NCBI GenBank assembly: GCA_903933715.1
Contig: CAIZLD010000031.1
Coordinates: 1-64,000 of the forward strand
DNA: 64,000 bases
Reading direction: 5' to 3'
Source: an uncultured Spartobacteria bacterium
GTDB taxonomy: Bacteria; Verrucomicrobiota; Verrucomicrobiia; Chthoniobacterales; Chthoniobacteraceae
The first letter of the stretch is position 1; the number at the start of each line of letters is the position of its first letter. Positions 1-64,000 of the stretch are shown here, piece by piece. A program made the translations under genes and the position numbers. The notes below the pieces were generated by a model that saw only the letters and a list, made by a program, of their open reading frames with translations, had not been told where the DNA came from and ran no database searches.

Positions 1-14
1 CCATGGTCGCGCGC

Positions 15-63
15 AAGCGTGAACTTCCGCTCCGGGCTACGCCCTCCGCTCCAGTTCACGCTT
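15..63. repeat. Long imperfect palindrome
   Basis: Arms AAGCGTGAAC (15-24) and GTTCACGCTT (54-63) are perfectly complementary, and the interior (GGGC-TAC-GCCC) can pair further. No T-run follows, so it is not a clear intrinsic terminator. It resembles a dispersed intergenic palindrome. The rest of 64-324 shows no gene that can be supported; the short minus-strand reading frame there has no family resemblance. Confidence 0.5.
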
Positions 64-324
64 TCCAAATCAACCCAAACCAGTAAAACACACCCCGCAG
101 ACTCTCATTCAATTCTGTCCAGTACCAGGGGCCCGATCAGGGTCCCATGAGAATGGTTTTTAAGGGAAAATGAAAAACAGACCTTTATACCAATCTTTTC
201 AAAATAGGATTCCCGAAGCTGCATTGCAACGCAATTGCACTGCACTCCCCTCCCATTCTCTTTTGCGGATTTGAGCTTTTGCGCGAGACTCAAATTCGAT
301 TTCTTTCTTTCCGAAAACGCGAAA

Positions 325-1248
325 ATGCGCTTTTTAAAACCCATGCCCGTCCTTGTCGTTGGTTCCATTGGCCTTGATACCGTTAAAACTCCCGCCGCCG
401 AACACGCCGATCTGCTCGGCGGTTCCGCCTCCTACGCGGCTGTCGGCGCCAGTTTTTTTACCGGGGTTAATCTGGTAGGCGTCGTGGGAGACGACTTTCC
501 CAAGCCGCACGTCGAGTTTTTCGATCAACGCAATATCGACCTCTGCGGGCTCCAGATCGTCCCCGGGAAGACGTTTCGCTGGTCAGGGGAATATCACCTC
601 GACTTGAACACCCGTTCCACCCGTAGCATTGAGCTCAATGTGTTCGAGCATTTCACGCCGACGCTCCCCCCCAACTACAATCGCACTCAATACGTCCTGC
701 TCGCCAACATCGCGCCGAGCCTTCAAAGCCACGTTCTCGACCAGATGGTCGGCCCACGGTTCATCATCGCCGACACGATGGACCTCTGGATTAACATCGC
801 CAAAGACGACCTGCTGGGGCTCCTCAAGCGCGTCGACATGCTCATCCTCAACGACGGCGAGGCGCGGCAACTGACCGGCGAAAACTCGCTCATCAAGGCG
901 GGCAAACTCATCCTCAAAATGGGCCCGCGCTACGTCGCGATCAAAAAAGGGGAACACGGGTGCCTCCTTTTTGGAAAAGACGATTTCTTTACCTGCGGCG
1001 CATTCCCGTTGGAGGAAATCCACGACCCGACCGGCGCGGGCGACACGTTTGCGGGCGGCCTGGCCGGTTATCTGGCGAGCCTCGACGAGAGTGAGGTCAC
1101 CTTCCAAACACTGCGCCAGGCGGTCGTCTACGGAACCGTTTTGGCGAGCTACAACGTCGAGGCATTCTCGCTCGAACGGATGCGGACCCTGACCCCGAAA
1201 GAGATCGAAACCCGCTACAACTCACTTAAACTGCATAGCACGTATTAA
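325..1248 (+). CDS. PfkB-family carbohydrate kinase
   Basis: Ribokinase/PfkB fold sugar kinase, expected to phosphorylate a sugar or nucleoside with ATP in the cytoplasm; the substrate cannot be read from sequence. The N-terminus has the family start VLVVGSIGLDTV and the LLGGSASYAA glycine motif. The C-terminal signature DPTGAGDTFAGG, with the catalytic Asp in GAGD, lies near residue 234. Length (307 aa) is normal. The open frame extends upstream to 235, but the family's N-terminal strand begins just after ATG 325; ATG 343 is an equally plausible start. It stands alone ahead of the tRNA-Gly gene and belongs to the core chromosome. Confidence 0.88.
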   Translation: MRFLKPMPVLVVGSIGLDTVKTPAAEHADLLGGSASYAAVGASFFTGVNLVGVVGDDFPKPHVEFFDQRNIDLCGLQIVPGKTFRWSGEYHLDLNTRSTRSIELNVFEHFTPTLPPNYNRTQYVLLANIAPSLQSHVLDQMVGPRFIIADTMDLWINIAKDDLLGLLKRVDMLILNDGEARQLTGENSLIKAGKLILKMGPRYVAIKKGEHGCLLFGKDDFFTCGAFPLEEIHDPTGAGDTFAGGLAGYLASLDESEVTFQTLRQAVVYGTVLASYNVEAFSLERMRTLTPKEIETRYNSLKLHSTY

Positions 1249-1347
1249 AAGCGGGAGGCGGTAAATTCCCTCGAAAAATCGCTTGCAAGCTGAAGCGATT
1301 CCCCCTAATTTCCCATTCCTGCCTTCCCCCAGGGGAAGCCAAGTCAT

Positions 1348-1422
1348 GCGGGTGTAGCTCAATGGTAGAGCACTTCCTTGCCAAGGAAGATGTCGCGAGT
1401 TCGAGTCTCGTCACCCGCTCCA
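1348..1422 (+). tRNA. tRNA-Gly (anticodon GCC)
   Basis: A full cloverleaf can be folded: acceptor GCGGGTG pairs with CACCCGC (1412-1418), the D arm contains GCTC...GAGC, the anticodon stem CTTCC/GGAAG encloses loop TTGCCAA (anticodon GCC), and the T arm GCGAG/CTCGT holds TTCGAGT. CCA (1420-1422) is encoded. It is the insertion target of the adjoining integrative elements: bases 1375-1422 recur exactly at 14874 and 34148, so integration restores an intact gene. Confidence 0.97.
1375..1422 (+). repeat. attL core: 48-bp direct repeat, copy 1 (inside tRNA-Gly)
   Basis: The 3' 48 bases of tRNA-Gly, from the anticodon stem through CCA, are repeated without mismatch at 14874-14921 and 34148-34195. 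Use of a tRNA 3' half as attachment site is typical of tyrosine-recombinase elements. Only this copy has the 5' half needed for a functional tRNA. Confidence 0.95.
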
Positions 1423-1428
1423 AATAAA

Positions 1429-1452
1429 TAGCTCATTTCGAGCTACTTACCG
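1429..1452 (+). repeat. Left-end hairpin of element 1
   Basis: TAGCTC (1429-1434), loop ATTTC, GAGCTA (1440-1445), followed by CTTACCG and an A-rich run. An equivalent hairpin with compensatory changes follows the second att copy at 14924. The sequence after the third att copy has none. It is likely an element-borne end sequence rather than tRNA flank. Confidence 0.55.
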
Positions 1453-1462
1453 AAGAAAAACA

Positions 1463-1488
1463 AGCCTCCTCAGGAGGCTCTTTTTTTT
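1463..1488 (+). terminator. Intrinsic terminator downstream of tRNA-Gly
   Basis: Stem AGCCTCC/GGAGGCT with 3-base loop TCA (1463-1479), followed by a run of eight T. It lies inside the left end of the integrated element, so the element supplies the terminator for the tRNA transcript. Confidence 0.85.
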
Positions 1489-1504
1489 GCCGTTTTTGGC
1501 CTTC

Positions 1505-1527
1505 CGGTAGATACGCCGGTAGATACG
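1505..1527. repeat. Tandem 11-mer, left copy (putative integrase arm site)
   Basis: Two direct copies of CGGTAGATACG separated by one C. The identical 23-bp arrangement occurs at 14792-14814, just inside the other end of the element and next to the integrase start. Paired direct repeats near both ends are what arm-type binding sites of a tyrosine integrase look like. Confidence 0.6.
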
Positions 1528-1667
1528 CCTGACCTCTGAATGACGCCCCGTCTTTAGGTTCCGGCTTCCAAAAAACTTCAGTGCCCTTCTGATGCCACTA
1601 AAACAACTTCGTCTGATTCGGTTGCGGATCATGACAGCCTGTGTCATTCATGGTCGATCCCTCATCC

Positions 1668-2114
1668 ATGAAAATCGCCCTTAATCTTCTCTGGTTCATC
1701 TTTGGCGGCGGCATCTTTGCTGCCGCTCTGTGGATCATCGCTGGCGGGCTGCTCGCCGTGACGGTGGTCGGCCTGCCCTTTGCTGTGGCAGCCTTCCGCA
1801 TCGCCGGGTTCGCTGCCTTCCCTTTTGGTCGCCGGTTGGTGGGCGCCGAGCTTCTGGGAGAACAGACGTTACCGGGGACTGGCTTGGTCAACTTGCTTTG
1901 GGTTGTCCTGGCTGGGATCTGGCTTGCCATCGCCCACGTCGTTGCGGGAATAGCCTGTCTGGGCTCCATCGTTGGTATTCCCTTTGGCTTGGCTCACTTC
2001 AAGCTTGCTGGGATCTGCTTCGCGCCGCTGGGTAAGCGGACGGTCCCCTCCGAGATCGCAGACGCCCTTGAGCGGGCGCAGGCTGATTGGATCGTGGGCG
2101 GGAATAGCCGGTAG
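1668..2114 (+). CDS. yccF: YccF-domain inner membrane protein
   Basis: Small membrane protein of the YccF (DUF307) family, whose biochemical role is not established. Two repeats of the family pattern are visible: LLWFIFGG...VVGLPFAVAAFRIAGFAAFPFG in the first half and LLWVVLAGIWLAI...IVGIPFGLAHFKLAGICFAPLG in the second. Each half holds a pair of hydrophobic segments. Length is 148 aa, normal for the family. ATG 1668 is preferred because the family alignment begins at MKIALNLLWF; the frame is open to 1641. It is the first gene inside element 1 and has no obvious operon partner. Confidence 0.85.
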   Translation: MKIALNLLWFIFGGGIFAAALWIIAGGLLAVTVVGLPFAVAAFRIAGFAAFPFGRRLVGAELLGEQTLPGTGLVNLLWVVLAGIWLAIAHVVAGIACLGSIVGIPFGLAHFKLAGICFAPLGKRTVPSEIADALERAQADWIVGGNSR

Positions 2115-2160
2115 GTGCCACTTTATGATGTCCCCGAAGGAGGAACAGGCGACCGAGAAA

Positions 2161-2667
2161 TCATATTACTTCGCGGGGAATATCGTCCTCGGGGTTGCTG
2201 TGCCGCCGCCGGTTAGGGCTCGGGCGATGTCCCTGCAATCTACGGGGAGGCCCTCCAATGTAGTTAGAAGGCGGGCGGTATCCATAGCCGCAACAGCACG
2301 GTTTAGGGCCCGGCCGGAGCAGGACCATCCATGTTAAGGTGAAGAAAAAGCCCCAGTATCCAATCCATGTGGAGCCACTGATAATCCACCCGGTGGGCCG
2401 GACGAACCCGGTGCAATAGAAAGCCGGTGCGGCAATAGTCGCTGGAATCAGCAGATTGATCCCGATGATGATGACCCAGCGCAGAACCTGGGATTCCCAA
2501 CAGTCATCGTAGCGCAGGTCGAAGAAGTCTTTGGCTGTCTTGTTGAAGCGCACAAGAAAGACGCCCCAGACGAGGGCCATGATGCTGATGTGCCAGCCGA
2601 GGTAGCTTTGAATGGCAGTCAGGGTATTCAAATCGAGTTCGGGGCAAATGGCTAAATCCAACGGCAA
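2161..2667 (-). CDS. Hypothetical membrane protein
   Basis: Not recognised. Three strongly hydrophobic stretches are visible (near residues 24-43, 62-90 and 98-118), then a Cys-, Pro- and Arg-rich tail that begins with a CCCGYGY cluster. The first codon of the open frame is TTG with a weak GGAAAG upstream; an ATG at 2580 is the alternative start but would remove the first hydrophobic segment's lead-in. It overlaps the end of the upstream minus-strand gene by 16 bp, so the two are probably cotranscribed and translationally coupled. Confidence 0.5.
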   Translation of the reverse strand: MPLDLAICPELDLNTLTAIQSYLGWHISIMALVWGVFLVRFNKTAKDFFDLRYDDCWESQVLRWVIIIGINLLIPATIAAPAFYCTGFVRPTGWIISGSTWIGYWGFFFTLTWMVLLRPGPKPCCCGYGYRPPSNYIGGPPRRLQGHRPSPNRRRHSNPEDDIPREVI

Positions 2668-2936
2668 CGGAACTTTCCATTCTTGTAGCTGTAAACTGCC
2701 TCTGCGAGAAGACCGTTGGCATTATTGAGGATGACCTTGCCCTGCCGCTGGTCAACGATAGTCGTCCCCGTGGCCGGTTGCATTACGGAGAGAGGATCTA
2801 CTCCTTCCCTCTCCATGTGCATGAGGTAAGAACGGATGGCGTGTTCCCCAAGTTCGCGTTCTTGGCCGCGAGTCAATTTGGATGATCCTCTATTGTTAAC
2901 AGTTTTGGTTTTAGTGGTTGTATTGGTTTGAATCAT
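2652..2936 (-). CDS. Hypothetical 94-aa basic protein
   Basis: Not recognised. A Thr/Lys/Asn-rich N-terminus is followed by a probably helical segment (LTRGQERELGEHAIRSYLMHM) and a short beta-rich C-terminus ending FRCRWI. No signal peptide or membrane segment is seen. ATG start. It overlaps the downstream minus-strand membrane protein gene by 16 bp. The 3' end of the frame is A/T-richer than surrounding sequence. The interval 2937-3112 between it and the hairpin at 3113 contains no supported gene. Confidence 0.5.
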   Translation of the reverse strand: MIQTNTTTKTKTVNNRGSSKLTRGQERELGEHAIRSYLMHMEREGVDPLSVMQPATGTTIVDQRQGKVILNNANGLLAEAVYSYKNGKFRCRWI

Positions 2937-3112
2937 AAAATGGAGTTTATTGGTTTTGAGTCATCGTTCTTCCTCTTCTTTCGGAGCCTCGTTGTCTTTC
3001 TCACGGCAAAACCCGGCCATAATCTTATGGAGGGTATAATTATCCATCGGCGTGAGCCGCCGTCTCCTCCCGTAGTCCCGTGATGCGGCCCATCGCCCGT
3101 CACCTTCAACCA

Positions 3113-3145
3113 AAAGCCCAGCCTTTACCGGCTGGGCTTTTTTCT
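3113..3145. terminator. Strong hairpin with T-run upstream of the recombination pair
   Basis: GCCCAGCC (3116-3123) pairs with GGCTGGGC (3130-3137), flanked by AAA and TTTTTT, giving an intrinsic-terminator structure usable on both strands. No plus-strand gene precedes it, so on the plus strand it would end only a short leader RNA in front of the gene at 3182. It may be an attenuator rather than a gene-end terminator. Confidence 0.7.
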
Positions 3146-3181
3146 TTTCACCCAAACCAACAAAAGAAAGGAGCCACTCCC

Positions 3182-3712
3182 ATGGCCGTCATACTCAACC
3201 TAACCTATTCGAAAAAACTCGGGCTGCCCAACTTCAGCAGCCACCAATGCAGTGTCAGCATACAGTCGGAGATTCCCGACCTCACCCAAGTCACCGGAGA
3301 GGTGAAACGCCTCTACCTCCTCACCCAGGACGCGGTGGATCGCGAGATTCAAGAAGTCGGGTTTCTGCCAGATGGAACTACCTATGGCATGAACCCGCCC
3401 GCCAACGGGAACAACGGGGCCAGCCGGAACCGCGAGAGCAATAGCAACGGGGCCGACACCGGCACCTGGGCCTGCTCTCCCAAGCAGCGAGAACTGGTGG
3501 AGAAGATCGTCCGCGAGAACGATCTGGATAAGCACGACATCGAGTCCCTCGCACAGGATCGGTTCGGTGTCGGGGTTCGGCAGTTGAACCGTCTCCAAGC
3601 CAGTGGGCTCATTGACGAACTGCTGGAGCGACACGGCGGCCAGCGGCGCAATGGGAATGGCAATGGCCAACGGGGCCGGTTCCAGCGTGAGGGGAGAGGA
3701 GCGTCCCGATGA
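3182..3712 (+). CDS. Putative ssDNA-binding/annealing recombination protein
   Basis: 176-aa protein not assigned to a named family with certainty. The N-terminal half (MAVILNLTYSKKLGLPNFSS, then VTGEVKRLYLLTQ) resembles small proteins found beside phage and island recombinases. A Gly/Asn-rich linker follows. The C-terminal segment (SPKQRELVEKIVREN...LAQDRFGV...ASGLIDELL, near residues 100-155) matches the short helical domain found at the end of several ssDNA annealing and recombination proteins. The tail is Arg/Gly/Asn-rich. Start chosen at ATG 3182 behind GAAAGGAG. Its stop overlaps the next gene's ATG (ATGA), so it is coupled to the Fe-S nuclease, which supports a joint recombination role. 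Confidence 0.5.
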   Translation: MAVILNLTYSKKLGLPNFSSHQCSVSIQSEIPDLTQVTGEVKRLYLLTQDAVDREIQEVGFLPDGTTYGMNPPANGNNGASRNRESNSNGADTGTWACSPKQRELVEKIVRENDLDKHDIESLAQDRFGVGVRQLNRLQASGLIDELLERHGGQRRNGNGNGQRGRFQREGRGASR

Positions 3713-4545
3713 TCGCGTTCGCCGATCCACCCCCTGCGGCTGCTTTCGAGCCGAGCCAACCGAAGGGGCGCAGCATTGAGGAACTGACCACCACGGTCTC
3801 GGCCTCCCGGTTGGGCACATGGCTCCAGTGTCGGTTGAAGTTCTACCTCCGCTATGTCGCCGGAGTCGCCAAGCCGCCCACGGTAGCCCTCCACTTCGGC
3901 AAGACGGTTCATGCCGTCCTCCAGCAGTGGAGTCTCGCCCGGTGGCGTAATGCACCACTGGACGACGACGCCATCACAGCCGTGTTCGAGCAGGCATGGG
4001 GGGCGCCGGAGGGGACGGTCCCCATCGCATGGGAGACTGAGGAGGAGGAGGCCAGTAAGGTCAACGCCTTGGCGGTCATCCAGACCTACCTGCGCGAGAC
4101 CCCCATTCCCGTGGATGAAAAACCCGAGGGCGTGGAGGTCTCTGTCGAGATGGACCTTGCCTCCCACGGGTTGCCAGTGCTGGTCGGGGTGCTGGATCTC
4201 GTGCGGGCCGGGGGGCGAATCGTCGATTACAAGACGACGGGACGCACCCCCGATCCCAAGATGGTCCGGCATACCACCGAGGTCCAGACTACCGGATACG
4301 CCCTGCTCTACCGTGAGGCAACCGGCCAGCGGGAAACCGGCATTGAACTGCACCACCTGGTAAAGCTCAAGACGCCCAAGCTCGTGGTGACCGAAGCCGG
4401 TCCGGCAACGGATCAGCAGGTCAACCGACTCTTCCACCTGATCGACGCCTACGTCGATGACCTGGAGCGCCGGGACCCGATCCCTTCACCGGGGATGCAG
4501 TGTTCAATGTGCGAATTCCTCACCGAATGCCGAGCATGGCAGTGA
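3709..4545 (+). CDS. PD-(D/E)XK nuclease, Cas4/AddB-like with Fe-S cysteines
   Basis: RecB-family exonuclease of 278 aa, expected to resect DNA ends. Visible nuclease residues are His68 (GKTVHAVL), Asp163 (GVLDLV) and Asp173-Tyr-Lys175 (VDYKTTG). Cysteines 41, 265, 268 and 274 are spaced C-Xn-C-x2-C-x5-C, the layout of the 4Fe-4S cluster in AddB and Cas4 nucleases. No helicase motifs are present. It follows the putative annealing protein with a 4-bp overlap, a nuclease-plus-annealase arrangement known from phage recombination modules. No cas1 or cas2 gene and no repeat array is nearby, so a CRISPR role is not supported. Confidence 0.82.
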   Translation: MIAFADPPPAAAFEPSQPKGRSIEELTTTVSASRLGTWLQCRLKFYLRYVAGVAKPPTVALHFGKTVHAVLQQWSLARWRNAPLDDDAITAVFEQAWGAPEGTVPIAWETEEEEASKVNALAVIQTYLRETPIPVDEKPEGVEVSVEMDLASHGLPVLVGVLDLVRAGGRIVDYKTTGRTPDPKMVRHTTEVQTTGYALLYREATGQRETGIELHHLVKLKTPKLVVTEAGPATDQQVNRLFHLIDAYVDDLERRDPIPSPGMQCSMCEFLTECRAWQ

Positions 4546-4557
4546 CCGATATTGGCA

Positions 4558-4589
4558 AAGAGACAGCCTCTGAAATGGGGCTGTCTCTT
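4558..4589. terminator. Bidirectional terminator hairpin
   Basis: AAGAGACAGCC (4558-4568) pairs perfectly over 11 bp with GGCTGTCTCTT (4579-4589). It sits between the ends of the convergent nuclease gene (plus) and XRE regulator gene (minus), where a shared terminator is expected. No long T-run follows. Confidence 0.7.
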
Positions 4590-4598
4590 CCTGATGAA

Positions 4599-4865
4599 TT
4601 AACGGCGGAAAGCCGAGGCGACGATCTTCTTGATCTCAGATTGAGGTGGCAGGAGCTTCTCTGGAGGGACATTCAAGGCTTGTGCAAGGCAAAGCAATTC
4701 GAGGTCAGTGACGCACCGGATCTGGGTTTCAATCTTCGTGATCACATTTTCGGCGACATCCCAGCCAAGCATCCCGCACCGGGCGGCCAGCATAGCCTGG
4801 GTCAGCCCCAACTCATGGCGAAGGGACTGAATGCGGGGACCAAGGATGTTCTGCTTTTGCGGCAT
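4599..4865 (-). CDS. XRE-type helix-turn-helix regulator
   Basis: 88-aa protein that is almost entirely one HTH domain: RIQSLRHELGLTQAMLAARCGM (first two helices) then VAENVITKIETQIRCVTDLELLCLAQALNVPPEKLL. This matches small Cro/C1-type repressors. ATG start. It is transcribed toward the nuclease gene. It is the only small DNA-binding regulator on element 1 and so a candidate to act at the operator-like palindrome in front of the abi gene (9264-9279), but that link is only a guess. The 280 bp upstream of it, to 5145, hold no supported gene and probably its promoter. Confidence 0.85.
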   Translation of the reverse strand: MPQKQNILGPRIQSLRHELGLTQAMLAARCGMLGWDVAENVITKIETQIRCVTDLELLCLAQALNVPPEKLLPPQSEIKKIVASAFRR

Positions 4866-5145
4866 CTTCCGAATTTGGAAGTTGACCGTAGCGATCTTTT
4901 TGACAGCATAGCTTCCGTTTTTGGAAGGTTTCTTGGGTTCTTTCAGACTCCCCTCAATATCCCCAGGCAGAAATCTTGGAAAAAATGGCCGCTTGAAATG
5001 AGATTTTTCCGTACCCCGCGAAAGCTATGGAAGACGACTGTTTTGGCCGTTGTCGAAGTCGACAAGGTGCAGAAATGGCCTGAGCACGACCGATCAAGAA
5101 GAAGATTGCCGAGAGAATTACCCAACTCAACTCCAAACCCGCTCA

Positions 5146-5331
5146 ATGAAAAATCTGATCATTACTAAGCGCGGCATCTTCCTCGCCGCCCTCACCCTGA
5201 TTGCCTCCGTCGCCATTGCTGCGGAAGTCTACACCTACCAGTGCCCGCGTTGCGGTTGCATTCTGACTTTCGCTTTCCCCACACCGGGAGCGAAATGCCC
5301 CAGTGATGGGGCGTTGATGGTCCGGCGCTGA
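5146..5331 (+). CDS. Small exported zinc-ribbon-like protein
   Basis: 61-aa protein. The first 27 residues (MKNLIITKRGIFLAALTLIA followed by SVAIAA) form a clear signal peptide. The mature part has CPRCGC and a later Cys (AKCPSDG), a rubredoxin/zinc-ribbon-like arrangement. ATG 5146 is chosen because it places the signal peptide at the N-terminus; the frame is open from 5050. It lies upstream of the Sel1 protein in the same direction. Function is unknown. Confidence 0.55.
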   Translation: MKNLIITKRGIFLAALTLIASVAIAAEVYTYQCPRCGCILTFAFPTPGAKCPSDGALMVRR

Positions 5332-5385
5332 GACCGCAGGCCATCTGATTCGGGAGACATTTCAACAACTAGAAAGGACTAACTT

Positions 5386-6096
5386 ATGAACAAATATATA
5401 TTGGTAATAGGGTCGGTTTTTCTATTCTGCAATTTGTTTATTCAAGCAGAAGACGCACCCCAGTCCTCGATTGTAGATTTGGCACAAGCTGCAGAATCTG
5501 GAAATAAAGCTGCGGTGCAATCACTGTACCAAAAAGCGGTGTATGGAAATGCTGCAGCTCAGAACATAATTGGTTATTACATAGACACCGGAACATGCGG
5601 ATTCGACCGAAACCCTCAAATGGCCGCAGAATGGTATAGGCGTTCTGCTGAACAAGGAATAGCTACAGCGCAGTGGAATCTGGCTCTCTGTTATGAATAT
5701 GGGAAAGGAGTCGATAAAGATTTAGTAAAGGCTCGTTTGTGGTATTCTCAGGCAGAGCTTCGGGGCTACATAAAGGCGAGAGAGAGGCTTGAACAGTTAG
5801 GAATGCAGTCCACCTCAGGAAAGTCAGAGATTACCCCAAGCCAACTTATCACAAAAACAATCCAAGATACGGCGGCATCTACCAAACAGGCAGCATCAGA
5901 CTTCTGGGATAAAAATGGTGTGGAAATTAAACAAAGTGCCGAGAAGATTGGACAGAACATGTCGGATTTCTATAAACGGAATCAAACGCAAATCGAAACT
6001 ACCACCATATCTATTCTTGGTGCCTATCTGGGCCATGAACTTACGAAAGACACCCCTTCACATGAACCTCTGCCAGCAACCGCTCAGGATAAGTGA
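5386..6096 (+). CDS. Exported Sel1-repeat protein
   Basis: 236 aa with an N-terminal signal peptide (LVIGSVFLFCNLFIQAED). Two to three Sel1-like repeats follow, for example YGNAAAQNIIGYYID, NPQMAAEWYRRSAEQGIATAQWNLALCYEYG and DLVKARLWYSQAELRGY; this alpha-alpha solenoid usually binds proteins. The C-terminal third is a charged, probably helical region with WDKNGVEIKQSAEKIGQNM. A good AAAGGA ribosome site precedes ATG 5386. The gene is clearly more A/T-rich than the flanking element genes, a sign of separate acquisition. Probably periplasmic; the partner is unknown. Confidence 0.78.
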   Translation: MNKYILVIGSVFLFCNLFIQAEDAPQSSIVDLAQAAESGNKAAVQSLYQKAVYGNAAAQNIIGYYIDTGTCGFDRNPQMAAEWYRRSAEQGIATAQWNLALCYEYGKGVDKDLVKARLWYSQAELRGYIKARERLEQLGMQSTSGKSEITPSQLITKTIQDTAASTKQAASDFWDKNGVEIKQSAEKIGQNMSDFYKRNQTQIETTTISILGAYLGHELTKDTPSHEPLPATAQDK

Positions 6097-6121
6097 GGCG
6101 CAGAAAAAATAGACTAATATT

Positions 6122-6478
6122 ATGAAGAAAACAATTCTTTGGATTATATGTATTATTGTCGGACTTATTGTGATTTATAATATTAATGCAGCTTCAGAAC
6201 CCCCTGTCTCCATTCTGTTCCGCAGCTCTATGGTTGGGCTGGGTAAGGTAATGGTCATTACCAACACTTCTGATAAACCTCTGTATGAAGTGGCTGTTAA
6301 AGCGAATAATCACAAATTGCACGAAGAAGTAAATCGCGTCGTCGCTGTTACACTGGAACCTAGTAGATCGATTGATGTTGGGTGGATGGAAATCAACTGG
6401 ATGTTTCAGCCGGGCGAAAACTTCAGGATTAGCGCTCGCGGATATCCCGGCAGTTTCATCGGAACTGTCCCTAAATAA
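6122..6478 (+). CDS. Hypothetical anchored or exported protein
   Basis: 118-aa protein of unknown function. The N-terminus (ILWIICIIVGLIVIYNI, residues 4-20) is one hydrophobic segment, either a signal anchor or an uncleaved signal peptide. The remainder is beta-rich (ILFRSSMVGLGKVMVITNTS, then FRISARGYPGSF) and could form a small immunoglobulin-like domain. It follows the Sel1 gene by 25 bp in the same direction, shares its A/T-rich composition and is ended by the terminator at 6506, so the two appear to be one cargo cassette. Confidence 0.6.
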   Translation: MKKTILWIICIIVGLIVIYNINAASEPPVSILFRSSMVGLGKVMVITNTSDKPLYEVAVKANNHKLHEEVNRVVAVTLEPSRSIDVGWMEINWMFQPGENFRISARGYPGSFIGTVPK

Positions 6479-6505
6479 AAAGGTAGGAATTAACGTCCAC
6501 CTTTC

Positions 6506-6539
6506 AAAAAGCCGACCATCATTATGGTCGGCCTTTTTT
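6506..6539 (+). terminator. Intrinsic terminator
   Basis: GCCGACC (6511-6517), loop ATCATTAT, GGTCGGC (6526-6532), then C and a T-run, with matching A bases on the 5' side. It closes the Sel1 cassette. The sequence after it (ACCAACAAGAAAGGAGG before ATG 6579) resembles the leader between the 3113 hairpin and ATG 3182. Confidence 0.85.
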
Positions 6540-6578
6540 ATTTCCAACCATAACAACCAACAAGAAAGGAGGAACACG

Positions 6579-6923
6579 ATGACATCCATCACAAAACTCG
6601 TCATCATGTTGGGGTGTCTGCCGCTGCTGGCGGGATGCCCCGAAGGCTCTGGGAACGGGCAGCCATCGCCACCCCCGTCCCCTACACCATCGGCGGAGGC
6701 CCGGCGCTCGGCAATCCTGGAGCAAGAGCTTCGGGATGAGCGGGAGAAACTCGGGAGGTTGACCAAGGCCCTCGCGGAGAGCCAACGTCAGAAAACCCAA
6801 CGGGAGGAATCCCGGCACCGATGGCAGGTGGCGTCGTTCGCGCTTGCGGGCGGTTGCCTGCTTGCCATCTTCGCTGGGGCGGCACTGGGAACGAGGGCTC
6901 GCCATGAGACAGGAGCGAAGTAA
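6579..6923 (+). CDS. Putative lipoprotein with coiled coil and C-terminal membrane segment
   Basis: 114 aa. The lipobox LLAGC, with Cys near residue 18, follows a short hydrophobic signal. A Pro/Ser-rich linker, a charged coiled-coil segment (ILEQELRDEREKLGRLTKAL) and a hydrophobic stretch (VASFALAGGCLLAIFAGAAL) follow. A signal at one end and a membrane helix at the other recall phage spanin-like or conjugation-associated entry/lysis proteins, but this is only a similarity of layout. A strong AAAGGAGG site fixes ATG 6579. The 3' end overlaps the run-on tail of hsdS on the other strand by 136 bp. Confidence 0.6.
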   Translation: MTSITKLVIMLGCLPLLAGCPEGSGNGQPSPPPSPTPSAEARRSAILEQELRDEREKLGRLTKALAESQRQKTQREESRHRWQVASFALAGGCLLAIFAGAALGTRARHETGAK

Positions 6924-8305
6924 TCGTCCCGGCGAGTTGCCGGAGCCGGGCGGCAGACGAACGAGAACCGCTCTCGTTTTCTGGTGTCCCCGCGAGATAG
7001 CACGCCCCAGGGTCGAACCCGATCTGTCCCGATTGGGGCTGGTCGAGAGATCCGCCGAGGTGATTCGATATTCGCTCTGCCGATCAGCGCGGTCCGGCGT
7101 TCTTGCAGGAGGTCGATGGCCCGCAGGGCTTCGGCGGTGAGGGTCTCCAACTTGGCGATTTCTAGGTCGAGATGGGCAGCAATCGCAGCTTGCTCGGCCA
7201 AGGGTGGAACCGCGAGTGGGATGCGGCGCAGGGCGTCCAACGTGATTTCCAAAAAGGTTGTCCCCTTTGCGACAGCTCCGATGCTCGTTTGGCAATAGCT
7301 ACTGTTGAAGGACCACAAAAGGAACCGTGGGATTAGATTTTCTCCGGGGCAGATTCGAGCAGTGCCCTGCGTGAGGTTAGCGCCATCAAGAAACTCGGGC
7401 ACAAGTAATCCTTTTCCAAGGCTTGCGCGAATAGCAACCACCAAGTCATTCGGTCTCACCTTTGACCGTGCATACGACGCATCGATTTCCGGTGTCGTTC
7501 GCATATAGCCGGTTTCTGGCAATAACTCGCCCGCCATATCCGAAGTGCGAATATATGGAATCCCATCTTCGATATCGGGACCGGCTTGGACAATACCATA
7601 GGTAATGGTTGTTCCCGACTTAACCAATCGTCGAAGGTGGGTTACCTCCCAATGAGATGGCATATCGCCGAGCCATTCGATGCCGGAAGGCTTCATGGGG
7701 GCGCGGGGGTTCAGGCCTTTGGTGACGGCGTGGGAGATGATGGCCTGGCGTTTCTCTTTCAGCAGTTCAATCAGCCGCCTCTGCTCCTCCATCAGCCCAT
7801 CAATCTTTGCCGTCTCCCGGTCAAGAAACGCGGCGATGAAGGTTTGTTCGGAATGAGAGGGGAAGACCCATTTGCGAGCAAGCGTTTCGCTAACTTTAAC
7901 AAATGGTTGCGCGCTCCCGCCTTTTTCCCACCAGTCCTCTTGATTGGTCAAATACCACAAAAAATTACGGTTTGATTCTTGAATGGGGAATAGGCAGTGG
8001 GTGTTCGCAACCACACCCCAAGCCGCGTCAGCTTTGAAAGTCTTCCCGCAACGCGCCCCGACCGCGCTGAGCACGATTCCGGGAACATTGAAGTCATAGC
8101 TTTCAAGCCAGATATCTTGGCCGGATGCACTGAAGCCAGGATACAAGCCCTCTGAGGGTTCATCGGAACACTGACCTTTGATTGCCGTGCCGCCCGAAGC
8201 GGATCGAATCCTTCGTTTCGCGGGCACTACATCCCAATGCTCCGGCACCTCCCCCAGCCATTCCACGCCGCTCTCTTTGTATTTTGGGTAGCGCGGGAAG
8301 CTCAT
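6788..8305 (-). CDS. hsdS: Type I restriction-modification specificity subunit HsdS
   Basis: DNA-recognition subunit that directs a type I methyltransferase to a bipartite site. Two half-repeats are evident, each opening with the family signature: ESGVEWLGEVPEHWDV near residue 11 and PSGIEWLGDMPSHWEV near residue 206. Each recognition domain is followed by a conserved coiled-coil repeat (FLDRETAKIDGLMEEQRRLI; HLDLEIAKLETL). The core would normally end soon after LQERRTALI (about residue 407), yet the frame runs on for nearly 100 residues of unrelated, Arg/Pro-rich sequence into a convergent gene, suggesting a frameshift or lost stop. Its ATG overlaps the abi stop by 4 bp. Confidence 0.9.
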   Translation of the reverse strand: MSFPRYPKYKESGVEWLGEVPEHWDVVPAKRRIRSASGGTAIKGQCSDEPSEGLYPGFSASGQDIWLESYDFNVPGIVLSAVGARCGKTFKADAAWGVVANTHCLFPIQESNRNFLWYLTNQEDWWEKGGSAQPFVKVSETLARKWVFPSHSEQTFIAAFLDRETAKIDGLMEEQRRLIELLKEKRQAIISHAVTKGLNPRAPMKPSGIEWLGDMPSHWEVTHLRRLVKSGTTITYGIVQAGPDIEDGIPYIRTSDMAGELLPETGYMRTTPEIDASYARSKVRPNDLVVAIRASLGKGLLVPEFLDGANLTQGTARICPGENLIPRFLLWSFNSSYCQTSIGAVAKGTTFLEITLDALRRIPLAVPPLAEQAAIAAHLDLEIAKLETLTAEALRAIDLLQERRTALIGRANIESPRRISRPAPIGTDRVRPWGVLSRGDTRKRERFSFVCRPAPATRRDDYFAPVSWRALVPSAAPAKMASRQPPASANDATCHRCRDSSRWVF

Positions 8306-9195
8306 ACTGTGGGGAGCTTCATCCAGAGGTTACGGGATTGCCAGTCGGGCGGAAACCCCATGTGGCTCACAACCGGGAAGGATTGATCCTTGATCAAATC
8401 CATTAACCGCTGCTTCCAGTGGTTGTCGGGTTCGATAATGTCCAGCAAGTAGGCCAGCAACACCAAGGTGTTGTAGAGTTGGCGGGGTGCCGCAGGGTTG
8501 AAGCTGGATACCAAGGAGGGCGTTTTCTTGCCGGGGAGTTGGAATTGAAACGTGAAGCGTCGATTCCACAGCCTGGCATGGTGGGCACAAATGTTTCGCA
8601 CCACGCTGAGATGGTGGAGGAAGGACACGAGAACCCGCTCGTCCAGTCCATAGGCATCGGCAATGGCCTGGCGATCAGCGGGGACTTTGAGCTTACTGAA
8701 GAGGCTGGAGAGCCATCCCAAACTCATGACCTCGCACACAATCCAAGTTGGCGGACGCTTTGCCCCAATCAGTTGATAGGGGTTCAGGAAATCTTCGCGG
8801 CTGCGTCGGATTTCTTCATCCACGTTGGCAAGAGCCTTGGCGTGGGTGGCGAAATCAGAATAAAGGGTGGAGTCCTCGTAGGCATTTGGGCCGTGCCGGT
8901 GCGCCACTTCGTAAGCCCAGCGGGTACGGAAAGAAATTTCACATCGTTCAATGGCATCCAGAATCAGCATGCGCAGCCGGTGGTCGAAGCGGTAAAGCTC
9001 CCAAATAGACTCAAACCGAGTGCCGGGGTTGAACTTATCCGTGCCAACGATCAGAAAAGGCGGGTGGTAGGCGGAGAGGCGGAAATAGTTGGCATGGGCC
9101 AGCGCATGCAAGGCAATGTCTTTATCGCCAATGATGAGCCCACGGGATTCGAGAATGCCCAACTGCTCCGGGAATGTGGTGGGTGGTTTACTCAT
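8302..9195 (-). CDS. Abi_2 (AbiD/AbiF-like) abortive-infection protein, HEPN fold
   Basis: 297 aa with clear Abi_2-family features: an N-terminal FPEQLGILESRGLII/ALHALAHANYFRLSAY region and C-terminal SVVRNICAHHARLWNR. The last carries R200-x4-H205, the HEPN RNase motif. Members abort phage infection, probably by RNA cleavage. Start ATG 9195 is preferred over 9216 because it overlaps the preceding stop (ATGA) and has GGGAGG at suitable distance. It lies between hsdM and hsdS, joined to each side by 4-bp overlaps. A promoter-like element with a palindrome (9264-9298) could also drive it separately. Confidence 0.88.
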   Translation of the reverse strand: MSKPPTTFPEQLGILESRGLIIGDKDIALHALAHANYFRLSAYHPPFLIVGTDKFNPGTRFESIWELYRFDHRLRMLILDAIERCEISFRTRWAYEVAHRHGPNAYEDSTLYSDFATHAKALANVDEEIRRSREDFLNPYQLIGAKRPPTWIVCEVMSLGWLSSLFSKLKVPADRQAIADAYGLDERVLVSFLHHLSVVRNICAHHARLWNRRFTFQFQLPGKKTPSLVSSFNPAAPRQLYNTLVLLAYLLDIIEPDNHWKQRLMDLIKDQSFPVVSHMGFPPDWQSRNLWMKLPTV

Positions 9196-9482
9196 CGCCT
9201 CGCGCCTCCCGTACATGAGTAACCCGCCTGGTGCGCATCGTGGAGAGGCGTGGCGGGTGTTGTTGGTAACGTGTTACCATTTACAGATTCATAGTCAACG
9301 GGAAATACGCCCAGGGTGCCTTTTTTCAGAGAAGCTGTGCGCACAGGATCGGTTTTCACCTGGGTTCCTCCTGAAGAATAGCCCTGATCCTTTCCTCCAT
9401 CGGGTAATGGTGCAGCGGGCTGCTGCACAATTTGGTCAGCGATCTGCTGACCAAACTGGGAAAACCGGCTGTGTCTGCTCAT
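9192..9482 (-). CDS. Hypothetical 96-aa protein between hsdM and abi
   Basis: Not recognised. The N-terminus ([21 protein letters not shown]) could form an amphipathic helix; the rest is Gly/Pro/Thr-rich with no clear domain. Evidence that it is a gene is positional: its ATG overlaps the hsdM stop by 4 bp and its stop overlaps the abi ATG by 4 bp. Against it, the composition is unremarkable and the interval holds a promoter-like element. It may mainly serve translational coupling across the operon. Confidence 0.45.
9264..9298 (-). promoter_or_regulatory. Putative promoter with operator palindrome in front of abi-hsdS
   Basis: Read on the minus strand: TTGACT (9298-9293), 16-bp spacer, TAACAC (9276-9271). 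A perfect 7-2-7 palindrome TGGTAAC-AC-GTTACCA (9279-9264) covers the -10 region. It sits inside the small frame between hsdM and abi. The -10 match is weak, so the call rests mainly on the palindrome and its position. It would allow a repressor to control abi apart from hsdM. Confidence 0.45.
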
Positions 9483-11221
9483 TTGGACAGCCCCCCAATC
9501 ATGGTCAGGATGCGGTCGGTGACGCCTTTCAATTCGGCATCGATCTCAGCTAGGGCACGAGGCGGCTGGAAGACGTAAAAGTGGCGGTTGAAGGGGATCT
9601 CGTAGCCAACCTTGGTTTTCTCGGCATCGATCCACGCGTCCGGGGCATGGGGGATCACCTCACGGGCAAAGTAGGCGTCGATCTTCTCGCAGAGCGGCAC
9701 GTTCTCGGTATCTCGCAGGCTGGAGTCCGGCTGGGGTTTACCCTTCAGCTTGCCCTTGGTGCCGAGGACGATCTTGCCCTTCGCGTCACGTTCCGGGCGT
9801 TCGACGGTAATGGTCCGGTAGCCAAACTCGTCGTTTCTGAAGATGCGGCTGATCGGTCTGCCATCCTGTTTGGCCTCTTTGAACCGGCCAAAGAGCTTGG
9901 TGATGGTGGCGATGTGTTCGTCGGAGAGTTCCTTGCGTTTGCTGCCGAGGCTCTTGCGCATCTTCTGCCACATGGCGCTGGCGTCGATGAGCTGCACCTT
10001 ACCCTGGCGGGCCTTGGGTTTGCGGTTGGAGAGAATCCAGACGTAGGTGCTGATCCCCGTGTTGTAGAACATGTCCGTGGGGAGGCCGATGATGGCTTCC
10101 AGGAGGTCGTTCTCCAGCACATAACGGCGGATCTCGCTCTCGCCGCTGCCCGCGCCACCAGTGAAGAGGGGCGAACCATTGAGAACAATCCCGAACCGGC
10201 TGCCGCCCTCGGCTACCGGACGCATCTTGGAAATGAGGTGGAGCAGGAAGAGCAGCGAACCATCGGAGACTCGGGGCAGGCCTGGACCGAACCGCCCGTT
10301 GTAGCCCTGCTGTTCGTGTTCTTTCCTGATCTCCTTCTCGACCTTCTTCCACTCCACGCCGAAGGGCGGGTTGGAGAGCATGTAGTCGAACTTCTTGTGG
10401 GGGAGACCGTCGTCGGAAAGGGTGTTCCCGGCAATGATGTTGGCGACATTCTGACCTTTGATCAGCATGTCCGCCTTGCAGATGGCGTAGGACTCGTCGT
10501 TGAGCTCCTGGCCGAACATGGTCAGCCGGGCCTCGGGGTTATGCTCGTCCAGGTATTCCCCGGCGATGGAGAGCATGCCGCCAGTGCCCGCCGTAGGGTC
10601 GTAGATCGTCCGCACCACACCCGGCTTGGACAGCACCTCGTCGTCCTCGATGAAGAGAAGATTGACCATGAGCCGGATGACCTCGCGGGGGGTAAAGTGC
10701 TCCCCGGCGGTCTCGTTGGAGATTTCCGAGAATTTCCGGATCAACTCCTCGAAAACCAGCCCCATCTCGGCGTTGCTGACGGTGTCGGGATGGAGGTCGA
10801 TGTTGGCGAACTTCTCCGCGATCTGATAGAGAAGGCCGTTCTTGGTAAGCCGCTCGACCTGGGTGAAGAAGTCGAACCGCTCAAAGATGTCCCGCACGGC
10901 TGGGGAGAACGCCTGGATGTAGGTGAAGAGGTTCGAGCCAATGTGGTCCTGGTCGCCCATCAGCTTCTTCATGTCGAGCTGAGAGGTGTTGAAGAAACCC
11001 TGACCGGACTTGCGCAGGAGGAACGGCTCGGGATTCAGCCCGGCCTTTGTTTTGACATCGTGCTCCTTCAATACGGCGGCTTTGGTGGGTGCCAATACAC
11101 AATCCAAGCGCCGCAGCACCGTGAAGGGGAGAATGACTTTGCCGTATTCGGACTGCTTGAAATCGCCCCGGAGAAGATCGGCGACGGACCAGATGAATGA
11201 GGGGAGGGACTGATTGCTCAT
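9479..11221 (-). CDS. hsdM: Type I restriction-modification DNA methyltransferase subunit HsdM
   Basis: N6-adenine methyltransferase subunit of a type I system, 580 aa. It has the N-terminal HsdM helical domain ([20 protein letters not shown]), the SAM-binding motif DPTAGTGG (208-215), the catalytic NPPF (284-287) in [12 protein letters not shown], and HFTPREV. It is the first gene of a four-gene operon joined by 4-bp overlaps: hsdM, orf, abi, hsdS. No hsdR or fragment of one is found between its start and the right end of the element, so the locus encodes modification but not the restriction motor. The start is ATG 11221 with no strong ribosome site. Confidence 0.95.
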
Positions 11222-12077
11222 GTATTGCCTGATGATTTTTTAGAGAAGATCAGCAGGATGCGCGAGAAGAATCCAGTGAATCAGAACTTGTCTCATCGCC
11301 CCGGTAAGCGCTGGGGATGTCGAAAATCTCGTCACAAACTGCTGCGTCATGTCCCGTCCGCACGATGGGTGCAAAGACTAGATTTCAGGCCAAAGACACT
11401 CCAGGGGTCGGGAAATTCGCATTCGAATCTTGTCGGCATATCAGGAGGGCAAATAGCTGACGAGGAATTGTTCATGTATTAGGGTTTAAGGTGCTGGGGT
11501 TGAGTGGTTTGTGCGCATTTACAAAAAGGACTGAATACAAGGGTCTTGTGGGTCGGATGGCCCTAAAACCCCTGAATTCGGGCCTCAAAAAAGCACCTCA
11601 AACGCACAACTTCTCACAGAAGAGAGGCTTGGGACGGGGTATGCCGAACAAATTCTAGTTCTGAACTGTGGATTGATCTTACTCTTCGAGTGACCCATAT
11701 CCTCAGACTCCTGCAAAGAAAGCAGCTTGGCAGCCCATGGCCATGCCATTGGCTCTGGTATGTGAAGACAGTGCTGGAAGGGATAATAATGACCTTGAGC
11801 TAATCGTTCGGATGCAGGGAATCGATGACCCAAAAGGGAGGCGCTTTGCGCCTCTTCCATTTGGGGCGCAGTCGCGACATTCGACCCGTGACTCCTCACT
11901 AAACAAACTTCCTCCGTTCGCTTCGCGAACGTCGTCGTTTTGGGCGCTTCGCTTCATCACGGCAAATGCACCCTTCACCTTCTTTACCTCGGCCTTACAA
12001 CGCCTTTTCTGATCGCCCGGGATGGCCTTTAGACCCCCATATATTCTGAACTCCATGAGGGGATCATTAGATCATGA
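11222..12077. other. Gene-poor spacer between hsdM and the HUH protein
   Basis: About 850 bp with no supported coding region. Short frames occur on both strands, but none has a recognisable domain or good start. Two local structures are visible: the self-complementary GGCGCTTTGCGCC near 11840, and GTTCGCTTCGCGAAC near 11917. This is where an hsdR gene would lie in many type I loci. The region may contain promoters for the divergent units or the element's origin, but nothing decisive is seen. Confidence 0.5.
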
Positions 12078-13214
12078 TTAGGCTTCTGGTGGCGGCGACA
12101 GGGGGCTGGCTGATATTCCGGGTGGTGGAACCTGGGTTTCTATTGGCACCGGATTATCCCATCTGCCCTGCCCAACAAGATTCCCGAGGTGATCACGGCA
12201 GGTTCTTCTCCATTCCTGGAGGTTATGGAGAATATGCCACTTTAAGTCACAGAAGTATTTCGTCCGAGGTTGGAGATACTGAAAAACCGTCTCGACAATG
12301 TTCACGGTTGGCCAGCCATCAGGGGGAGGATTATTGTAGTTACTGATGTCGTCAAAGATATGAGTAAACCACACTGCCCACCTGGGGCCAAACACATCCT
12401 TAAGCTGCTCTCTGGACAATCCCAGCGTCAAGGACACGGCATCGGCTTGACGCTGCCATAAACTCTCAGGGTCGGGCTTCGGACGTGGAGGCCACGGGAA
12501 TCCTTTGCTGCGACTACAGATACGGGGCCTCTTCTTGGATTTGTGGTTGGCCCGCACGCCATCAAAGTAATTTTTGATCAGATATTTGACGGCAATTTCA
12601 GGACTATATTGACTGGGGACACCTGGAGTGGATGCGTCCAATATCGGAATCAGCCAGAAGCGAGGGCCAAGGCCTGCTTTGATGATCTCCTCTTCAAGGA
12701 TATCCCAAAGAGACTTCAGAAATGGATTTTGAAGCATCCTCTTGGTTACTTCTCTGGACATCCGAAACTGGTTTTCAGCGGCGCTATGGGAAAGTTCCTT
12801 GAGTTCCTCATAGGCCACAGGATCAAACCCCTCCCTGATGTCCCGAGTGCAAGCTATCAACATGTGCAGGTGGGGGGAGCCACATCGGTTGGGGGATAAG
12901 ACGCCAAGGTAGGCTGGAAAGTGTTTTTTTATGCGTATCATCAGGCGGCTGCAACGCTTTCGGACTTCCGTAGCAGTCATGTCCTTGGAGGTAATGGTGA
13001 GCATGCCACAGGCTGAACCGTAATGTTGAAGCAGGAGTTGACCGCAGGCATTCAGATGGTCTCCGGTCTGACCATGAGAACTCTTGAATACGCCTTTGGC
13101 CCGAGATGCTCGATATCGTCTGGCCTCTTGCAATAGAGGCATGCAGGGGTCATCGAATGACGACTTGTGACCTATAATCTTACAAGGAGGAGGGATCGAA
13201 ATCTCGTTATTCAT
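12078..13214 (-). CDS. HUH-type replication/mobilisation endonuclease-like protein
   Basis: Probable rolling-circle replication initiator or relaxase-like protein, 378 aa from ATG 13214. The region LTITSKDMTATEVRKRCSRL, then FPAYLGVLSPNRCGSPHLHMLIA, contains the His-hydrophobic-His metal site (H115-L-H117). A later SPEIAVKYLIKNYF offers candidate catalytic tyrosines (Y211, Y216), matching the order HUH then Y motif of Rep proteins. The C-terminal third is Trp/Pro-rich and unassigned. The frame is open to 13268. Its place next to the integrase suggests it replicates or mobilises the excised element. Metal-site assignment is by eye only. Confidence 0.65.
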   Translation of the reverse strand: MNNEISIPPPCKIIGHKSSFDDPCMPLLQEARRYRASRAKGVFKSSHGQTGDHLNACGQLLLQHYGSACGMLTITSKDMTATEVRKRCSRLMIRIKKHFPAYLGVLSPNRCGSPHLHMLIACTRDIREGFDPVAYEELKELSHSAAENQFRMSREVTKRMLQNPFLKSLWDILEEEIIKAGLGPRFWLIPILDASTPGVPSQYSPEIAVKYLIKNYFDGVRANHKSKKRPRICSRSKGFPWPPRPKPDPESLWQRQADAVSLTLGLSREQLKDVFGPRWAVWFTHIFDDISNYNNPPPDGWPTVNIVETVFQYLQPRTKYFCDLKWHILHNLQEWRRTCRDHLGNLVGQGRWDNPVPIETQVPPPGISASPLSPPPEA

Positions 13215-13406
13215 GTATAGGTGGCAACGGAGGATGGTTGTTGAGACGAAGTTAATAGGGGATGGCACAGAGGCTTGAGATTTGCGATAGAATAATTAGC
13301 TGGGGCCGCCATCTCACACCGACACGTCGCTTCAAGAGGCGTCAGCTTCCGATCCGCCGAAGGCTTGAATTCCCCCGGCTTCTTTGGCCGACGTTCCTAT
13401 AGAGGC

Positions 13407-14780
13407 TTACCGGAGCTTTGCGAGCTGTTCCTGCTTATAGGAGTCCCTGGCCTCGTCGATTACGTTGGAATAGACCCGGCGGACGAGTACGCCGCCGTCG
13501 CTGTGTCCTTGGGCTTCGGCGATCAGGTCCACGGGGTAGCCCTTTCTCAGGAGCCATGTGATCCTGGCTTTGCGCAAATCGCGGGGGGAGTAGTTGGGCA
13601 GCTTCAGCCTTTGGCAAGCTGCATACAAAGCCTTCTGCATACTCTCGATTTTGAAGAGCTTGTCCGCAGGCTTTCTGTTCGGCTTGCTTGCTGCGAGTGT
13701 CTCAAGGAAGGGCTTTAGATGCGGATAAATGGGGACGTCAAAAAACTTCCCTGTCTTGATGCGCTTGGCCCTGATGACGCCCTTTTCAAAGTCGATATCG
13801 GCCCATGTGAGGAATCCCGCCTCAGCCTGCCCCAACGCCGCAAGGTGAATAAATTCGCAAAGGTTGGAGGAGTCTTCCCTGGTATCGGATGCCCTTTGGC
13901 TTCTCATGCTGGCTACAATCGCCTCACATTGCTTGATCGTTGGCACTACATCACGGGTAAGTTGCACCTTACGATGCGTGATATTCCGGGGAAGCAGGTC
14001 GAATGGGTTTTCCTTGATATTTCTGTTGATTCTGACCATCTCGAATACTTGGTTGATTACGATGGAGAAGGTGTTGAATGACTGAGGCTTTCCGGGGAGT
14101 TTGATTAAAAATTCCGCCAGTGCTTGGGGTGTGATCTTGGCAACCGGTGTTTTGAGGAGAACCTTCCCGCCGTAAAGCTCGAAAGCTCTTTTAACGTATT
14201 TATACTTGGCGAGGGTGCCAGCACTCACGCCAGTCTTGTAGATCAGGAAATCATCAAAGGACTGGGACAGAGTGGGGGTGTTGCTTTTTGCCACTTCCTC
14301 TTTCCTGCCCTGTTCATATTCTTGCGCTTCCCCAAGCACGTCCGCTTTCGCCATACTCATCGAGTCTCTCTCAATCTCCTTCGCTCGCCTTTGGGTTGCG
14401 ATGAGTTGCTTCGTATTCCGCATCTCGTCCCCGATGGTGCCGGTTCCCTGGGACATGATAGATGCAGCGGGGGAGATTGCAGCGAGGTCCACCCCGGAGG
14501 ATTCCGAGATAGACCTAAGAATAGCCTTCAACGAAAACGCAGGAGACTTTCTGACACTGGGGGCAGAGGTGGACGCCAGCAACACCAGCCATTCCGCAAG
14601 AGCGTCCTTTGCGTCTTGCAAGCTGGTGATCGGTTCACCAGCGGCAGCTTTGAGGGCTTTCCTGACAATCTTGCCATCGAGCTTTTTCACCCCGTAGAAT
14701 CTAGAGTTTCTTTCGTGGCGATAAAGGTAGGGAACAGACGCGATTTTTCTAAGCTGTAGAACGGTCTGATTCTTACTCAT
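13407..14780 (-). CDS. int: Tyrosine-recombinase integrase
   Basis: Site-specific recombinase expected to insert and excise element 1 at tRNA-Gly. 457 aa from ATG 14780 (MSKNQTVLQLR). The N-terminal half has arm-binding and SAM-like core-binding regions (FDDFLIYKTGVSAGTLAKYKYV). The catalytic domain shows SPRDLRKARITW (box II Arg), AQGHSDGG and the nucleophile Tyr437 in VRRVYSNV. The usual box I Arg (G-x-R) is not present: the matching stretch is LAALGQAEAGFLTW near residue 317. Box II has Arg where His is normal. It starts 94 bp from attR, the standard position for such an enzyme. Confidence 0.9.
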   Translation of the reverse strand: MSKNQTVLQLRKIASVPYLYRHERNSRFYGVKKLDGKIVRKALKAAAGEPITSLQDAKDALAEWLVLLASTSAPSVRKSPAFSLKAILRSISESSGVDLAAISPAASIMSQGTGTIGDEMRNTKQLIATQRRAKEIERDSMSMAKADVLGEAQEYEQGRKEEVAKSNTPTLSQSFDDFLIYKTGVSAGTLAKYKYVKRAFELYGGKVLLKTPVAKITPQALAEFLIKLPGKPQSFNTFSIVINQVFEMVRINRNIKENPFDLLPRNITHRKVQLTRDVVPTIKQCEAIVASMRSQRASDTREDSSNLCEFIHLAALGQAEAGFLTWADIDFEKGVIRAKRIKTGKFFDVPIYPHLKPFLETLAASKPNRKPADKLFKIESMQKALYAACQRLKLPNYSPRDLRKARITWLLRKGYPVDLIAEAQGHSDGGVLVRRVYSNVIDEARDSYKQEQLAKLR

Positions 14781-14791
14781 GCCGTCATTGT

Positions 14792-14814
14792 CGGTAGATA
14801 CGCCGGTAGATACG
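14792..14814. repeat. Tandem 11-mer, right copy (putative integrase arm site)
   Basis: Identical to 1505-1527: two CGGTAGATACG units separated by one C, same orientation. It lies 12 bp upstream of the integrase start, so binding of integrase here could also autoregulate int. Confidence 0.6.
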
Positions 14815-14873
14815 AGCAAAAACTTAGGCAATACACACCTTGTAAATCAACTACTTGCAAAATGTCGCAATCA

Positions 14874-14921
14874 TCCTTGCCAAGGAAGATGTCGCGAGTT
14901 CGAGTCTCGTCACCCGCTCCA
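14874..14921 (+). repeat. att core, 48-bp direct repeat, copy 2 (attR of element 1 / attL of element 2)
   Basis: Exact copy of the tRNA-Gly 3' half without the 5' half, so it is not a tRNA gene. It ends element 1 and begins the second segment. Confidence 0.93.
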
Positions 14922-14923
14922 TT

Positions 14924-14947
14924 TGCCTCAGTTCGAGGCAGTTACCG
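14924..14947 (+). repeat. Left-end hairpin of element 2
   Basis: TGCCTC (14924-14929), loop AGTTC, GAGGCA (14935-14940), then GTTACCG and an A-rich run. Same stem length, loop length and following heptamer as 1429-1452. The stem bases differ in two pairs but remain complementary. Confidence 0.55.
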
Positions 14948-15430
14948 GAAAAAAGGCGAAGAGAATGGCCAATAAGTCGATTTTCGGATATGGAAAATAA
15001 CTCGAATCTCGCCCGCAGATTCGGGACTGCTCAAAAACCGGTTTTTCAGAGGCGGCGCGGCAGCGGAACAAGGTTTTTGCATACCACAGAAGACTACGTT
15101 CAGCCAATCGCAGGGACGGCGGCGACGGGCGACCACTGAATGGGAGCCCAGAACAAAGGCCCGACGCCGTACAATGCTCGGTTTTCGAACGTCTGAAAAC
15201 ATGGTGGAGGCTCACCATGTTTTTCTCGAAAATGCGTTAGATTGCGGGAATCAAGCACTTACGAAACGCCGACTCTCTGTTTCAATTTCGTAGGGAGGTG
15301 TGCATGGGGAGCGCAGCCGCAAGCGGTGGCCTTGTCTGAAGACAAGGACGCCGAGCGCGGCAATGGCAGACGCTAAAAATCACGCGCAGGCTGCCCGTCG
15401 GGATTTGTTCAGCGTGTCCTTAAAGGAGGT
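14948..15430. other. Non-coding left end of element 2
   Basis: About 480 bp without a supported gene. It contains an inverted repeat ACATGGTG...CACCATGT (15199-15220) and a structured stretch around 15330-15350 with TTGTC-TGAA-GACAA. No transposase frame is present. The 3' end contains AAAGGAGG (15422-15429), but no plus-strand coding region follows it. Confidence 0.4.
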
Positions 15431-16255
15431 TTAGCTAATAATATTCAAACAATCTTCAACAGTGGCATTTTCATGAACCATCGCCATTAATGCGCGCGTT
15501 ATCTTTTTGGGATCCCTATGCTGAATCACATTCCGACCATAGACGATTCCAGATGCTCCTTGCTCCAGCAGCATTTTTGTCCGTCTTAATATTGTCTCGT
15601 CGGACACTTGACCCCCTCCACGAACGAGAATTGGGATGCCGGAAGCAACTTCGACGATTTTATGGTAAATTTCCAGATCGTCGGTTGGATCCGCCTTGAT
15701 GATGTCAGCCCCCAGTTCCACGCCTTGTCGAACCAAGTGCATGATGGATTCGGCATCTCCATTGACCGTATAACCTTCCGCACCCTTTTTGAAAACCAGC
15801 GGTTCCACCATCATGGGAATGCCATAATAGTCTGCTTGCGGTTTGAGGCTTAGAATATTCTTAACACACTGGCCATGCACCTCGGGGGCGCCCGGGATTT
15901 GGAATAAGTTCACACATACACATGCCGCGTCACACCTGACGGCCTGAAGCATCGCTTCATCGATCATGAGACTGAATCGATTTTCCGGCAGGGTCTTTCC
16001 ATAGATGTTGGCTGTATCAAGCCGCAATACCAAGGAAGGTTTTTCGCGACCGGGGATTTCCTGCAGAAGTCTTGCCATGCCAAGCGTGAGCTGAATTGCG
16101 TCAGGCCCGGCCTCGACCAGAGTGCGCACGGTTTTTTCCAGGTTTTCAATTCCGTTCAAAAAACCTGGTTGATTAAAAAAACCGTGGTCAACTGCAACGT
16201 CAAAACACCTGTTCGATTTCGAATTGAATAATCGTTTAAGCCGATAGGATTTCAT
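15431..16255 (-). CDS. LsrF/DhnA-type class I aldolase
   Basis: 274-aa TIM-barrel aldolase of the DhnA/LsrF/FbaB group, which uses a Schiff-base Lys to cleave a phosphorylated ketose or related keto compound. Visible motifs are VAVDHGF near the N-terminus, GADIIKADPTDD with candidate Lys187, the ILVRGGG phosphate-binding strand and GIVYGRNV. Last gene of the minus-strand catabolic operon; its ATG overlaps the amidohydrolase stop (ATGA). In context it would split the product of the isomerase and FGGY kinase into two small fragments. The exact substrate is unknown; an LsrF-like thiolase role is an alternative. Confidence 0.85.
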   Translation of the reverse strand: MKSYRLKRLFNSKSNRCFDVAVDHGFFNQPGFLNGIENLEKTVRTLVEAGPDAIQLTLGMARLLQEIPGREKPSLVLRLDTANIYGKTLPENRFSLMIDEAMLQAVRCDAACVCVNLFQIPGAPEVHGQCVKNILSLKPQADYYGIPMMVEPLVFKKGAEGYTVNGDAESIMHLVRQGVELGADIIKADPTDDLEIYHKIVEVASGIPILVRGGGQVSDETILRRTKMLLEQGASGIVYGRNVIQHRDPKKITRALMAMVHENATVEDCLNIIS

Positions 16256-17301
16256 GTTTTTGATACTGGGTTTAAATTGAATTTGCGCGATGGAACGCCG
16301 TCCACCAGCGCGCGTGCATTGTCATGGAAAAGAGCGGCAATGGCTGAGCGCGAAAGACGCGCCGCCTCGGATGCCTGGCGGATGGCACGCAGTTCCTCGT
16401 TCAAGAACGATGTAAACCTCATCCGGCCCCGATCGTCACACAATGCAATCGACCAGGGGCGTGGCGTCACATAACTGTATTGGTGGTTGATCTCGACGGC
16501 TTTGCCTTGCGCAAGGCCGATCGGAATATCGGAGCCAAAAAGCAATTGGTCGGTCGCAATCTCGCGGAATAGGTAGGCCAGCACTTCCCAGTGCTGCATC
16601 ATCGCCACGTCGAAATAGAGGTTTGGCAAATGGCGCAATTCTTCGAGCAGACCGATGATCCCCCGCAAGTAATAAGCACGCCCGGCGTGGGCAAGGATGA
16701 TCTTCGCCCGCGGCCATCTGGAACAGAGTTCGCCGATATGGCGGCGGTTCAGCGGGTCCTCCAAACGGCTGGGTCGCGGAATGTGCAAGACGACGAGCAA
16801 TTGGCGCTCATGGGCCAACTCCATCGCCCAATCAGGCAGCATTTCCGGAATCTCCGCGTTCGGAATGTCGCCGGGCCGGGCATAATCCGGATACGGCTTG
16901 AGGCCCAAAAACCCGAACCGATCCAAATCCGCCGACACTGATTCCGCCGTATCCCGCAATGGATCAAGCAATCGCAATGGGAAAAAACGCCGGAAATCCG
17001 CCCCGTTGCCCACATAACGATTACTGGCGACGGTATCGTAAGCGGGATCGGGAAATCCGAAACACAACGCCGCAGTCTCCCGCCCGGGGAATGCCATCGC
17101 GAGGTCGCATGCCAAGTTCTCGTACGTATAATTGGTGACTGGCACGCCGCCGCAGGAAAAGGGCTTTTCCTCTGGAATACAACCGGGTCCGGCGAGATGC
17201 ACATGAGCATCGAATATTTTCTCGGGGAGGAATTCATCGAGTTCCTCGTCGAAAATGCGGCGATTGTAATCGAGTTCGAAAGGTTGGTTCCAAGGATGCA
17301 T
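16252..17301 (-). CDS. Amidohydrolase-2 family (COG2159-like) protein
   Basis: 349-aa TIM-barrel metal hydrolase or decarboxylase. Motifs: the metal-binding IFDAHVHLAG near residue 30, a mid-barrel LVVLHIPRP, KIILAHAGRAY and the C-terminal Asp in LLFGSDIPIG. The family includes lactonases, decarboxylases and hydrolases, so the reaction cannot be fixed; in a sugar pathway a lactone or C-N bond hydrolysis is plausible. It is 3 bp from the isomerase-like gene and overlaps the aldolase by 4 bp, firmly inside the operon. ATG 17301. Confidence 0.83.
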   Translation of the reverse strand: MHPWNQPFELDYNRRIFDEELDEFLPEKIFDAHVHLAGPGCIPEEKPFSCGGVPVTNYTYENLACDLAMAFPGRETAALCFGFPDPAYDTVASNRYVGNGADFRRFFPLRLLDPLRDTAESVSADLDRFGFLGLKPYPDYARPGDIPNAEIPEMLPDWAMELAHERQLLVVLHIPRPSRLEDPLNRRHIGELCSRWPRAKIILAHAGRAYYLRGIIGLLEELRHLPNLYFDVAMMQHWEVLAYLFREIATDQLLFGSDIPIGLAQGKAVEINHQYSYVTPRPWSIALCDDRGRMRFTSFLNEELRAIRQASEAARLSRSAIAALFHDNARALVDGVPSRKFNLNPVSKT

Positions 17302-17304
17302 AGG

Positions 17305-18696
17305 TTATTGAATGATACAGACCTCAAGCCCGAGAAATTGTCCGAACGCCTCCATTGCGCTGCAGTGATCGCCGAGCATCAGCGCGCTGTGGTGGGTTCC
17401 GCCCAGGTGCGAGAACTCCTCCAGAAATTGCACCAGGGGGATCGGCGGCCGAATCCAACCGCGCACCCAGCGTTCATAATCGGGATGCACTCCATCGCCC
17501 AGCACCTGGACGCGCGCGACGATCAGACGGAAGGTTCCCCGTGGGCCGGGGGCAAGATTCACAAGCGTCCCGGCTCCCTCGCGGGGCGCACACGCCAGCG
17601 TCGCAGGATTCAAGGCGGCGGTGAATGGGTAATCCTTTTCATAGAGCAATGGACGGCTCGCGGCAACTGCCGGGTTGATCTCACCCATATGCGAAAGAAA
17701 TAAAGATTCGCCGGCCCAGTCGGCGCAGAAGATCTCGGCAAACGTCGTTTCGCCGAATCCTTGCGATAAAGATCCAACCAGCGCTGCCGTCAAAGCGTCA
17801 CCCTCACCGGCATAACCCAACCCGCGTTCCATTCCCTTGCAAGATTCGAGGAACGGTACCGTGGATACTGGTTCCGCATCCGTCGTGAACGACAAGAAAT
17901 TCATGGTAAATGCGCCATACCCCCCTTGCTCAAGGAATTGCCGCAAACCAAGCCCCAGCCGGACCGAGCGTGCATGCGTTTCCTCCGCACAATCCACCCG
18001 ATAGCGGGCGCGGTCTTCCGCCATCTCCGCCGCAACTGCATCCGGTTTAATGGCCGCGGCCGCACCAGCCAGACAGTCGGGTTCAATGTTTTCCACCGAG
18101 ACCCCGAGCGTGCGGGATAATTCCTGGTCGGGAACTGCAAAATCACCCATGCCTGGAAACACACCTCCGATTCGCAACACCCGCATCGTCCCAAAACATC
18201 GCGCTGCCCGCGCTGCGCGAACCGCCGACACACAACGCGGCACAACCGCCGCATCGTCAAGGTGGCCAGCCACCACGCGATAGGTCTTGCCCCGCTGCCG
18301 AAGAACCGACGCCAAATCCTGCACCCCGTGAATGCCGTGATTGGCCAGCAGCCGCATAGGATTCACATCGCGCCCGAATTCCCGGTCGGGCGTCGTATTG
18401 AACATTACCAACGGCAGTTCTGTACGGGCCAGCGCATCCGCCGCTTCAAGCGATGGTGAGTAGGCCAGATGCAAGGTCACGATCGCATCCACGCCATCCG
18501 CCTCGAACTTCCTTACCGCCGCTGCAAAATCGGGTTGTGTTCGTCCCGTCGGCGCCGTAATCACTTCAAGCCCACCGAGAGACAACACCGCTGCAACCCG
18601 CGCGACAAAAGGCTCCAGTTCGCCAAACAGGCTTGGAAGAATTTCATCATAGAATTGTACATACAACGGCAGTAAGCCGACGGTGATTTTGCTCAT
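17305..18696 (-). CDS. L-fucose/L-arabinose isomerase-family protein
   Basis: 463-aa protein of the sugar-isomerase fold. The N-terminal half has three Rossmann-like segments (VGLLPLYVQFYD, VDAIVTLHLAYS, LPLVMFNTTPD). The C-terminal part has metal-site candidates (ESCKGMERGLGYAGEGDALTA; the Glu in FAEIFCADW; HMGEINP) and the closing GGTHHSALMLGD typical of arabinose-isomerase C-termini. It likely interconverts an aldose and ketose, with Mn2+ assistance, ahead of the FGGY kinase. Sequence is divergent from classical AraA and FucI, so the sugar is not predicted. Spacing to neighbours is 2-3 bp. Confidence 0.75.
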   Translation of the reverse strand: MSKITVGLLPLYVQFYDEILPSLFGELEPFVARVAAVLSLGGLEVITAPTGRTQPDFAAAVRKFEADGVDAIVTLHLAYSPSLEAADALARTELPLVMFNTTPDREFGRDVNPMRLLANHGIHGVQDLASVLRQRGKTYRVVAGHLDDAAVVPRCVSAVRAARAARCFGTMRVLRIGGVFPGMGDFAVPDQELSRTLGVSVENIEPDCLAGAAAAIKPDAVAAEMAEDRARYRVDCAEETHARSVRLGLGLRQFLEQGGYGAFTMNFLSFTTDAEPVSTVPFLESCKGMERGLGYAGEGDALTAALVGSLSQGFGETTFAEIFCADWAGESLFLSHMGEINPAVAASRPLLYEKDYPFTAALNPATLACAPREGAGTLVNLAPGPRGTFRLIVARVQVLGDGVHPDYERWVRGWIRPPIPLVQFLEEFSHLGGTHHSALMLGDHCSAMEAFGQFLGLEVCIIQ

Positions 18697-18698
18697 GG

Positions 18699-20180
18699 TT
18701 ATTTTTCCCGCATTATTTCATAGGGCTTGCCGGCTGCCACATGGCCGTACATCTGATCAAAGGTTTCCTGATACAACGCCTGCGCATCGACCATCGCTTC
18801 TGTGTCGAATTTAGCGGGTGCGCGCACTCGCCGGACTGGCGCGGCAATCGCACGCGATTCGAAAGCGAACAATGAGCCGCGCGCCGCCATCAAATCGGAT
18901 TCGGTAATCTTATAAACCGGCAATGGCGAAAATAGGGTGGCGAACAGCGCCTGAAAATGCGCTGCGCGCGAAGCGCCTCCGCACAATACAAGGCTGTCAA
19001 GCGCCCCGCGGGCGACAGGCGCAAAGACACGCGCGAACTCGAAAGCCATTCCGCAGGCAACAGCCCTGAGCAGATCTTCCCTGTTTGTGGCCGGGCCCAA
19101 GCCAAAGAATGCCGCGGAGCCGTTTAGCGATGGCCGGAGCGCATTGGGCCGATTCAACCATGGTAGCGCGACCAACCCCGGCGCAGGCAGCGCCCGCGCT
19201 GCGAACACTCGCGCCATCCGCTCCAGCGCAATCCGGTGATTCGAGTGTGCGAAGTTTTCCAACGCCCAATCCCAAGTAACATTTCCAGTCAGCAAAGGCA
19301 TGATCACCTGCCGCCCGCGCCCATCCGGAGCGGGTACAATCAATTGAAACGGCGATCGACCGGCTAGCCCGACCGGCAGCGTAAAGTTTCCAACCCACGC
19401 GGTGCCGAGCGAACATTCCAGCGGCTGTGAGGAAACATGGCGAATGGAGAGATAACCAGCCTCATGGTCGTTGTAGGGACCGGCAACGGGAATGCCGACG
19501 GGCAGTTGCAGGAGCCGGGCGCCGTTGGAATTGAGCGGCGTTGTTGCATGCCCTTGCCTAAGCGGAGCAACATAGCTTGCGCTCAAACCAAGTTCGGACA
19601 AGGATCGGTCAGTCAGCTTGTTTCGGCGGGCGTCGTAGCAGCCGGACTGCAAGGCATGACAGGCATCCTGCCGCCATTCGCCGGTCAAGTGGTATCCGGC
19701 AAACTCACCGGCCCCGACGCACAAGGGATTGCCGTCGAGCAATTCCGGGCGCTGTTCGCGAAGCCATAGCGCGCGGGCAAGGCCCATGCCAGGTTCATCG
19801 CGAAGCGAGAAAGCGCGCCACCACGACGGCGGATGCATCGCCGAGATTTTGTGATAGTGGGCCAGCGCACGGGTGTCATTCCAAAGGAACATCGGCGTCG
19901 CCGCAACGCCGGTGTCGCGATTCACAATAATAACACTTCCTCCCTGCGCGGCGAATCCGATCCCCGCTACTTTTCGCCAGCGCTGGCCCGTTTGCCTGCG
20001 TAGATTTGCCCCTACGGACCGCAGGGCTCCGAGCAAAGCAGCGGGATCCTGCTCGCGCTTCCCCGTGGCATCGACCTCCATGGTAAGCCTGTGTCCAGCC
20101 TGCGCGACAAGACGCCCGCTGCGCGCATCGAAAAGGGCTGCCTTCAACACCGTGGTGCCGATATCAATCCCGAGATACAT
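18699..20180 (-). CDS. FGGY-family carbohydrate kinase (xylulokinase-like)
   Basis: 493-aa sugar kinase. The N-terminus MYLGIDIGTTVLKAALFD is the ATP phosphate-1 motif; FAAQGGSVIIV and MFLWNDTRA follow the xylulokinase pattern; the C-terminal domain has LVLCGGASRAAHFQALFATLF. It would phosphorylate a ketose released by the isomerase-like enzyme encoded downstream. Its ATG lies within the last bases of the DeoR regulator gene (17-bp overlap), so the two are coupled. Regulator and kinase in one operon suggests control by a phosphorylated intermediate. Confidence 0.88.
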   Translation of the reverse strand: MYLGIDIGTTVLKAALFDARSGRLVAQAGHRLTMEVDATGKREQDPAALLGALRSVGANLRRQTGQRWRKVAGIGFAAQGGSVIIVNRDTGVAATPMFLWNDTRALAHYHKISAMHPPSWWRAFSLRDEPGMGLARALWLREQRPELLDGNPLCVGAGEFAGYHLTGEWRQDACHALQSGCYDARRNKLTDRSLSELGLSASYVAPLRQGHATTPLNSNGARLLQLPVGIPVAGPYNDHEAGYLSIRHVSSQPLECSLGTAWVGNFTLPVGLAGRSPFQLIVPAPDGRGRQVIMPLLTGNVTWDWALENFAHSNHRIALERMARVFAARALPAPGLVALPWLNRPNALRPSLNGSAAFFGLGPATNREDLLRAVACGMAFEFARVFAPVARGALDSLVLCGGASRAAHFQALFATLFSPLPVYKITESDLMAARGSLFAFESRAIAAPVRRVRAPAKFDTEAMVDAQALYQETFDQMYGHVAAGKPYEIMREK

Positions 20181-20973
20181 GGTGTTTCATTTCTTCCGAT
20201 GTGACTGGTGCAAACACAATATTTCCGACCGCCTTTTTCAGCCATCGCCGCCACTCTGTGGAAAGACGATCGTCCGTAATCACCGTATCGATACGCTTCC
20301 AATCGGCAAACCGCACAAACGCCTTGCGCTGAAATTTGCTGCTATCGGCCACGAGCACCGTGCGTTCAGCGGTGGCCATAACCGCCTTGGTAACGGAAGC
20401 AACGAACAATTCAGAGGTGCTCAATCCTTTTCGGTCAAGAGCATCGGCGCCGACAATGGCGAGTTGTAAGCTTATTTTTTCAAGGTTGTCCACCGTTAGC
20501 GGACCGGTCAAGTCCGGGCTGTTCTTGCGGACGTTGCCCCCCAGCAGAACAAGGTCGATGTTATCACGCCCAAAAAGAGCGGCGGCGATGGCAAGCGAGG
20601 AAGTCACGACCCGGATACGCGGAATGCCAGCGATGGCGCGAGCCACTTCCAACGTGGTGGTTCCCGTATCCAACACGACACTCATGCCGGGCTGCACGAG
20701 TGTCGCGGCCGCCCTGGCAATCGCTGATTTCTCAGCAAACTGCTGTTCCTGTTTCTCGCTGAAGGCGAATTGAATTTTCGCCTGTTCGGTAAAAAGCGCG
20801 CCGCCATGTGTCCGTGTCAGGCATCCTTGTTTTTCCAGGTAATCCAAATCCCGGCGAATGGTCTTTGGCGTCATGGCGAACCGCTGCGAAAGAACGGTCA
20901 CGCTGACGTCACCTTCTTCGCGCAACAGGTCAATGATAGCCTGCTGTCGTGAATTGAGGGGATCTGGATTCAT
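20164..20973 (-). CDS. DeoR-family transcriptional regulator
   Basis: 269-aa sugar-phosphate-responsive repressor. It has the DeoR winged HTH (SRQQAIIDLLREEGDVSVTVLSQRF...KTIRRDLDYLEKQG) and the sensor domain with TLVQPGMSVVLDTGTTTLEVARA and VADSSKFQRKAFVRFADW. ATG 20973 is chosen; the frame opens at TTG 20985, directly against the alanine dehydrogenase stop. Members bind a sugar phosphate, here possibly the product of the adjacent FGGY kinase. Being inside the operon implies autoregulation. Confidence 0.9.
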   Translation of the reverse strand: MNPDPLNSRQQAIIDLLREEGDVSVTVLSQRFAMTPKTIRRDLDYLEKQGCLTRTHGGALFTEQAKIQFAFSEKQEQQFAEKSAIARAAATLVQPGMSVVLDTGTTTLEVARAIAGIPRIRVVTSSLAIAAALFGRDNIDLVLLGGNVRKNSPDLTGPLTVDNLEKISLQLAIVGADALDRKGLSTSELFVASVTKAVMATAERTVLVADSSKFQRKAFVRFADWKRIDTVITDDRLSTEWRRWLKKAVGNIVFAPVTSEEMKHHVSRD

Positions 20974-20985
20974 GCTGTCTGGCAA

Positions 20986-22089
20986 TTATTTACCAAACGG
21001 CTGAGCGCATGGCAAACCATTGGCTTCCGCGACAGCGGGATAAACCACCGACCCGCAGTATGTATTCAACCCGCGCCGCAGGTCCGGCATTAATTCCAAG
21101 GCGCGTTCGACGCCGAGATTGGCGAGTTTGAGCGCATAAGGCATCGTCGCGTTGGTTAATGCCTGCGTCGCCGTGCGGGCATAGGCACCCGGCATGTTGG
21201 TGACGCAATAATGAAGGATGCCATGCTCCGTATAAACAGGATCATCGTGAGAAGTGGGACGCGAGGTTTCAGCGCAACCGCCCTGATCGATGGCGATGTC
21301 AACAAACACCGAGCCAGGTTTCATCATCTTGAGCATGTCGCGACGAATCAGTTTGGGGGCCGCAGCGCCAGGTACCAGCACTGCGCCGATCAATAAATCC
21401 ACCGAGGCGAGGCGTTCAAGCAGGTTCTGCTCGTTCGAGTACAACGTGGACGCCGAGTGTTCGAGCGTAAGATCCAGAAAGCGCATTCTCTCGAGATCCA
21501 CTTCCAGGATTGTGACCGCCGCGCCAAGACCCGCGGCTGTGCGACCCGCATTGACGCCCGAAGTGCCGCCGCCAAGAACCAGCACGTTACCAGGTAACAC
21601 TCCCGGCACGCCTCCCAACAAAACGCCCTTGCCTCCCCGCGCTTCGCTCAAGTAATACGCACCCACTATTGCGCTCATTCGACCAGCAATCTCGCTCATC
21701 GGCTCCAATAACGGACGCCGATGCCCAACCTCGACCGTCTCATAGGCGATGCCGCAGGTTCGCGATTCCACCAGCCTGCGTGTCAACTCCGGTTCAGCCG
21801 CCAAGTGCAGATAAGTAAATAATACAAGATTTGGCCGCAAAAAGTCGTACTCCTCCGGTTGCGGTTCCTTTACCTTGATCACCATGTCCGCCGACCATGC
21901 ATCGGCTGCGGTTGGCACTATCGTAGCGCCGATTTCGCGGTACAGTTCATCGGCAAAGCCGGAGCCTTCACCCGCGCCCTGCTGGACCATTACTTGATGC
22001 CCTTGTTGAACCAACATTCTCGCGCCGCCCGGGGTGCAGGACACGCGTTTCTCTTTGATTTTGATCTCTTTGGGAATTCCGATTTTCAT
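20986..22089 (-). CDS. ald: Alanine dehydrogenase
   Basis: 367 aa, normal length. Interconverts L-alanine with pyruvate, ammonia and NADH. The N-terminus [20 protein letters not shown] is nearly diagnostic; the NAD-binding loop [21 protein letters not shown] and the catalytic region HLAAEPELT are present. It is preceded by GGAG and sits 24 bp after the class III aminotransferase. The likely job is to recycle alanine made by that aminotransferase back to pyruvate, releasing ammonium. That makes the operon a route for an aminated substrate. Confidence 0.92.
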
Positions 22090-22113
22090 TTTTCTCCTAT
22101 CAGTTTTTTATTT

Positions 22114-23700
22114 TTAATTGTTCGTGGTTGCCCGAATTGCGTTTTCCATGCGTTCGAGTATGAAATCAATGACGATCGGCGTGCTAATCAAGGGAAGCTT
22201 CGTCAGCACCGTCGGCGGACAATTCTGTTTGTACACCTGAACGCTCGCATCCAATCCCTGGTCGGCGAGGCACTTTGTAAAATTCTTTGCCGCCTCCAAT
22301 CCCGCAAAATGGAGCGTCATCATGTGGCGATTCCCATCAACAGCGGCGATCTCTCCAGAATGCTCGGCCCCAAATGCGCGCATCCGCTCTTCGTAATAGT
22401 CTCCCACGCTGCGGGTAATGGCAGAATTAGCCACAGCCCAATGCATTGTGATCAGATAGGCCAGGGAGGCAAGCTCCTCCTGGCCATTTGTCACCAGCGC
22501 GCCAAACAAGGGCAGACTATCCATTGCCGCGCTGAACAACAGTCGCGATGCGGGATATTCGCCACCTGGAAATCCTTTGCCCATTGCCACAAACGACGGC
22601 GTCAATCCCCATTCGCGGAACATGAACAAATCCGGGTGCCAGAGGCAGGACTGGATTTCGTCGCACACGGTCGGCACGCCGTGTTCGCGGCAGAGTGCAT
22701 AAGCCCGCTGCAGGAACTCGCGTGTCAGCAGCCGTCCCCCGTAGTTCATCATGACGATTTCGTGAAAGAATCCCGCGATTCTCGTCGAGCCCCGGTGCCA
22801 TTGCGCAAACGCGGCTTCGAGATCTTCGATCCGGTTTGGACGGATCGGGCATACCTGGACGATACCGTGTGACTCGAGCTTGGCATAAAGGCCGGGCCAC
22901 ATTCCGCGCATTGTTTGGGTGAGCATCGTCGTGCCGTGATAGTTGGCCTGAAAACCACCATTGTCATCGCCCATCACCGCCAGCACCGGTGTCTTTCCAA
23001 GAAATGGTGGGGCGGTCCCGTCTATTTCTGGGGAATAAAACCGCGCCAGGATCATTTTTAATGCCGCCTCAAGGGCGAGACTGCCGGTTTCAAGGTTCAG
23101 GACGCGGTTGCAAACATACAGGTCGTCGCTCGCCAGCACCCGGTCCAACCCGGATACGTCGTCTGGAGATATACCATTGGCAACTCGCGTTAATTCCTCC
23201 TCCAGCAACCGCGTGATATGGCCGCGTGTGTTGTTATGGGTAGCATTAGGTATTCCCAGCTGCCGTGCGCGCTCCAATAGTGCGTAACCCGGAAAATTGT
23301 GCCCCAACGAGGCGTGGTAATGCTCGCTCTTGGAAATCAAACGCAAGCGGCCATCCTCGCCCACGCGAAAAAAACCTTCCGCGCTCAGGGGCGCGTGCGC
23401 CGTTTTCGTTGCGGCATTGAACATTTGAGTTGAAGCCCCTTTCTGGGGATTGCCGCAAACAGGCGCAACGACCTGCCTGCCCACCTGCTTCAGCAAATTG
23501 TGTTGCCGCTCCATGAAAGCCGCCGGGAGAAATTCGACCGGCGCATCGGCCATCCCGAGCAGCACCCCGGCATCTTCACCGCTCAAAAAACTCCTCGCAT
23601 TTACCACGGCCGCCACATATTCCCGCCCTGTCAAATCCGCCAGCGACGCTCTTACAGGTTGCATTTCAGTGGTGGAGCAAAATGTTTTTTTATTACTCAT
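22114..23700 (-). CDS. Class III PLP-dependent aminotransferase
   Basis: 528-aa transaminase-fold protein. PLP features: VCDEIQSCLWHPDLFMFREWGLTPSFVAMGKGFPGGEYP, with Asp of the DE pair and Lys of the GKGF loop as the Schiff-base candidate, and TGSLALEAALKM (cofactor phosphate loop). It is longer than typical family members (about 430-460 aa) because of an N-terminal extension. Starts at ATG 23718 and TTG 23742 are also open; none has a clear ribosome site. First gene of the operon, followed by ald. The amine donor is unknown. Confidence 0.82.
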   Translation of the reverse strand: MSNKKTFCSTTEMQPVRASLADLTGREYVAAVVNARSFLSGEDAGVLLGMADAPVEFLPAAFMERQHNLLKQVGRQVVAPVCGNPQKGASTQMFNAATKTAHAPLSAEGFFRVGEDGRLRLISKSEHYHASLGHNFPGYALLERARQLGIPNATHNNTRGHITRLLEEELTRVANGISPDDVSGLDRVLASDDLYVCNRVLNLETGSLALEAALKMILARFYSPEIDGTAPPFLGKTPVLAVMGDDNGGFQANYHGTTMLTQTMRGMWPGLYAKLESHGIVQVCPIRPNRIEDLEAAFAQWHRGSTRIAGFFHEIVMMNYGGRLLTREFLQRAYALCREHGVPTVCDEIQSCLWHPDLFMFREWGLTPSFVAMGKGFPGGEYPASRLLFSAAMDSLPLFGALVTNGQEELASLAYLITMHWAVANSAITRSVGDYYEERMRAFGAEHSGEIAAVDGNRHMMTLHFAGLEAAKNFTKCLADQGLDASVQVYKQNCPPTVLTKLPLISTPIVIDFILERMENAIRATTNN

Positions 23701-23742
23701 TGGGTTCGTTATGGACATTTTCGAGTCTGTTGACAAGAACAA

Positions 23743-24037
23743 AGTGAATTTTCTCCGATGATCTTTTCAGTCCGGATTCCACGGCAATTGTTGCGCCGAT
23801 GATCTCTTTGACCCAGAACCGCTCAATGCCGATGTGAAATAATTATGGCGCAGCCATAACTGCCCGACATTTTCGCTACAAAGAGCCATTCTTGGCAAAA
23901 CGGATTGGCCTATAGTGGGGGCTGAACCAAGAGCGAACATTCAACGCCGACAAAGTGGCGACCCCGGCAAACGCGGGGCATATCGCTTTAATATCTACGC
24001 CCTAACAACGGTTAGGGCGCAGCATTTCTCGCCTCCA
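23743..24037. other. Intergenic region between aminotransferase and GH2-GNAT genes
   Basis: Holds the promoter region of the minus-strand catabolic operon, though no convincing -35/-10 pair stands out. A hairpin GCCCTAAC...GTTAGGGC (24000-24019) lies just past the end of the GH2-GNAT gene and may act as its weak terminator, without a T-run. A shorter CCCCGG...CGGGG element occurs near 23970. Confidence 0.45.
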
Positions 24038-26383
24038 CTACACCCGAAAACTAGCTAGAGCAGGATGATCCAGTTCCGCCGCCACCTGCCGCCAGGCTGC
24101 GGCTTGGGCATCGTTTTCGACATCGGGCAAAAAGCCGAATTCCAGATAGATTTTTATTGCCGTGAGGCGTGAATTGCTCGCGGTTAGGCATGCCGCCTCG
24201 TGCCACTGCGCCAATTGGTTCATTGCAAATGTCATCGCCGAACGGGCAAGGCCCTTGCCCCGCTGCGACGGCCGGATCGCGATCCAGTGGATCCGCCCGG
24301 CATCCTTTCCCTTGAAGCCGCGAATGTACCAGGCGCTGATGGTGCCAACCGCCAGATTTTGCGAATCATAAATCAGAAAACACCGCCTTTCGATCGCCTG
24401 CGGATCATTTCCAAACTCGCGCCAGAAGAGGTTGTCGTCGATCCTGAGAATCGGTTCGCTGTCCCGTTGCACATCGGTCCAGAGCGCGCCATCGGTTTTC
24501 CTCATTGGGCGAATCGAGTAACCCTCGGGTAGCGGATGCTGTGGAATATCGCGCATGTGCGGACGCTGCATTTGAATCCCGATATCACGGGATGTCCCGC
24601 AAGCGTCTTTTTGGGGCTGTGGAACTTCTCTTCCATGGCGCTGGTGAAACATCCTCTGCACAATCGGCCATGCCGCCAGACGACGGCGGTCGCGGGTCAC
24701 CACGCCAAAGGGGGCTGTGGTCATGTAATTAATAAAGGGTTCTTCTGGCCAAGGGTGATGGGCGTAGCACCAGATCAACGCCCCGCAAACCGCGTCATTC
24801 GTCAAGCCAGCGAACTGTGCCTCCAGCGACAATGCCTGGGCGTCTTCGCCGAGGGTATTGTTGAAGATGCCTTCCAGAGCCGGATGCCCGAATTCGACAA
24901 CCAGAATTGGCTTTCCCGGGTAGCGCTGTTGAAGTTTCAGGAGTTGTTCCTTCCAACCGGCTCCCACGCTTGCCGGGTCTCGCAAAAAACTGTCGCGGTG
25001 GTCGCCCCAGACCGTCGGGTAATATGTGAGGCAGATGACATCATCGGCGTCGAAGGCAGGATGATCAACCCACGCACATGATGAATGAACCGCTAAACGA
25101 GTTGGGTCGATCTGGCGGGAGAGGTTGCACAGTTCGGCATTTCCGGCCACAACTTCTGGCAGGTTTTCATGCGTCTCGTTGCTGACAGACCAGAATATGA
25201 TCGACGGATGGTGACGATCGCGCTGAATCATGGCAGCCAATTGCCTCTTGGCAATATTCAGCGTCTGAGCGCATTTCTCTTCACCTATCGTGTTTCCCCG
25301 CCACCAGTATAGCGGTATCTCACTCATGACAAGCAGCCCGATCTCGTCACAAAGATCCAGCTCATCCGGATGGTGTGGATAGTGGCACAAGCGAACGAAA
25401 TTCGAGCCGAGGCTTTTCATATCCAGCAGATCGCGCCGGGCAGTTTCCATGTCAGGGCACATGTCTGTAACGGGCGAATCCTCATGACGGTTGAGACCGG
25501 TCAGAAATATTGGTTTCCCATTCAAGAAAAGCTTATCGCCTTTTGTTTGAATGGTGCGGAATCCGATCCGAATATCTTGCTGATCAACGGGCTTTTCATT
25601 GCATATCAGCGTTGCTTTCACGGAATATAGCGATGGAACTTCCGGACTCCACAGCATGGGCGTATCAACGGACAACGCGAAATCATATGAAATTTGCTGG
25701 CCGGGCTGGACCGGTGATGATGCCGAATACAATCCGGACTCGCACAATGTTCCAGCGGCATCCCAAATTTCCAGACGGCAGATGGCGTTGGCTGCCTCGC
25801 CGGAATCGTTGGCCACGCACAAAGTGCCAGAAAACCTTCCCTCGGCGGACGATTCGGAAACGTTAATGCATCCGATATGCAGCATGGGAGTTGAGACCAA
25901 CGTCACTTCCCGCAGGATCCCGCCAAAAGGCCGCCAGCCGCGTTCAAGACCCGGTACCTCACCGGCTCTGCGGGTGTTGTCCACGCGGACGGTCAGCACG
26001 TTTTCTCGATCCATTCGGATCATCTGATCGATCCGGAATTCAAAAGGCAGAAACCCGTCGGCATGCTGGCCGATTAGTTGTCCGTTAAGCCAGACGTCGG
26101 CGATGTTGTTGACAGCCTCAAAGTGCAAAGCGATCCGCCGCCCCGCCCAGGAAGGATCCACGCGAAAGGTCCGATGGAACCAAGCAATGCCTTCGTAGGC
26201 CTCCATGCCCGGCACGATATTGTCAAGCCGACCCGGCACGTTGGCCTCACGCCAATAACAGACATCCAGATTTTCAGCCCAGTAGCCAGCCTTTTCCCCC
26301 TCATTATTCACATCAGGCTGATATCTCCACACGCCGGACAAGTCTTTGGTTTGACGCCTATTATGAAAAGAAGTCTCATTCAT
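24038..26383 (-). CDS. GH2 glycosidase (beta-glucuronidase-like) fused to a GNAT acetyltransferase
   Basis: 781 aa. Residues 1-590 form a GH2 enzyme: jelly-roll sugar-binding domain (VWLNGQLIGQHADGFLPFEF), immunoglobulin-like domain, and TIM barrel with NRHEDSP, FVRLCHYPHHPDELDLCDEIGLLV, acid/base Glu403 (WSVSNETHE) and nucleophile Glu497 (VVEFGHPALEG). Residues about 620-750 are a separate GNAT domain: GYSIRPMRKTD, WIAIRPSQRGKGLARSAM (acetyl-CoA loop) and LTAIKIYLEFGF. No signal peptide is seen, so it should act in the cytoplasm on an imported glycoside. The frame is continuous across the join. Divergent from the AraC gene at 26486. Confidence 0.88.
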   Translation of the reverse strand: MNETSFHNRRQTKDLSGVWRYQPDVNNEGEKAGYWAENLDVCYWREANVPGRLDNIVPGMEAYEGIAWFHRTFRVDPSWAGRRIALHFEAVNNIADVWLNGQLIGQHADGFLPFEFRIDQMIRMDRENVLTVRVDNTRRAGEVPGLERGWRPFGGILREVTLVSTPMLHIGCINVSESSAEGRFSGTLCVANDSGEAANAICRLEIWDAAGTLCESGLYSASSPVQPGQQISYDFALSVDTPMLWSPEVPSLYSVKATLICNEKPVDQQDIRIGFRTIQTKGDKLFLNGKPIFLTGLNRHEDSPVTDMCPDMETARRDLLDMKSLGSNFVRLCHYPHHPDELDLCDEIGLLVMSEIPLYWWRGNTIGEEKCAQTLNIAKRQLAAMIQRDRHHPSIIFWSVSNETHENLPEVVAGNAELCNLSRQIDPTRLAVHSSCAWVDHPAFDADDVICLTYYPTVWGDHRDSFLRDPASVGAGWKEQLLKLQQRYPGKPILVVEFGHPALEGIFNNTLGEDAQALSLEAQFAGLTNDAVCGALIWCYAHHPWPEEPFINYMTTAPFGVVTRDRRRLAAWPIVQRMFHQRHGREVPQPQKDACGTSRDIGIQMQRPHMRDIPQHPLPEGYSIRPMRKTDGALWTDVQRDSEPILRIDDNLFWREFGNDPQAIERRCFLIYDSQNLAVGTISAWYIRGFKGKDAGRIHWIAIRPSQRGKGLARSAMTFAMNQLAQWHEAACLTASNSRLTAIKIYLEFGFLPDVENDAQAAAWRQVAAELDHPALASFRV

Positions 26384-26401
26384 ATAATTTGAAGTTGAAT
26401 A

Positions 26402-26480
26402 ATAAATTTCCGCGATAATAATCTCTTGTTTTCAAATCCGCCAATAACGTTTATCCCATTTCTTTTATAAATTTCCGAGA
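26402..26480. promoter_or_regulatory. Direct repeats in the GH2-GNAT / AraC divergent promoter
   Basis: ATAAATTTCCGCGA (26402-26415) and ATAAATTTCCGAGA (26467-26480) are direct repeats with one mismatch, 65 bp apart (six helical turns), in a strongly A/T-rich intergenic region between divergent genes. AraC-family proteins commonly bind such spaced direct repeats. Inference from layout only. Confidence 0.45.
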
Positions 26481-26485
26481 TTTCC

Positions 26486-27289
26486 TTGAGTGCTTTTTCC
26501 ATTACAAATGTGGGGGTTTATCGCGCTTCTGAGCGTTGGGTGCAACGGTTCCATGAACCGTGTATTTGCTTTAACGTGAGCGGTATCATTTACCAACGGC
26601 TAACTTTTTCCGACGGGTGGAGAATGGAAGCTCCGACGAAACCCAACTTTGTCTTTTTTGTCCCCGGCACAACGCTCGATTTCGCTTTTGATTCACACCG
26701 CGAAAACTGGGTGATCATATTAAACACCACAAATATTCGCTACAATCCCGATAAACGCTGCGTGGAATGGAAGGAAGACAACGACTGGATACCGCTACCG
26801 CTATCGTTGTCGGTTTCTTCCGAATGGGTGCCCTATTGGCAGTCTGAACTTCGCGCGATGCATGCTTCCATGGTGAGCCCCGTGCCGCGCAATCGCTGGC
26901 GGGCTCGACTCGGTTTGCTAAACATTCTCCGGTTTGTACTGGATGGACACCATGAATCTCTCAAAGAAAAACCCGCAGAGGAGTTGAAGCGCGTGCTTGA
27001 TGAGGATGAAAACTGTTCACGCACGCTCCAGGAATGGTCTGCAGTTTGCGGTTATTCGAGCGATCATCTTCGAGTATTGTTTGAACAGGAATACGGAATG
27101 ACACCGATAGAATACCGCAACCAGCGACGAATGGCACGGGCCATGCAATTGGTGGCAAGCAGTCGACTGACGGTGAAAGAAATCGCCAGTCAACTCGGAT
27201 TCCGTTACCTGTCCCACTTTTCAGCCGCGTTTATGAAAGCATTCCATTGTCCTCCGAGCACGGGCATCAAGCGTTTCCGGCATCTTTAA
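26486..27289 (+). CDS. AraC-family transcriptional regulator
   Basis: 267 aa with an N-terminal cupin-like effector domain (LTFSDGWRMEAPTKPNFVFFVPG) and a C-terminal AraC double HTH: WSAVCGYSSDHLRVLFEQEYGMTPIEYRNQRRMARAMQLVASSRLTVKEIASQLGFRYLSHFSAAFMKAF. The first codon of the frame is TTG 26486, with no strong ribosome site; the true start may lie slightly inside. Divergent to the GH2-GNAT gene, which it probably activates in response to a sugar. Confidence 0.88.
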   Translation: MSAFSITNVGVYRASERWVQRFHEPCICFNVSGIIYQRLTFSDGWRMEAPTKPNFVFFVPGTTLDFAFDSHRENWVIILNTTNIRYNPDKRCVEWKEDNDWIPLPLSLSVSSEWVPYWQSELRAMHASMVSPVPRNRWRARLGLLNILRFVLDGHHESLKEKPAEELKRVLDEDENCSRTLQEWSAVCGYSSDHLRVLFEQEYGMTPIEYRNQRRMARAMQLVASSRLTVKEIASQLGFRYLSHFSAAFMKAFHCPPSTGIKRFRHL

Positions 27290-27664
27290 ACGAGTTGTTT
27301 CAGTGACCGGAAAACATGCATCTTCCGGTTCCAAGCAGGTGATGGCAGCCGGGCAAAGAATTCACGGCGGTTTCAGAATCCGGCTTGGTGCGCCATGTCT
27401 GGGCGGGATTCGCCCGAGTTGAGATACTGGACTGGTGGAAGCACAAAGGGGGCATTCTGCTGGACATCTACGCCGACCGGTTTGCTGAACGCTCGGATCA
27501 GACCCGGAAGCTGATCTGGGATGACGTTCCCACTGGCTTGGCTATACGCGGACTGCTTGACCGCGAATTTGGTGAGCTGTTGATCAAGGTTGTGACCCGT
27601 GCCTCCACCCCGGACGAACTCCAGAAAGATGCCGCGGGTTCTGAACTGTAGCTCAAAGGTTTCG
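27290..27664. other. Intergenic region with an unsupported 88-aa frame
   Basis: Between the AraC regulator and the end of the hybrid kinase. A plus-strand frame at 27385-27651 (EILDWWKHKGGILLDIYADR...) is open but has no recognised domain and no clear ribosome site. It could be a small gene or a decayed fragment. No terminator with a T-run is evident for either flanking gene. Confidence 0.35.
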
Positions 27665-30600
27665 TTATGCGCCGTCCGCGTGGATCGCGTCGTGCAGGGA
27701 GGCCAGTAGATTCCTGACATCGTAAGGCTTGTGCAGGATCACATCGACGCCAAGTGCATAAAGTTCGTCTTGACGAAATTCCGAAGCCTGCCCCGTGGAG
27801 GCGAGGATTTTCACTCGCGGGTTGATCTCTTGTAACGCACGGGAAAGAGCCACGCCGTCCATTCCCGGCATCATCACATCGGTGAACACAAGATCGATCT
27901 CTTGGGCATGCTCTTTGTAAAGAGCCAGAGCTTCATTTCCATCGAATGCCGCAAGGACCTTGTATCCATTGTTTTTGAGCACCATCGAAAGTGTCTTGGC
28001 GATGATAGCCTCGTCCTCGACCACAAGGATCGTTGCCTCGCCGCGATCCTGTGGAATCTCTGTTTGGGACAAACGCTCCTGTTCCGCCGCAGTCAGCGTT
28101 TCACGGGGCAGGAATACTTTGAACGTGGTGCCCCGACCGACTCCGGATTCTACAGTGACAAACCCGCCGTGACTGCGGACAATGCCTGCGACTGTGGAAA
28201 GGCCAAGACCGGTGCCTTTGCCGACTTCCTTTGTCGTAAAAAACGGGTCAAAGATTTTTTGGACAATTTCACGCGCGATCCCCATGCCGGTGTCGGATAC
28301 AGCCAGCATGGCATAGCTCCCCGCTTTTGCATCCGGCACCATGGCAGCAAAGTTTTCGTCGATCTCTGCGCTTTTAGCGAAAAGGCATAGGGAGCCGCCT
28401 TCTGGCATGGCATCCCGGGCATTGATGCAGAGGTTGAGGAGCACTTGATGGATCTGCGTCGGATCGCCTGTGACCGGCCAGAGGTCAGATGGGACGGAAC
28501 TTGTGATGGTAATGTTCTTGGGAAAAGTCTGGCGCGCGATGTTTTCCATCTCCTCGACGAGGCGATTCAATTGCAAGGTCGTGCGGTCTCCTTTGGTGCC
28601 GCGCGCAAAGGTTAGCACTTGGTTGACCACACTGGCTCCCCGGTTTGCACATTCCTCGATGGAGTTGATCAAGCTTGCTCGGGTTTCAGCATCCTCGGCA
28701 GCATGGAGCATTTCGGCGGAAAGAATGATGGGAGCGAGGATGTTGTTGAGATCGTGGGCAACGCCAGAAGCCAGAGTGCCGATGGCCTCAATTCGCTGGG
28801 AACGCAGGAGTTTTTCCTCCATCACCTTGCGCTCGGTAATGTCCGTATCGCTACCACGATAGCCGCGCAGGGTTCCATCCATGTTCAGGAGGGGGACGCC
28901 GTTGGTGGAAACCCACACTTGCCGTCCGTCTTTAGTCTGTATGGAGTTGACAAAATTCTTGAACGGTTGCTTTTGTGCAAATATCGTCAAGGCAGACACT
29001 TTGAACGCCTCGCGCCCGGATTCTGGATGCAGGTCATAAAAGTGTTTCAGGCCCATCAGTTCATCCGGGGGATAGCCCAAAACAGCCTCGGATACCTTGC
29101 TGACAAATGTGTAAAGACCCTGATCGTCCACTTCCCAAGCTACGGTGGAACTCTGCTCCGCAAGTTCAGCATAACGAGCTTCGCTCTCCCTCAGCATTTC
29201 TTCTGCCCGTTTGCGTTCAGTGATGTCACGGGCGAAGATCGCCATGCGGCCGAATTTCCCCTGGGTATCCTTGATGGGGTAAAAACTCGTTTCAAAGATA
29301 TGCCCCTGCCGTGTGTCCTCCTTCTTGGATGGTAATCCCGCGGCAAACAGTTCCTCCACGATTTTTTGGCGGGCGTCCGCCACATCAGGAGGGAAAAAGT
29401 CGTAAACGCGCTTTCCGATGAGGTCGGAAAGATCCATCCCCAGGCGATTGGCGGTAGTCTGATTAGCGACGAGAACGCGTCCCTCCAGATCAAGTAGATG
29501 AATCGATTCATCTGCGGCATTCAGCAGAGCCCGGATGGTGGCCTCACTTTCCTGCAATGCATTCTCCTCCTGCTTGCGCTTGGTGATGTCGTAAAGGACC
29601 ACCAGGTGAAGATCTTTTGATTGCTCCCCGAGCGAAACCGCGGAAACCATGGCGATGCGCTGGGTTCCGTCCTTGCACGAGATATTCACCTCCATCGGAT
29701 CGAACGCGGCCCCCGTTCCGTTCGCCTTATTCATCCGCTTGAGCCACTCCTCAGCCACCCACTCGCGATATTCAGCGTCAGGATACGCTTTGGGCCACCA
29801 ATGGGCCAATGTTGGAATATCTGCGACATCGTAGCCGAACGTATTGACAAATGCTTTGTTTAGAAAAGTGATGTTTTGCTCTCCATCATTTAACCCAAAG
29901 GGAACCGGAGAGGCATCAATAATGGCCCGGAATCTGCATTCGCTTGAGCGCAAAGCATCCTCTGCCCGTTTCCGCTTGGAGATGTCTTTTACAAAAACGA
30001 ACATGCTTCCACCATTCATGGGCTGGTATTGAGCACACACTTCGACATCAAAAAGGCTCCCGTCCTTGCGCCTTTGGACGCTTTCAAAACGATCCCACCC
30101 ACGCTCCTTGATTTTCCGGATCCGCCCGGCGATTGCGGCGGGTTGCTCCAGAGCTTCCATGATTGAAATGCACCGACCAATGAGTTCCTGTTCGCCGTAG
30201 CCACTCATCCGGCAATAGCTCTCATTGACCTCCAACAGGCATCCCTGCATATCCACCCGGCAGAATCCATCCATTGCCGTTCGAAGAATGGTTCTGAGCC
30301 GGAACTCGTTTTCCCGCACCTGCTCATTTGCTGAGAGCGCCTCCTCATTCCGGCGCTGGAGCGCATTCATCATTTCCGCCATGTGCGACAGCGAGGGGCG
30401 GAATACGAACAGAAATTCCAGCACCAGAATCAGCAATCCGGCACACAGCCCCCATCGTTCCATCCTCTGCAGCTCGATAATCCGTTCCTTTGCCTCCTTG
30501 TCGAACTGGAAGGTGATCTTGTCCATGAGTTCCAAGAAGCGCGGTTCGTTGCGCAGCAGCACCTCCGCCGTGGCATGAATGGCGTCCGGGGCGGAGCTTC

Positions 30601-31021
30601 CATCCTTCACTTGGGCTATCATCTGCTCCAAGGCATGAACCATGTTGGCGTGGAAGGGTTCCATCTCTGCAAACAATGCCGTAATCGCGGCGGAGTTCTG
30701 CCGCGGCGGCAACCCCAGTATTTCATCGCCATGTTGCAACCCCAGATGGGCAGCCTTCCAGGCGATCAGCGATTCGGAAATCTCATATAGCCGTTTGGGT
30801 CGTTCCCCGTCATCGCATTTGTGATCCGAGGCCAGAACGCACTTGGTCAGCCGCTGGCTCAACATCCGCTGCCGGCCTGAGAGGTTGATAACACGCGCGT
30901 CACCTTCGTTGCGCCGGACGGCATGCTGCATCAAGACGGACGACGAGAGGAGCGTCAGGGCAATCAAAGTCAGGGCGATCCCATAGAAAACCTTCAATTG
31001 CTGAAAGCGATTGATTTTCAT
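27665..31021 (-). CDS. Hybrid PAS sensor histidine kinase with PilJ/NarX-like input domain
   Basis: 1118 aa from ATG 31021 (GTG 31075 is also open). Order: membrane segment ([18 protein letters not shown]), periplasmic helical domain with [21 protein letters not shown], similar to the NarX P-box/PilJ N-terminal module that senses nitrate or nitrite, second membrane segment ([16 protein letters not shown]), four PAS domains, HisKA with His756 ([12 protein letters not shown]), HATPase ([22 protein letters not shown]) and a receiver with Asp1048 (FTDVMMPG). No DNA-binding output is attached. Divergent from the nitric oxide reductase gene, so a nitrogen-oxide signal is plausible. Confidence 0.88.
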
Positions 31022-31197
31022 AAAATTTGGGCTTCCATTAAAGCCCTTGTGTTCGAGCTTTGACAGATAGGGCACTCAAACTGAGGATGCTCTTGACAGG
31101 AGGATAAGGCAATCTCCGAAAAAAGCATCACCACCCCATTTATTGAGACACCATTCGGGTTCCTGATGGCAGGGTAGGATGCGAGTGCGCATTCAGT

Positions 31198-31518
31198 TTA
31201 TGGTGAAATGAATCCAATCACCCGCCGCTGCCTCTCCCACGCTGCCTCATCGCACTCCCGCCGCATCTCCCTTTCGGTAACGGCGTCCCGCTCGCTCGGC
31301 GGCCCCGGAAGAAAGAGCAGCCGCTCCTGAATCTCCGGCGCGAGATTCTCGAGGCCCTGATGTGGGCGAAAGGTATTGGGGGGCTCACTTTCTGTTATCA
31401 TCTCATCCTCAGCAGGTACTTCCGCGATGAACCTCAAAACGTGCGGGGGCGGGTAATTGATCCAGCCGTAGCGTCTACCGAAATCGATTGCTCTCTGGTC
31501 CGGACCAATCGCTTCCAT
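31198..31518 (-). pseudogene. Remnant of a recombinase-associated HTH protein
   Basis: A minus-strand frame of about 106 aa. Its second half, HQGLENLAPEIQERLLFLP followed by ERDAVTEREMRRE, resembles the segment after the HTH in proteins that accompany site-specific recombinases, where LAPEIQE-LLFLP and RDPITERELR recur. The helix-turn-helix that should precede it is missing. Its ATG (31518) overlaps that of norZ on the other strand. The context suggests a decayed mobile-element gene. The remaining parts of 31022-31516 show no other gene. Confidence 0.4.
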
Positions 31519-33832
31519 GAACTCAAAAACACCCCCTCCCTGCCAGCAATCTCCTTCGCGGCGCACCCTGCTCGTATCCCGGCACTGGGTTCAGGCTGCG
31601 ATACTTGTGTTTCTCTTTGGCTTCTTTGTTCTCGGATTCCTCGCCTATCGTACCTACACGAGCCAAGCTCCAATCCCGGGTAAAACCGTCGATCCGCAAG
31701 GTGGGGTTGTGTTCACGCGCGCCGACGTTATTGGTGGCCAACAAGTGTTTTTGCGCAATGGCCTTATGGAATATGGTTCAATCTTCGGCCACGGAGCATA
31801 CCTTGGCCCCGACTATACCGCCGATTGTCTGCGGCGCTGGGCGCTGGCGGTGATGGAATCCAAGGGCGGCGCGGCTTCGGACAAGGCGCGGGCAGAAACA
31901 TTGCGCGAGTTTAAAGCGAATCGCTACGATCTGGCCACGGATACGCTGAATTTTTCCGGCGATCAGGCGAAGGCAGTCAACGATCTGAAGGGCTATTACG
32001 GCAAATGTTTCGGTGAACCAACCTCGCGATTTGGACTCCGACCCAAAGCAATTTCCGATGAGGAAGATATCAAGAAACTTACATCATTCTTGTGCTGGGC
32101 TGCGTGGGTGACTGCAGCACAGCGGCCCGGCCTAGACTATTCATACACAAACAACTGGCCACCGGAACCGTTGGTGGGCAACGCGGCCACTGGTGACGCG
32201 GTGGTTTGGAGCGTCCTTTCGCTTATTGCCCTGCTGGGCGGAACCGGACTCCTGTTTGCAGCCTTCGGACGCTGGGATTTCCTTGGCTGGCACAGCCGAG
32301 AGCGCGAGAGTCTTTCGTTCCGAGCGCCGGATTCTGTGGCGCTGACTCCCAGTCAACGAGCCTGCGCCTGGTTCTTCCTGGTGATGGTAACCTTGTTCCT
32401 TATTCAGACGATGGTTGGCGGTGCCTCCCAACATTACAGGGCGGAACTCTCCAATTTCTTCGGGATCGATCTCGCTCGCTGGTTGCCGTTTAACCTTGCC
32501 CGAACGTGGCATTTGCAACTCGCCATCTTCTGGGTCGCCACGTCGTTTCTCGCGGCGGGGATTTTCCTCGCGCCGATGATCTCCGGGCAGGAGCCCAAAG
32601 GCCAACATTGGCTCGCTTACAGCCTGCTTGCGGCTCTGGCTTTGGTTGTATTTGGTAGCATGGCGGGCGAATTTGCCGGAATCCACGATTTGTTTCGTCA
32701 GAACTGGGCATGGTTCGGTGCCCAAGGATTTGAATACCTCGATCTGGGCCGCTTTTGGCAGATATTGCTAATTGTGGGGCTGTTCTTCTGGGTGGCGATT
32801 CTCTATCGCGGCTTGAGAGGCTACCTTGCAGACGAGAACAAAGGCAACATGCCATGGCTTTTCTTTTTCTCGGCCCTCTCGATTCCTGCCTTCTACGCAG
32901 TCGGCCTCCTCGCGAGGCCCTCGGTGCATTTCACCACCACGGATTTTTGGCGTTTCTGGGTTGTCCATCTTTGGGTGGAGGATTTCCTGGAACTCTTCAC
33001 CACAATTATGGTCGCCTACCTCTTCGTGCTACTTGGCGTAGTCCGCGAACGCGTGGCCCTGACCGTCATCTACCTCGATATCGTGCTCTACTCGGCGGGC
33101 GGCGTTATTGGGACGATGCACCACGTCTATTTCTCTGGCGAACCGGCCGTCCATATGGCCCTCGGCGCGTTCTTCTCTGCGGCAGAGGTCATACCGCTAA
33201 CATTTCTGACCGTTGAGGCATGGCGTTTCTTGCAACTCGGCTCGGTGCAGCAGGCGAAGTCGGGTGCCCCATTTCCTCATTTTTGGGCGGTGATGTTCCT
33301 GGTGGCAGTCGGCTTCTGGAACTTCCTAGGTGCTGGCATCTTCGGCTTTTTAATCAACCTGCCCATCGTCTCTTATTACGAAATCGGAACCGCCCTAACG
33401 GCAAACCACGCACACGCCGCTATGATGGGGGTCTACGGCATGCTATCGGTCGGCTTGGCGCTATTTTGCCTGCGTTATATGATCCCCGAACCGCGCTGGT
33501 CGGATCGAGCGGCTAAAATCAGCTTCTGGTCGCTCAATATCGGTCTTTTCTGGATGGTCTTTGTCACGCTCTTCCCGCTGGGCATTCTCCAGCTCTATAC
33601 CTCCGTCAACGAAGGCTATTTTGAAGCGCGCAGCCTCAAGAATATAACAAGCGGAACCAATGCGCTGCTTGAATGGATGCGGTTGCCGGGCGACGTGATC
33701 TTCATCGTTGGGGGCGTGCTTCCGATCATTTACATTTGCTGGCTTTGCGTGCGTTTCATGAGACCGTATGTCAAAGAGAAGGAACCTCGACCGACCCTCT
33801 TCACAGAGGTCAAAGAAGAAGACGGATTGTAA
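31517..33832 (+). CDS. norZ: Quinol-dependent nitric oxide reductase (qNOR)
   Basis: Single-subunit cytoplasmic-membrane enzyme reducing two NO to N2O with quinol. 771 aa, normal for qNOR. The N-terminal soluble extension (GGVVFTRADVIGGQQVFLRNGLMEYGSIFGHGAYLGPDYTAD) is typical. The catalytic subunit follows with about 12 further membrane helices. Heme/metal ligands are visible in NLARTWHLQLAIFW, GVIGTMHHVYFSG and ALTANHAHAAMMG; the conserved Glu in AAEVIPLTFL is present. No cytochrome c subunit is nearby, as expected for qNOR. Likely used for NO detoxification, as no other denitrification gene is in the window. Confidence 0.95.
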   Translation: MNSKTPPPCQQSPSRRTLLVSRHWVQAAILVFLFGFFVLGFLAYRTYTSQAPIPGKTVDPQGGVVFTRADVIGGQQVFLRNGLMEYGSIFGHGAYLGPDYTADCLRRWALAVMESKGGAASDKARAETLREFKANRYDLATDTLNFSGDQAKAVNDLKGYYGKCFGEPTSRFGLRPKAISDEEDIKKLTSFLCWAAWVTAAQRPGLDYSYTNNWPPEPLVGNAATGDAVVWSVLSLIALLGGTGLLFAAFGRWDFLGWHSRERESLSFRAPDSVALTPSQRACAWFFLVMVTLFLIQTMVGGASQHYRAELSNFFGIDLARWLPFNLARTWHLQLAIFWVATSFLAAGIFLAPMISGQEPKGQHWLAYSLLAALALVVFGSMAGEFAGIHDLFRQNWAWFGAQGFEYLDLGRFWQILLIVGLFFWVAILYRGLRGYLADENKGNMPWLFFFSALSIPAFYAVGLLARPSVHFTTTDFWRFWVVHLWVEDFLELFTTIMVAYLFVLLGVVRERVALTVIYLDIVLYSAGGVIGTMHHVYFSGEPAVHMALGAFFSAAEVIPLTFLTVEAWRFLQLGSVQQAKSGAPFPHFWAVMFLVAVGFWNFLGAGIFGFLINLPIVSYYEIGTALTANHAHAAMMGVYGMLSVGLALFCLRYMIPEPRWSDRAAKISFWSLNIGLFWMVFVTLFPLGILQLYTSVNEGYFEARSLKNITSGTNALLEWMRLPGDVIFIVGGVLPIIYICWLCVRFMRPYVKEKEPRPTLFTEVKEEDGL

Positions 33833-34147
33833 TCATATGGTGGTGCTCCCTCCCTCCTCAATCATGATCATGCCGCTCGCCGGTAATAATGCCGTAGGAG
33901 TCCTCCAAGCCGGGAATCGCACTCGATTTCGCGGCGTCACGGGAGCAGAGGCCGGAGCACAAGCTATCGGCTGGCGCCGTTGATAGATTTGCCGGGTCGA
34001 GCGTCATCATCTTCCTGGCAATTCCTGACAAAAAAAGTTTGTTTGTATTCGTTTCTGTGCGATGTGACATTTTGGGCGATGGCCCGGGAAGCCGCATCAA
34101 CACGAGGATTGGCGCATTTTTGCGAAACATCACGAAATAAAAATTTT
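33833..34147. other. Non-coding right end of element 2
   Basis: 315 bp between norZ and the third att core. No convincing gene is seen; a short minus-strand frame (33858-34133) has no family resemblance. The last 80 bp are A/T-rich. No copy of the 11-mer arm repeat of element 1 is present. Confidence 0.45.
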
Positions 34148-34195
34148 CCTTGCCAAGGAAGATGTCGCGAGTTCGAGTCTCGTCACCCGCTCCAT
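34148..34195 (+). repeat. att core, 48-bp direct repeat, copy 3 (attR of element 2)
   Basis: Third exact copy of bases 1375-1422, again lacking the 5' tRNA half. It ends 32 bp before the rhaT-like start codon. Joining 1422 to 34196 gives the predicted empty chromosomal site. Confidence 0.93.
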
Positions 34196-34227
34196 AAAGG
34201 GGGTCTACATCAAAGTTTGAACGGCGG

Positions 34228-35499
34228 ATGAACGCCCCAGCTATTCTCGCAAGCCTGTTTTTTCGTGACAGCTTCCGAGTGGTAATTACAATTTATTGCC
34301 TGCTGTTTTGGTTATCTATGATCCCTCACCCTTTTCTCGGTGTTCTATTCCATTGGTTGGGCGGCCTCGCATCCGGCTCATTCTATGTCCCCTATCGGCA
34401 AGTCCGGAAATGGTCGTGGGAAACCTACTGGCTTGTGGGCGGCTTTTTTTCCTGGATCGTTTGCCCGTTGACCTTCGGACTGCTGATGACCCAAGATCTC
34501 CCGGGCGTTCTTTTACAACAATCGACGGCGACTCTTTGGTGGACTTACTTCTTTGGGGTATTGTGGGGCTTTGGCGGGCTCACCTTCGGGCTTACGATGC
34601 GGTATTTGGGAATGTCGCTGGGGATGGGGGTGGCGCTCGGGTATTGCGCCGCGTTTGGCACGCTGATGCCTCCCCTCCTGAAGACCTTTATCGGTTCCAT
34701 TCCCGTGCCGGAAACTCTCGGCCAAATCGCCGCGACCGGCCCAGGCCAGATCACCCTCAGCGGGATTGCGATCTGTATCCTGGGGATCGCCATTGCGGCA
34801 ATGGCCGGGTTGACCAAGGAAAGGGAAATGCCGGAGGAGGAGAAAAAGAAATCAGTGGCCGAGTTCAATTTCACCAAAGGCATCCTGGTCGCCACGTTTT
34901 CGGGAATTATGAGTGCTTGTTTTTCGTTTGCACTCACGGCTGGCAAGCCCATCGGGGATGCCTCGGAACTCGCAGGAACCGCCGCGATCTGGTCCGGTCT
35001 GCCCAAATTGGTCGTCGTGCTCCTGGGGGGCTTTACCACGAATTTCATCTGGTGTGTTCTGCTGAATGTTAAAAACCGGAGCGGTTATCAATATCTTGCT
35101 GCCACGGTACGGCCCGAACACGCCCACCACGGCGGCGAGGGGGGAGGAGAACATGGCGGCGCCGTCGCAACAGCGACGATTCCCGCCGTGAAAGACCTGC
35201 GCGTCCCGCGACTCCGCAATTACCTTTTCTCCGCGCTGGCAGGTGTGACGTGGTATTTCCAGTTTTTCTTCTACACCATGGGCGAAAGCCAGATGGGGAA
35301 ATTTGGATTTGCCAGCTGGACCCTGCACATGGCCAGCATTATCATTTTTTCGACAATGTGGGGGTGGATCTTCCACGAATGGAAAGGTTCCAGCCGCAAG
35401 GCACACCGCTTGATCGCCTCGGGCATCCTGGCGCTCATTCTCTCGACCATCATCATCGGCCTGGGCACCTATCTCAAGGGCGTGACCGGCGCTCATTGA
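34228..35499 (+). CDS. RhaT-like L-rhamnose/proton symporter
   Basis: Ten-helix inner-membrane symporter related to RhaT. Diagnostic segments are ASGSFYVPYRQVRKWSWETYWLVGGFFSWIVCP, FGLTMRYLGMSLGMGVALGYCAAFGTLMPPL and the C-terminal WYFQFFFYTMGESQMGKFGFASWTLHMASIIIFSTMWG. The core family would begin near ATG 34318. The longer frame from ATG 34228 adds a hydrophobic segment (RVVITIYCLLFWLSM) just after the att junction. An insert between helices (residues about 295-318) is His/Gly-rich. It may import rhamnose or another 6-deoxysugar. The start is uncertain. Confidence 0.87.
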   Translation: MNAPAILASLFFRDSFRVVITIYCLLFWLSMIPHPFLGVLFHWLGGLASGSFYVPYRQVRKWSWETYWLVGGFFSWIVCPLTFGLLMTQDLPGVLLQQSTATLWWTYFFGVLWGFGGLTFGLTMRYLGMSLGMGVALGYCAAFGTLMPPLLKTFIGSIPVPETLGQIAATGPGQITLSGIAICILGIAIAAMAGLTKEREMPEEEKKKSVAEFNFTKGILVATFSGIMSACFSFALTAGKPIGDASELAGTAAIWSGLPKLVVVLLGGFTTNFIWCVLLNVKNRSGYQYLAATVRPEHAHHGGEGGGEHGGAVATATIPAVKDLRVPRLRNYLFSALAGVTWYFQFFFYTMGESQMGKFGFASWTLHMASIIIFSTMWGWIFHEWKGSSRKAHRLIASGILALILSTIIIGLGTYLKGVTGAH

Positions 35500-35549
35500 C
35501 GTTTGGAGCCCCAAGGGCCATGGCACGGCCATTGCCGGCCCCAGCGGGT

Positions 35550-36497
35550 TTACACCAGCCCCGTGATTTGAACGGCTTCAGGCCGACCCAGGGCTTGGCG
35601 GGCTTGTTCGAGAAGCGATGCCCCCAGATCAGGATCCAGCAAAGGCTGGTTTTCCAGCGGCCACTTGCTGCCTAGCTTGGCGTATTTTGCGCCACACAAA
35701 TTGTTGAAGGCACAGAGTTCCCACCGCTCAAGCCGATCCCCCAGGTTCTCCGCAAGGAAACGGCCGATGGAGGTGACATTTCCGGCCGTTGCCGTGTAGC
35801 CGGGTATGAGGGGTGTGCGAATCCAAAGCGCGGGATATCGGCCCAGTGGGGTCCGGAAATCGCGAATCCTGAGCAGGTTTTCCAGAATCGGCTCGTTGGG
35901 AACGCCGGTGAACCGCTGGTGCCGCTCCGAATTCATTTCTTTGATATCATAGAGCACCAGATCGGTATGCGGCAGCACCTGCTCAAAGTTCTTCCATGGG
36001 GGAAACCCGCAGGTGTCGAGCGCCGTGTGGATCCCCTCGGCCTGGCACGCTCTAAAAAAGGCGGAGACGAATCCCGGCTGGAGGCACGGTTCGCCTCCGG
36101 AAAGCGTCACTCCACCCCCGGAGTTTTTAAAAAAGAGGCGTTCTGCGAGCGCTTCCCGCAGCAGTTGCTCCACCGTCCACGGCCTGCCAATCAACTCAAT
36201 GGCTTTGCTCGGGCACGGATCGACGCATTTACCGCAGCCGGTGCAGCGTTCGCGATCAATGGACAGCCCCTGCGCGGTGAGCGTTAACGCCTCTTCCGGG
36301 CAGGCTGCGATGCAGTCGCGCGCACCGATGCACTTGCGCTCCGTCCACCAGATTTCCGGCTGCGGGGAGATGCTCTCCGGGTTATGGCACCAGGTACAGC
36401 GCAAGGCGCAGCCCTTGAGAAAAAAGGTGTTGCGCAATCCCGGGCCATCATCGGTCGAGAGCCGGTGGATGGCAAAGAGAAGCGCAGTTTCCTTCAT
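35550..36497 (-). CDS. Glycyl-radical enzyme activating protein (radical SAM)
   Basis: 315-aa activase that installs the glycyl radical on the enzyme encoded just upstream. Motifs: the N-terminal STDDGPGLRNTFFLKGCALRCTWCHNPE with the CxxxCxxC radical-SAM cysteines; an inserted double ferredoxin-like domain (CIGARDCIAACPEEA; CTGCGKCVDPCPSKA) typical of activases for glycerol-dehydratase-type rather than PFL-type partners; and GGGVTLSGGEPCLQPGF. It starts 3 bp after the partner's stop, so the pair is one operon. It requires anaerobic conditions. Confidence 0.93.
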   Translation of the reverse strand: MKETALLFAIHRLSTDDGPGLRNTFFLKGCALRCTWCHNPESISPQPEIWWTERKCIGARDCIAACPEEALTLTAQGLSIDRERCTGCGKCVDPCPSKAIELIGRPWTVEQLLREALAERLFFKNSGGGVTLSGGEPCLQPGFVSAFFRACQAEGIHTALDTCGFPPWKNFEQVLPHTDLVLYDIKEMNSERHQRFTGVPNEPILENLLRIRDFRTPLGRYPALWIRTPLIPGYTATAGNVTSIGRFLAENLGDRLERWELCAFNNLCGAKYAKLGSKWPLENQPLLDPDLGASLLEQARQALGRPEAVQITGLV

Positions 36498-36500
36498 GCC

Positions 36501-38765
36501 TCAGAGTGTCTTGTAATTGACTCGCTCGACAAACTCCTCCTGGAATTTGCGATCCATGACGACAAAGTGCGCGGAATAGCCGGTCACCTTGACGACGATC
36601 TCCTGGTGCTCAGGCAGGTCTGGCTGCTCCATTGCCGCGTGGAGTTTCGCCATGGAAAGGACGTTCAGGTTGATCTGAACGCCGCCCATTTGGAAGAAGG
36701 AGGTTGCGAACGGCTCCACCAAATCTCCGCGCCGCCCCTCCTTCGGGAAGAACGTCGGCTGGAGTTCCACCTGGAGCGAGCCGCCTTGGTATTTGGAGAA
36801 ATCGAGCTTGCAGAACGAGCGCATGGTGGCCGTCATGCCTTCATGGTTGCGCCCGTGCATCGGGTTCATGCCGTGGGCGACGGGTTCGCGACGCTTGCGG
36901 CCGTCGGGTGTGGCGCCCAGCATGGGGCCAGCGTAGGTGTGGCCCATGAATTGGAAGAGCGAGGGACGGAAACAGAACCCCTTGATGTTGCGCTTGCTCT
37001 CCAGAACCTCGCGGACCTGTTCGGAAACGCGGATGGCCATGGCGTCCGCCCCTTCATGGTCGTTGCCAAACTTGGGCGTGTTGAGGAACTCCTGGCGCAT
37101 CGATTCCTTGCCCTCCCAGTCGCTGGCAACGGCATCGCGCACTTGCGCAAGCGTGTATTTCTTTTGCGCGAAGACGAGCTGCTCGATGGCGTAGAGGGAA
37201 TCGGAAACGTTGGGCACGGCAAGCACGTTGACGGAAGTGAACGCGTTATTGACCGAGCGGCTGTCGGTGATGTCGCGCCCTTTATCCATCGGGCCGTGAG
37301 CGCAAAAGGAGGTGACCATTTCGGGCCAGACTTTGGGCTGCCAGAGATAGGTGGCGTTCTTGAAATCGCGCAAGGCGTTGGCCGTGCAATCCACCTCGTT
37401 TTCATAAATTTTCCAGAACGCCTCGAAATCGGGCGCATTCTGCTCGATGGCGGCGTCGATGGCCCGTTGCATCGGCTGGACGAGAACCAGGCAGTTCACG
37501 TCGTGGTCGCTGTATTCATTGCCGGGCGAGCAATACCACTGGCATCCGCTGTAGGAAACATTCCATGCGTCGCTTTCCGGGTAGCCGGAACGCAGTTCGC
37601 TCGCGCGGAACAGTTCATAATTGAGCAAGGTGGGGCAACCCGCGCCGTGGCGTCCCACCACGTCGCACGCATAGTTCCAGAATTTGGGATCAATGTCCGC
37701 GTGCCACATGACGCCGAGGTGATTGTAGCCGCCGACCATGTCAAAGGCTTCCAGGCAGACCCAGCTTGTCTCGCAGGTCGCATCGCAAAGCTCCCGGTTG
37801 CGCCCGCCCAGTGAAAAATAGTTGCCGTAGCGCAGGAACAGTTCGCCGACAAGATCGCGCGCCTCGTCCCGGGTGATGCGTCCGGCAGCGATGTCCGCAT
37901 CATAAAAAGGTTGCAGGAGCTGATCGAGCCGCCCGTAGCCGTTGCCATGGCCGTGCATGCGCTCAGCGATCTGGAAAAACTGAATCCACTGGATGGCCTC
38001 GTGCAGGGTCTGCGGCGCTTTTTCAGCAATATTCGAGCACACTGCGGCGACTTCCGCGTAAATGCCGCGCGTCTGCGCATCCTCCTCTGCTTTCTCCAAT
38101 TGCGCGGCTTTTTCCGCATAGCTGCGGATATATTGCATGATGCCCAGGGCAATGTCCTCCGCGGCGCGGAGGTAGGAGGCGCTTTCTTCGTTGCCAAATT
38201 CCTCAAACTTGCGCCGGTTGGCGCGGACCTTGGAAAGGAGGCCGCCCCAGCCCAGCTTCAGGCCGATGCTCAGATCCGGGCAGGTGTGGGTGAAGCTGAT
38301 GCCCCCCGCGCCGAGTTGGCGCGCCGCGTATCCCAGGTCATGCACCTCCTGCGGGTAACGGAAGGTGCGCGCTTCATCGAGTTGCCAATGGAAATCGCCG
38401 ACAATCCGCTCGCAAGGGTCGATCACCGCCGGGCTGTGGGTGATAAAAAAGCGGTAATCCTGCGCCCAGTTTTCAGCCGTGTTGGCCAATCCCTTTTGAC
38501 GGGAAGGCATTTCATCTACAAACGGATACGGCATCCCGGTGTCCACGCGGCAGTTGTGGTCGCCAATATTGATGCGGCTGGATGAAGCTTGCTCGCCGGT
38601 AGCAGGGGCGAACGCCTCGGATTTACCCGACCAGTGATAGACGAGGAACTCGGCGTTATCGCAATAAAGATCGCGCTTGTGGGCGATGTTGAGGGCCACG
38701 CGCCTCCGGTTGATGGTTTGGATGCGCGGGGACATTGGGGGGCGGGTGGAAGCGTGGTGGCTCAT
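36501..38765 (-). CDS. Glycyl-radical enzyme with atypical active-site motif
   Basis: 754 aa from ATG 38765 behind AAAGGAG (the frame is open to 38900). The C-terminal VVKVTGYSAHF carries radical Gly729, matching the RVxGYSA consensus. The active-site cysteine loop reads NVSYSGCQWYCSPGNEYSD: Cys408 aligns with the thiyl Cys, but the usual Cys-x-Glu (GCVE) of dehydratases and lyases is replaced by Cys-Gln-Trp, with a second Cys412. It also lacks the Cys-Cys pair of pyruvate formate-lyase. It is followed by its activase and preceded by a FucP-like transporter, so a sugar-derived substrate is likely. The reaction is not predictable. Confidence 0.85.
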   Translation of the reverse strand: MSHHASTRPPMSPRIQTINRRRVALNIAHKRDLYCDNAEFLVYHWSGKSEAFAPATGEQASSSRINIGDHNCRVDTGMPYPFVDEMPSRQKGLANTAENWAQDYRFFITHSPAVIDPCERIVGDFHWQLDEARTFRYPQEVHDLGYAARQLGAGGISFTHTCPDLSIGLKLGWGGLLSKVRANRRKFEEFGNEESASYLRAAEDIALGIMQYIRSYAEKAAQLEKAEEDAQTRGIYAEVAAVCSNIAEKAPQTLHEAIQWIQFFQIAERMHGHGNGYGRLDQLLQPFYDADIAAGRITRDEARDLVGELFLRYGNYFSLGGRNRELCDATCETSWVCLEAFDMVGGYNHLGVMWHADIDPKFWNYACDVVGRHGAGCPTLLNYELFRASELRSGYPESDAWNVSYSGCQWYCSPGNEYSDHDVNCLVLVQPMQRAIDAAIEQNAPDFEAFWKIYENEVDCTANALRDFKNATYLWQPKVWPEMVTSFCAHGPMDKGRDITDSRSVNNAFTSVNVLAVPNVSDSLYAIEQLVFAQKKYTLAQVRDAVASDWEGKESMRQEFLNTPKFGNDHEGADAMAIRVSEQVREVLESKRNIKGFCFRPSLFQFMGHTYAGPMLGATPDGRKRREPVAHGMNPMHGRNHEGMTATMRSFCKLDFSKYQGGSLQVELQPTFFPKEGRRGDLVEPFATSFFQMGGVQINLNVLSMAKLHAAMEQPDLPEHQEIVVKVTGYSAHFVVMDRKFQEEFVERVNYKTL

Positions 38766-38799
38766 GAGCAACTCCTTTGTGTTGTGTTCTTTAAAAAAA

Positions 38800-40170
38800 T
38801 CAGTGAATGGACATCGGGGCGGCCGCGTTCTCGCCGACGGGCTCCATGTCGCGGCTGAAAAGCTTGCGCCAGCCAAACCCGTAAGCAGCAACAAAAACAA
38901 AGCAGGCCAACGGCATCATGAAACCGACGCCCATCGAGTATTTGTCCGCCAGCCAGCCCATAAACATCGGCATCACCGCTCCGCCGATAATCGCAGTGAC
39001 CATGCAGGAACTGGCGAACTTGGTCCGCTCGCCCAACCCCCGGATTCCCAGCGCAAAATGAGTGGGATACATGATCGACATGAAAAAGAAGCTCGCCATG
39101 AGCGCGGCCACAGATATCCAGCCCAGGGGGAGGATGACCAGCAGCATCAATACCACGTTAATGGAAGCGTAAACGCCCAGTGTGAAATGCGGCCGGCAAA
39201 ACCGCAGAATCGCGCTGCCCGAGAACCGGCCGATGGTAAATAGCACAAAAGCGAGCGAGAGCATCAGCCCTGCTCCATACTCTGTAATATTCCAGGCGCC
39301 ATTCTGAAAATATTTGGTCGCCTCGGGAAGCAGGCCGGCCAGCCAGGGCGGCAAGTGAGGCGTGTAGCGCTCGTCCCTGACGTAATTGATGAAAAAGCTG
39401 AAAATGCCTGTCTGGCCCGCGACGTAAAGGAACTGAGAAACAATCGCCAGCAGGAAGTGCCATTCCTTGAACAGCGGGCGCTCGCTCCGTTTTCCATCGC
39501 CGCCCGCCTTGGATTCCTCTTCCGCCTGGAGATCGGGGAGCGACGTTTTGTAAAAGACGACCACCAGGATCGCCACCAGCCCGGCCACAAAAAGGTACGG
39601 ATAGGCCAGCGAGGCGTTGCTGGTGTTGACGCTTCCCGTTTTGGATAAAATGAACTGGCTGCCGATCATCGGGCCCAAAATCCAGCCCAGCGCATTGCAG
39701 CTCTGCGCGAGGTTAATGCGCGAGACACCCGAGTCCGCCGGGCCGAGCACGGTCACATACGGGTTGGCCACCGTCTCCAGGAACGTGAGGCCCGATCCCA
39801 CAATGAAAAGCGCCCCCAGGAAACAACAGAACACCACAACTTCCGGGGCGGCCACTTTGGTCACCGGGACAAAAAGCAGCGAACCCGAGAGCACAATGCA
39901 CAAACCCGATAGAATGCCTCCCCGGTAGCCGAACTTCCGAGCCACCCAACCGGAGGGGAACGCCATCAAAAAGTAGGCCGCATACCATGCCGCCTGGACG
40001 GCTGCAGATTGGGTTTTGCTGATCCCAAGCGAGTTTTGAAAATGCTTGTTAAGCACATCGATCATCCCGTTGCAGAGCCCCGAGGAGAGGAAAAGCGTGC
40101 ACACGAGAGCAAAGGTCAGGAGATGATTCACTCCGTCAGCAGCGCGGAAAATACTATTCGATTGTTTCAT
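38800..40170 (-). CDS. FucP-like sugar/proton symporter (MFS)
   Basis: 456-aa major-facilitator transporter of the FucP group. Characteristic pieces: LLTFALVCTLFLSSGLCNGMIDVLNKHFQ (helix 1), WYAAYFLMAFPSGWVARKFGYRGG, ETVANPYVTVLG, RINLAQSCNALGWILGP and a C-terminal MYPTHFALGIRGLG. Start ATG 40170 matches the family N-terminus; the frame extends to 40266. It is the first gene of the minus-strand unit with the glycyl-radical enzyme and activase (34 bp gap), so all three likely act on one imported sugar. Confidence 0.88.
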   Translation of the reverse strand: MKQSNSIFRAADGVNHLLTFALVCTLFLSSGLCNGMIDVLNKHFQNSLGISKTQSAAVQAAWYAAYFLMAFPSGWVARKFGYRGGILSGLCIVLSGSLLFVPVTKVAAPEVVVFCCFLGALFIVGSGLTFLETVANPYVTVLGPADSGVSRINLAQSCNALGWILGPMIGSQFILSKTGSVNTSNASLAYPYLFVAGLVAILVVVFYKTSLPDLQAEEESKAGGDGKRSERPLFKEWHFLLAIVSQFLYVAGQTGIFSFFINYVRDERYTPHLPPWLAGLLPEATKYFQNGAWNITEYGAGLMLSLAFVLFTIGRFSGSAILRFCRPHFTLGVYASINVVLMLLVILPLGWISVAALMASFFFMSIMYPTHFALGIRGLGERTKFASSCMVTAIIGGAVMPMFMGWLADKYSMGVGFMMPLACFVFVAAYGFGWRKLFSRDMEPVGENAAAPMSIH

Positions 40171-40256
40171 TCTGAAAAGGGGAAGCCTGGAACGTGTCGG
40201 TGCAAAGGCAGACAATGTCAAAATATATGAAACAGTTCTCTTCCGGTAAATACATG

Positions 40257-40287
40257 TTCTTGACAAGAATATGCACGATCTTAATAT
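40257..40287 (+). promoter_or_regulatory. Promoter with overlapping palindrome, AraC regulator gene
   Basis: TTGACA (40260-40265) and TAATAT (40282-40287) are separated by 16 bp. The -35 is embedded in the perfect palindrome TTCTTG-A-CAAGAA (40257-40269). It sits in the 144-bp gap between divergent fucP-like and AraC-family genes, so a bound regulator could control both. Confidence 0.55.
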
Positions 40288-40314
40288 TCTCGGATTTGAG
40301 CCGCTTCGCTCCGA

Positions 40315-41142
40315 ATGATCGAAAATTTTAATTTAAATCTTCTGGCCGGGGGATGCCATCGCTCCACCCCTTCTTGGAACAAGGAAAGCGACCGCTTTGA
40401 TCAATTTTACAAATGCTACCTCCCCATCCGGGGCGAAGCCGTTGTGGAAACCACCGACGGGATATACACGATAGCTCCCGGCCAACTCTATTTTATTCCC
40501 GGCTGCCATCTGCGGCGGCAGCGCTGCGAGCGCGAGATGCTCGTCCACTGGGTGCATTTCATGCCGGAATCGTACTATCTGCATCACCGCCTGAGTTCCA
40601 TTCGCTCTGTTTGTTCCTGGCCATTGCGGAAGATGCAATGGCTCAAGGCGGATTTCGTGCGCATCGGCGAAGTCTTTGAAGATCCCGAGAGCGACCGGAA
40701 CCACCCCCGGCAGAATCCGCCTCTGGCGTTGGTGTGCCGCATTGAGGCGATCCTGATGTATCTCGTGGCGGACCTGCTGGATTCCACGGGAGGAGAAACC
40801 GACGAGGAGGGGGAGCCCGAACTGGTGCAACTCAAACCGGCCATCGATTTCATGGACAATGATTTTCGCCTGAGCCCCTCGCTGGCGGAAGTGGCAGAGA
40901 AGGCGCATCTGGCGGCAAACTACTTTCACCGCCTGTTCAAACGCAACACGGGGATCACCCCCTTTGAATATATGGAGCAAAAGCGCCTCTACGAAGCGCG
41001 CCGTCTGCTCGGCGATTGCCGGCTGAGCATCAAGCAGGTCGCCGAACAAAGCGGATATGAAAACCCGCTCTATTTTTCACGCGTATTCCGCCGCCATTTT
41101 GGCCTCCCTCCCTCCGCTTTCCAGCGCACCATGATGCCTTGA
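40315..41142 (+). CDS. AraC-family transcriptional regulator
   Basis: 275 aa. An N-terminal cupin-type sensor (GEAVVETTDGIYTIAPGQLYFIPG) is followed by the AraC HTH pair: SLAEVAEKAHLAANYFHRLFKRNTGITPFEYMEQKRLYEARRLLGDCRLSIKQVAEQSGYENPLYFSRVFRRHFG. It is divergent from the transporter/glycyl-radical operon and is its probable regulator; the palindrome at 40257 is a candidate site. ATG 40315. Confidence 0.9.
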   Translation: MIENFNLNLLAGGCHRSTPSWNKESDRFDQFYKCYLPIRGEAVVETTDGIYTIAPGQLYFIPGCHLRRQRCEREMLVHWVHFMPESYYLHHRLSSIRSVCSWPLRKMQWLKADFVRIGEVFEDPESDRNHPRQNPPLALVCRIEAILMYLVADLLDSTGGETDEEGEPELVQLKPAIDFMDNDFRLSPSLAEVAEKAHLAANYFHRLFKRNTGITPFEYMEQKRLYEARRLLGDCRLSIKQVAEQSGYENPLYFSRVFRRHFGLPPSAFQRTMMP

Positions 41143-41220
41143 GTTCGCGCCCGGCCTTTTTTCCGCCGGGCAGATCAAAATACTTCGTCCCCTCGGGCGA
41201 TTCCGGACGATTCTTTTTTG

Positions 41221-42216
41221 ATGCAACTCGGAATGATTGGTCTGGGACGTATGGGGGGCAACATGGTGCGCCGTTTGCAACGGGCCGGGCATGAAACGGT
41301 GATTTACTCCAGAACGCCCGCAGACCGCGAGGCGCTCGCGGCGGAAACCGGGGCGCAATGCGCCGATTCGCTGGCCGGGATGATTTCCCTACTCCCGTCG
41401 CCCCGGGTGCTCTGGATGATGTTGCCCGTGGCTGCAGTCGATCCGACAATCACGGTTTTGGAGCAGCTCCTGGAACCCGGCGACATTCTGGTGGACGGCG
41501 GCAATTCCCATTATCAGGACGACCTGCGGCGGGCGGAACGGTTGGCGTCGCGGGGCGTCCATTACATCGATTGCGGGACCAGCGGCGGCATCTGGGGTCT
41601 CGAACGCGGCTATTGCCTGATGGTCGGGGGAGAGGTGGAGCCGGTGAAGCGCATCGATCCCATTCTGGCAACGCTAGCCCCCGGCGGCGACCCTTCGGCA
41701 ACCCCGGCCCAGCGCGGTTATTTGCATTGCGGCGGCAAGGGGGCGGGGCATTTCGTCAAGATGATCCATAATGGGATTGAATATGGACTGATGGCCGCCT
41801 ATGCGGAGGGGTTCAATATTTTGCGCCATGCCAACGCGGGCCGGGAAGAGCGTGCGCCCGATGCCGAAACCGCCCCATTGAAAAACCGGGAGGCGTTCCT
41901 GTATGACCTTAATTTGCCGGAGATTGCCGAATTGTGGCGGCACGGCAGCGTCGTCTCCTCTTGGCTGCTCGATTTGACGGCCCAGGCGCTCGCCCGCGAT
42001 CCTCGGCTTGCGGCGTTTGAAGGCCGAGTATCGGATTCGGGCGAAGGGCGTTGGACGCTCCAGGCGGCGCTGGAAGAGACGGTGCCCGCGCCGGTGCTGG
42101 CCACGGCGCTCTTTTCGCGGTTCAGCTCGCGGGGGGAGGCCGGCTTTGCCAACCAACTGCTCTGCGCGATGCGCCGGGAATTTGGGGGGCACCCGGAATC
42201 CAAAAAAGGGCTTTAA
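41221..42216 (+). CDS. gnd: 6-phosphogluconate dehydrogenase, short (GndA/YqeC-like) form
   Basis: 331 aa; oxidative decarboxylation of 6-phosphogluconate to ribulose 5-phosphate. The N-terminal NAD(P) loop MIGLGRMGGNMVRRLQ, the substrate motif DGGNSHYQDDLRRAERL, DCGTSGGIWGLERGYCLMVGG and the catalytic Lys in GGKGAGHFVKMIHNGIEYG are all visible. The short length and VIYSRTP cofactor loop fit the NAD-preferring short class. A TTG precedes ATG 41221 in frame. It is followed after 4 bp by 6-phosphogluconolactonase, so two steps of the oxidative pentose phosphate route are linked. Confidence 0.94.
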   Translation: MQLGMIGLGRMGGNMVRRLQRAGHETVIYSRTPADREALAAETGAQCADSLAGMISLLPSPRVLWMMLPVAAVDPTITVLEQLLEPGDILVDGGNSHYQDDLRRAERLASRGVHYIDCGTSGGIWGLERGYCLMVGGEVEPVKRIDPILATLAPGGDPSATPAQRGYLHCGGKGAGHFVKMIHNGIEYGLMAAYAEGFNILRHANAGREERAPDAETAPLKNREAFLYDLNLPEIAELWRHGSVVSSWLLDLTAQALARDPRLAAFEGRVSDSGEGRWTLQAALEETVPAPVLATALFSRFSSRGEAGFANQLLCAMRREFGGHPESKKGL

Positions 42217-42220
42217 ATTT

Positions 42221-42925
42221 ATGAAAATCGAAGTTTTCGAAAATCCGGAACAAGCCTCGCTGGGGGCTGCGCGGTTTCTCGCGGCGGAGGCCCGGGAGTC
42301 GATCGTTGCGCGGGGCCAATTTCTCGCCGCTTTTAGCGGAGGGATTTCCCCGTGGCCGATGCTGGAAGCTTGGGCGGGCGAAAAAGTCCCGTGGGAAAAT
42401 GTGCAAATCGGGCAGGTGGACGAACGGGTGGCCCCGGCGGACGCGCCGGAACGCAACTTGCCCCGGTTGCGGAAAGCACTCCAGGGTTCCGGGTTGCATT
42501 CCGAGCAAATCCACGCAATGCCGGTGGAGTCCACCGATCTGGGGTCGGCGGTGCATAATTATGCCCTGGCGCTCCAGATGATCGTTGGAATCCCCCCGGC
42601 ACTCGATCTGATCCACCTGGGGCTGGGTGCCGACGGCCACACCGCCTCGCTTTTTCCGGGAGATCCGGTCCTGGAAGTGGTTGAAGCCGATGTGGCGCTC
42701 ACGAGAGTCTGGAACGGCTTGCGCCGGATGACGTTCACGCTCCCGATGCTTAACCGGGCCCGGCGACTGTTATGGTTGGTAACCGGCGCTGAAAAAGCCC
42801 CGGTTTTGGCCTCGCTCGTCCGGGGTAATGCGAGCCTTCCCGCCGGGCGGGTCCGGCAAGACAATGCCATCTTGTTTGCCGACCGCGCCGCAGCTCAAAT
42901 GTTGCCCAAATCAAACCATCACTAA
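42221..42925 (+). CDS. pgl: 6-phosphogluconolactonase
   Basis: 234 aa, DevB/Pgl type of the NagB fold. It hydrolyses 6-phosphogluconolactone to 6-phosphogluconate. AAFSGGISPWPMLEAW (phosphate loop), VDERVAPADAPERNLP and LIHLGLGADGHTASLFPGDP are the family signatures. Start ATG 42221, 4 bp after gnd; the longer open frame inside gnd is not needed. Confidence 0.93.
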   Translation: MKIEVFENPEQASLGAARFLAAEARESIVARGQFLAAFSGGISPWPMLEAWAGEKVPWENVQIGQVDERVAPADAPERNLPRLRKALQGSGLHSEQIHAMPVESTDLGSAVHNYALALQMIVGIPPALDLIHLGLGADGHTASLFPGDPVLEVVEADVALTRVWNGLRRMTFTLPMLNRARRLLWLVTGAEKAPVLASLVRGNASLPAGRVRQDNAILFADRAAAQMLPKSNHH

Positions 42926-42939
42926 TTTATTAAAGATGT

Positions 42940-42987
42940 TATCCGCAGATGAACGCAGATTTGAAAATCTGCGAAAATCTGCGGATT
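42940..42987. repeat. CTGCGGAT-type dispersed repeat, copy
   Basis: ATCCGCAGATGAACGCAGAT followed by its near inverse AATCTGCGAAAATCTGCGG. The same words occur at 58691-58723 and, inverted, at 58985-59017. It lies past the end of pgl and could fold into a hairpin. Confidence 0.6.
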
Positions 42988-43019
42988 CTGTTGTTCCGAA
43001 ACAATCGGGATACTCGATT

Positions 43020-43604
43020 TTAATCCGGCATGGTGTCGCCTCCAAACCGGCCGGAGCGCGGAGGGTGAGAATGGCCGTGCCGTTCCTCGTGGACGGCGCT
43101 CTCTGAGCCGGTCGCGATATCGGACGCATGGAATGATTTGAGGATTTCCCGGGCTCGCTCTGCCATTTCGTTGTTTTCGGCATGAACCGAAATCAGAATA
43201 TTGCCTTCCTTTACTTTCGATTCGTAACGGCGCGCCTCGTATTCCGGGATGCCCATGCCGACCAGCGCTCCGGCGATCCCTCCAATGGCGGTGCCCACGG
43301 CGGCCCCGCTCAAGGCAGCCATGATCGGCCCGGCGGCAATAAATGGTCCAAGGCCCGGAATGGCCAGGCTGCCGATCCCGGCAAGCCAGCCCAGGATTCC
43401 CCCGACCACAAAACCGGTAGTGCCGCCGGTGGTGGTTCCCTCGGGAGCTTTCGTCGAGTGTTCGTGGGCAAAGTCCTTGCTCCCTGCGGTGTCGGCAAAG
43501 AGCATGGAAATGTCGTTGCTGGTGAACCCCGCGTTTTTGAGGCGCTCGACGATGCTTTCAGCCCCTTCGCGGGAATGCAGTATTCCAAAAATCGATTTTT
43601 TCAT
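43020..43604 (-). CDS. General-stress-type protein with glycine-zipper segments
   Basis: 194 aa. The N-terminus MKKSIFGILHSREGAESIVERLKNAGFTSNDISMLF is the small alpha/beta module of general stress protein 17M/YflT-like families. It is followed by long Gly/Ala-rich hydrophobic stretches (GTTGFVVGGILGWLAGIGSL; AALSGAAVGTAIGGIAGALVG) of glycine-zipper type, then a charged ISVHAENNEMAERAREIL and a His-rich tail. Probably membrane-associated stress protein. ATG 43604 is chosen because the family module begins there; the frame continues upstream to 44069 without support. Confidence 0.72.
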   Translation of the reverse strand: MKKSIFGILHSREGAESIVERLKNAGFTSNDISMLFADTAGSKDFAHEHSTKAPEGTTTGGTTGFVVGGILGWLAGIGSLAIPGLGPFIAAGPIMAALSGAAVGTAIGGIAGALVGMGIPEYEARRYESKVKEGNILISVHAENNEMAERAREILKSFHASDIATGSESAVHEERHGHSHPPRSGRFGGDTMPD

Positions 43605-43747
43605 GATGGTGACCCGGTTCGCGTTTAAAGGAGGGTTCCCCCCAATCCAAAAACGAAACGGCGGAACCGGGCGGCTGTCGCCAGGTTCCCCCTTCATGAA
43701 ATCCCTCAAGCAGAGACCCGGGGGTTTATGCTCCCCGCGCTGAGACT

Positions 43748-44347
43748 CTATTCCTCGCCTTCGTCTTCGAGCTGGGAATCGTCTTCGAGATCTTCGACGT
43801 CGTGCTCGGCGAGCGAGAAACGCCGTTTGCGCTTGGCTGCGGGAAGCGGCGAAAGCGTCATATTGATGCTGCGGCCCACTTGTTTGGCCGGCATCTCGAC
43901 GACGGCCATACCGGCCAGATCGTCTCGCACGCGACGCATCATCGCCTCGCCCAAGTCCCGGTGGGCCATTTCGCGGCCGCGGAACTGGAGCTGGATTTTG
44001 AGCTTGTTGCCTTTGTCGAGGAACTGTTCGCCCCGACGGATTTTGGTCATGTAATCGTGCTCGGCACAATTGACCCGGAATTTAAGCTCCTTGAGTTTGC
44101 TGGTGCTCTGTTTTTTTTCCTTTTCCTGTTTCGCCACTTCGTAGCGGAACTTGCCGAAGTCCACGATGCGACAAACGGGAGGGGTGGCGTTGGGAGCGAC
44201 CTCCACAAGGTCGAGCCCGAGGCTTTGTGCTTTGCGAATCGCGTCTTGCAGCCTTAAAACGCCAAGCTGTTCATTGGTGGACGCGATGATGACGCGCACT
44301 TCTTTGGCACGAATGCGTCCATTAACTCGGATCTGCTGGATTTGAAT
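43748..44347 (-). CDS. infC: Translation initiation factor IF-3
   Basis: 199 aa. Binds the 30S subunit and discriminates start codons. Signatures: RVNGRIRAKEVRVI at the N-terminus, LDLVEVAPNATPPVCRIVDFGKFRYE, and C-terminal domain KFRVNCAEHDYMTKIRRGEQFLDKGNKLKIQLQFRGREMAHRDLG. ATG and GTG starts would drop part of the N-terminal domain. The best start is ATT 44347-44345, nine bases after AAGGAG, as in the IF-3 autoregulation known in other bacteria. An acidic tail (EDLEDDSQLEDEGEE) extends the C-terminus. rpmI and rplT do not follow; a stress-protein gene does. Confidence 0.95.
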   Translation of the reverse strand: MQIQQIRVNGRIRAKEVRVIIASTNEQLGVLRLQDAIRKAQSLGLDLVEVAPNATPPVCRIVDFGKFRYEVAKQEKEKKQSTSKLKELKFRVNCAEHDYMTKIRRGEQFLDKGNKLKIQLQFRGREMAHRDLGEAMMRRVRDDLAGMAVVEMPAKQVGRSINMTLSPLPAAKRKRRFSLAEHDVEDLEDDSQLEDEGEE

Positions 44348-44362
44348 AACCTGTATCTCCTT
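44345..44362 (-). promoter_or_regulatory. infC ribosome site with ATT start codon
   Basis: AAGGAG (44362-44357), spacer ATACAGGTT, then ATT (44347-44345) on the minus strand. The position matches the IF-3 N-terminus (MIQIQQIRVNGRIR). The 240 bp further upstream, to 44602, contain no supported gene and presumably the infC promoter. Confidence 0.8.
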
Positions 44363-44598
44363 GAGGGCGCCTCCCTCGAAGCAAAAGCAGGAGCCCGTTT
44401 ATTTATTTTTTCGTATTTTGCCGCCGTGATGGGTGCAAGTTTTGCCTCGCTCCCATCGCTTCTGATTCCTCCACGCTCGCGGCGGGCCTGGGGATTGGTT
44501 CGCGTATGATTCGCTCGCCAACCTGTGCATTTAGGCGACTTTTTCAACCGGGGCAAGGGGAAACTTCTCTTAAAGTCTCCGAATGGCCCATAAAAGCG

Positions 44599-44631
44599 AA
44601 AAGGAGCGGTTTCACTGGGTGAAACCGCTCC
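44599..44631 (-). terminator. Intrinsic terminator of fba
   Basis: Perfect 13-bp stem GGAGCGGTTTCAC/GTGAAACCGCTCC (44603-44631) with 3-base loop; on the minus strand it is followed by TTTT. It lies 22 bp after the fba stop codon. Confidence 0.9.
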
Positions 44632-44653
44632 AAAAGAGTCCGGGAAAGGACGA

Positions 44654-45619
44654 CTATTTGCTGAGGAACGCGCGCAGCGAGGCGAGCTGTCCGGCAGAGC
44701 CGAGTTTCACGTTTTTCGCGGCGATAAACTTGGTGTATTCATCCATAAAGATTTTGCCCGGAGGACGGAAATCGAAAGCAGCCGGATTATCCCGGAAGAA
44801 CTCGCGGTGAACGCGGGTCCAGACGAGGCGGCCGTCGGTGTCGATATTGATCTTCGTCACGCCAAGTTTGGCCGCGGGCAGGTATTCGTCTTCGTTGACG
44901 CCGCAGGAATCGGCGATTTTGCCCCCGGCGGCGTTGATGCGGCGGACTTCCTCTTGCGGGACGCTGCTGCTGCCGTGCATGACGATCGGCACAGGTTGCA
45001 TTCCGGCGGCCGCGAGGTTTTTCTCGATCTCTTCGATGACTTCGAAGTGGAGGCTCTGCTGCCCCTTGAATTTGAAAGCGCCGTGGCTGGTGCCGATGGC
45101 GGCCGCCAGGGAGTCGCACCCGGAGCGCTGGATGAATTCCACAGCCTGGTCGGGGTTGGTCAGGCAGGCGTTGCCTTCTTCAACGATGACATCTTCCTCA
45201 ACGCCGCCGAGTTGGCCGAGTTCGGCTTCCACGGTGAGCCCCTTGGCGTGGGCGCGATCGACGACGCGGCGGGTGATGGCGATGTTTTCCTCAAACGAGT
45301 GGTGGGAGGCGTCAATCATGACCGAGCTGTAGAACCCGGAGTCGATGCAGTCGTAGCAGGTCTCCTCGTCGCCGTGATCGAGATGGACGGCGTAGATGGC
45401 GTCCGGGAAGATTTCCCCGGCGGCGCGGATGACCGCTTCGATCATGCGCTTGTCGGAGTAGGCGCGGGCACCCTTGGAAAGCTGGATGATGAAGGGAGCC
45501 TGGCTCTCGATGCAGCCGCGGAAGAGTCCCATCGTCTGCTCGATGTTGTTGATGTTATACGCTCCGACGGCGTATTTGCCGAAAGCGTGTTTTGCAAGTT
45601 GGGCGGTGGTGACGATCAT
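44654..45619 (-). CDS. fba: Class II fructose-bisphosphate aldolase
   Basis: 321 aa; zinc-dependent cleavage of fructose 1,6-bisphosphate into glyceraldehyde 3-phosphate and DHAP. The start MIVTTAQLAKHAFGKYAVGAYNINN is typical. The metal/catalytic segment AVHLDHGDEETC (Asp81, His82), VEAELGQLGGVEED, PIVMHGSSSVPQEEV and TKINIDTDGRLVWTRVHREFF are present. The C-terminal extension (PPGKIFMDEYTKFIAAKNVKLGSAGQ) places it with the longer class IIB enzymes. It is monocistronic, with its own terminator. ATG 45619 fits the family start. Confidence 0.95.
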   Translation of the reverse strand: MIVTTAQLAKHAFGKYAVGAYNINNIEQTMGLFRGCIESQAPFIIQLSKGARAYSDKRMIEAVIRAAGEIFPDAIYAVHLDHGDEETCYDCIDSGFYSSVMIDASHHSFEENIAITRRVVDRAHAKGLTVEAELGQLGGVEEDVIVEEGNACLTNPDQAVEFIQRSGCDSLAAAIGTSHGAFKFKGQQSLHFEVIEEIEKNLAAAGMQPVPIVMHGSSSVPQEEVRRINAAGGKIADSCGVNEDEYLPAAKLGVTKINIDTDGRLVWTRVHREFFRDNPAAFDFRPPGKIFMDEYTKFIAAKNVKLGSAGQLASLRAFLSK

Positions 45620-45800
45620 AAGATGAAAGCAGGGAGTATCCGGTGATTGCCGCATCGGGGCAAGGCGAAATACGGACACCCCCAATGGGTTGAGTTAAAG
45701 GTAGTGTGAAAAGCGAGATCCGATCCGAAAACCTTCCTTGCCTCTGGCCTCCGTGATCCGGGTTTTTCTAGCGGGAAGAAAGGCTGGGAAGAACTTTCAT

Positions 45801-45834
45801 TTTTTGCGCCGTTTGCATTTTTTTGCGCCGTTTG
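45801..45834. repeat. TTTTTGCGCCGTTTG tandem repeat
   Basis: TTTTTGCGCCGTTTG at 45801-45815 and 45820-45834. A near copy of the combined unit (GCGCCGTTTGCAT...TTTGCGCC) occurs at 58890-58913, so this is a dispersed intergenic repeat. Confidence 0.6.
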
Positions 45835-45844
45835 TGTTAAAAAC

Positions 45845-46417
45845 TCAGACTGCGGCGGGCGGCGCGGGGCGGTTGTCAACGGTTTCGACCCACCGGGCCC
45901 AGAGCCAGAGAAGATCGGAGAGCCGGTTCAAATAGCGGGCGATCTCGGAACTGAGCGTCTCGTCGCTTTCGCGCAATCCCACCACCAGGCGTTCGGCGCG
46001 GCGGCAAATAGTGCGGGCGACTTCCAGCGTGGCGCTCCCCATGCTGTCGCCGGGGGTGGCCCAGCGATGAAATTCGATCTGATGGTTTTTTTCCAGATCG
46101 TCGATCCGGGCGCTTAAAGCCTCGACTTTTTCCGGGGTGACAATCCCGTAACTGCTGTTGCGATGGCGCTCCCGGTCCTCGGTGGCAACGGCGATCTCCC
46201 CCATCAAAACGATCAATTCTTTTTGGATCGCCTTGAGCGGTTCGGTAATGAACGGCTCGCCCACGGTTCCTTTCAAGCTGGCGCGGGCCAAACCCATCGC
46301 GGCGTTGAGTTCGTCAACGGCTCCGTTACAGGCAATCCGGGGGTCGGTTTTGGAAACCCGTTTTCCATACAGGAGGCCGGTGGTTCCCTGGTCACCGGTT
46401 TTGGTGGCAATGGACAT
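45845..46417 (-). CDS. Cob(I)yrinic acid a,c-diamide adenosyltransferase, PduO type
   Basis: 190 aa. Transfers the adenosyl group of ATP to cob(I)alamin to make coenzyme B12. Family signatures: SIATKTGDQGTTGLLYGKRVSKTDPRIACNGAVDELNAAMGLARA at the N-terminus, FHRWATPGDSMGSATLEVARTICRRAERLVVGL and the C-terminal YLNRLSDLLWLWARW. ATG 46417 begins the conserved region; the frame is open to 46468. No B12-dependent enzyme is nearby, so it serves the cell generally. Confidence 0.93.
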   Translation of the reverse strand: MSIATKTGDQGTTGLLYGKRVSKTDPRIACNGAVDELNAAMGLARASLKGTVGEPFITEPLKAIQKELIVLMGEIAVATEDRERHRNSSYGIVTPEKVEALSARIDDLEKNHQIEFHRWATPGDSMGSATLEVARTICRRAERLVVGLRESDETLSSEIARYLNRLSDLLWLWARWVETVDNRPAPPAAV

Positions 46418-46563
46418 AACTCTATCTAACCGCAAAAAGGCGCAAATAGCACAAAAAAGAACCAGCAAAAAAACAAGAGCCGGGGGAGAACTGCTCTATT
46501 TCGGTTTTTGCGGCTAGTGGGCTGTCACACGTTAAGCGATGGGTAAAGACACAAGCCCAGCCT

Positions 46564-46730
46564 CGTTCCCAATCTCCGATTGGGAACGCAAGTGTCCGCG
46601 AAACTCTGTTTCGACAATCGTGGATTGCGTAAAAAATCGAAAATGATCCAGAAGGCTTGATCTGTAAACTCGCGGTTTTCGAATCGGAGATTCACAGACA
46701 GGAGCGTTCCCAATCAGGAGATTGGGAACG
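46564..46730. repeat. Two GTTCCCAATC palindromes (REP-like)
   Basis: CGTTCCCAATC/GATTGGGAACG with 3-base loop at 46564-46588, and the same perfect 11-bp arms with a 4-base loop at 46705-46730. About 115 bp separate them. The whole 46418-46783 gap contains no supported gene. Paired palindromes like these resemble REP/BIME elements. Confidence 0.7.
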
Positions 46731-46783
46731 AGAGCAAGAGAGCAAATCTTCGCTCTACCATCTATTTCCCGCGTGAAAACCCA

Positions 46784-47245
46784 CTAGACCCGCACCTTGA
46801 GGACCACTTTGACCACCGGCTCGGGCGTGTCCGTGACCTGGCACCCCGGTTTGTGGCCGTCCTGCGGCAGGTAAACGGCAAACGAGCCTGCGGGAATCAC
46901 CATTGCGGTGACGTTTTTCACCCCCGTGCCGTCGTATTTTTGCACATCCTTATCCGGGTTGTAAGGGGTGGTTGGCTGAAATTCTTCGACCGGGGTATAA
47001 AGGATTTTCTCCCGGCCCGAGGCGATGAACTGGATGTCCGCATAAACCTGATGGGTTTCCCAAGCCTTGGTTTCTTCGGGAGCGGTCTCGTAACGCTGCA
47101 CCGCGGCGTAAAGATCGTTGCCCGCGATCTCGTATTTGCCATCCGGGGTATTCAGGTCAAAGTTTTTCAGATACTCGAACGCTTTCGGGAAAAGCGGGTG
47201 CAGGGCGGCGTAGGTATCGGAATGGTCGAGGCGATCTTGAATCAT
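46784..47245 (-). CDS. YhcH/YjgK/YiaL family cupin protein
   Basis: 153 aa of the DUF386 family (EbgC, YiaL, TabA). Members are beta-sandwich proteins associated with sugar metabolism, some proposed to act on sialic acid or as mutarotases. Motifs: MIQDRLDHSDTYAALHP, ETHQVYADIQFIASGREKI, FAVYLPQDGHKPGC (the metal-binding His region) and a C-terminal KVVLKVRV. Full length. It stands alone, divergent from htrA across 94 bp. Confidence 0.9.
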   Translation of the reverse strand: MIQDRLDHSDTYAALHPLFPKAFEYLKNFDLNTPDGKYEIAGNDLYAAVQRYETAPEETKAWETHQVYADIQFIASGREKILYTPVEEFQPTTPYNPDKDVQKYDGTGVKNVTAMVIPAGSFAVYLPQDGHKPGCQVTDTPEPVVKVVLKVRV

Positions 47246-47339
47246 AGTCCCCCGAGAAAAACCGGCTTTGGGCGAAATTTAAAGAATTAAAAACGCGGTA
47301 AATTCCTTCTGTTCCTGCGGCATCCGATTCGGTTACAAG

Positions 47340-48836
47340 ATGATGCCAACTTCCCGCAGCATGAAACGGTTCCTCCTATTCCTCCTCCTTGTCGCCCTTG
47401 GCCTACTTGCGATTTCGCGCTGGAACCAGCACCGCCGAACCCCTGAAACATTCACGCCCGCTCCGGCCACGACATTGAAGCCTTCGGATTTCCCCGTGCT
47501 TGCGGCGATGGATCAGGAAACCACCCGCCTGGTCCATGCGGTCATCCCGTCGGTGGTGAGCATCACCACGGCCCGCAAAATCTCGATCCCGCCGGTGATC
47601 GACCCGTTTGAGCTGTTGCTCGGGCGCCGCCGACGTGTGCAACCGCAGGAGACCATCAAAAATTCTCTCGGAAGCGGCGTCATTGTCTCCAAAGAAGGGC
47701 ATATCCTCACCAATCATCACGTTGTCGCCAACGTGGACGAGATCGTTGTCCAGCTCAACGATGGGCGGGAGTTCCCGGCCCGGATCATCGGCGTGGATGA
47801 TGTCACCGACATAGCAGTGATCAAAATCGAGGCCACCGGGGTCAAACCGCTGCCGCTGGGGGATTCGGACGGGGTGAGCGTGGGACAGCACGTTTTTGCA
47901 ATCGGCAACCCGTTTGGGCTTCAGGAAAGCGTCACCCGGGGGATCATCAGCGCCACGGGCCGCGTGACGGATGAAAACCGGGTTGAATATTTCCAGACCG
48001 AGGCGGTCATCAATCCCGGAAATTCCGGCGGCCCGCTGGTCAATATCCGGGGGGAAATCATCGGGATCAACACCGCCATCGGCAACTACTCCGGCAGCGG
48101 CACATGGCAGGGGGTCGGGTTTGCGATCCCGTCCAACACCGTCCGCCATGCGCTGGAAGGGATCATCAAAACCGGCCGCGTCCTCCATGGCTACCTCGGC
48201 ATCAGCATCGAACCGGTCACGCCGGAACTGGCCCGGCAATTTGGGCTCGCCGAACCGTCCGGGGCGCTGGTGCAAAGCCTCACGCCGGGATCTCCGGCGG
48301 AAAAAGGCGGGCTCAAGCCGGGGGATATCATCATCGGTTTCAATGGCAAAACGATCCAGGGAACACGGGATCTGGTGAGCCGTATCAAGACGGCAACCGT
48401 CGGGAGCAAAGTCGAAATCAAGATCATCCGCGAGGGCAAGGTGTTGACGATCCCGGTGGTGATTGAGGAAGTCCCGGCCGGGTTGAAGATCGGGCCGCTG
48501 CCTCAGCAGCAACAACCCACTCCCCCCCAGGCGCCCGCTCCACAGCCGTCCGCCAACCCGCTGGCCGGGGTGACGGTCAGCTCCATCCCCAGGGAGATGC
48601 TGGGCAACTATCCCGAGAATGTCCAGGGGGTGCTGGTGACCGAAATCTCCCCGCAGAGCCCGGCCTCGCTCGCATTGCAACCCGGCGATGTGATTGAGCA
48701 GATCAACGGGGAGCCGGTCCCGACCCCCGAGGCGTTGCAGCGGCTGGCGTCATCGATTGGGCCGGGCAAAAACGTGGTCCTCTCGATTGCCCGGGGCAAA
48801 GTGCGCCTGTTTGTGGTGGTGCGGGCCGGGAAATAG
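47340..48836 (+). CDS. HtrA/DegP-type periplasmic serine protease
   Basis: 498-aa Do-like protease and chaperone. A membrane anchor or signal (FLLFLLLVALGLLAI) is followed by the trypsin-like domain with His (LTNHHVVANVDEIVV), Asp (DDVTDIAVIKIEATG) and Ser (NPGNSGGPLVNI), then PDZ1 (GYLGISIEPVTPELARQFGL...AEKGGLKPGDIIIGFNGK) and, after a Gln/Pro-rich linker, PDZ2 (PASLALQPGDVIEQINGEPV). Active in the envelope in removing misfolded proteins. ATG 47340 or 47361 could start; both leave the signal intact. The CpxAR-like pair at 56479-58646 is a possible regulator, by analogy only. Confidence 0.93.
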   Translation: MMPTSRSMKRFLLFLLLVALGLLAISRWNQHRRTPETFTPAPATTLKPSDFPVLAAMDQETTRLVHAVIPSVVSITTARKISIPPVIDPFELLLGRRRRVQPQETIKNSLGSGVIVSKEGHILTNHHVVANVDEIVVQLNDGREFPARIIGVDDVTDIAVIKIEATGVKPLPLGDSDGVSVGQHVFAIGNPFGLQESVTRGIISATGRVTDENRVEYFQTEAVINPGNSGGPLVNIRGEIIGINTAIGNYSGSGTWQGVGFAIPSNTVRHALEGIIKTGRVLHGYLGISIEPVTPELARQFGLAEPSGALVQSLTPGSPAEKGGLKPGDIIIGFNGKTIQGTRDLVSRIKTATVGSKVEIKIIREGKVLTIPVVIEEVPAGLKIGPLPQQQQPTPPQAPAPQPSANPLAGVTVSSIPREMLGNYPENVQGVLVTEISPQSPASLALQPGDVIEQINGEPVPTPEALQRLASSIGPGKNVVLSIARGKVRLFVVVRAGK

Positions 48837-48895
48837 CCCACAGAGCTGTTCGCGAATCAAAAGAAAGTAAATTTCAAAAAATTTGTGAACAACTC

Positions 48896-49783
48896 CTATC
48901 GTGATCCGGGGCGGGCCGATCGTTTTGCGGGAATCTTGAGGATTCGCAACTTCGATCCGCCATATTCTTCCAGTTTCCTCTTCGCCTCGCCCAGGTAATC
49001 GCGGTCCAGATCAAACCCGATGAATTTCCCCGCGCCACATTGCGCGGCGGCAATGGCGGCGTGACCGATCCCGACGAACGGATCGAGCACCACGCTTTGG
49101 GAATCGACCCGGTGCAATTTCAGGCACATCGCGACGAGTTCCACCGGGAATGTCGCCGGATGCGGGCGCTGTTTGTCGCGAAAATGAATCGTCGGGTAGG
49201 GGATAAACCAGTTGTTACCCCGGCATCGCTGATCGCGGCCCGCCGTTTTTTTCCAGCGGGTGATGTTGCTCTTGTCGGCATACGGCACCCCGACGGCCAG
49301 CCGGTCCACCGGCACTTTCCCGGTTTTGGTGAAATGGAAAATGTACTCGTGGCAGTCGGTCACAAACCGGGGCGAGTTGATCGGCTTGAAATGCCCGGCG
49401 GAAATCTGCTCCCCTTCCTTTGTCTCGAGGGTGATCGACTTGATCCAGTGGAACGTGTTCTGGAGCACCAGCCGTTCGCTGAAACGGAGCGCGATCTGGT
49501 GGGGCAGAAGCGGATTGGCCGGGGTCGCGCCGATATTGAGAAAAAGCGAGCCGTCCGGCTTGAGCACGCGGCAGACCGCCTCGGCCCAGCAGGTGAGCCA
49601 CCCCAGGAAATCGTCGCGGCGGGCGGTGTCGTCGAAGGTTGAATAGCCGATGCCGACGTTGTAAGGTGGGGAGGTGACAATCGCGTCCACCGATTCCGGC
49701 TTGAGGCGTGCCATCCCGTCCAGGCAATCGCCGTGGCGGAGTTCAAAAAAGGGGGTGGAGCTACTCATGGCGGCCCGTTTCAT
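48896..49783 (-). CDS. Orphan site-specific DNA methyltransferase
   Basis: 295 aa, amino-methyltransferase of the beta order: catalytic TSPPYNVGIGY near residue 37 precedes the SAM-binding DPFVGIGHAAIAA in the last third. ELRHGDCLDGMARL and CRVLKPDGSLFLNIG are also characteristic. SPPY suggests N4-cytosine or N6-adenine as target. No restriction endonuclease gene adjoins it, so it may be solitary. Starts at 49783 and 49768 are both possible; the frame runs to 49870 into the upstream speA start. It is divergent from speA with about 70 bp between. Confidence 0.9.
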   Translation of the reverse strand: MKRAAMSSSTPFFELRHGDCLDGMARLKPESVDAIVTSPPYNVGIGYSTFDDTARRDDFLGWLTCWAEAVCRVLKPDGSLFLNIGATPANPLLPHQIALRFSERLVLQNTFHWIKSITLETKEGEQISAGHFKPINSPRFVTDCHEYIFHFTKTGKVPVDRLAVGVPYADKSNITRWKKTAGRDQRCRGNNWFIPYPTIHFRDKQRPHPATFPVELVAMCLKLHRVDSQSVVLDPFVGIGHAAIAAAQCGAGKFIGFDLDRDYLGEAKRKLEEYGGSKLRILKIPAKRSARPGSR

Positions 49784-49853
49784 AATTGAGCGCGGATGCA
49801 AATCCCGATTGCAAACCGGCGCGTGAACCGTAGGATGCGAACCTTCGTTAATA

Positions 49854-51782
49854 ATGCAAGACTGGAACACCGACTCAGCTATTGAACTCTACAACATCGA
49901 CCGATGGGGTATGGGCTACTTTTCCATCAACCCCCGCGGGCATGTGGAGGTTTTGCCGACGCAAAATCCCGCCACCTCCGTCGATATCATGGAGGTCATC
50001 GAGGACGCCCGGGATCGCGGCCTGACGTTCCCGCTCGTCCTGCGTTTTCAGGATCTGCTCCAGCACCGGGTCGAGACGATCAACCTCGCGTTCCAGTCGG
50101 CCATTAACGAATTCGGTTACAAAAATCATTACCGGGGCGTTTTTCCGATCAAGGTCAACCAGCTGCGCGAAGTGGTCGAGGAAATCGTCGAAGCCGGGCG
50201 GCCGTTCCATCTCGGGATTGAAGCCGGGAGCAAGCCGGAACTGCTCGCCGCGCTGGCCATTCAGAACGACCCCGAAGGGCTCATCATCTGCAACGGCTAC
50301 AAAGACCGTCAATTCATCCAGAGCGCGCTGCTGGGCAATAAGCTCGGCAATCGCGTGATCATGGTGGTCGAGAAAATCGAGGAGCTTTTTCAAATCATCG
50401 AGGTCTCCAAAAAAACCGGAGTCGAACCGATGATCGGCCTGCGGGTGCGGCTCCAGTCCAAAGGGGCCGGTAAATGGGCCACCAGCGGCGGCGAAAATGC
50501 CAAATTCGGCCTCTCCACCGCCGACCTCGTCCGAGCCAGCGAAACGCTCAAAGCCGAGGGGCTGGCGCATTGCCTCAAGCTCGTCCATTTCCACGTCGGC
50601 TCGCAAGTGCCCGACATCGGCACGATCAAGCGGGCGGTGCGGGAAGCGGCCCGGTTTTATTCCAAGCTCGCCAAGCTCGGCCACGAGCTCGGTTATCTGG
50701 ACGTCGGCGGCGGCCTCGCGGTCGATTACGACGGCTCCAACACCGCCTTCGACAGCTCCACCAACTACACGCTTCAGGAATACGCCCGCGATGTGATTTA
50801 CAACATCATGGATGTGTGCGATTCGGAGGCGATCCCGCATCCGATCATCGTCAGCGAAAGCGGACGGGCGCTTGTGGCCCACCATTCCGTGCTGGTCGTG
50901 GAGGCGTTTGGATCAATTGAAAAATACGACGCGAGCGCGGCCTTCTCCGCGAAACCGAGCGATCACAAGCTGGTAAGCGATATTTTCGATATCGAAAAAA
51001 ACCTGACCGAAGCGAATCGGACCGAGATGTTTCACGACGCGCAGGAAATCAAAGAGCAGACGCTCTCGATGTTCAACTTCGGGCTGATGGATTTGGAAAG
51101 CAAAGCCAAGATCGAGCAAGCCTACTGGCGCATTGCCCACCGGACGGTCAAACTTTTCCACGCGCAGGACGACCAGGAATACATCCCGGACGAAGTGAAG
51201 GAACTCGAAGTGGCGCTGGGCGACCAGTATGTCTGCAATTTCTCGGTTTTCCAGAGCCTCCTGGATCACTGGGCATTGGGCCAGCTCTTCCCGGTCATGC
51301 CGATTCACCGCCTCAACGAGGAGCCGACCCACCAGGCCACGCTGGTCGATATTACGTGCGATTCCGACGGCAAGGTGAGCAAGTTTATCGATCTCCAGGA
51401 CGTGAAGGAAACGTTGCCGCTCCACGGGCTCAAGGGCAGCGAGCCTTATTATATCGGCTTTTTCCTGATGGGCGCCTACCAGGATATCATGGGCGATCTG
51501 CACAACCTTTTCGGGCGCGTCAACGAAGCGCACGTTTTCCTGGACGAAGACGAAGAGGACGGCTTCTACATTGAGGAAACCATTGAAGGGAGCACGATTG
51601 CCGAGGTGCTTTCGATGACCCAGTGGAACCAGTCCGACTTGATTCGCGGCTTCAAAAAGCAGGTGGACGCGGCCATCAAGAGCGACCGGCTCAAGCCCAA
51701 CGAAGGTATGAAACTCCTAACCGCCTACGAACGCGGCCTCAAGAACTACACTTACCTGGACATCCAAAACGGCAAAGCGTAG
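49854..51782 (+). CDS. speA: Biosynthetic arginine decarboxylase
   Basis: 642 aa, PLP enzyme converting arginine to agmatine for polyamine synthesis. The PLP Lys100 is in YRGVFPIKVNQ; LHFHVGSQVPDI-like sequence (VHFHVGSQVPDIGTIKRAV), YLDVGGGLAVDYDGS, ISESGRAL-type VSESGRALVAHH and the C-terminal GAYQDIMGDLHNLFG follow the SpeA pattern. Length is typical for the large fold-III form. ATG 49854. Confidence 0.97.
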   Translation: MQDWNTDSAIELYNIDRWGMGYFSINPRGHVEVLPTQNPATSVDIMEVIEDARDRGLTFPLVLRFQDLLQHRVETINLAFQSAINEFGYKNHYRGVFPIKVNQLREVVEEIVEAGRPFHLGIEAGSKPELLAALAIQNDPEGLIICNGYKDRQFIQSALLGNKLGNRVIMVVEKIEELFQIIEVSKKTGVEPMIGLRVRLQSKGAGKWATSGGENAKFGLSTADLVRASETLKAEGLAHCLKLVHFHVGSQVPDIGTIKRAVREAARFYSKLAKLGHELGYLDVGGGLAVDYDGSNTAFDSSTNYTLQEYARDVIYNIMDVCDSEAIPHPIIVSESGRALVAHHSVLVVEAFGSIEKYDASAAFSAKPSDHKLVSDIFDIEKNLTEANRTEMFHDAQEIKEQTLSMFNFGLMDLESKAKIEQAYWRIAHRTVKLFHAQDDQEYIPDEVKELEVALGDQYVCNFSVFQSLLDHWALGQLFPVMPIHRLNEEPTHQATLVDITCDSDGKVSKFIDLQDVKETLPLHGLKGSEPYYIGFFLMGAYQDIMGDLHNLFGRVNEAHVFLDEDEEDGFYIEETIEGSTIAEVLSMTQWNQSDLIRGFKKQVDAAIKSDRLKPNEGMKLLTAYERGLKNYTYLDIQNGKA

Positions 51783-51936
51783 CGGTGGATCGACCGCTCC
51801 GCGGGCGATTTGGGGACGGGCGTGGAATTCCAGAATTGGCGGGCGCGTTCCCATCGCGCCCGGAGGTCGCGATCCACCTTGTCGCGATCGACCTTGCTTT
51901 GCGTCCGGCCGCAAAGCCTGATATGTTTTTCCGGTT

Positions 51937-54123
51937 ATGGCATTCGAGCTTTCCTCACATTATCAGCCAATGGGCGACCAGGCCCAGGCCATTGCCAAGC
52001 TGATCAAGACCGTTGAGGCCGGAAACCGCCACCAGACGCTGCTCGGCGTCACCGGCTCGGGCAAGACGTTCACTGTCTCCAATGTGATCAAGGAGATCGA
52101 CCGCCCCACGCTCGTCATCGCCCATAACAAAACGCTCGCCGCCCAGCTCTACAGCGAGTTCAAACAGTTCTTCCCCAATAACGCGGTCGAATATTTCGTC
52201 AGCTATTTCGACTATTACCAGCCGGAGGCTTACATCCCGCGCACCGATACCTACATCGAAAAAGATTCCTCCATTAACGAGGAGATTGAGCGGTTGCGGC
52301 TTTCGGCGACCTCCTCGCTGCTGACCCGGCGCGACGTGATCGTGATCGCCAGCGTTTCGTGCATCTACGGCTTGGGCTCGCCCGAGGATTACATGAACAT
52401 GCTCGCCGAGTTGCATGTCGGCCAGACGATCACCCGGGAAGCCGTCCTCGCGAAGCTGGTCGAAATGCTCTACGAGCGCAACGATATCGCGTTTGAGCGG
52501 GGCCGGTTCCGTGTCCGGGGGGACGTGGTCGAGATCTATCCCGCCCACCTCGATGAGGAAGCGTTGCGGGTCGAATTTTTCGGCGACGAAATCGACCGGA
52601 TCTGCCGCTTTGACCCGCTCACCGGCCACCTGGTCGAGCAGCTCCAAAAAGTCGTTCTCTTCCCGGCCAAGCAATTCGTCACCCCGTATGAAAAATTGCA
52701 GGCCGCCCAGCGGACCATCCGGGAGGAACTCGACCAGCGCATCGTCTGGTTTGAAGCCCAAGGCAAACTGCTCGAAGCGCAACGGATTAAAATGCGCACC
52801 GAGTTCGACCTCGAAATGATGCAGGAAATGGGATTTTGCAACGGCATCGAAAACTACTCGCGCCATCTCTCGGGCCGTCCGCCCGGCTCGCGCCCTTACA
52901 CGCTCCTCGATTTCTTTCCGCGCGACTTCCTCTGTGTTATCGACGAATCGCACGCCACCGTCCCGCAAATCGGCGGGATGTTCGAGGGGGACCGCTCGCG
53001 CAAAAGCGTGCTCGTCGATTTCGGATTCCGGCTCCCGAGCGCCATGGACAACCGGCCGCTCAATTTCCGCGAGTTCATGGAAATGACCCACCAGCTCGTC
53101 TACGTGAGCGCCACCCCGGCCGATTTCGAGCTGCGCAACAGCGTCGTTGGCAATACCGCCTACCTGCCCGGCAAAAAAGAGGCGCTTGCCAACGGCGACC
53201 CGGAGCCGGTTGCCTTCGCCGGGGAATTTCATCTTTCGCGCACCGATCAGCCGCCGGAAAAGTTTGACGTTTACACGCCCGGCGCGTCGCTCATTGCGGA
53301 ACAGATCATCCGGCCGACCGGCCTGCTCGATCCGCAAATCACCATGCGCCCGTTGAAGCATCAAATCGACGAGACCATCGAGCTTTGCCGTCAACGCACC
53401 GAGAAAGGGGAGCGCGTCCTCGTCACGACGCTTACCAAACGCACCGCCGAGGATTTGACCGACTATCTCCGCGACGTCGGCTTGAAAGTTCGCTACCTGC
53501 ACTCAGACATCGACACCATCGAGCGGGTGGAGATTTTGCGGGCGTTGCGGGCCGGGGAATTCGATATTCTGGTCGGCATCAACCTGCTGCGCGAAGGGCT
53601 CGACCTGCCGGAAGTGTCGCTCGTCTGCATCCTCGACGCCGACAAGGAAGGGTATCTGCGCAGCCAGACTTCGCTCATCCAGACGGCGGGCCGCGCCGCG
53701 CGCCATATCAACGGCGAGGTGTATCTTTTCGCCGATGTCGTCACCAAAAGCATGGCCAAGCTGATCGCCGTGACCGAATACCGGCGCGCCAGGCAGATGG
53801 AATACAACACGCTCCACAAGATCACGCCGACCAGCGTGAAGCGGGCCGTGCAGGAGAGCCTGCACACGATTCTCAAAGGGCGCGAGCTGGAGGCATCGGT
53901 CGTGCGCGAATCGGGCGCGAGCTTTGATGTGGGTGAACTCCTGCGCGAACTGCAAACCGAGATGGTGGAAGCCGCCGGGAATCTTGAATACGAGAAAGCG
54001 GCGCTTTTACGCGACCAGATCGCCGAGTTAAAGAGCGGCATCGGGCTCGACAAGATCGAGCCCCGATCCAAGCCGGTGAAATACGCCGCCGGGAAAAAAC
54101 ACGTCGGCAAAAAGTCGCTGTAA
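51937..54123 (+). CDS. uvrB: Excinuclease ABC subunit B
   Basis: 728 aa. Damage-verifying helicase-like subunit of nucleotide excision repair. Walker A GVTGSGKTFTVSNV, the beta-hairpin region EYFVSYFDYYQPEAYIPRTDTYIEKD, DESHATVPQIGGMFEGDRSRK, helicase motifs (LVTTLTKRTAEDL; GINLLREGLDLPEVSLV; IQTAGRAARH) and the C-terminal UVR domain (LQTEMVEAAGNLEYEKAALLRDQIAEL) are all present. A Lys-rich tail of about 25 residues follows. ATG 51937 starts at the family position. Confidence 0.98.
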   Translation: MAFELSSHYQPMGDQAQAIAKLIKTVEAGNRHQTLLGVTGSGKTFTVSNVIKEIDRPTLVIAHNKTLAAQLYSEFKQFFPNNAVEYFVSYFDYYQPEAYIPRTDTYIEKDSSINEEIERLRLSATSSLLTRRDVIVIASVSCIYGLGSPEDYMNMLAELHVGQTITREAVLAKLVEMLYERNDIAFERGRFRVRGDVVEIYPAHLDEEALRVEFFGDEIDRICRFDPLTGHLVEQLQKVVLFPAKQFVTPYEKLQAAQRTIREELDQRIVWFEAQGKLLEAQRIKMRTEFDLEMMQEMGFCNGIENYSRHLSGRPPGSRPYTLLDFFPRDFLCVIDESHATVPQIGGMFEGDRSRKSVLVDFGFRLPSAMDNRPLNFREFMEMTHQLVYVSATPADFELRNSVVGNTAYLPGKKEALANGDPEPVAFAGEFHLSRTDQPPEKFDVYTPGASLIAEQIIRPTGLLDPQITMRPLKHQIDETIELCRQRTEKGERVLVTTLTKRTAEDLTDYLRDVGLKVRYLHSDIDTIERVEILRALRAGEFDILVGINLLREGLDLPEVSLVCILDADKEGYLRSQTSLIQTAGRAARHINGEVYLFADVVTKSMAKLIAVTEYRRARQMEYNTLHKITPTSVKRAVQESLHTILKGRELEASVVRESGASFDVGELLRELQTEMVEAAGNLEYEKAALLRDQIAELKSGIGLDKIEPRSKPVKYAAGKKHVGKKSL

Positions 54124-54144
54124 ACCCAGCAGCGGTTCTGTGCG

Positions 54145-54639
54145 TTACCAGACAGATATTATTCGATAATCCCGAACTAGACCGGCCATCGTGAACTGAA
54201 ATAAATCGCCTTTTCGTTTTCCGGTCAGTTGCCGACCCAGCGGCGATTCGGGGGTGATGACGAGGATGCTTTTCTTGGCGTGGAGCACCTCGGTGCCTCC
54301 GGCTTTGGGCCCCATGAAATAGAAAGCCCGTTCGAGCGGTTCCCTGCCGCACCGTGTTTCCAATTCGATCAAAGCGCCGAGATCGATCGGCGTCTCCGGG
54401 CCGCAGTCGCGCAATTCGAGCGACTCGAAAAAGGCTCGCGCCGTTGCGGTTTCGGCAGCCTGCCGGGATTGTCCGCGCGCCAGATACGATGCCTCCAGTC
54501 CGCGAGTGTCGTATTTGTTCTCTGCCTTGCTCTGCTCGTGGGTCGCATCGGCATGCGCCGCCCGGGCCGACTGGGCGTACAGCTCCAGCTCCGCAACGAG
54601 GGATTCGATAATTTTCTGGACGATGGCCCGCTTATTCAC
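54145..54639 (-). CDS. GreA/GreB-family transcription factor
   Basis: 164 aa. The C-terminal FKBP-like Gre domain is clear (VLHAKKSILVITPESPLGRQLTGKRKGDLFQF). The N-terminal half is a helical segment (KIIESLVAELELYAQSARAAHADATHEQSKAENKYDTRG) that differs from the standard GreA coiled coil, as in the GreAB-like subgroup. It should bind the RNA polymerase secondary channel; cleavage stimulation is uncertain. GTG 54639 is the only start that fits; the open frame extends upstream into leuA but without support. Confidence 0.8.
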   Translation of the reverse strand: MNKRAIVQKIIESLVAELELYAQSARAAHADATHEQSKAENKYDTRGLEASYLARGQSRQAAETATARAFFESLELRDCGPETPIDLGALIELETRCGREPLERAFYFMGPKAGGTEVLHAKKSILVITPESPLGRQLTGKRKGDLFQFTMAGLVRDYRIISVW

Positions 54640-54671
54640 AGCGAATGCTAAACGATCGCGAAGGTAGACCC

Positions 54672-56222
54672 TTACGGCGTGGAAGCCACGGGTGCGGGCG
54701 TGGAAAGCCGCCCGCCAAGCACGCGGTTGACGGCATTCAGATAAGCCCGGGCGCTGGCCTCGATCACGTCGGTGCTGGCTCCCTTGCCGGTGACCAGATG
54801 GCCGCCGCCAAAGTCGCACTTGATGGTCACTTCCCCCAAGGCGTCTTTGCCCTGCGTGACGGCTTGCACGTTGTATTCGACCAAATGCCCCTGCTGGTTT
54901 GCAATGCGGTCGATGGCTTTCATTGCGGCATCCACCGCGCCGTTGCCGGGGCTGGAATCCTGCAATATTTCCTCGCCCCGTTTGAGCCGCACGGTGGCCG
55001 TGGGGATTGTCGAGCTGCCGCTGGCAACGTGGATGTAGTCCAGCGTGTACCCTTCCAGGTTCGCCCCCATCGAGTCGTCCACCAGCACGGAGAGGTCGTC
55101 GTCGTAGACGAATTTCTTTTTGTCGCCGATCTCCTTGAACCGGGTAAAGACGCTGTCAATTTCGGCATCGCTCAACTTGAAACCCAAATGTTCCAGCCGC
55201 TTGACCATCGCGTGCCGTCCGCTGTGCTTGGTGAGTGGTAATTCGGTGTCGCCCCAGCCGACTTCCCGCGGGTCCATGATCTCGTAGGTCTCCCGCTTTT
55301 TCAGGATGCCGTCCTGGTGGATGCCCGAGCTGTGGGCAAAGGCGTTCTCGCCGACAATCGCCTTGGAACGCTGCACCATCAAGCCGCTCATCCGGCTGAT
55401 CAGCCGGGACGATTTGACGATCTCCCGCGTCGCCACGTCGGTGCGGACCGCATCATAGAAATCACCGCGCGTTTTGATCGCCATCACGACTTCCTCCAAC
55501 GCCGCGTTGCCCGCCCGTTCGCCGATGCCGTTGATGGTCCCTTCGACCTGGCGCGCCCCGGCCTTGACGGCAGCCAGCGAGTTGGCGACGGCCAACCCCA
55601 GGTCGTTGTGGCAATGGACGCTGATGATGGCGTCGTCGATGTTGCGCACGTTGCCTTTGAGATAGCCGATCAAGGCCGCGTATTGCTCCGGCACGGCAAA
55701 CCCGACCGTATCAGGGATATTGACCGTGGTGGCTCCGGCCTCAATGACCGCTTGCACCACCTGGGCCAAAAATTCCGGCTCCGTGCGGGAGCCGTCTTCC
55801 GGGGAAAACTCGACATCGCGGCACAGCGCCTTGGCCCGTTTGACCCCGTCCACGGCCATGCGGATGATCTCTTCGCGGGCTTTGGCGAGCTTGAACTCGC
55901 GATGAATCGCCGAGGTCGCCAAAAAGACATGGATGCGCCCCCGTTCGCCTGCCGGTTTCACGGCGGCTCCGGCGGCTTCGATGTCCTTGGCGACGCAACG
56001 GGCCAAACCGCAGATGATCGGGCCTTTGACTTCGGTTGCGATCTTGCTGACCGCTTCGAAATCGCCATCGCTGATGACCGGGAACCCGGCCTCGATGACA
56101 TCGACATTGAGCCGGGCCAGTTGCCGGGCGACCTCCATTTTTTCCCGCAAATTCATGGAAGCGCCGGGGCATTGTTCACCGTCCCGCAACGTGGTGTCGA
56201 AAATGATAACTTTGTCTGACAT
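54672..56222 (-). CDS. leuA: 2-isopropylmalate synthase
   Basis: 516 aa; condenses acetyl-CoA with 2-oxoisovalerate, first step of leucine synthesis. The start [24 protein letters not shown] holds the catalytic DTTLRDGEQ motif; [15 protein letters not shown] has the metal Hx[22 protein letters not shown] and the C-terminal regulatory LeuA dimer domain are present. A palindromic ACCCGCT...AGCGGG lies about 110 bp upstream and might be a leader element, but no leader peptide rich in Leu was found. ATG 56222 is the family start. Confidence 0.97.
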
Positions 56223-56478
56223 AAAAAACTTTCTCTCGGTGGTGGATTGGAAAAATAGAGAGCGGCCAGGGACCGCCTCCACCGGGAGCAGCCGCAGCCG
56301 AATTACGATATGAGGCTCCGCGAGACAACCCGCTTTTTAGAGCGGGAACCCGTGGAGCAACGTAAGTCGGCTGGTCAGCGAATAAGGCATGTGGATGTAG
56401 TTGTACCGGTTTCGCGGGAAAATTCAACAACGAAAACCGGTGGATCGCCCGCTCGATTTCCAAAAAAAGTCGAGCGCA

Positions 56479-57927
56479 TCAAGCTTGGCGTAGCGTGATC
56501 TCCACCTGGAGTCCAGACGGGGCGCGATTGCGGGCCATCACGCTCCCGCCGCACGCCTCGACGCATGTTTTGACGATCGCCAGCCCGAGCCCGACGCCGC
56601 CGGTATCGCGGCTGCGCGATACGTCCAGCCGATAGAACGGATCAAATAATTTCGGCAGCGTTTCCTCCGGCACGCCCGGTCCCGAATCGCTCACCATCAG
56701 GAAAACCGTCCCCTCGCGCGACTCGGCCCGAACCTCAATCGGCCCCGCTTCACCCGCGTACCGGACGGCGTTGCGGATCAAGTTCGCAACCGCCCGCCCG
56801 AGCAGCCCCGGCGCGGCCAGAGCCTGCAAAGTCCCCGGAATTTGGATCTCCATGGCCGGCCCCCCTTCGGGGAGTTCGCGGGCGACCACCCGCGTAACCA
56901 GTTCGGCCAATCCGACCGGTTCGCATTGCGCCTCGTTGCGCAGGCTGGCTTTGGAGAAAGCGAGGAGTTCGTTGACAAGGGCGGCCATCTCCCGTGCCTC
57001 CTCGCGCACATCGGCGATGCCCGGCTGCAATGAGGGCTCTGCGCGGGCTTCCAGCAGGCTCAGGGCCACTTCGATCCGGGCGAGCGGAGAACACAATTCG
57101 TGCGCGGCGTCGCCCAGAAATCGCTTTTGGCCGCTCACAAACCCGGCGAGCCGTTGCGTCATCGCATTGATGGCCTGCCCCAGCCGCCCAAGCTCGTCCC
57201 GCCGGGTGGCCTCAACCCGAATTTCGAAATTCCCCTCCGCGACCTGTTCGGTGGCGCGGGTGATTTGACCCAGCGAACGGGTGATCCCGCTCAGGAGCGG
57301 AAGCCAGAATAGGACCGTCAGCGCCAGCCCCCCAAACCCGACCACAGCCCATGGCCGGGCATCGAAAAACAAGCCTCCGCCGCTCATCGAGCTGGAGACG
57401 GCAAACAAAATCACCGGCTGGGACGGCAGGGACGTGGGCAACCGCACCCCCATCCAGTAGCGGACCGGGTTTTCGGTGCGAATCATGAACTTGGGATAAT
57501 TACGGTGCGGTGGCGGCTCCATCCGGTTCGGGAACGTGAGGGGCGGACGCTGACGCCAGGGGCGGCTTTCGGGTTCGGGCCGGTTCCGAAGCCCCTGAGT
57601 TCGCTTGCGAATGATTAGCGGCATTTCCACCTTCGCCCCGGCGAGTTGCGCTCCATTGGGGCCAAAGAGGTAAAAATCCACCCCCTCGTAAGCCGTGCCG
57701 AACCGGTTCATTACCGCATTCCAGTCGGACAGCGGGGTTTCGCGCAGTTCAACTTCGAGAAGGCTAGCCAGGGCGTCGAGACGGCTGGCGGCCTGGCTGG
57801 CCAGAAAGGAATCGAGCCCGGCCCGGAACTGGAACAGGACAAACCCATACAGGACGGCTCCCAGTAAAAGGAGGTTCAAAAATAGCCAGAGCAGGATCTT
57901 GGCAAAAAGCGGAAAACGGACCTTCAT
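56479..57927 (-). CDS. Two-component sensor histidine kinase (CpxA-like)
   Basis: 482 aa. Membrane segment 1 (ILLWLFLNLLLLGAVLYGFVLF), a periplasmic domain with Pro/Arg-rich middle, membrane segment 2 (WAVVGFGGLALTVLFWLPLL), HAMP, HisKA with His276 (FLGDAAHELCSPLARIE), HATPase with VSDSGPGVPEE and GGVGLGLAIVK. The layout follows CpxA-type envelope sensors. The ATG overlaps the response-regulator stop by 4 bp. The region 56223-56478 beyond its stop holds no other supported gene. Confidence 0.93.
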   Translation of the reverse strand: MKVRFPLFAKILLWLFLNLLLLGAVLYGFVLFQFRAGLDSFLASQAASRLDALASLLEVELRETPLSDWNAVMNRFGTAYEGVDFYLFGPNGAQLAGAKVEMPLIIRKRTQGLRNRPEPESRPWRQRPPLTFPNRMEPPPHRNYPKFMIRTENPVRYWMGVRLPTSLPSQPVILFAVSSSMSGGGLFFDARPWAVVGFGGLALTVLFWLPLLSGITRSLGQITRATEQVAEGNFEIRVEATRRDELGRLGQAINAMTQRLAGFVSGQKRFLGDAAHELCSPLARIEVALSLLEARAEPSLQPGIADVREEAREMAALVNELLAFSKASLRNEAQCEPVGLAELVTRVVARELPEGGPAMEIQIPGTLQALAAPGLLGRAVANLIRNAVRYAGEAGPIEVRAESREGTVFLMVSDSGPGVPEETLPKLFDPFYRLDVSRSRDTGGVGLGLAIVKTCVEACGGSVMARNRAPSGLQVEITLRQA

Positions 57928-58646
57928 GGGATGAGGAGGTAGCCTGCCGAGCGCACGGTTCGAATAAAGCGCGGCTCCTTCGGGTCGTCGCCCAGTTTTT
58001 TGCGCAACGCGGAGATATGGACGTCGATGGAGCGATCAAAGACCTCGTAATTCCGCTCGCGGATCTCTTCCAAAAGTTGCTCGCGGGTGCGGACCCGGCC
58101 CGGCGTGCGGCCGAGACAGGCGAGCAGGTCAAACTCGACCGGCGTAAGGGCAAGCGGCATCGAATCCAGGGTTGCCTCGTGGGTGTTCAGGTTGATCCGC
58201 AACGGCCCGGCGACCAGCTCGGAGTCGTCGGGCGGGGAAACCGCGGCGCGCCGGGTGCGGCGAGTCACCGCCCGGAGCCGGGCCAGCAGTTCACGAGTCG
58301 AAAAGGTCTTGGGGAGGTAATCGTCCGCGCCGATTTCCAGCCCGACGATCCGATCCGCCTCGTCGCCCCGCGCGGTGAGCATCAGCACGGGAACATCGGA
58401 TCGATGCCGGATTTGCTTGAGCACCTCGAAACCGTCGAGCCCCGGCAGCATCACGTCGAGAATGACGGCGTCCCAGTTTCCCTGCGTGGCGGATTCCACC
58501 CCTTCGGGCCCGGTATGGACGGCGCTCACGGCGTAACCCATGGCGTCGAGGTATTCGGCGATCAGACGGCAGAGTTTGCGGTCGTCGTCAACGATCAGCA
58601 CGCGGGTGGAGGCGTCCCCTGACGAGGAATGGTCCGATTGGGACAT
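57924..58646 (-). CDS. OmpR-family response regulator (CpxR-like)
   Basis: 240 aa. Receiver with acidic pair (VLIVDDDRKLCRLI), phospho-acceptor Asp64 (VILDVMLPGLDG) and Lys in YLPKTFSTREL; C-terminal winged helix (LTPVEFDLLACLGRTPGRVRTREQLLEEI...VDVHISALRKKLGDD-type). First gene of the two-gene operon with the sensor kinase. Target genes are not shown by sequence; the envelope protease at 47340 is a reasonable guess. Confidence 0.94.
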   Translation of the reverse strand: MSQSDHSSSGDASTRVLIVDDDRKLCRLIAEYLDAMGYAVSAVHTGPEGVESATQGNWDAVILDVMLPGLDGFEVLKQIRHRSDVPVLMLTARGDEADRIVGLEIGADDYLPKTFSTRELLARLRAVTRRTRRAAVSPPDDSELVAGPLRINLNTHEATLDSMPLALTPVEFDLLACLGRTPGRVRTREQLLEEIRERNYEVFDRSIDVHISALRKKLGDDPKEPRFIRTVRSAGYLLIP

Positions 58647-58690
58647 GGGCGAATCTTAGGCCAAATGCATCAAAACAGGGAAGAAGAGTT

Positions 58691-59017
58691 ATCCGCAGAT
58701 TTCGCAGATTACCGCAGATTTTCTGAGAAGCCGGATCAGGAACCGATTCTATAAGGGCAAACGCATCTAAATGATTTCTCGCAAAGGCGCAAAGACGCAA
58801 AGATTCGGAGTAGAAAAACACCGATCGGAGTGCAGCTGAATCCCCCTGAAACCCGACTCGGAACTGAATAAAAAGCGTTGGACAAAAAAGCGCCGTTTGC
58901 ATCTCTTTGCGCCTTGGCGTCTTTGCGTGAGATTTTCTGTATTCCGGCTTTCTATTTAATTTAGGTGCGTTTGCCCTGCCGATTTAATCTGCGTTCATCT
59001 GCGAAATCTGCGGATTT
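58691..59017. repeat. Nested inverted repeats between response regulator and rapA
   Basis: Outer arms: ATCCGCAGATTTCGCAGAT near 58692 and its inverse ATCTGCGAAATCTGCGGAT near 58998. Middle arms: AGGGCAAACGCATCTAAAT (58754-58772) and the inverse of AGGGCAAACGCACCTAAAT (58959-58977). Inner arms: CGCAAAGGCGCAAAGACGC (58780-58798) and the inverse of CGCAAAGACGCCAAGGCGC (58910-58928). They keep the same order in both arms, so the space can fold into one long imperfect hairpin. No gene is present in 58647-59050. Confidence 0.65.
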
Positions 59018-59050
59018 CTTATCTTTCTGTGCGCCTGCCATTTGCTTTTT

Positions 59051-61870
59051 TTACGGGCGGAAGATCAGCCTCACCGAATCGAGCCTTACCCGGGCATCGG
59101 CGAGATGGTCGCGCAAATCGTAGAAATGATTTTGGGCGGCTTCGATCTCCTTCTCCGTCACGTTCGGATTGACTGCCTGGAGGTCGCGCAGGCGCGCCAG
59201 TTCGCCGCCGACGCTCACTTCCATTGCGGCCAGACTTGCGGCGACGATTTGCATTGCCCGTTGCTGGGCCAGCTCCGCCGCGGCTTCAATCATCTTCGGC
59301 ATCAGCTTGTAGCAGAGATCGGTCTTGCCGAGCACCTTGCTTAACGGCCCGTTGAGCAGCTTGCCAAACGGAAGCGCCGGTTCGGCAAGCCGGTTATCGA
59401 GCACAATCCGCAGAGGCGTTGCGGGAAGGAACCGGCTGACATGCAACTCGGCGGGGGCAACGACTTCCAACACATGGACCGCCTCAAGAAAGACCGATTC
59501 CGGTCCCGATTCGTCCGTTACGGCAAGAGCGGCGTTCCCTTTGGTCGTCCCCAAAAGCAATTCCAGCGCCCCGCCAACGGCCGGGTGATCCCAGGTTAAA
59601 AACGAGACATCGTCGCGGCTCAAGGCGCGTTGGCGGTCGGCGGTCAGGGTGATCCCTTCCTTCGGGATGCCGGGCAGGCCTTCGCCCAACTCCGCTCCCG
59701 GCGTAACAATCCAGGTTCGCGGCGCGATATCCTCCACCGTCGCCCCAAACCGGTCGAACACCTCCAGCATGAAATCGTCCAGCGCCGTGTCGGCATCGGC
59801 GGCCCGGATTGCATCGGCAATCACGTCGGCCCCATCGGTCCGGCGGTTGTGAAGTTGCAAGAGCCGGTCCTCCCCGGCGGCGAGCCGTTTGCAAACCTCC
59901 TCGTGCACGGCCTGCGTCTCGGCAATGAGCGCCTCGATCGCCTCCGTGTTGGAGGGAGCGGCAACCTTCGCGGCTTTTCCGCGCTTCTTCGGCTTCGGCT
60001 CCCCGGCGTCCGAGCCGCCCAGTGCCAGCGTGCGCACCGGTTCGCGGAAACGCTCGAAGAGTTCCGAGCCGCCGTGCAAATTTTCCTCAAATGCGTTGAG
60101 CCCCTCGTGATACCAGCGGGCCAGCAGCGCATACGGGCCGCCTTCAACATACGGGACGTGGATTTGGATCGGCGCGCTCTGGCCGATCCGGTCGAGCCGT
60201 CCAATCCGTTGTTCAAGCAGTTCCGGGTTCTCGGGCAGATCGAAAAGCACGAGGTGATGGGCAAACTGGAAATTGCGCCCTTCGCTGCCGATCTCCGAAC
60301 AGATGAGCAACTGCGCCCCGTCTTCCTCGGCAAAGTAAGCCGCATTGCGGTCGCGTTGGAGCAGGGTCAGGTTTTCGTGAAAAAGAGCTGTCGGGAGATT
60401 GACGTGTTCGCGCACCGCCGCTTCGAGAGCTTCCGCCTTCTCGCGCGTGCTGCATATGAGAAGCGCCTTGGCTTTTTTGAGTTTTTTGAGCAGCGAGAGC
60501 AGCCACGTCACGCGCGGATCTTTCTTGAGCGCCACCGGCTCCCCCCGGAACTCCGCTTGAGCGGCAGAGATATCCCCTTCGAGAGCCACCAGTTTGGCGG
60601 TCCGTTTTGGGAACCCGGTAAGCACCGCCCTGGTGTTGCGGAAAATCGCGCGCCCTGTGCCGTGCTGGTCGATCAGTTCATCCAAAAGCCGTTGGCGGGC
60701 CGTTTCATCCCCTCCCTTGAACGCTTCCCAGTGCTGGCAGATGCGGCCCGGCATGGCGGCCAGTTTCGCGGCTTCCTTGGCGGTGAGCTTTTTGCCGTCG
60801 GCGAGTTTCCCGGCGATCTGGGCAATCGGCGCATACTCCTTCGCTTCGTCCTGGAACGCCTCCAGCGTCGGGAACCGCTCGGGATCGAGCAGGCGCAGCC
60901 GGGCGAAGTGACCTTCGGGCCCGAGCTGTTGCGGCGTGGCGGTCAAAAGGAGCAGCCCCGGCGTGGCTTGCGCGAGCGACTCGACGAGCGTGTACTCCGG
61001 GCTCGGGGCGTCCGGTCGCCAGGCGAGATGATGGGCCTCGTCCACGATGAGCAGATTCCACCCGGCTTGCGCGAGTTGCGCCCGGCGCGTTTCGTTGGGA
61101 GCCAGCCAGCCGAGCGGGGCGAGAATGAGTTGCTCATCCAGGAACGGGTTCAAGGTCGGGTTGTTCTCTTCCAGCGAAGCACAGCGCCCTTCGTCGTAAA
61201 TCGCAAACCGCAAATTGAACCGGCGCAGCAGTTCCACAAACCATTGATGGACGAGCGCCTCCGGGACCAAAATCAAGATCCGTTCCGCTTTGCCGGTAAG
61301 ATGGAGCCGGTGCAAAATCAAACACGCCTCGATCGTCTTTCCGAGGCCCACTTCGTCGGCCAGCAGCACGCGGGGGCTCTGGCGCTGGGTCACTTCCCGG
61401 GCAATGGCGAGCTGGTGCGGGATCAAATCAATCCGCGCTCCGGTGAACCCGTAGACCGGCGATTGCAAAATGCGATTCTGGATTTCCAGCGCCCGCAAGC
61501 GCATCTCAAAATCGGCGCTTTCATCCACCTGCGCCCCGGCGATGCGGTCGCCCGGCTTGTCCCAGGTGAGAATGTCGCTTAACTGCGTCTCGACGATCCG
61601 TTCCCCCTTCGACCCGCCATACGTAATCACGCCATCGGAGCGTTCATTGACAATCGCCACGACAAACTTCTCCCCCTCGTGGGAATGCACCGTGTCGCCG
61701 ATCTTGAACCGGATGCGGCGCAACGGCGCGGCGGCCTCGGCATAAAGCCGGATGGCGTTGCTGGCGGGGAAAAACAATTTGACCCGGCCCGGCTCGATTT
61801 CGAGCACAATCCCGAGCCCCAATTCCGGTTCCGGTTCACTGATCCAACGCTGACCTTCTGAAAAACGCAT
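59051..61870 (-). CDS. RapA/HepA-like SNF2-family ATPase
   Basis: 939 aa. Swi2/Snf2 ATPase like RapA, which binds RNA polymerase and helps it recycle. An N-terminal Tudor-like region (RFSEGQRWISEPEPELGLGIVLEIEPGRVKLFFP) is followed by Walker A LLADEVGLGKTIEACLIL, DEAH box (LIVDEAHHLAWRP), SAT-like LLLLTATPQQLG, and C-lobe motifs (LLICSEIGSEGRNFQFAHHLVLFDLPENPELLEQRIGRLDRIGQ). The C-terminal third matches RapA spacer and tail regions. Full length. ATG 61870. Confidence 0.9.
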   Translation of the reverse strand: MRFSEGQRWISEPEPELGLGIVLEIEPGRVKLFFPASNAIRLYAEAAAPLRRIRFKIGDTVHSHEGEKFVVAIVNERSDGVITYGGSKGERIVETQLSDILTWDKPGDRIAGAQVDESADFEMRLRALEIQNRILQSPVYGFTGARIDLIPHQLAIAREVTQRQSPRVLLADEVGLGKTIEACLILHRLHLTGKAERILILVPEALVHQWFVELLRRFNLRFAIYDEGRCASLEENNPTLNPFLDEQLILAPLGWLAPNETRRAQLAQAGWNLLIVDEAHHLAWRPDAPSPEYTLVESLAQATPGLLLLTATPQQLGPEGHFARLRLLDPERFPTLEAFQDEAKEYAPIAQIAGKLADGKKLTAKEAAKLAAMPGRICQHWEAFKGGDETARQRLLDELIDQHGTGRAIFRNTRAVLTGFPKRTAKLVALEGDISAAQAEFRGEPVALKKDPRVTWLLSLLKKLKKAKALLICSTREKAEALEAAVREHVNLPTALFHENLTLLQRDRNAAYFAEEDGAQLLICSEIGSEGRNFQFAHHLVLFDLPENPELLEQRIGRLDRIGQSAPIQIHVPYVEGGPYALLARWYHEGLNAFEENLHGGSELFERFREPVRTLALGGSDAGEPKPKKRGKAAKVAAPSNTEAIEALIAETQAVHEEVCKRLAAGEDRLLQLHNRRTDGADVIADAIRAADADTALDDFMLEVFDRFGATVEDIAPRTWIVTPGAELGEGLPGIPKEGITLTADRQRALSRDDVSFLTWDHPAVGGALELLLGTTKGNAALAVTDESGPESVFLEAVHVLEVVAPAELHVSRFLPATPLRIVLDNRLAEPALPFGKLLNGPLSKVLGKTDLCYKLMPKMIEAAAELAQQRAMQIVAASLAAMEVSVGGELARLRDLQAVNPNVTEKEIEAAQNHFYDLRDHLADARVRLDSVRLIFRP

Positions 61871-61957
61871 GTGTATTATGGGAGTCCGCTGCTCACGACG
61901 GTTACCGGATCATCGGTCGTCCAATTTTCCGGATCGTCAAGTGGCGGACGATTCAAA

Positions 61958-62926
61958 TTATTGCGCTCCCGCCTCGGCAAGAGCTTCTGCCGCAAGCGGC
62001 GTTGAGAGATAACGTTCGCCCGTCGAGCAGGCGACTGTCACGATGAGTTTGCCTTTGTTCTCGGGCCGTTTGGCCAGTTCGAGCGCGGCCCAGACATTCG
62101 CCCCGGAACTGATCCCGGCTAAAACGCCTTCTTCCTTGGCCAGTCGCCGCGCAAAGGCGAACGCATCCTCATTGGAAACGGTCAAAACTTCGTCGACGAG
62201 ATCGAGATTCAAATTTCGGGGGATAAAACCGGCCCCCGCCCCCTGGATTTTGTGCAGACCGGGCCGGAGCGGTTGGCCATTGAGGGTTTGGGTAATGACG
62301 GGCGAATTGATCGGCTCCACGGCTACCGCTTTCACGTTCGGGTTATGGGCCTTGAGCCCCTGGGCCACGCCGGTGATCGTCCCGCCGGTGCCGACTGCGG
62401 CGACAAACAGATCCACCATTCCGCCGGTCTGGTCCCAGATTTCCTCGGCTGTGGTGAGGCGGTGCGCTTCCGGATTGGCCGGATTATCAAACTGGCTCGG
62501 CATCCACGCGCCGGGAGTGGTTTTGACCATCGCTTCCGCCCGGGCGATCGCGCCGGGCATCCCTTCCGCGCCGGGGGTGAGGACCACTTTGGCTCCCAGC
62601 ATCGCCAGCAAAGCGCGGCGCTCCACCGACATCGTCTCCGGCATGGTGAGTACCAGCCGGTACCCCTTGGCCGCTGCCACAAAGGCGAGCGCAATCCCGG
62701 TGTTGCCGCTGGTCGGCTCCACAATCAGCGTGTCGGGACCGATGAGACCCTCCGCTTCGGCCGCTTCAATCATCGCCCGGCCAATCCGGTCTTTGACACT
62801 GCCGAGCGGGTTAAAAAATTCGCATTTGATCGCGACCGTCGCCTCCAGCCCGGCGCTCAGGCGGTTGAGGCGGATCAGCGGAGTGCGGCCAACGGTTTCG
62901 ACAATGCTGCGGTTGAGACTTCCCAT
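61958..62926 (-). CDS. cysK: Cysteine synthase A (O-acetylserine sulfhydrylase)
   Basis: 322 aa PLP enzyme forming cysteine from O-acetylserine and sulfide. PLP Lys45 is in [18 protein letters not shown]; the [20 protein letters not shown] loop, [14 protein letters not shown] phosphate-binding loop, and [11 protein letters not shown] with [12 protein letters not shown] are diagnostic. Normal length. It is divergent from the pterin dehydratase gene. Confidence 0.96.
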
Positions 62927-63071
62927 AATTTATTTCGCGCCAGAGCCGGAACCAACCCGCGCACGAGAATTGCCTTTTACACCCGCGCGCCGCGCCATTC
63001 AAGGGCGATGTCACCGTTGAGGGGCGGCGATCCCAAAGACCGCGCCCGTTTTTGATAACCAACACAGGATT

Positions 63072-63356
63072 ATGGGCGCTCTAATCGCAAACTCGGACAT
63101 TAACACGATGATGAAACGGATTCCGGAGTGGGAAACCGATAAACAATCGATCGAGCGGACCTTCGAGTTCGACGATTTCAACCAGGCGATTGATTTCGTC
63201 AATGCCGTGGCAGAGATCGCCGACGAGGAAGATCACCACCCGGACATTGATATTCGCTGGAACAAAGTGCGCCTGGTGCTTTCCACCCACAGCGAGGGGG
63301 GGCTCACCGATCTCGATTTTCAAGTGGCGGAGAAACTCGACACCCTGGCGGAGTGA
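63072..63356 (+). CDS. phhB: 4a-hydroxytetrahydrobiopterin dehydratase (PCD/DCoH)
   Basis: 94 aa. Dehydrates the pterin carbinolamine formed by aromatic amino acid hydroxylases. The catalytic pattern EIADEEDHHPDIDIRWNKVRLVLSTHSEGGLTDLD contains the paired His, the third His and the Asp typical of the family. It is full length with ATG 63072. No hydroxylase gene is in the window, so a role in another pterin pathway or as a stand-alone enzyme cannot be excluded. Confidence 0.92.
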   Translation: MGALIANSDINTMMKRIPEWETDKQSIERTFEFDDFNQAIDFVNAVAEIADEEDHHPDIDIRWNKVRLVLSTHSEGGLTDLDFQVAEKLDTLAE

Positions 63357-63429
63357 CCGGGGCTTTTTTCCCCTTGCGGTTGAATCCTCTTCATTTTTGG
63401 CCGCGTTTGGTCCGTAATGCCCGGGACAG

Positions 63430-64000
63430 ATGGACTCAACCACCTCATCCCGGCCCATTGGCGTTTTCGATTCCGGCGTTGGCGGCCTCACCGTCGCGGC
63501 GGAACTGCGCCGGTTGCTCCCCCACGAAGACATTTATTATATCGGCGATACCGCCCGCGTCCCTTACGGCGGCAAAAGCCAGGCGACCATCGAGCGTTAT
63601 TCGGCTGAAATCAGCGAGATGCTCCTGGCGGAAAACGCCAAAATGATCGTCGTCGCCTGCAACACCGCCTCCGCATTGGCCATTCCCCGTTTGGAGAATG
63701 CGCTGCCGATTCCCGTAACCGGCGTGATCGAACCGGGCGCGAGAGCCGCGGTCGCCGCCACCCGCAACGGGCAGGTGGGAGTCATTGGAACCCGGGGAAC
63801 CATTCACAGCGGCGCGTACGAACGGGCCATCCACGCCCTTGCCCCGGACGTGCGCGTCACCAGCCGGGCCTGCCCGATGCTCGTCCCGGCCATTGAGGAA
63901 GGGTGGCTCGACGATTCGCTCACCGACTCCATCATTGCCCGCTATCTGGGCGACCTCGTGCCCAGCGGCATCGATACGCTTGTCCTCGGCTGCACCCATT
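63430..64000 (+). CDS. murI: Glutamate racemase, N-terminal part (cut by window end)
   Basis: Interconverts L- and D-glutamate for peptidoglycan. The 190 visible residues hold both catalytic cysteines: Cys77 in IVVACNTASALAI and the GCTH Cys at the very end. IGVFDSGVGGLTVAAELRRLLP, IYYIGDTARVPYGGKS and GVIEPGARAAV are family signatures. ATG 63430 directly precedes the conserved N-terminus. The reading frame continues past base 64000, so roughly the last quarter is missing. Confidence 0.95.
   Translation, partial: MDSTTSSRPIGVFDSGVGGLTVAAELRRLLPHEDIYYIGDTARVPYGGKSQATIERYSAEISEMLLAENAKMIVVACNTASALAIPRLENALPIPVTGVIEPGARAAVAATRNGQVGVIGTRGTIHSGAYERAIHALAPDVRVTSRACPMLVPAIEEGWLDDSLTDSIIARYLGDLVPSGIDTLVLGCTH

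Follow-up and report, generated by a model that had tools for sequence, protein, structure and literature searches.

A 48-bp part of a tRNA-Gly(GCC) gene recurs twice downstream of the gene itself and divides 32.8 kb of DNA into two intervals, which raises the question of whether the intervals were inserted separately at this tRNA, and which of them could move. Our reading, held with good confidence, is that 1423-34194 is foreign DNA behind tRNA-Gly(GCC), composed of an integrative element (element 1, 1423-14921) and a CIME-like element (element 2, 14922-34194) in tandem. The features are given in Table 1. Positions refer to the window, ie the whole 64-kb stretch analysed.

The tRNA-Gly cores and the right flank

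The target gene is the only tRNA gene found in the window by ARAGORN. The three cores are free of mismatches, lie on the + strand and span the anticodon stem through CCA; copies 1 and 3 have one further base in common on the left (34146-34194). Elsewhere in the window, neither strand has an exact match to 14 or more consecutive bases of the core. An exact 48-bp repeat arising by chance, at about 1e-24, is not credible. The threefold, mismatch-free occurrence of this 3' part had been noted in the sequence-only reading and holds, but its third copy was placed one base too high, and the empty site obtained by joining the flanks runs from 1422 to 34195, not to 34196. Element 1 has the intact tDNA at one end and the displaced fragment at the other, in the same orientation, and element 2 has intact cores on both sides.

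Table 1. Features of the tRNA-Gly(GCC) locus
Position	Strand	Feature	Basis or remark
1348..1422	+	tRNA-Gly(GCC), target gene, intact	ARAGORN
1375..1422	+	Core copy 1 (tRNA nt 28-75, 48 bp), putative left att of element 1	
1429..1445	+	Hairpin TAGCTC-ATTTC-GAGCTA, left end of element 1	Read by eye; overlaps the 28-column similarity
1504..1529	+	Tandem arm-type repeat CCGGTAGATACG x2, period 12, left end of element 1	Putative role
3709..4545	+	PD-(D/E)XK nuclease, Cas4/exonuclease-like (cargo)	
6788..8305	-	HsdS, type I specificity subunit (cargo)	
8302..9216	-	Abi_2 / AbiD family protein (cargo)	
9222..9257	-	abiF RNA (RF03085)	5 bp from Abi gene start
9479..11221	-	HsdM, type I methyltransferase (cargo)	
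12078..13268	-	Rolling-circle Rep-like protein, 396 aa	Homology to sister-element Rep; HUH-type motif read by eye
13407..14831	-	Tyrosine integrase, 474 aa as listed	Pfam PF00589
14792..14814	+	Tandem arm-type repeat as at 1504..1529, right end of element 1	Putative role
14874..14921	+	Core copy 2, putative right att of element 1 / left att of element 2	
14924..14940	+	Hairpin TGCCTC-AGTTC-GAGGCA, left end of element 2	Read by eye
15431..23742	-	Catabolic cluster: DeoC-type aldolase, amidohydrolase, AraA-like isomerase, FGGY kinase, DeoR regulator, alanine dehydrogenase, class-III aminotransferase	
24038..26383	-	GH2 glycosidase fused to GNAT acetyltransferase domain	
31517..33832	+	Nitric oxide reductase NorB with fused cytochrome-c-like domain	
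34147..34194	+	Core copy 3, putative right att of element 2	
34201..34219	+	GGGTCTACATCAAAGTTTG, tRNA-trailing motif	Taken as marker of old chromosomal flank

The left flank with the tRNA was searched for in 38 genomes and rhaT in 22, the own genome included, and in neither set was an empty site with the same flanks found. Among four congeners the left neighbour pfkB is kept only in G002, whose contig stops 170 bp past the tRNA; in G001, G003 and G004 rhaT is on another contig, and in G002 the search did not find it. The proposed comparison with insert-free relatives therefore yielded no relative with both flanks; forms of a tRNA-trailing motif were seen in all four congeners. Since no relative keeps both flanks, the argument for the chromosomal end rests on this trailing motif. 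It stands to the right of copy 3, as expected if copy 3 marks the chromosomal end, and it is absent after copies 1 and 2; 34194/34195 is therefore probably the old tRNA end.

Forms of the motif occur 13-125 nt after tRNA-Gly(GCC) in 4/4 congeners, a count made with a pattern loosened after an earlier result had been seen. With up to two mismatches the 19-nt motif has 17 places in five genomes of the genus, 12 of which follow an intact same-strand tRNA at a distance of 15-117 nt; G004 has no place at this threshold. The own genome has two exact places, at copy 3 and behind tRNA-Gly(TCC), and a one-mismatch place (C10) with no tRNA. The motif is a dispersed repeat, and three of the 17 places had no tRNA in the stretch examined.

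Ends and contents of the two elements

The 60 bases following copies 1 and 2 are alike (0/1000 shuffles as good), as are the 300 bases following them (0/200). The other five end pairs tested showed no likeness, and that between the two right ends was no better than in shuffles (948/1000). The two left ends have in common a 28-column stretch with 22 identities, and the hairpin of element 2 differs from that of element 1 in two pairs, each altered on both sides. Within the window, the repeat of 12-bp period is confined to the two ends of element 1, on their inner side (0/100 shuffles); its right-hand occurrence falls within the opening codons of the listed integrase ORF. At the ends of element 2 there was no tandem repeat of at least 9 bp with a period of 10-14; the tandems present did not exceed controls (391/500 and 84/500 windows as good), nor was there a notable shared word (200/200 controls as long).

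Five sister elements with both ends available were put through the shared-word test. Those of G051 and G008, both users of a tRNA 5' half, were clear (1/200), that of G019 passed weakly (17/200), and those of G009 and G004 failed (43/200 and 194/200). In the tandem test only the G051 element, which has the same end-repeat plan as element 1, was clear at both ends. The repeat test can miss real element ends, and because the G004 and G009 elements also fail the shared-word test, the missing tandem repeats of element 2 are weak evidence.

That the first interval carries an integrase was borne out: the ORF is uninterrupted and scores 40.4 bits against PF00589 (cut-off 27.1). The accompanying claim of mobile genes narrows to the integrase and the Rep-like gene, much of the remainder looking like defence cargo. 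The Rep-like protein has no direct match to any Rep family, its homology being found only via the Rep of the G019 element, and no relaxase model matched it. No conjugation machinery was found by Pfam among ten element 1 ORFs (smaller and overlapping ORFs lay outside the scan). HSDR_N had no match in element 1 and one elsewhere in the genome (C39). In G009, a 23-kb stretch has an intact tRNA-Pro and, at the far end, an integrase gene with its start towards an exact 47-bp 3' fragment of the tRNA, ie the layout of element 1, which supports the integrative-element reading.

The second interval was expected to hold catabolic and NO-reductase genes without an integrase, and this was confirmed. Pfam found only metabolic and regulatory genes in ten element 2 ORFs (a sensor-kinase ORF and small ORFs lay outside the scan). 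With 16 integrases as tblastn queries, nothing beyond short stray matches was obtained in the interval (E 0.17 or worse), and the integrase family profile, run in six frames, gave a single stray (26468-26599, E 4.2). From this content, element 2 would be a CIME-like passenger.

The isomerase and aminotransferase, the two genes of element 2 searched in 37 other genomes, gave matches there at 23-37% identity only, many of them partial. For NorB, G003 has a relative of 92% identity and G001 a partial one of 82-84%; the gene therefore belongs to the genus pool. Against a background of 20 own-genome stretches plus window positions 40001-64000, the composition signal was mild overall. GC in 6-kb windows across both elements lay between the 2nd and 31st percentiles of 58 own-genome chunks, with 11/15 below the 10th. 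In tetranucleotide use element 2 stood out only modestly (84th-95th percentile), the 6 kb from 34001 reaching the 84th as well.

Excision, order of arrival and known systems

Under the tandem reading, the element 1 integrase would act on the tRNA gene from the anticodon stem to the 3' end and recombine it with the matching 48 bp carried by the element circle. Integration would rebuild the tRNA at the left end of element 1 and leave the 3' fragment at the right end, beside the integrase start. The N-terminal domain of the enzyme may bind the tandem repeats inside both ends, and the Rep-like protein may serve rolling-circle replication of the element after excision. The cargo of element 1 includes the type I methyltransferase/specificity pair and an AbiF-type unit. 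Element 2 is supposed to have entered the same site via a related attachment system; now without a detectable integrase or tandem arms, it would be a passenger with sugar and NO-reductase genes.

It had been proposed that excision could take out the full 32.8 kb or one of its two parts. This fits element 1 best, with its repeats at both ends, and less so element 2, whose ends have no such repeats. The presence of repeats inside both ends of element 1 only makes it the likelier unit with two complete att sites; the repeats point to this but are not decisive, because some sister elements also fail the shared-word test. Homologous recombination between the 48-bp repeats could delete any interval.

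The earlier proposal that element 2 came first and element 1 later is somewhat favoured, and only by the missing integrase of element 2, other histories giving the same order. Element 1 may have been first, with element 2 inserted into copy 2, or the two may have arrived jointly as a composite, element 2 losing its integrase before or after. Both histories yield the observed order, and the three identical cores carry no order signal; the lack of an integrase or its remnants in element 2 is easier to explain by a longer residence, and we regard these histories as possible but on the whole doubtful.

Two tandem tRNA-targeting insertions, as originally suggested, are supported by the three exact cores, the flank motif of copy 3, the like left ends and the end repeats of element 1. 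A single 32.8-kb island, its inner core produced by homologous recombination or duplication instead of a second integration, would suit an element 2 without its own integrase. It is improbable, however, since the stretch from copy 1 to copy 2 makes up a complete element 1 carrying the tandem repeat at each end, and behind copy 2 stands a separate left-end sequence that resembles the one after copy 1. Mis-assembly of unrelated stretches at the 48-bp repeat has to be considered in a draft of 77 contigs, where repeats of this length can be misjoined, but is if anything slightly more improbable, since integration predicts the observed places of the left-end likeness, of the tRNA-type flank and of the tandem repeats. 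That the copies, although parts of a tRNA gene, are decayed gene duplicates and not att cores is scarcely tenable, all three being exact from anticodon stem to CCA, with no 5' half before copies 2 and 3 and the same cut plan at tRNA-Pro in G009.

The stacking is of an already known kind, seen in IME-CIME accretion and in the Dehalococcoides ssrA islands. The three-step model of IME/ICE-CIME accretion described in PMC5704250 likewise has tandem units at one site between att cores, and by the definition given there an integrase-free unit is a CIME if its att sites are still good. Here, in contrast, no transfer genes were identified, the ends of element 2 have no detectable tandem repeats and its att sites are putative. 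The Dehalococcoides islands, as reported in PMC3146451, are also serial insertions behind one RNA gene with direct repeats and metabolic cargo, 15 of them without an integration module; they use a serine recombinase and ssrA, whereas a tyrosine integrase and tRNA-Gly are found here. The tDNA islands of Islander share the intact tRNA gene and displaced fragment; according to PMC4383910, 3' fragments are usual (3760/3919 islands), anticodon-centred sites are common (2083) and there are 125 tandems of two or more. Element 2 would fall outside that count, because Islander tandems need an integrase for each unit (PMC4383910). The subject of PMC10865867 is phage-borne tRNAs. A narrow literature search found no paper that brings together tRNA genes, integrative elements, integrases, genomic islands and Verrucomicrobia. 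In a bacterial group that has received little study, the locus pairs a defence-carrying element with a catabolic passenger, stacked site-specifically at a single tRNA, and the tandem suggests the part more likely to be mobile.

The integrase and its family

The order of strands and helices in the structure model of the integrase fits arm-binding, core-binding and catalytic parts. Its fold matches include lambda Int, Tn1549 Int and Xer chains, with low TM by query length (0.24-0.40 among the 50 matches listed). The active site has Gly334 in the place of the first catalytic arginine, followed by Arg357, Lys359, Arg417, Arg420, His443 and Tyr454. Among 16 integrases compared, sampled from one bacterial order only, the first catalytic arginine is absent in 13; all 13 have the arginine two positions before the lysine (Arg357 here), and none of the three with the first arginine has it. 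A first catalytic arginine that is absent or shifted is also described for the IntCTnDOT and IntDes subgroups in PMC8138268, where another, downstream arginine is reported to take over its work in the CTnDOT integrase. Unlike those enzymes, the present one has glycine for the first arginine and arginine for the first histidine.

The altered catalytic arginine, together with the mixed use of tRNA halves, is more unusual than the stacking itself. That the tRNA-Gly tandem is one instance of an element family targeting tRNA genes in two ways is possible, and we suggest it tentatively. Within the family, related enzymes allow 3'-half targeting of tRNA genes to be compared naturally with 5'-half targeting, and an altered tyrosine-recombinase active site can be compared as well. 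Users of the 3' half and of the 5' half of tRNA genes both occur among its members.

Core copies and the probable former tRNA boundary

The final 48 bases of the tRNA-Gly(GCC) gene are repeated twice, exactly and in the same direction, and no further exact piece of the core of at least 14 bases was found on either strand of the window. The three copies described in the sequence-only reading were therefore borne out, except that its coordinates for the third were one base high. Positions of the cores and of the two intervals they bound, element 1 and the integrase-less element 2, are given in the table.

Features of the probable tandem insertion and its flanks
Feature	Position	Remarks
tRNA-Gly(GCC)	1348-1422	sole tRNA gene in the window (ARAGORN)
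Core copy 1	1375-1422	within the tRNA gene
Core copy 2	14874-14921	
Core copy 3	34147-34194	
Element 1	1423-14921	13.5 kb
Hairpins behind copies 1 and 2	1429-1445, 14924-14940	by eye
GGTAGATACG tandems	1506-1527, 14793-14814	two units each, period 12
hsdM and hsdS		element 1; Abi_2/AbiD protein between
Abi_2 gene	8302-9216	between hsdM and hsdS
abiF RNA (RF03085)	9222-9257	directly ahead of the Abi_2 gene
Cas4/exonuclease-like nuclease		element 1
YccF-domain and Sel1-domain proteins		element 1
Gene related to a sister-element Rep	12078-13268	396 aa
Element 2	14922-34194	19.3 kb
Aldolase, amidohydrolase, AraA-like isomerase, FGGY kinase, DeoR regulator, alanine dehydrogenase, class-III aminotransferase		element 2 cluster, minus strand
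GH2 glycosidase, C-terminal fusion to GNAT acetyltransferase domain	24038-26383	element 2
AraC regulator		element 2
NorB with fused cytochrome-c-like domain		element 2
Long sensor kinase		element 2; read from sequence
GGGTCTACATCAAAGTTTG	34201-34219	right of copy 3
RhaT ORF	34228-35499	as listed

The 60 bases behind copies 1 and 2 align over 28 columns with 22 identities, which none of 1000 shuffles equalled, and over 300 bases none of 200 shuffles was as good. This likeness speaks for two inserted units over a single one. Copy 3 is followed by bases unlike those behind copies 1 and 2 (992 and 887 of 1000 shuffles as good), and the three left-side pairs of the cores show no resemblance either (948, 644 and 354 of 1000). 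By eye, the common stretch starts inside a hairpin of six pairs and a five-base loop, and two of the six pairs are changed on both sides between the two hairpins with pairing preserved.

In the source genome, a 2.8-Mb draft of 77 contigs in which the window makes up bases 1-64000 of contig 31, GGGTCTACATCAAAGTTTG occurs exactly in two places, right of copy 3 and on contig 45, 15 nt behind tRNA-Gly(TCC). Its first 15 bases have a one-mismatch place on contig 10 with no tRNA close by. When two mismatches were allowed, five genomes of the genus gave 17 places, and at 12 of these an intact same-strand tRNA gene (Gly, Gly, Arg, Gln, Gly, Gly, Val, Asp, Asp, Lys, Asn, Val) has its 3' end 15-117 nt ahead of the motif. 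The others are the window itself, one place behind an apparent tRNA 3' fragment (by eye), and three with no tRNA in the stretch examined. At this stringency there was no place in the congener G004. A loosened form of the motif, set after the sequences had been seen, lies behind tRNA-Gly(GCC) in all four congeners (G002 45 nt, G004 125 nt, G003 13 nt, G001 58 nt), two of the four places being also among the 17. Because it is a dispersed repeat, GGGTCTACATCAAAGTTTG marks tRNA-downstream DNA in general and not a unique ancestral sequence. As a motif typical of such DNA stands behind copy 3 and is absent behind copies 1 and 2, 34194/34195 is most likely the former 3' boundary of the tRNA locus, with 1423-34194 inserted. 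Comparison with relatives, proposed earlier as a check, gave none having both flanks and an empty site.

In G001, six GGGTCTACATCAAAGTTTG places have the following 120 bases or so in common and all six contigs stop there, as if the motif were the start of a longer mobile repeat that inserts behind tRNAs. RhaT homologues begin to align only around residue 30, which puts the probable true start of the ORF near 34315. Beside it, 35550-38900 reads as a glycyl-radical enzyme and its activase.

Contents and composition of the elements

Element 1 has the GGTAGATACG tandems just within its two ends; the rest of the window has none, also when one mismatch is allowed (none of 100 shuffles attained four matches). 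Their scores were matched by 2 of 500 control windows from the same genome at either end. No HSDR_N match was found in element 1, and the hsdM/hsdS pair stands there without hsdR. By tblastn (E 3.7e-9) the 12078-13268 product has a related protein in the sister element in G019, ie one carrying a related integrase; that protein scores 28.2 bits against a REP_ORF2-G2P cut-off of 27.8 and also matches a rolling-circle PHROG. The 12078-13268 protein itself has no Rep family match, and 3 of 56 other genomes gave relatives of it. Another protein above the REP_ORF2-G2P cut-off (30.0 bits) is encoded by the G004 sister element; there (L096:6526-6972) a PemK/MazF-like toxin gene adjoins the Rep and integrase genes.

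Element 2 had been read as carrying catabolic and NO-reductase genes and no recognisable integrase, and this holds: a search for an integrase or its remnant gave stray matches only. No tandem repeats were found at its ends, whose longest common word is 7 bases (200 of 200 controls as long). For two of its genes, those of the isomerase and the aminotransferase, 37 other genomes yielded only distant or partial relatives. Among 21 other genomes, NorB is 92% identical to a copy in G003, which lies in another context with no tRNA in the 19.9 kb examined, and 82-84% identical to a partial copy at a contig end in G001.

GC content in 15 six-kb windows over both elements falls at the 2nd-31st percentile of 58 chunks of the same genome, 11 of them below the 10th. 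Tetranucleotide distance is at the 84th-98th percentile, and the first windows right of copy 3 are also at the 84th.

The integrase and its relatives

The integrase ORF (474 aa as listed) points away from copy 2, with 42 bp between that copy and its start; the start is possibly further in than listed. It sits at the end opposite the intact tRNA, as in G009, where 23 kb lie between an intact tRNA-Pro and an exact 3' fragment of 47 bp and the integrase start faces the fragment. The structure model is middling (mean pLDDT 77.9, pTM 0.46) with the catalytic part mostly around 90; lambda Int, Tn1549 Int and Xer chains are among its fold matches, the TM by query length being low.

Glycine stands where the first catalytic Arg is expected in 13 of 16 integrases. 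This place was judged from the GLRxxE motif and from a MAFFT alignment that includes the three Arg-keeping enzymes. All 13 have an Arg two before the catalytic Lys and another at the first His place, and the three Arg-keepers have neither. Because those three form one supported group, the contrast represents few independent events. According to PMC8138268, the first catalytic Arg is absent or shifted in the IntCTnDOT and IntDes subgroups.

Relatives of the integrase were matched in 26 of 57 genomes (its own included), and 15 of the 29 relative loci were scanned for tRNA genes. Nine have one, and at eight of these the tRNA is intact and turns its 5' end towards the start of the integrase (Ala, Val, Ala, Ala, Arg, Ser, Met, Arg). 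At the ninth (G010, Pro) the integrase is behind the tRNA 3' end, with no second copy in the 20 kb examined. In four of the eight (loci L091/L092, L093, L096 and L097) the tRNA 5' half (nt 1-38, 1-39, 1-40, 1-40) is repeated exactly beyond the integrase, and the two copies delimit units of about 2.2, 27.6, 4.2 and 6.0 kb; the contigs of the other four stop within 2.7 kb past the integrase. The 5'-half elements insert on the tRNA 5' side, the mirror image of the usual 3'-half type. Such islands are the rarer type in Islander (159 of 3919; PMC4383910), and PMC8371274 states 5'-side insertion for archaeal pTN3-like integrases and calls it infrequent in bacteria. In a tree of the 16 integrases, the G009 (Pro, 3'-half) and G008 (Ala, 5'-half) enzymes fall within one group of three (support 99/98); the window enzyme has the G002 enzyme as its sister (99/97).

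End repeats vary among the sister elements. In G051 each end carries a tandem of that element's own, with period 13 (5 and 2 of 500 controls as good), and G019 tandems score 8 and 9 (36 and 13 of 500). G008 and G004 have a clear tandem at only one end (13 and 5 of 500; 84 and 200 at the opposite end). In G009 the tandems are weak (84 of 500 at each end), the two being alike by eye, and in G002 a comparable tandem lies ahead of the integrase, by eye. On contig 24 of G051 a tRNA 3'-like fragment (sub-threshold Rfam match) is at the place that the tRNA-Pro fragment has in G009, with no intact tRNA in the stretch examined.

Predicted excision and likely order of arrival

PMC5704250 treats att-bounded units in tandem, one of them without an integrase, as CIMEs and accretion, and the ssrA islands of Dehalococcoides have the same kind of arrangement according to PMC3146451. 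The tRNA-Gly tandem belongs to this described arrangement; the instance itself is new.

The anatomy suggests that the integrase would bind the tandem repeats near either end of element 1 and cut in the anticodon stem-loop present in all cores. Excision would then give a circle joined 14921/1423 and leave the tRNA directly ahead of element 2. The sequence-only reading had allowed excision of the whole 32.8 kb or of either part. Element 1, with repeats at both ends, fits this; element 2 and the whole, with at most one att site having such repeats, would on this view be poorer substrates. End repeats are not always detectable in sister elements, so their absence in element 2 weighs less. Homologous recombination between the 48-bp repeats is also possible.

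Element 2 had been placed as the first to enter. The cores carry no order because they are identical; since element 2 is the unit without an integrase, it more likely arrived before element 1.

Follow-up and report, generated by a model that had tools for sequence, protein, structure and literature searches.

Does a glycyl-radical enzyme (GRE) whose cysteine loop lacks the usual glutamate still carry out an elimination, and if so on which substrate? The question is raised by a gene in a 64,000-nucleotide stretch of DNA from an uncultured Spartobacteria bacterium (the window). To our knowledge, the GRE eliminases studied so far all rely on this glutamate. The gene and its surroundings comprise the following features.

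34228..35499, plus strand: RhaT-type symporter (NF010024, 498 bits, above the cut-off of 468), convergent with the activase gene
35550..36497, minus strand: GRE activase, a radical SAM protein (TIGR02494, 298 bits), 3 bp after the GRE stop
36501..38765, minus strand: GRE gene, 754 aa, ATG at 38765, stop ending at 36501
37521..37544, minus strand: cysteine loop of the GRE, from the C408 codon (37542-37544) to about P414/G415, position computed from the ATG at 38765
38800..40266, minus strand: FucP-family MFS symporter (TIGR00885, 257.5 bits, slightly below the NCBIfam cut-off of 280.4)
40315..41142, plus strand: AraC-type regulator, divergent from the FucP-GRE-activase operon

An AAGGAG-like site precedes the GRE start codon, and 34 bp separate that codon from the end of the FucP-like gene, which lies upstream on the same strand. 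The activase carries a CX3CX2C motif plus ferredoxin-type clusters. A first-pass annotation had described FucP-like, RhaT-like and AraC genes as surrounding the GRE. All three are present at the coordinates above, but the RhaT gene is convergent and therefore lies outside the GRE operon. The operon contains no dedicated downstream enzyme. Elsewhere in the window, a NorB-type quinol-dependent nitric oxide reductase is encoded a short way upstream of RhaT (31517-33832, plus strand), and a glycoside hydrolase family 2 protein with a fused C-terminal GNAT acetyltransferase domain (Pfam) is encoded at 24038-26383 (minus strand).

Judged by its domains and alignments, the window gene encodes a bona fide glycyl-radical enzyme, an oxygen-sensitive type of radical enzyme. 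A PFL-like barrel domain (PF02901, 279 bits) is followed by a C-terminal glycyl-radical domain (PF01228, 62 bits), both above cut-off, and a genome search identifies it as the sole PFL-like GRE of the window genome. Its NCBIfam scores are below cut-off for the general GRE subfamily model TIGR01774 (272.5 of 678 bits), and far below every cut-off for the characterised equivalogs CutC, HypD, HPAD, IAD, HpsG and HpfG and for the pyruvate formate-lyase (PFL) equivalog TIGR01255 (99 of 994 bits). Among PDB entries, 8id0 matches best, at 200 bits. The radical residue, Gly729, sits in the segment KVTGYSAHF, and both it and C408 align with solved GREs and are invariant in all 14 sequences that share the GCQWYC loop. 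The expectation of a standard radical glycine and activase is thus borne out by the glycyl-radical domain, the alignment and the adjacent radical SAM activase. The fingerprint around the glycine reads KVTGY, not RVxGY, with K726 in place of Arg in 14 of 14 members, and motif searches with RVxG[FWY] would therefore miss the GCQWYC branch.

The Cys-x-Glu (CXE) motif is a hallmark of GRE eliminases (PMC7077986, PMC8473560), as the first-pass annotation had also held. HMMER alignments set the window segment SGCQWYCSPG against VGCVETSIPG of 8id0 and IGCVEPQKPG of glycerol dehydratase (1r8w), and since these alignments pair the cysteine loops we assign C408 as the thiyl cysteine. W410 aligns with the CXE glutamate of the solved eliminases, and the window loop has C408-Q-W410 instead of CXE. 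The translated gene confirms C408-Q-W410-Y-C412, E417 and G729; C412 belongs to the loop, and E417 and Y418 lie just downstream. The thiyl loop had earlier been read as GCQWYC, from Cys408 to Cys412, and this reading holds in the alignment and without exception across the 14 sequences. The only other Cys-x-Glu in the protein, C337-L-E339, was ruled out as the thiyl loop because it is poorly conserved (the cysteine is Gly in 11 of 14) and located in a different segment.

Several further residues characterise the branch. His160, His273 and Asp422 are conserved throughout it, and the H273 column is variable in other GRE groups (MAFFT alignment). C412 and C367 are invariant within the branch and nearly private to it. 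By residue counting alone, window R600 matches the sulfonate-binding Arg678 of IslA, a match that we do not count as evidence. AlphaFold models built from shallow alignments of 12 and 14 sequences reached pLDDT values of 59.9 and 64.7, respectively. The cysteine and glycine loops fall below 50 in both models, so no active-site geometry was taken from them. Foldseek with the second model (pLDDT 64.7) retrieves GREs in general, at a TM-score of about 0.4, and served for entry titles rather than to place the enzyme. Scans of viral contigs yielded too few GREs to deepen the alignment.

The 14 GCQWYC sequences, window included, come from Verrucomicrobiota, Bacteroidota, Chlorobiota and Spirochaetota, and the relatives are 49-79% identical to the window GRE. 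Eleven of them (54-79% identity) came from a scan of genome contigs, the other two (61% and 50%) from genome searches. None of 56 relatives of the window genome carries such a gene; the single match among them, L014, is 29% identical and has the loop GCGEY. Further carriers number two among 387 Verrucomicrobiota genomes, one in 395 genomes of a Bacteroidia sample and four in 197 genomes of the Treponema order. Because the carriers are rare and patchy, their distribution suggests horizontal transfer. An activase lies near the GRE at each GCQWYC locus examined.

A tree of 65 GREs, CutC, HypD, PflD and YbiW among them, groups the 14 GCQWYC rows in one clade (SH-aLRT 100). The motif thus marks a cluster of its own, placed in no characterised GRE cluster and matched by no NCBIfam equivalog. 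Its sister is a separate branch of 25 other Cys-x-Trp rows (support 100). The wider Cys-x-Trp clade was noted at the following loci.

L017-L030, L032-L034, L036, L037, L090-L092, L099, L136, L137: wider Cys-x-Trp loci

The more distant Verrucomicrobiota matches mostly read GCNW, GCHW or GCQW, not GCVE, and the Cys-x-Trp loop is also found in Treponema (L090-L092, L099) and in plasmid-borne genes of Flammeovirga and Persicobacter. Together, the 39 Cys-x-Trp rows split from the Cys-x-Glu rows with support 100, at a point flagged by the program as a meeting of long branches. The residues common to both Cys-x-Trp groups (W173, R269, W410, E417, Y418, E482, N634, Q665, N699 and T728) support their kinship independently of the tree, and the R269 position is Glu in 23 of 23 Cys-x-Glu rows. 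Glu at +9 and Tyr at +10 after the cysteine occur in 39 of 39 Cys-x-Trp rows; among CXE rows, Glu at +9 occurs in two only (L093 and L094). The tryptophan and the second cysteine had both been taken as gains of this enzyme. The cysteine is indeed nearly private to the branch, position +4 being mostly Ser or Ala in other Cys-x-Trp enzymes, but the Trp at +2 marks the larger clade. Neither Cys-x-Trp group is covered by a solved structure or an NCBIfam equivalog, as judged by close PDB matches and NCBIfam profiles. The wider clade carries no annotation beyond 'pyruvate formate lyase family protein', a label that is probably misleading. Searches of the open literature, which leave subscription papers largely uncovered, turned up neither a GRE with a Cys-x-Trp loop nor a fucose-linked one of this type. 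On these comparisons the GCQWYC GRE is a variant within a known superfamily, and what appears new is a fucose-linked clade of its own with a Cys-x-Trp loop.

L-fucose is plentiful in the glycans of plants, algae and animals, and genes for its use recur around the GCQWYC GREs. In L001 (Verrucomicrobia subdivision 3) the gene order is GRE, alpha-L-fucosidase (GH29), activase. Two alpha-L-fucosidases lie directly upstream of GRE and activase in L003 (Marinilabiliaceae), and the nearer one is 58-62% identical to the L001 fucosidase across phyla. FucP-family symporters adjoin the GRE operon in four genomes: the window, and L002, L009 and L010, where the order is GRE, activase, FucP. At the Treponema locus L058, AraC, GRE and activase genes face an opposite strand with an ABC transporter, FGGY kinase, FucI, a LacI regulator and the L-fucose mutarotase FucU. 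FucI scores above cut-off in 12 of 14 GRE genomes; among 56 relatives of the window genome that lack the GRE, it does so in 7 (Fisher p 3e-7, kinship uncorrected, with carriers spanning several phyla and a comparison set from one order). Alpha-L-fucosidase genes are present in 10 of the 14 carriers, including 32 in genome G090. The fucosidase and fucose-operon linkages are independent in three phyla, and the link of the branch to L-fucose is well supported by this gene context. A deoxysugar or sugar-acid derivative had been proposed as substrate; the operon neighbours agree with the deoxysugar fucose, but no rhamnose link of GCQWYC GREs was found beyond a RhaT gene near two of the loci. At one locus (L056:10386-11588, plus strand, genome G416), the gene directly after the GRE encodes a 400-aa protein with no Pfam or NCBIfam match.

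Carrier genomes also hold other routes for fucose. The window genome encodes FucI on contig C56, and its contig C54 (L124, 502-11499) carries bacterial microcompartment (BMC) shell genes, a PduL-type phosphotransacylase, a CoA-acylating aldehyde dehydrogenase, a lactate-dehydrogenase-like protein, rhamnulokinase, class II aldolases and an LdhH/GlpC-like protein. In gene content this locus looks like the Planctomycetota-Verrucomicrobiota compartment type, in which fucose and rhamnose pass through lactaldehyde, which is taken to lactate (PMC8857213). With FucI and these compartment genes, an ordinary fucose route exists beside the GRE. The near-complete genome G090 has the GRE with its 32 fucosidases and lacks FucI, a class II aldolase and the compartment. 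A cluster at L128:4682-12541 in this genome encodes an aldo-keto reductase, FucP, L-fucose mutarotase, a phosphatase-like protein, an FGGY kinase, a polyol-type Zn-dehydrogenase resembling galactitol-1-phosphate dehydrogenase and a GatZ-type aldolase, with neither FucI nor FucA. From its genes, L128 plausibly represents an alternative, complete-looking fucose route, possibly a reductive one through fucitol. We had considered that in G090 the GRE might stand in for FucI/FucA and dropped this reading, as L128 holds this alternative; the GRE is therefore linked to fucose but may be dispensable for its breakdown.

Since this distinct branch usually adjoins genes for L-fucose uptake or release, the GCQWYC GRE probably catalyses a step of fucose breakdown that has yet to be described. 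The best explanation of the FucP-GRE-activase operon with its divergent AraC gene, to which we give a probability of roughly 0.42, is a fucose-linked GRE subfamily acting as a radical eliminase on a fucose-derived C6 vicinal diol. The activase would place the radical on Gly729, and Cys408 would then become a thiyl radical that abstracts hydrogen from the vicinal diol of an L-fucose-derived C6 compound; candidate substrates are L-fucose, L-fuculose and L-fucitol, either free or as phosphates. Loss of a hydroxyl would follow in a dehydratase-type step aided by His160, His273 and Asp422. The proton-accepting role of the missing glutamate would either fall to another residue or be dispensable. Glu417 is the first candidate for this base, by conservation within one clade only. 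The product would enter the ordinary fucose route that is also present in most carrier genomes.

A different chemistry had been implied from the loss of the glutamate. In HypD the CXE glutamate is essential and the E436Q variant inactive (PMC7077986), so its loss may mean another reaction class. The loss itself is confirmed by the alignment, but a changed chemistry does not follow from it, with dehydratase-like residues retained. Because H160, H273 and D422 are kept and Glu417 is invariant at +9, the enzyme could still run an eliminase-type reaction that uses another base. The earlier suggestion of an undescribed enzyme activity is reasonable. In a wider and more tentative reading, the whole undescribed Cys-x-Trp branch might act without the CXE glutamate on intact carbohydrates, the GCQWYC enzymes taking a radical step on L-fucose or L-fuculose. 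Such a step, if real, would mean a deoxysugar breakdown route so far not known and would add a radical step to anaerobic L-fucose breakdown. A whole branch lacking the loop glutamate tests either the need for that residue in radical elimination or the limit of known GRE chemistry, and the GCQWYC branch, fucose-linked and encoded in a small operon with its own activase, offers an assayable handle.

The main alternative, which we consider unlikely, is a 1,2-propanediol dehydratase without the usual glutamate, converting L-1,2-propanediol from fucose fermentation (reduced lactaldehyde) to propanal. Every fucose route seen in carriers would supply this substrate, as FucI, FucK and aldolase should give lactaldehyde just as the aldo-keto reductase, dehydrogenase, kinase and GatZ route of G090 should, and GRE propanediol dehydratases are part of known fucose and rhamnose compartments (PMC6325248, PMC4762007). 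H160, H273 and D422 also match the diol site of glycerol dehydratase. The CXE motif used by the known glycerol and propanediol dehydratases (PMC7077986) is nevertheless absent here, and no locus examined has genes for processing propanal next to the GRE. Only 5 of 14 carriers possess BMC shell genes, which in no case adjoin the GCQWYC GRE. The compartment of the window genome looks like the lactaldehyde-to-lactate type (PMC8857213), and an operon with fucosidase and symporter genes suggests a step earlier in the pathway.

The fucose linkage could instead be incidental, the enzyme acting on another substrate of the FucP-like transporter, such as a sugar or sugar acid, as in the wider Cys-x-Trp clade. 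The sub-threshold score of the window FucP-like protein would fit this, as would the sugar-porter that takes the place of FucP beside the GRE of G090, and the genes around other Cys-x-Trp GREs encode Gfo/Idh oxidoreductases, xylose-isomerase-like proteins, FAD oxidoreductases or GH47 rather than fucose functions. Against independent linkages in three phyla, we regard coincidence as improbable. We are more doubtful still of a thiol-assisted enzyme, in which Cys412 would join the Cys408 thiyl either as in PFL (acyl transfer after C-C cleavage) or as in ribonucleotide reductase (reductive loss of a hydroxyl). The invariance of the nearly private Cys412, and of Cys367, speaks for such a role, but the PFL cysteines are adjacent where those of GCQWYC are spaced by four residues, the PFL model score is far below cut-off, Ser or Ala mostly replaces Cys412 in the other Cys-x-Trp enzymes, and no CoA or thioredoxin link was found at GCQWYC loci. 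A degenerate or inactive GRE, as loss of the CXE glutamate and of the fingerprint Arg might indicate, is scarcely credible given that Cys408, Gly729 and an adjacent activase are kept in 14 of 14 members despite wide divergence across several phyla.

The radical eliminase that we favour can be set beside several known systems. The PflD/YbiW-type anhydrohexitol-phosphate GREs (8id0, 8id7, 8yjo) share its fold and superfamily, and 8id0, the closest solved sequence, is by its entry title PflD crystallised with a sugar-derived anhydrohexitol phosphate. These enzymes differ in their GCVE loop, occupy a separate part of the 65-GRE tree and have no fucose link; their neighbours in E. coli are PTS and aldolase genes. 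Glycerol dehydratase residues H164, H281 and D447, which contact glycerol in that enzyme, correspond to window H160, H273 and D422 (HMMER, 1r8w), while E435, Y339 and Y640 correspond to W410, W335 and F604. Glycerol and 1,2-propanediol dehydratases (1r8w/1r9d, 5i2g, 9rco) have a CXE loop, unlike the window GRE. Propanediol dehydratase shares the link to fucose metabolism, but its compartment genes are absent beside the GCQWYC GRE.

Pyruvate formate-lyase PflB (Cys418-Cys419) resembles the window GRE in combining a second loop cysteine with a glycyl radical; its cysteines are adjacent, whereas the window enzyme has Cys-x3-Cys with the second at +4. Among IMG/VR contigs, L146-L149 (up to 220 kb) carry a complete PFL-like gene with an adjacent Cys-Cys loop (ACCVSAMKVGKQMQFFG) beside phage structural-looking genes. 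HypD (6vxc) is a GRE whose aligned His160 is kept in the window enzyme, which scores 203 of 1100 bits against the HypD NCBIfam model. HypD requires Glu436 of CXE and Asp278 (PMC7077986), where the window GRE has Trp410 and His273. The uncharacterised Cys-x-Trp GREs of Verrucomicrobiota, Flammeovirga, Persicobacter and Treponema, about 25-33% identical to the GCQWYC branch, share with it the Trp at +2 and the Glu-Tyr pair at +9/+10; they differ in their GCNWMS/GCHWMS-type loops, which lack Cys412, and in their non-fucose neighbourhoods.
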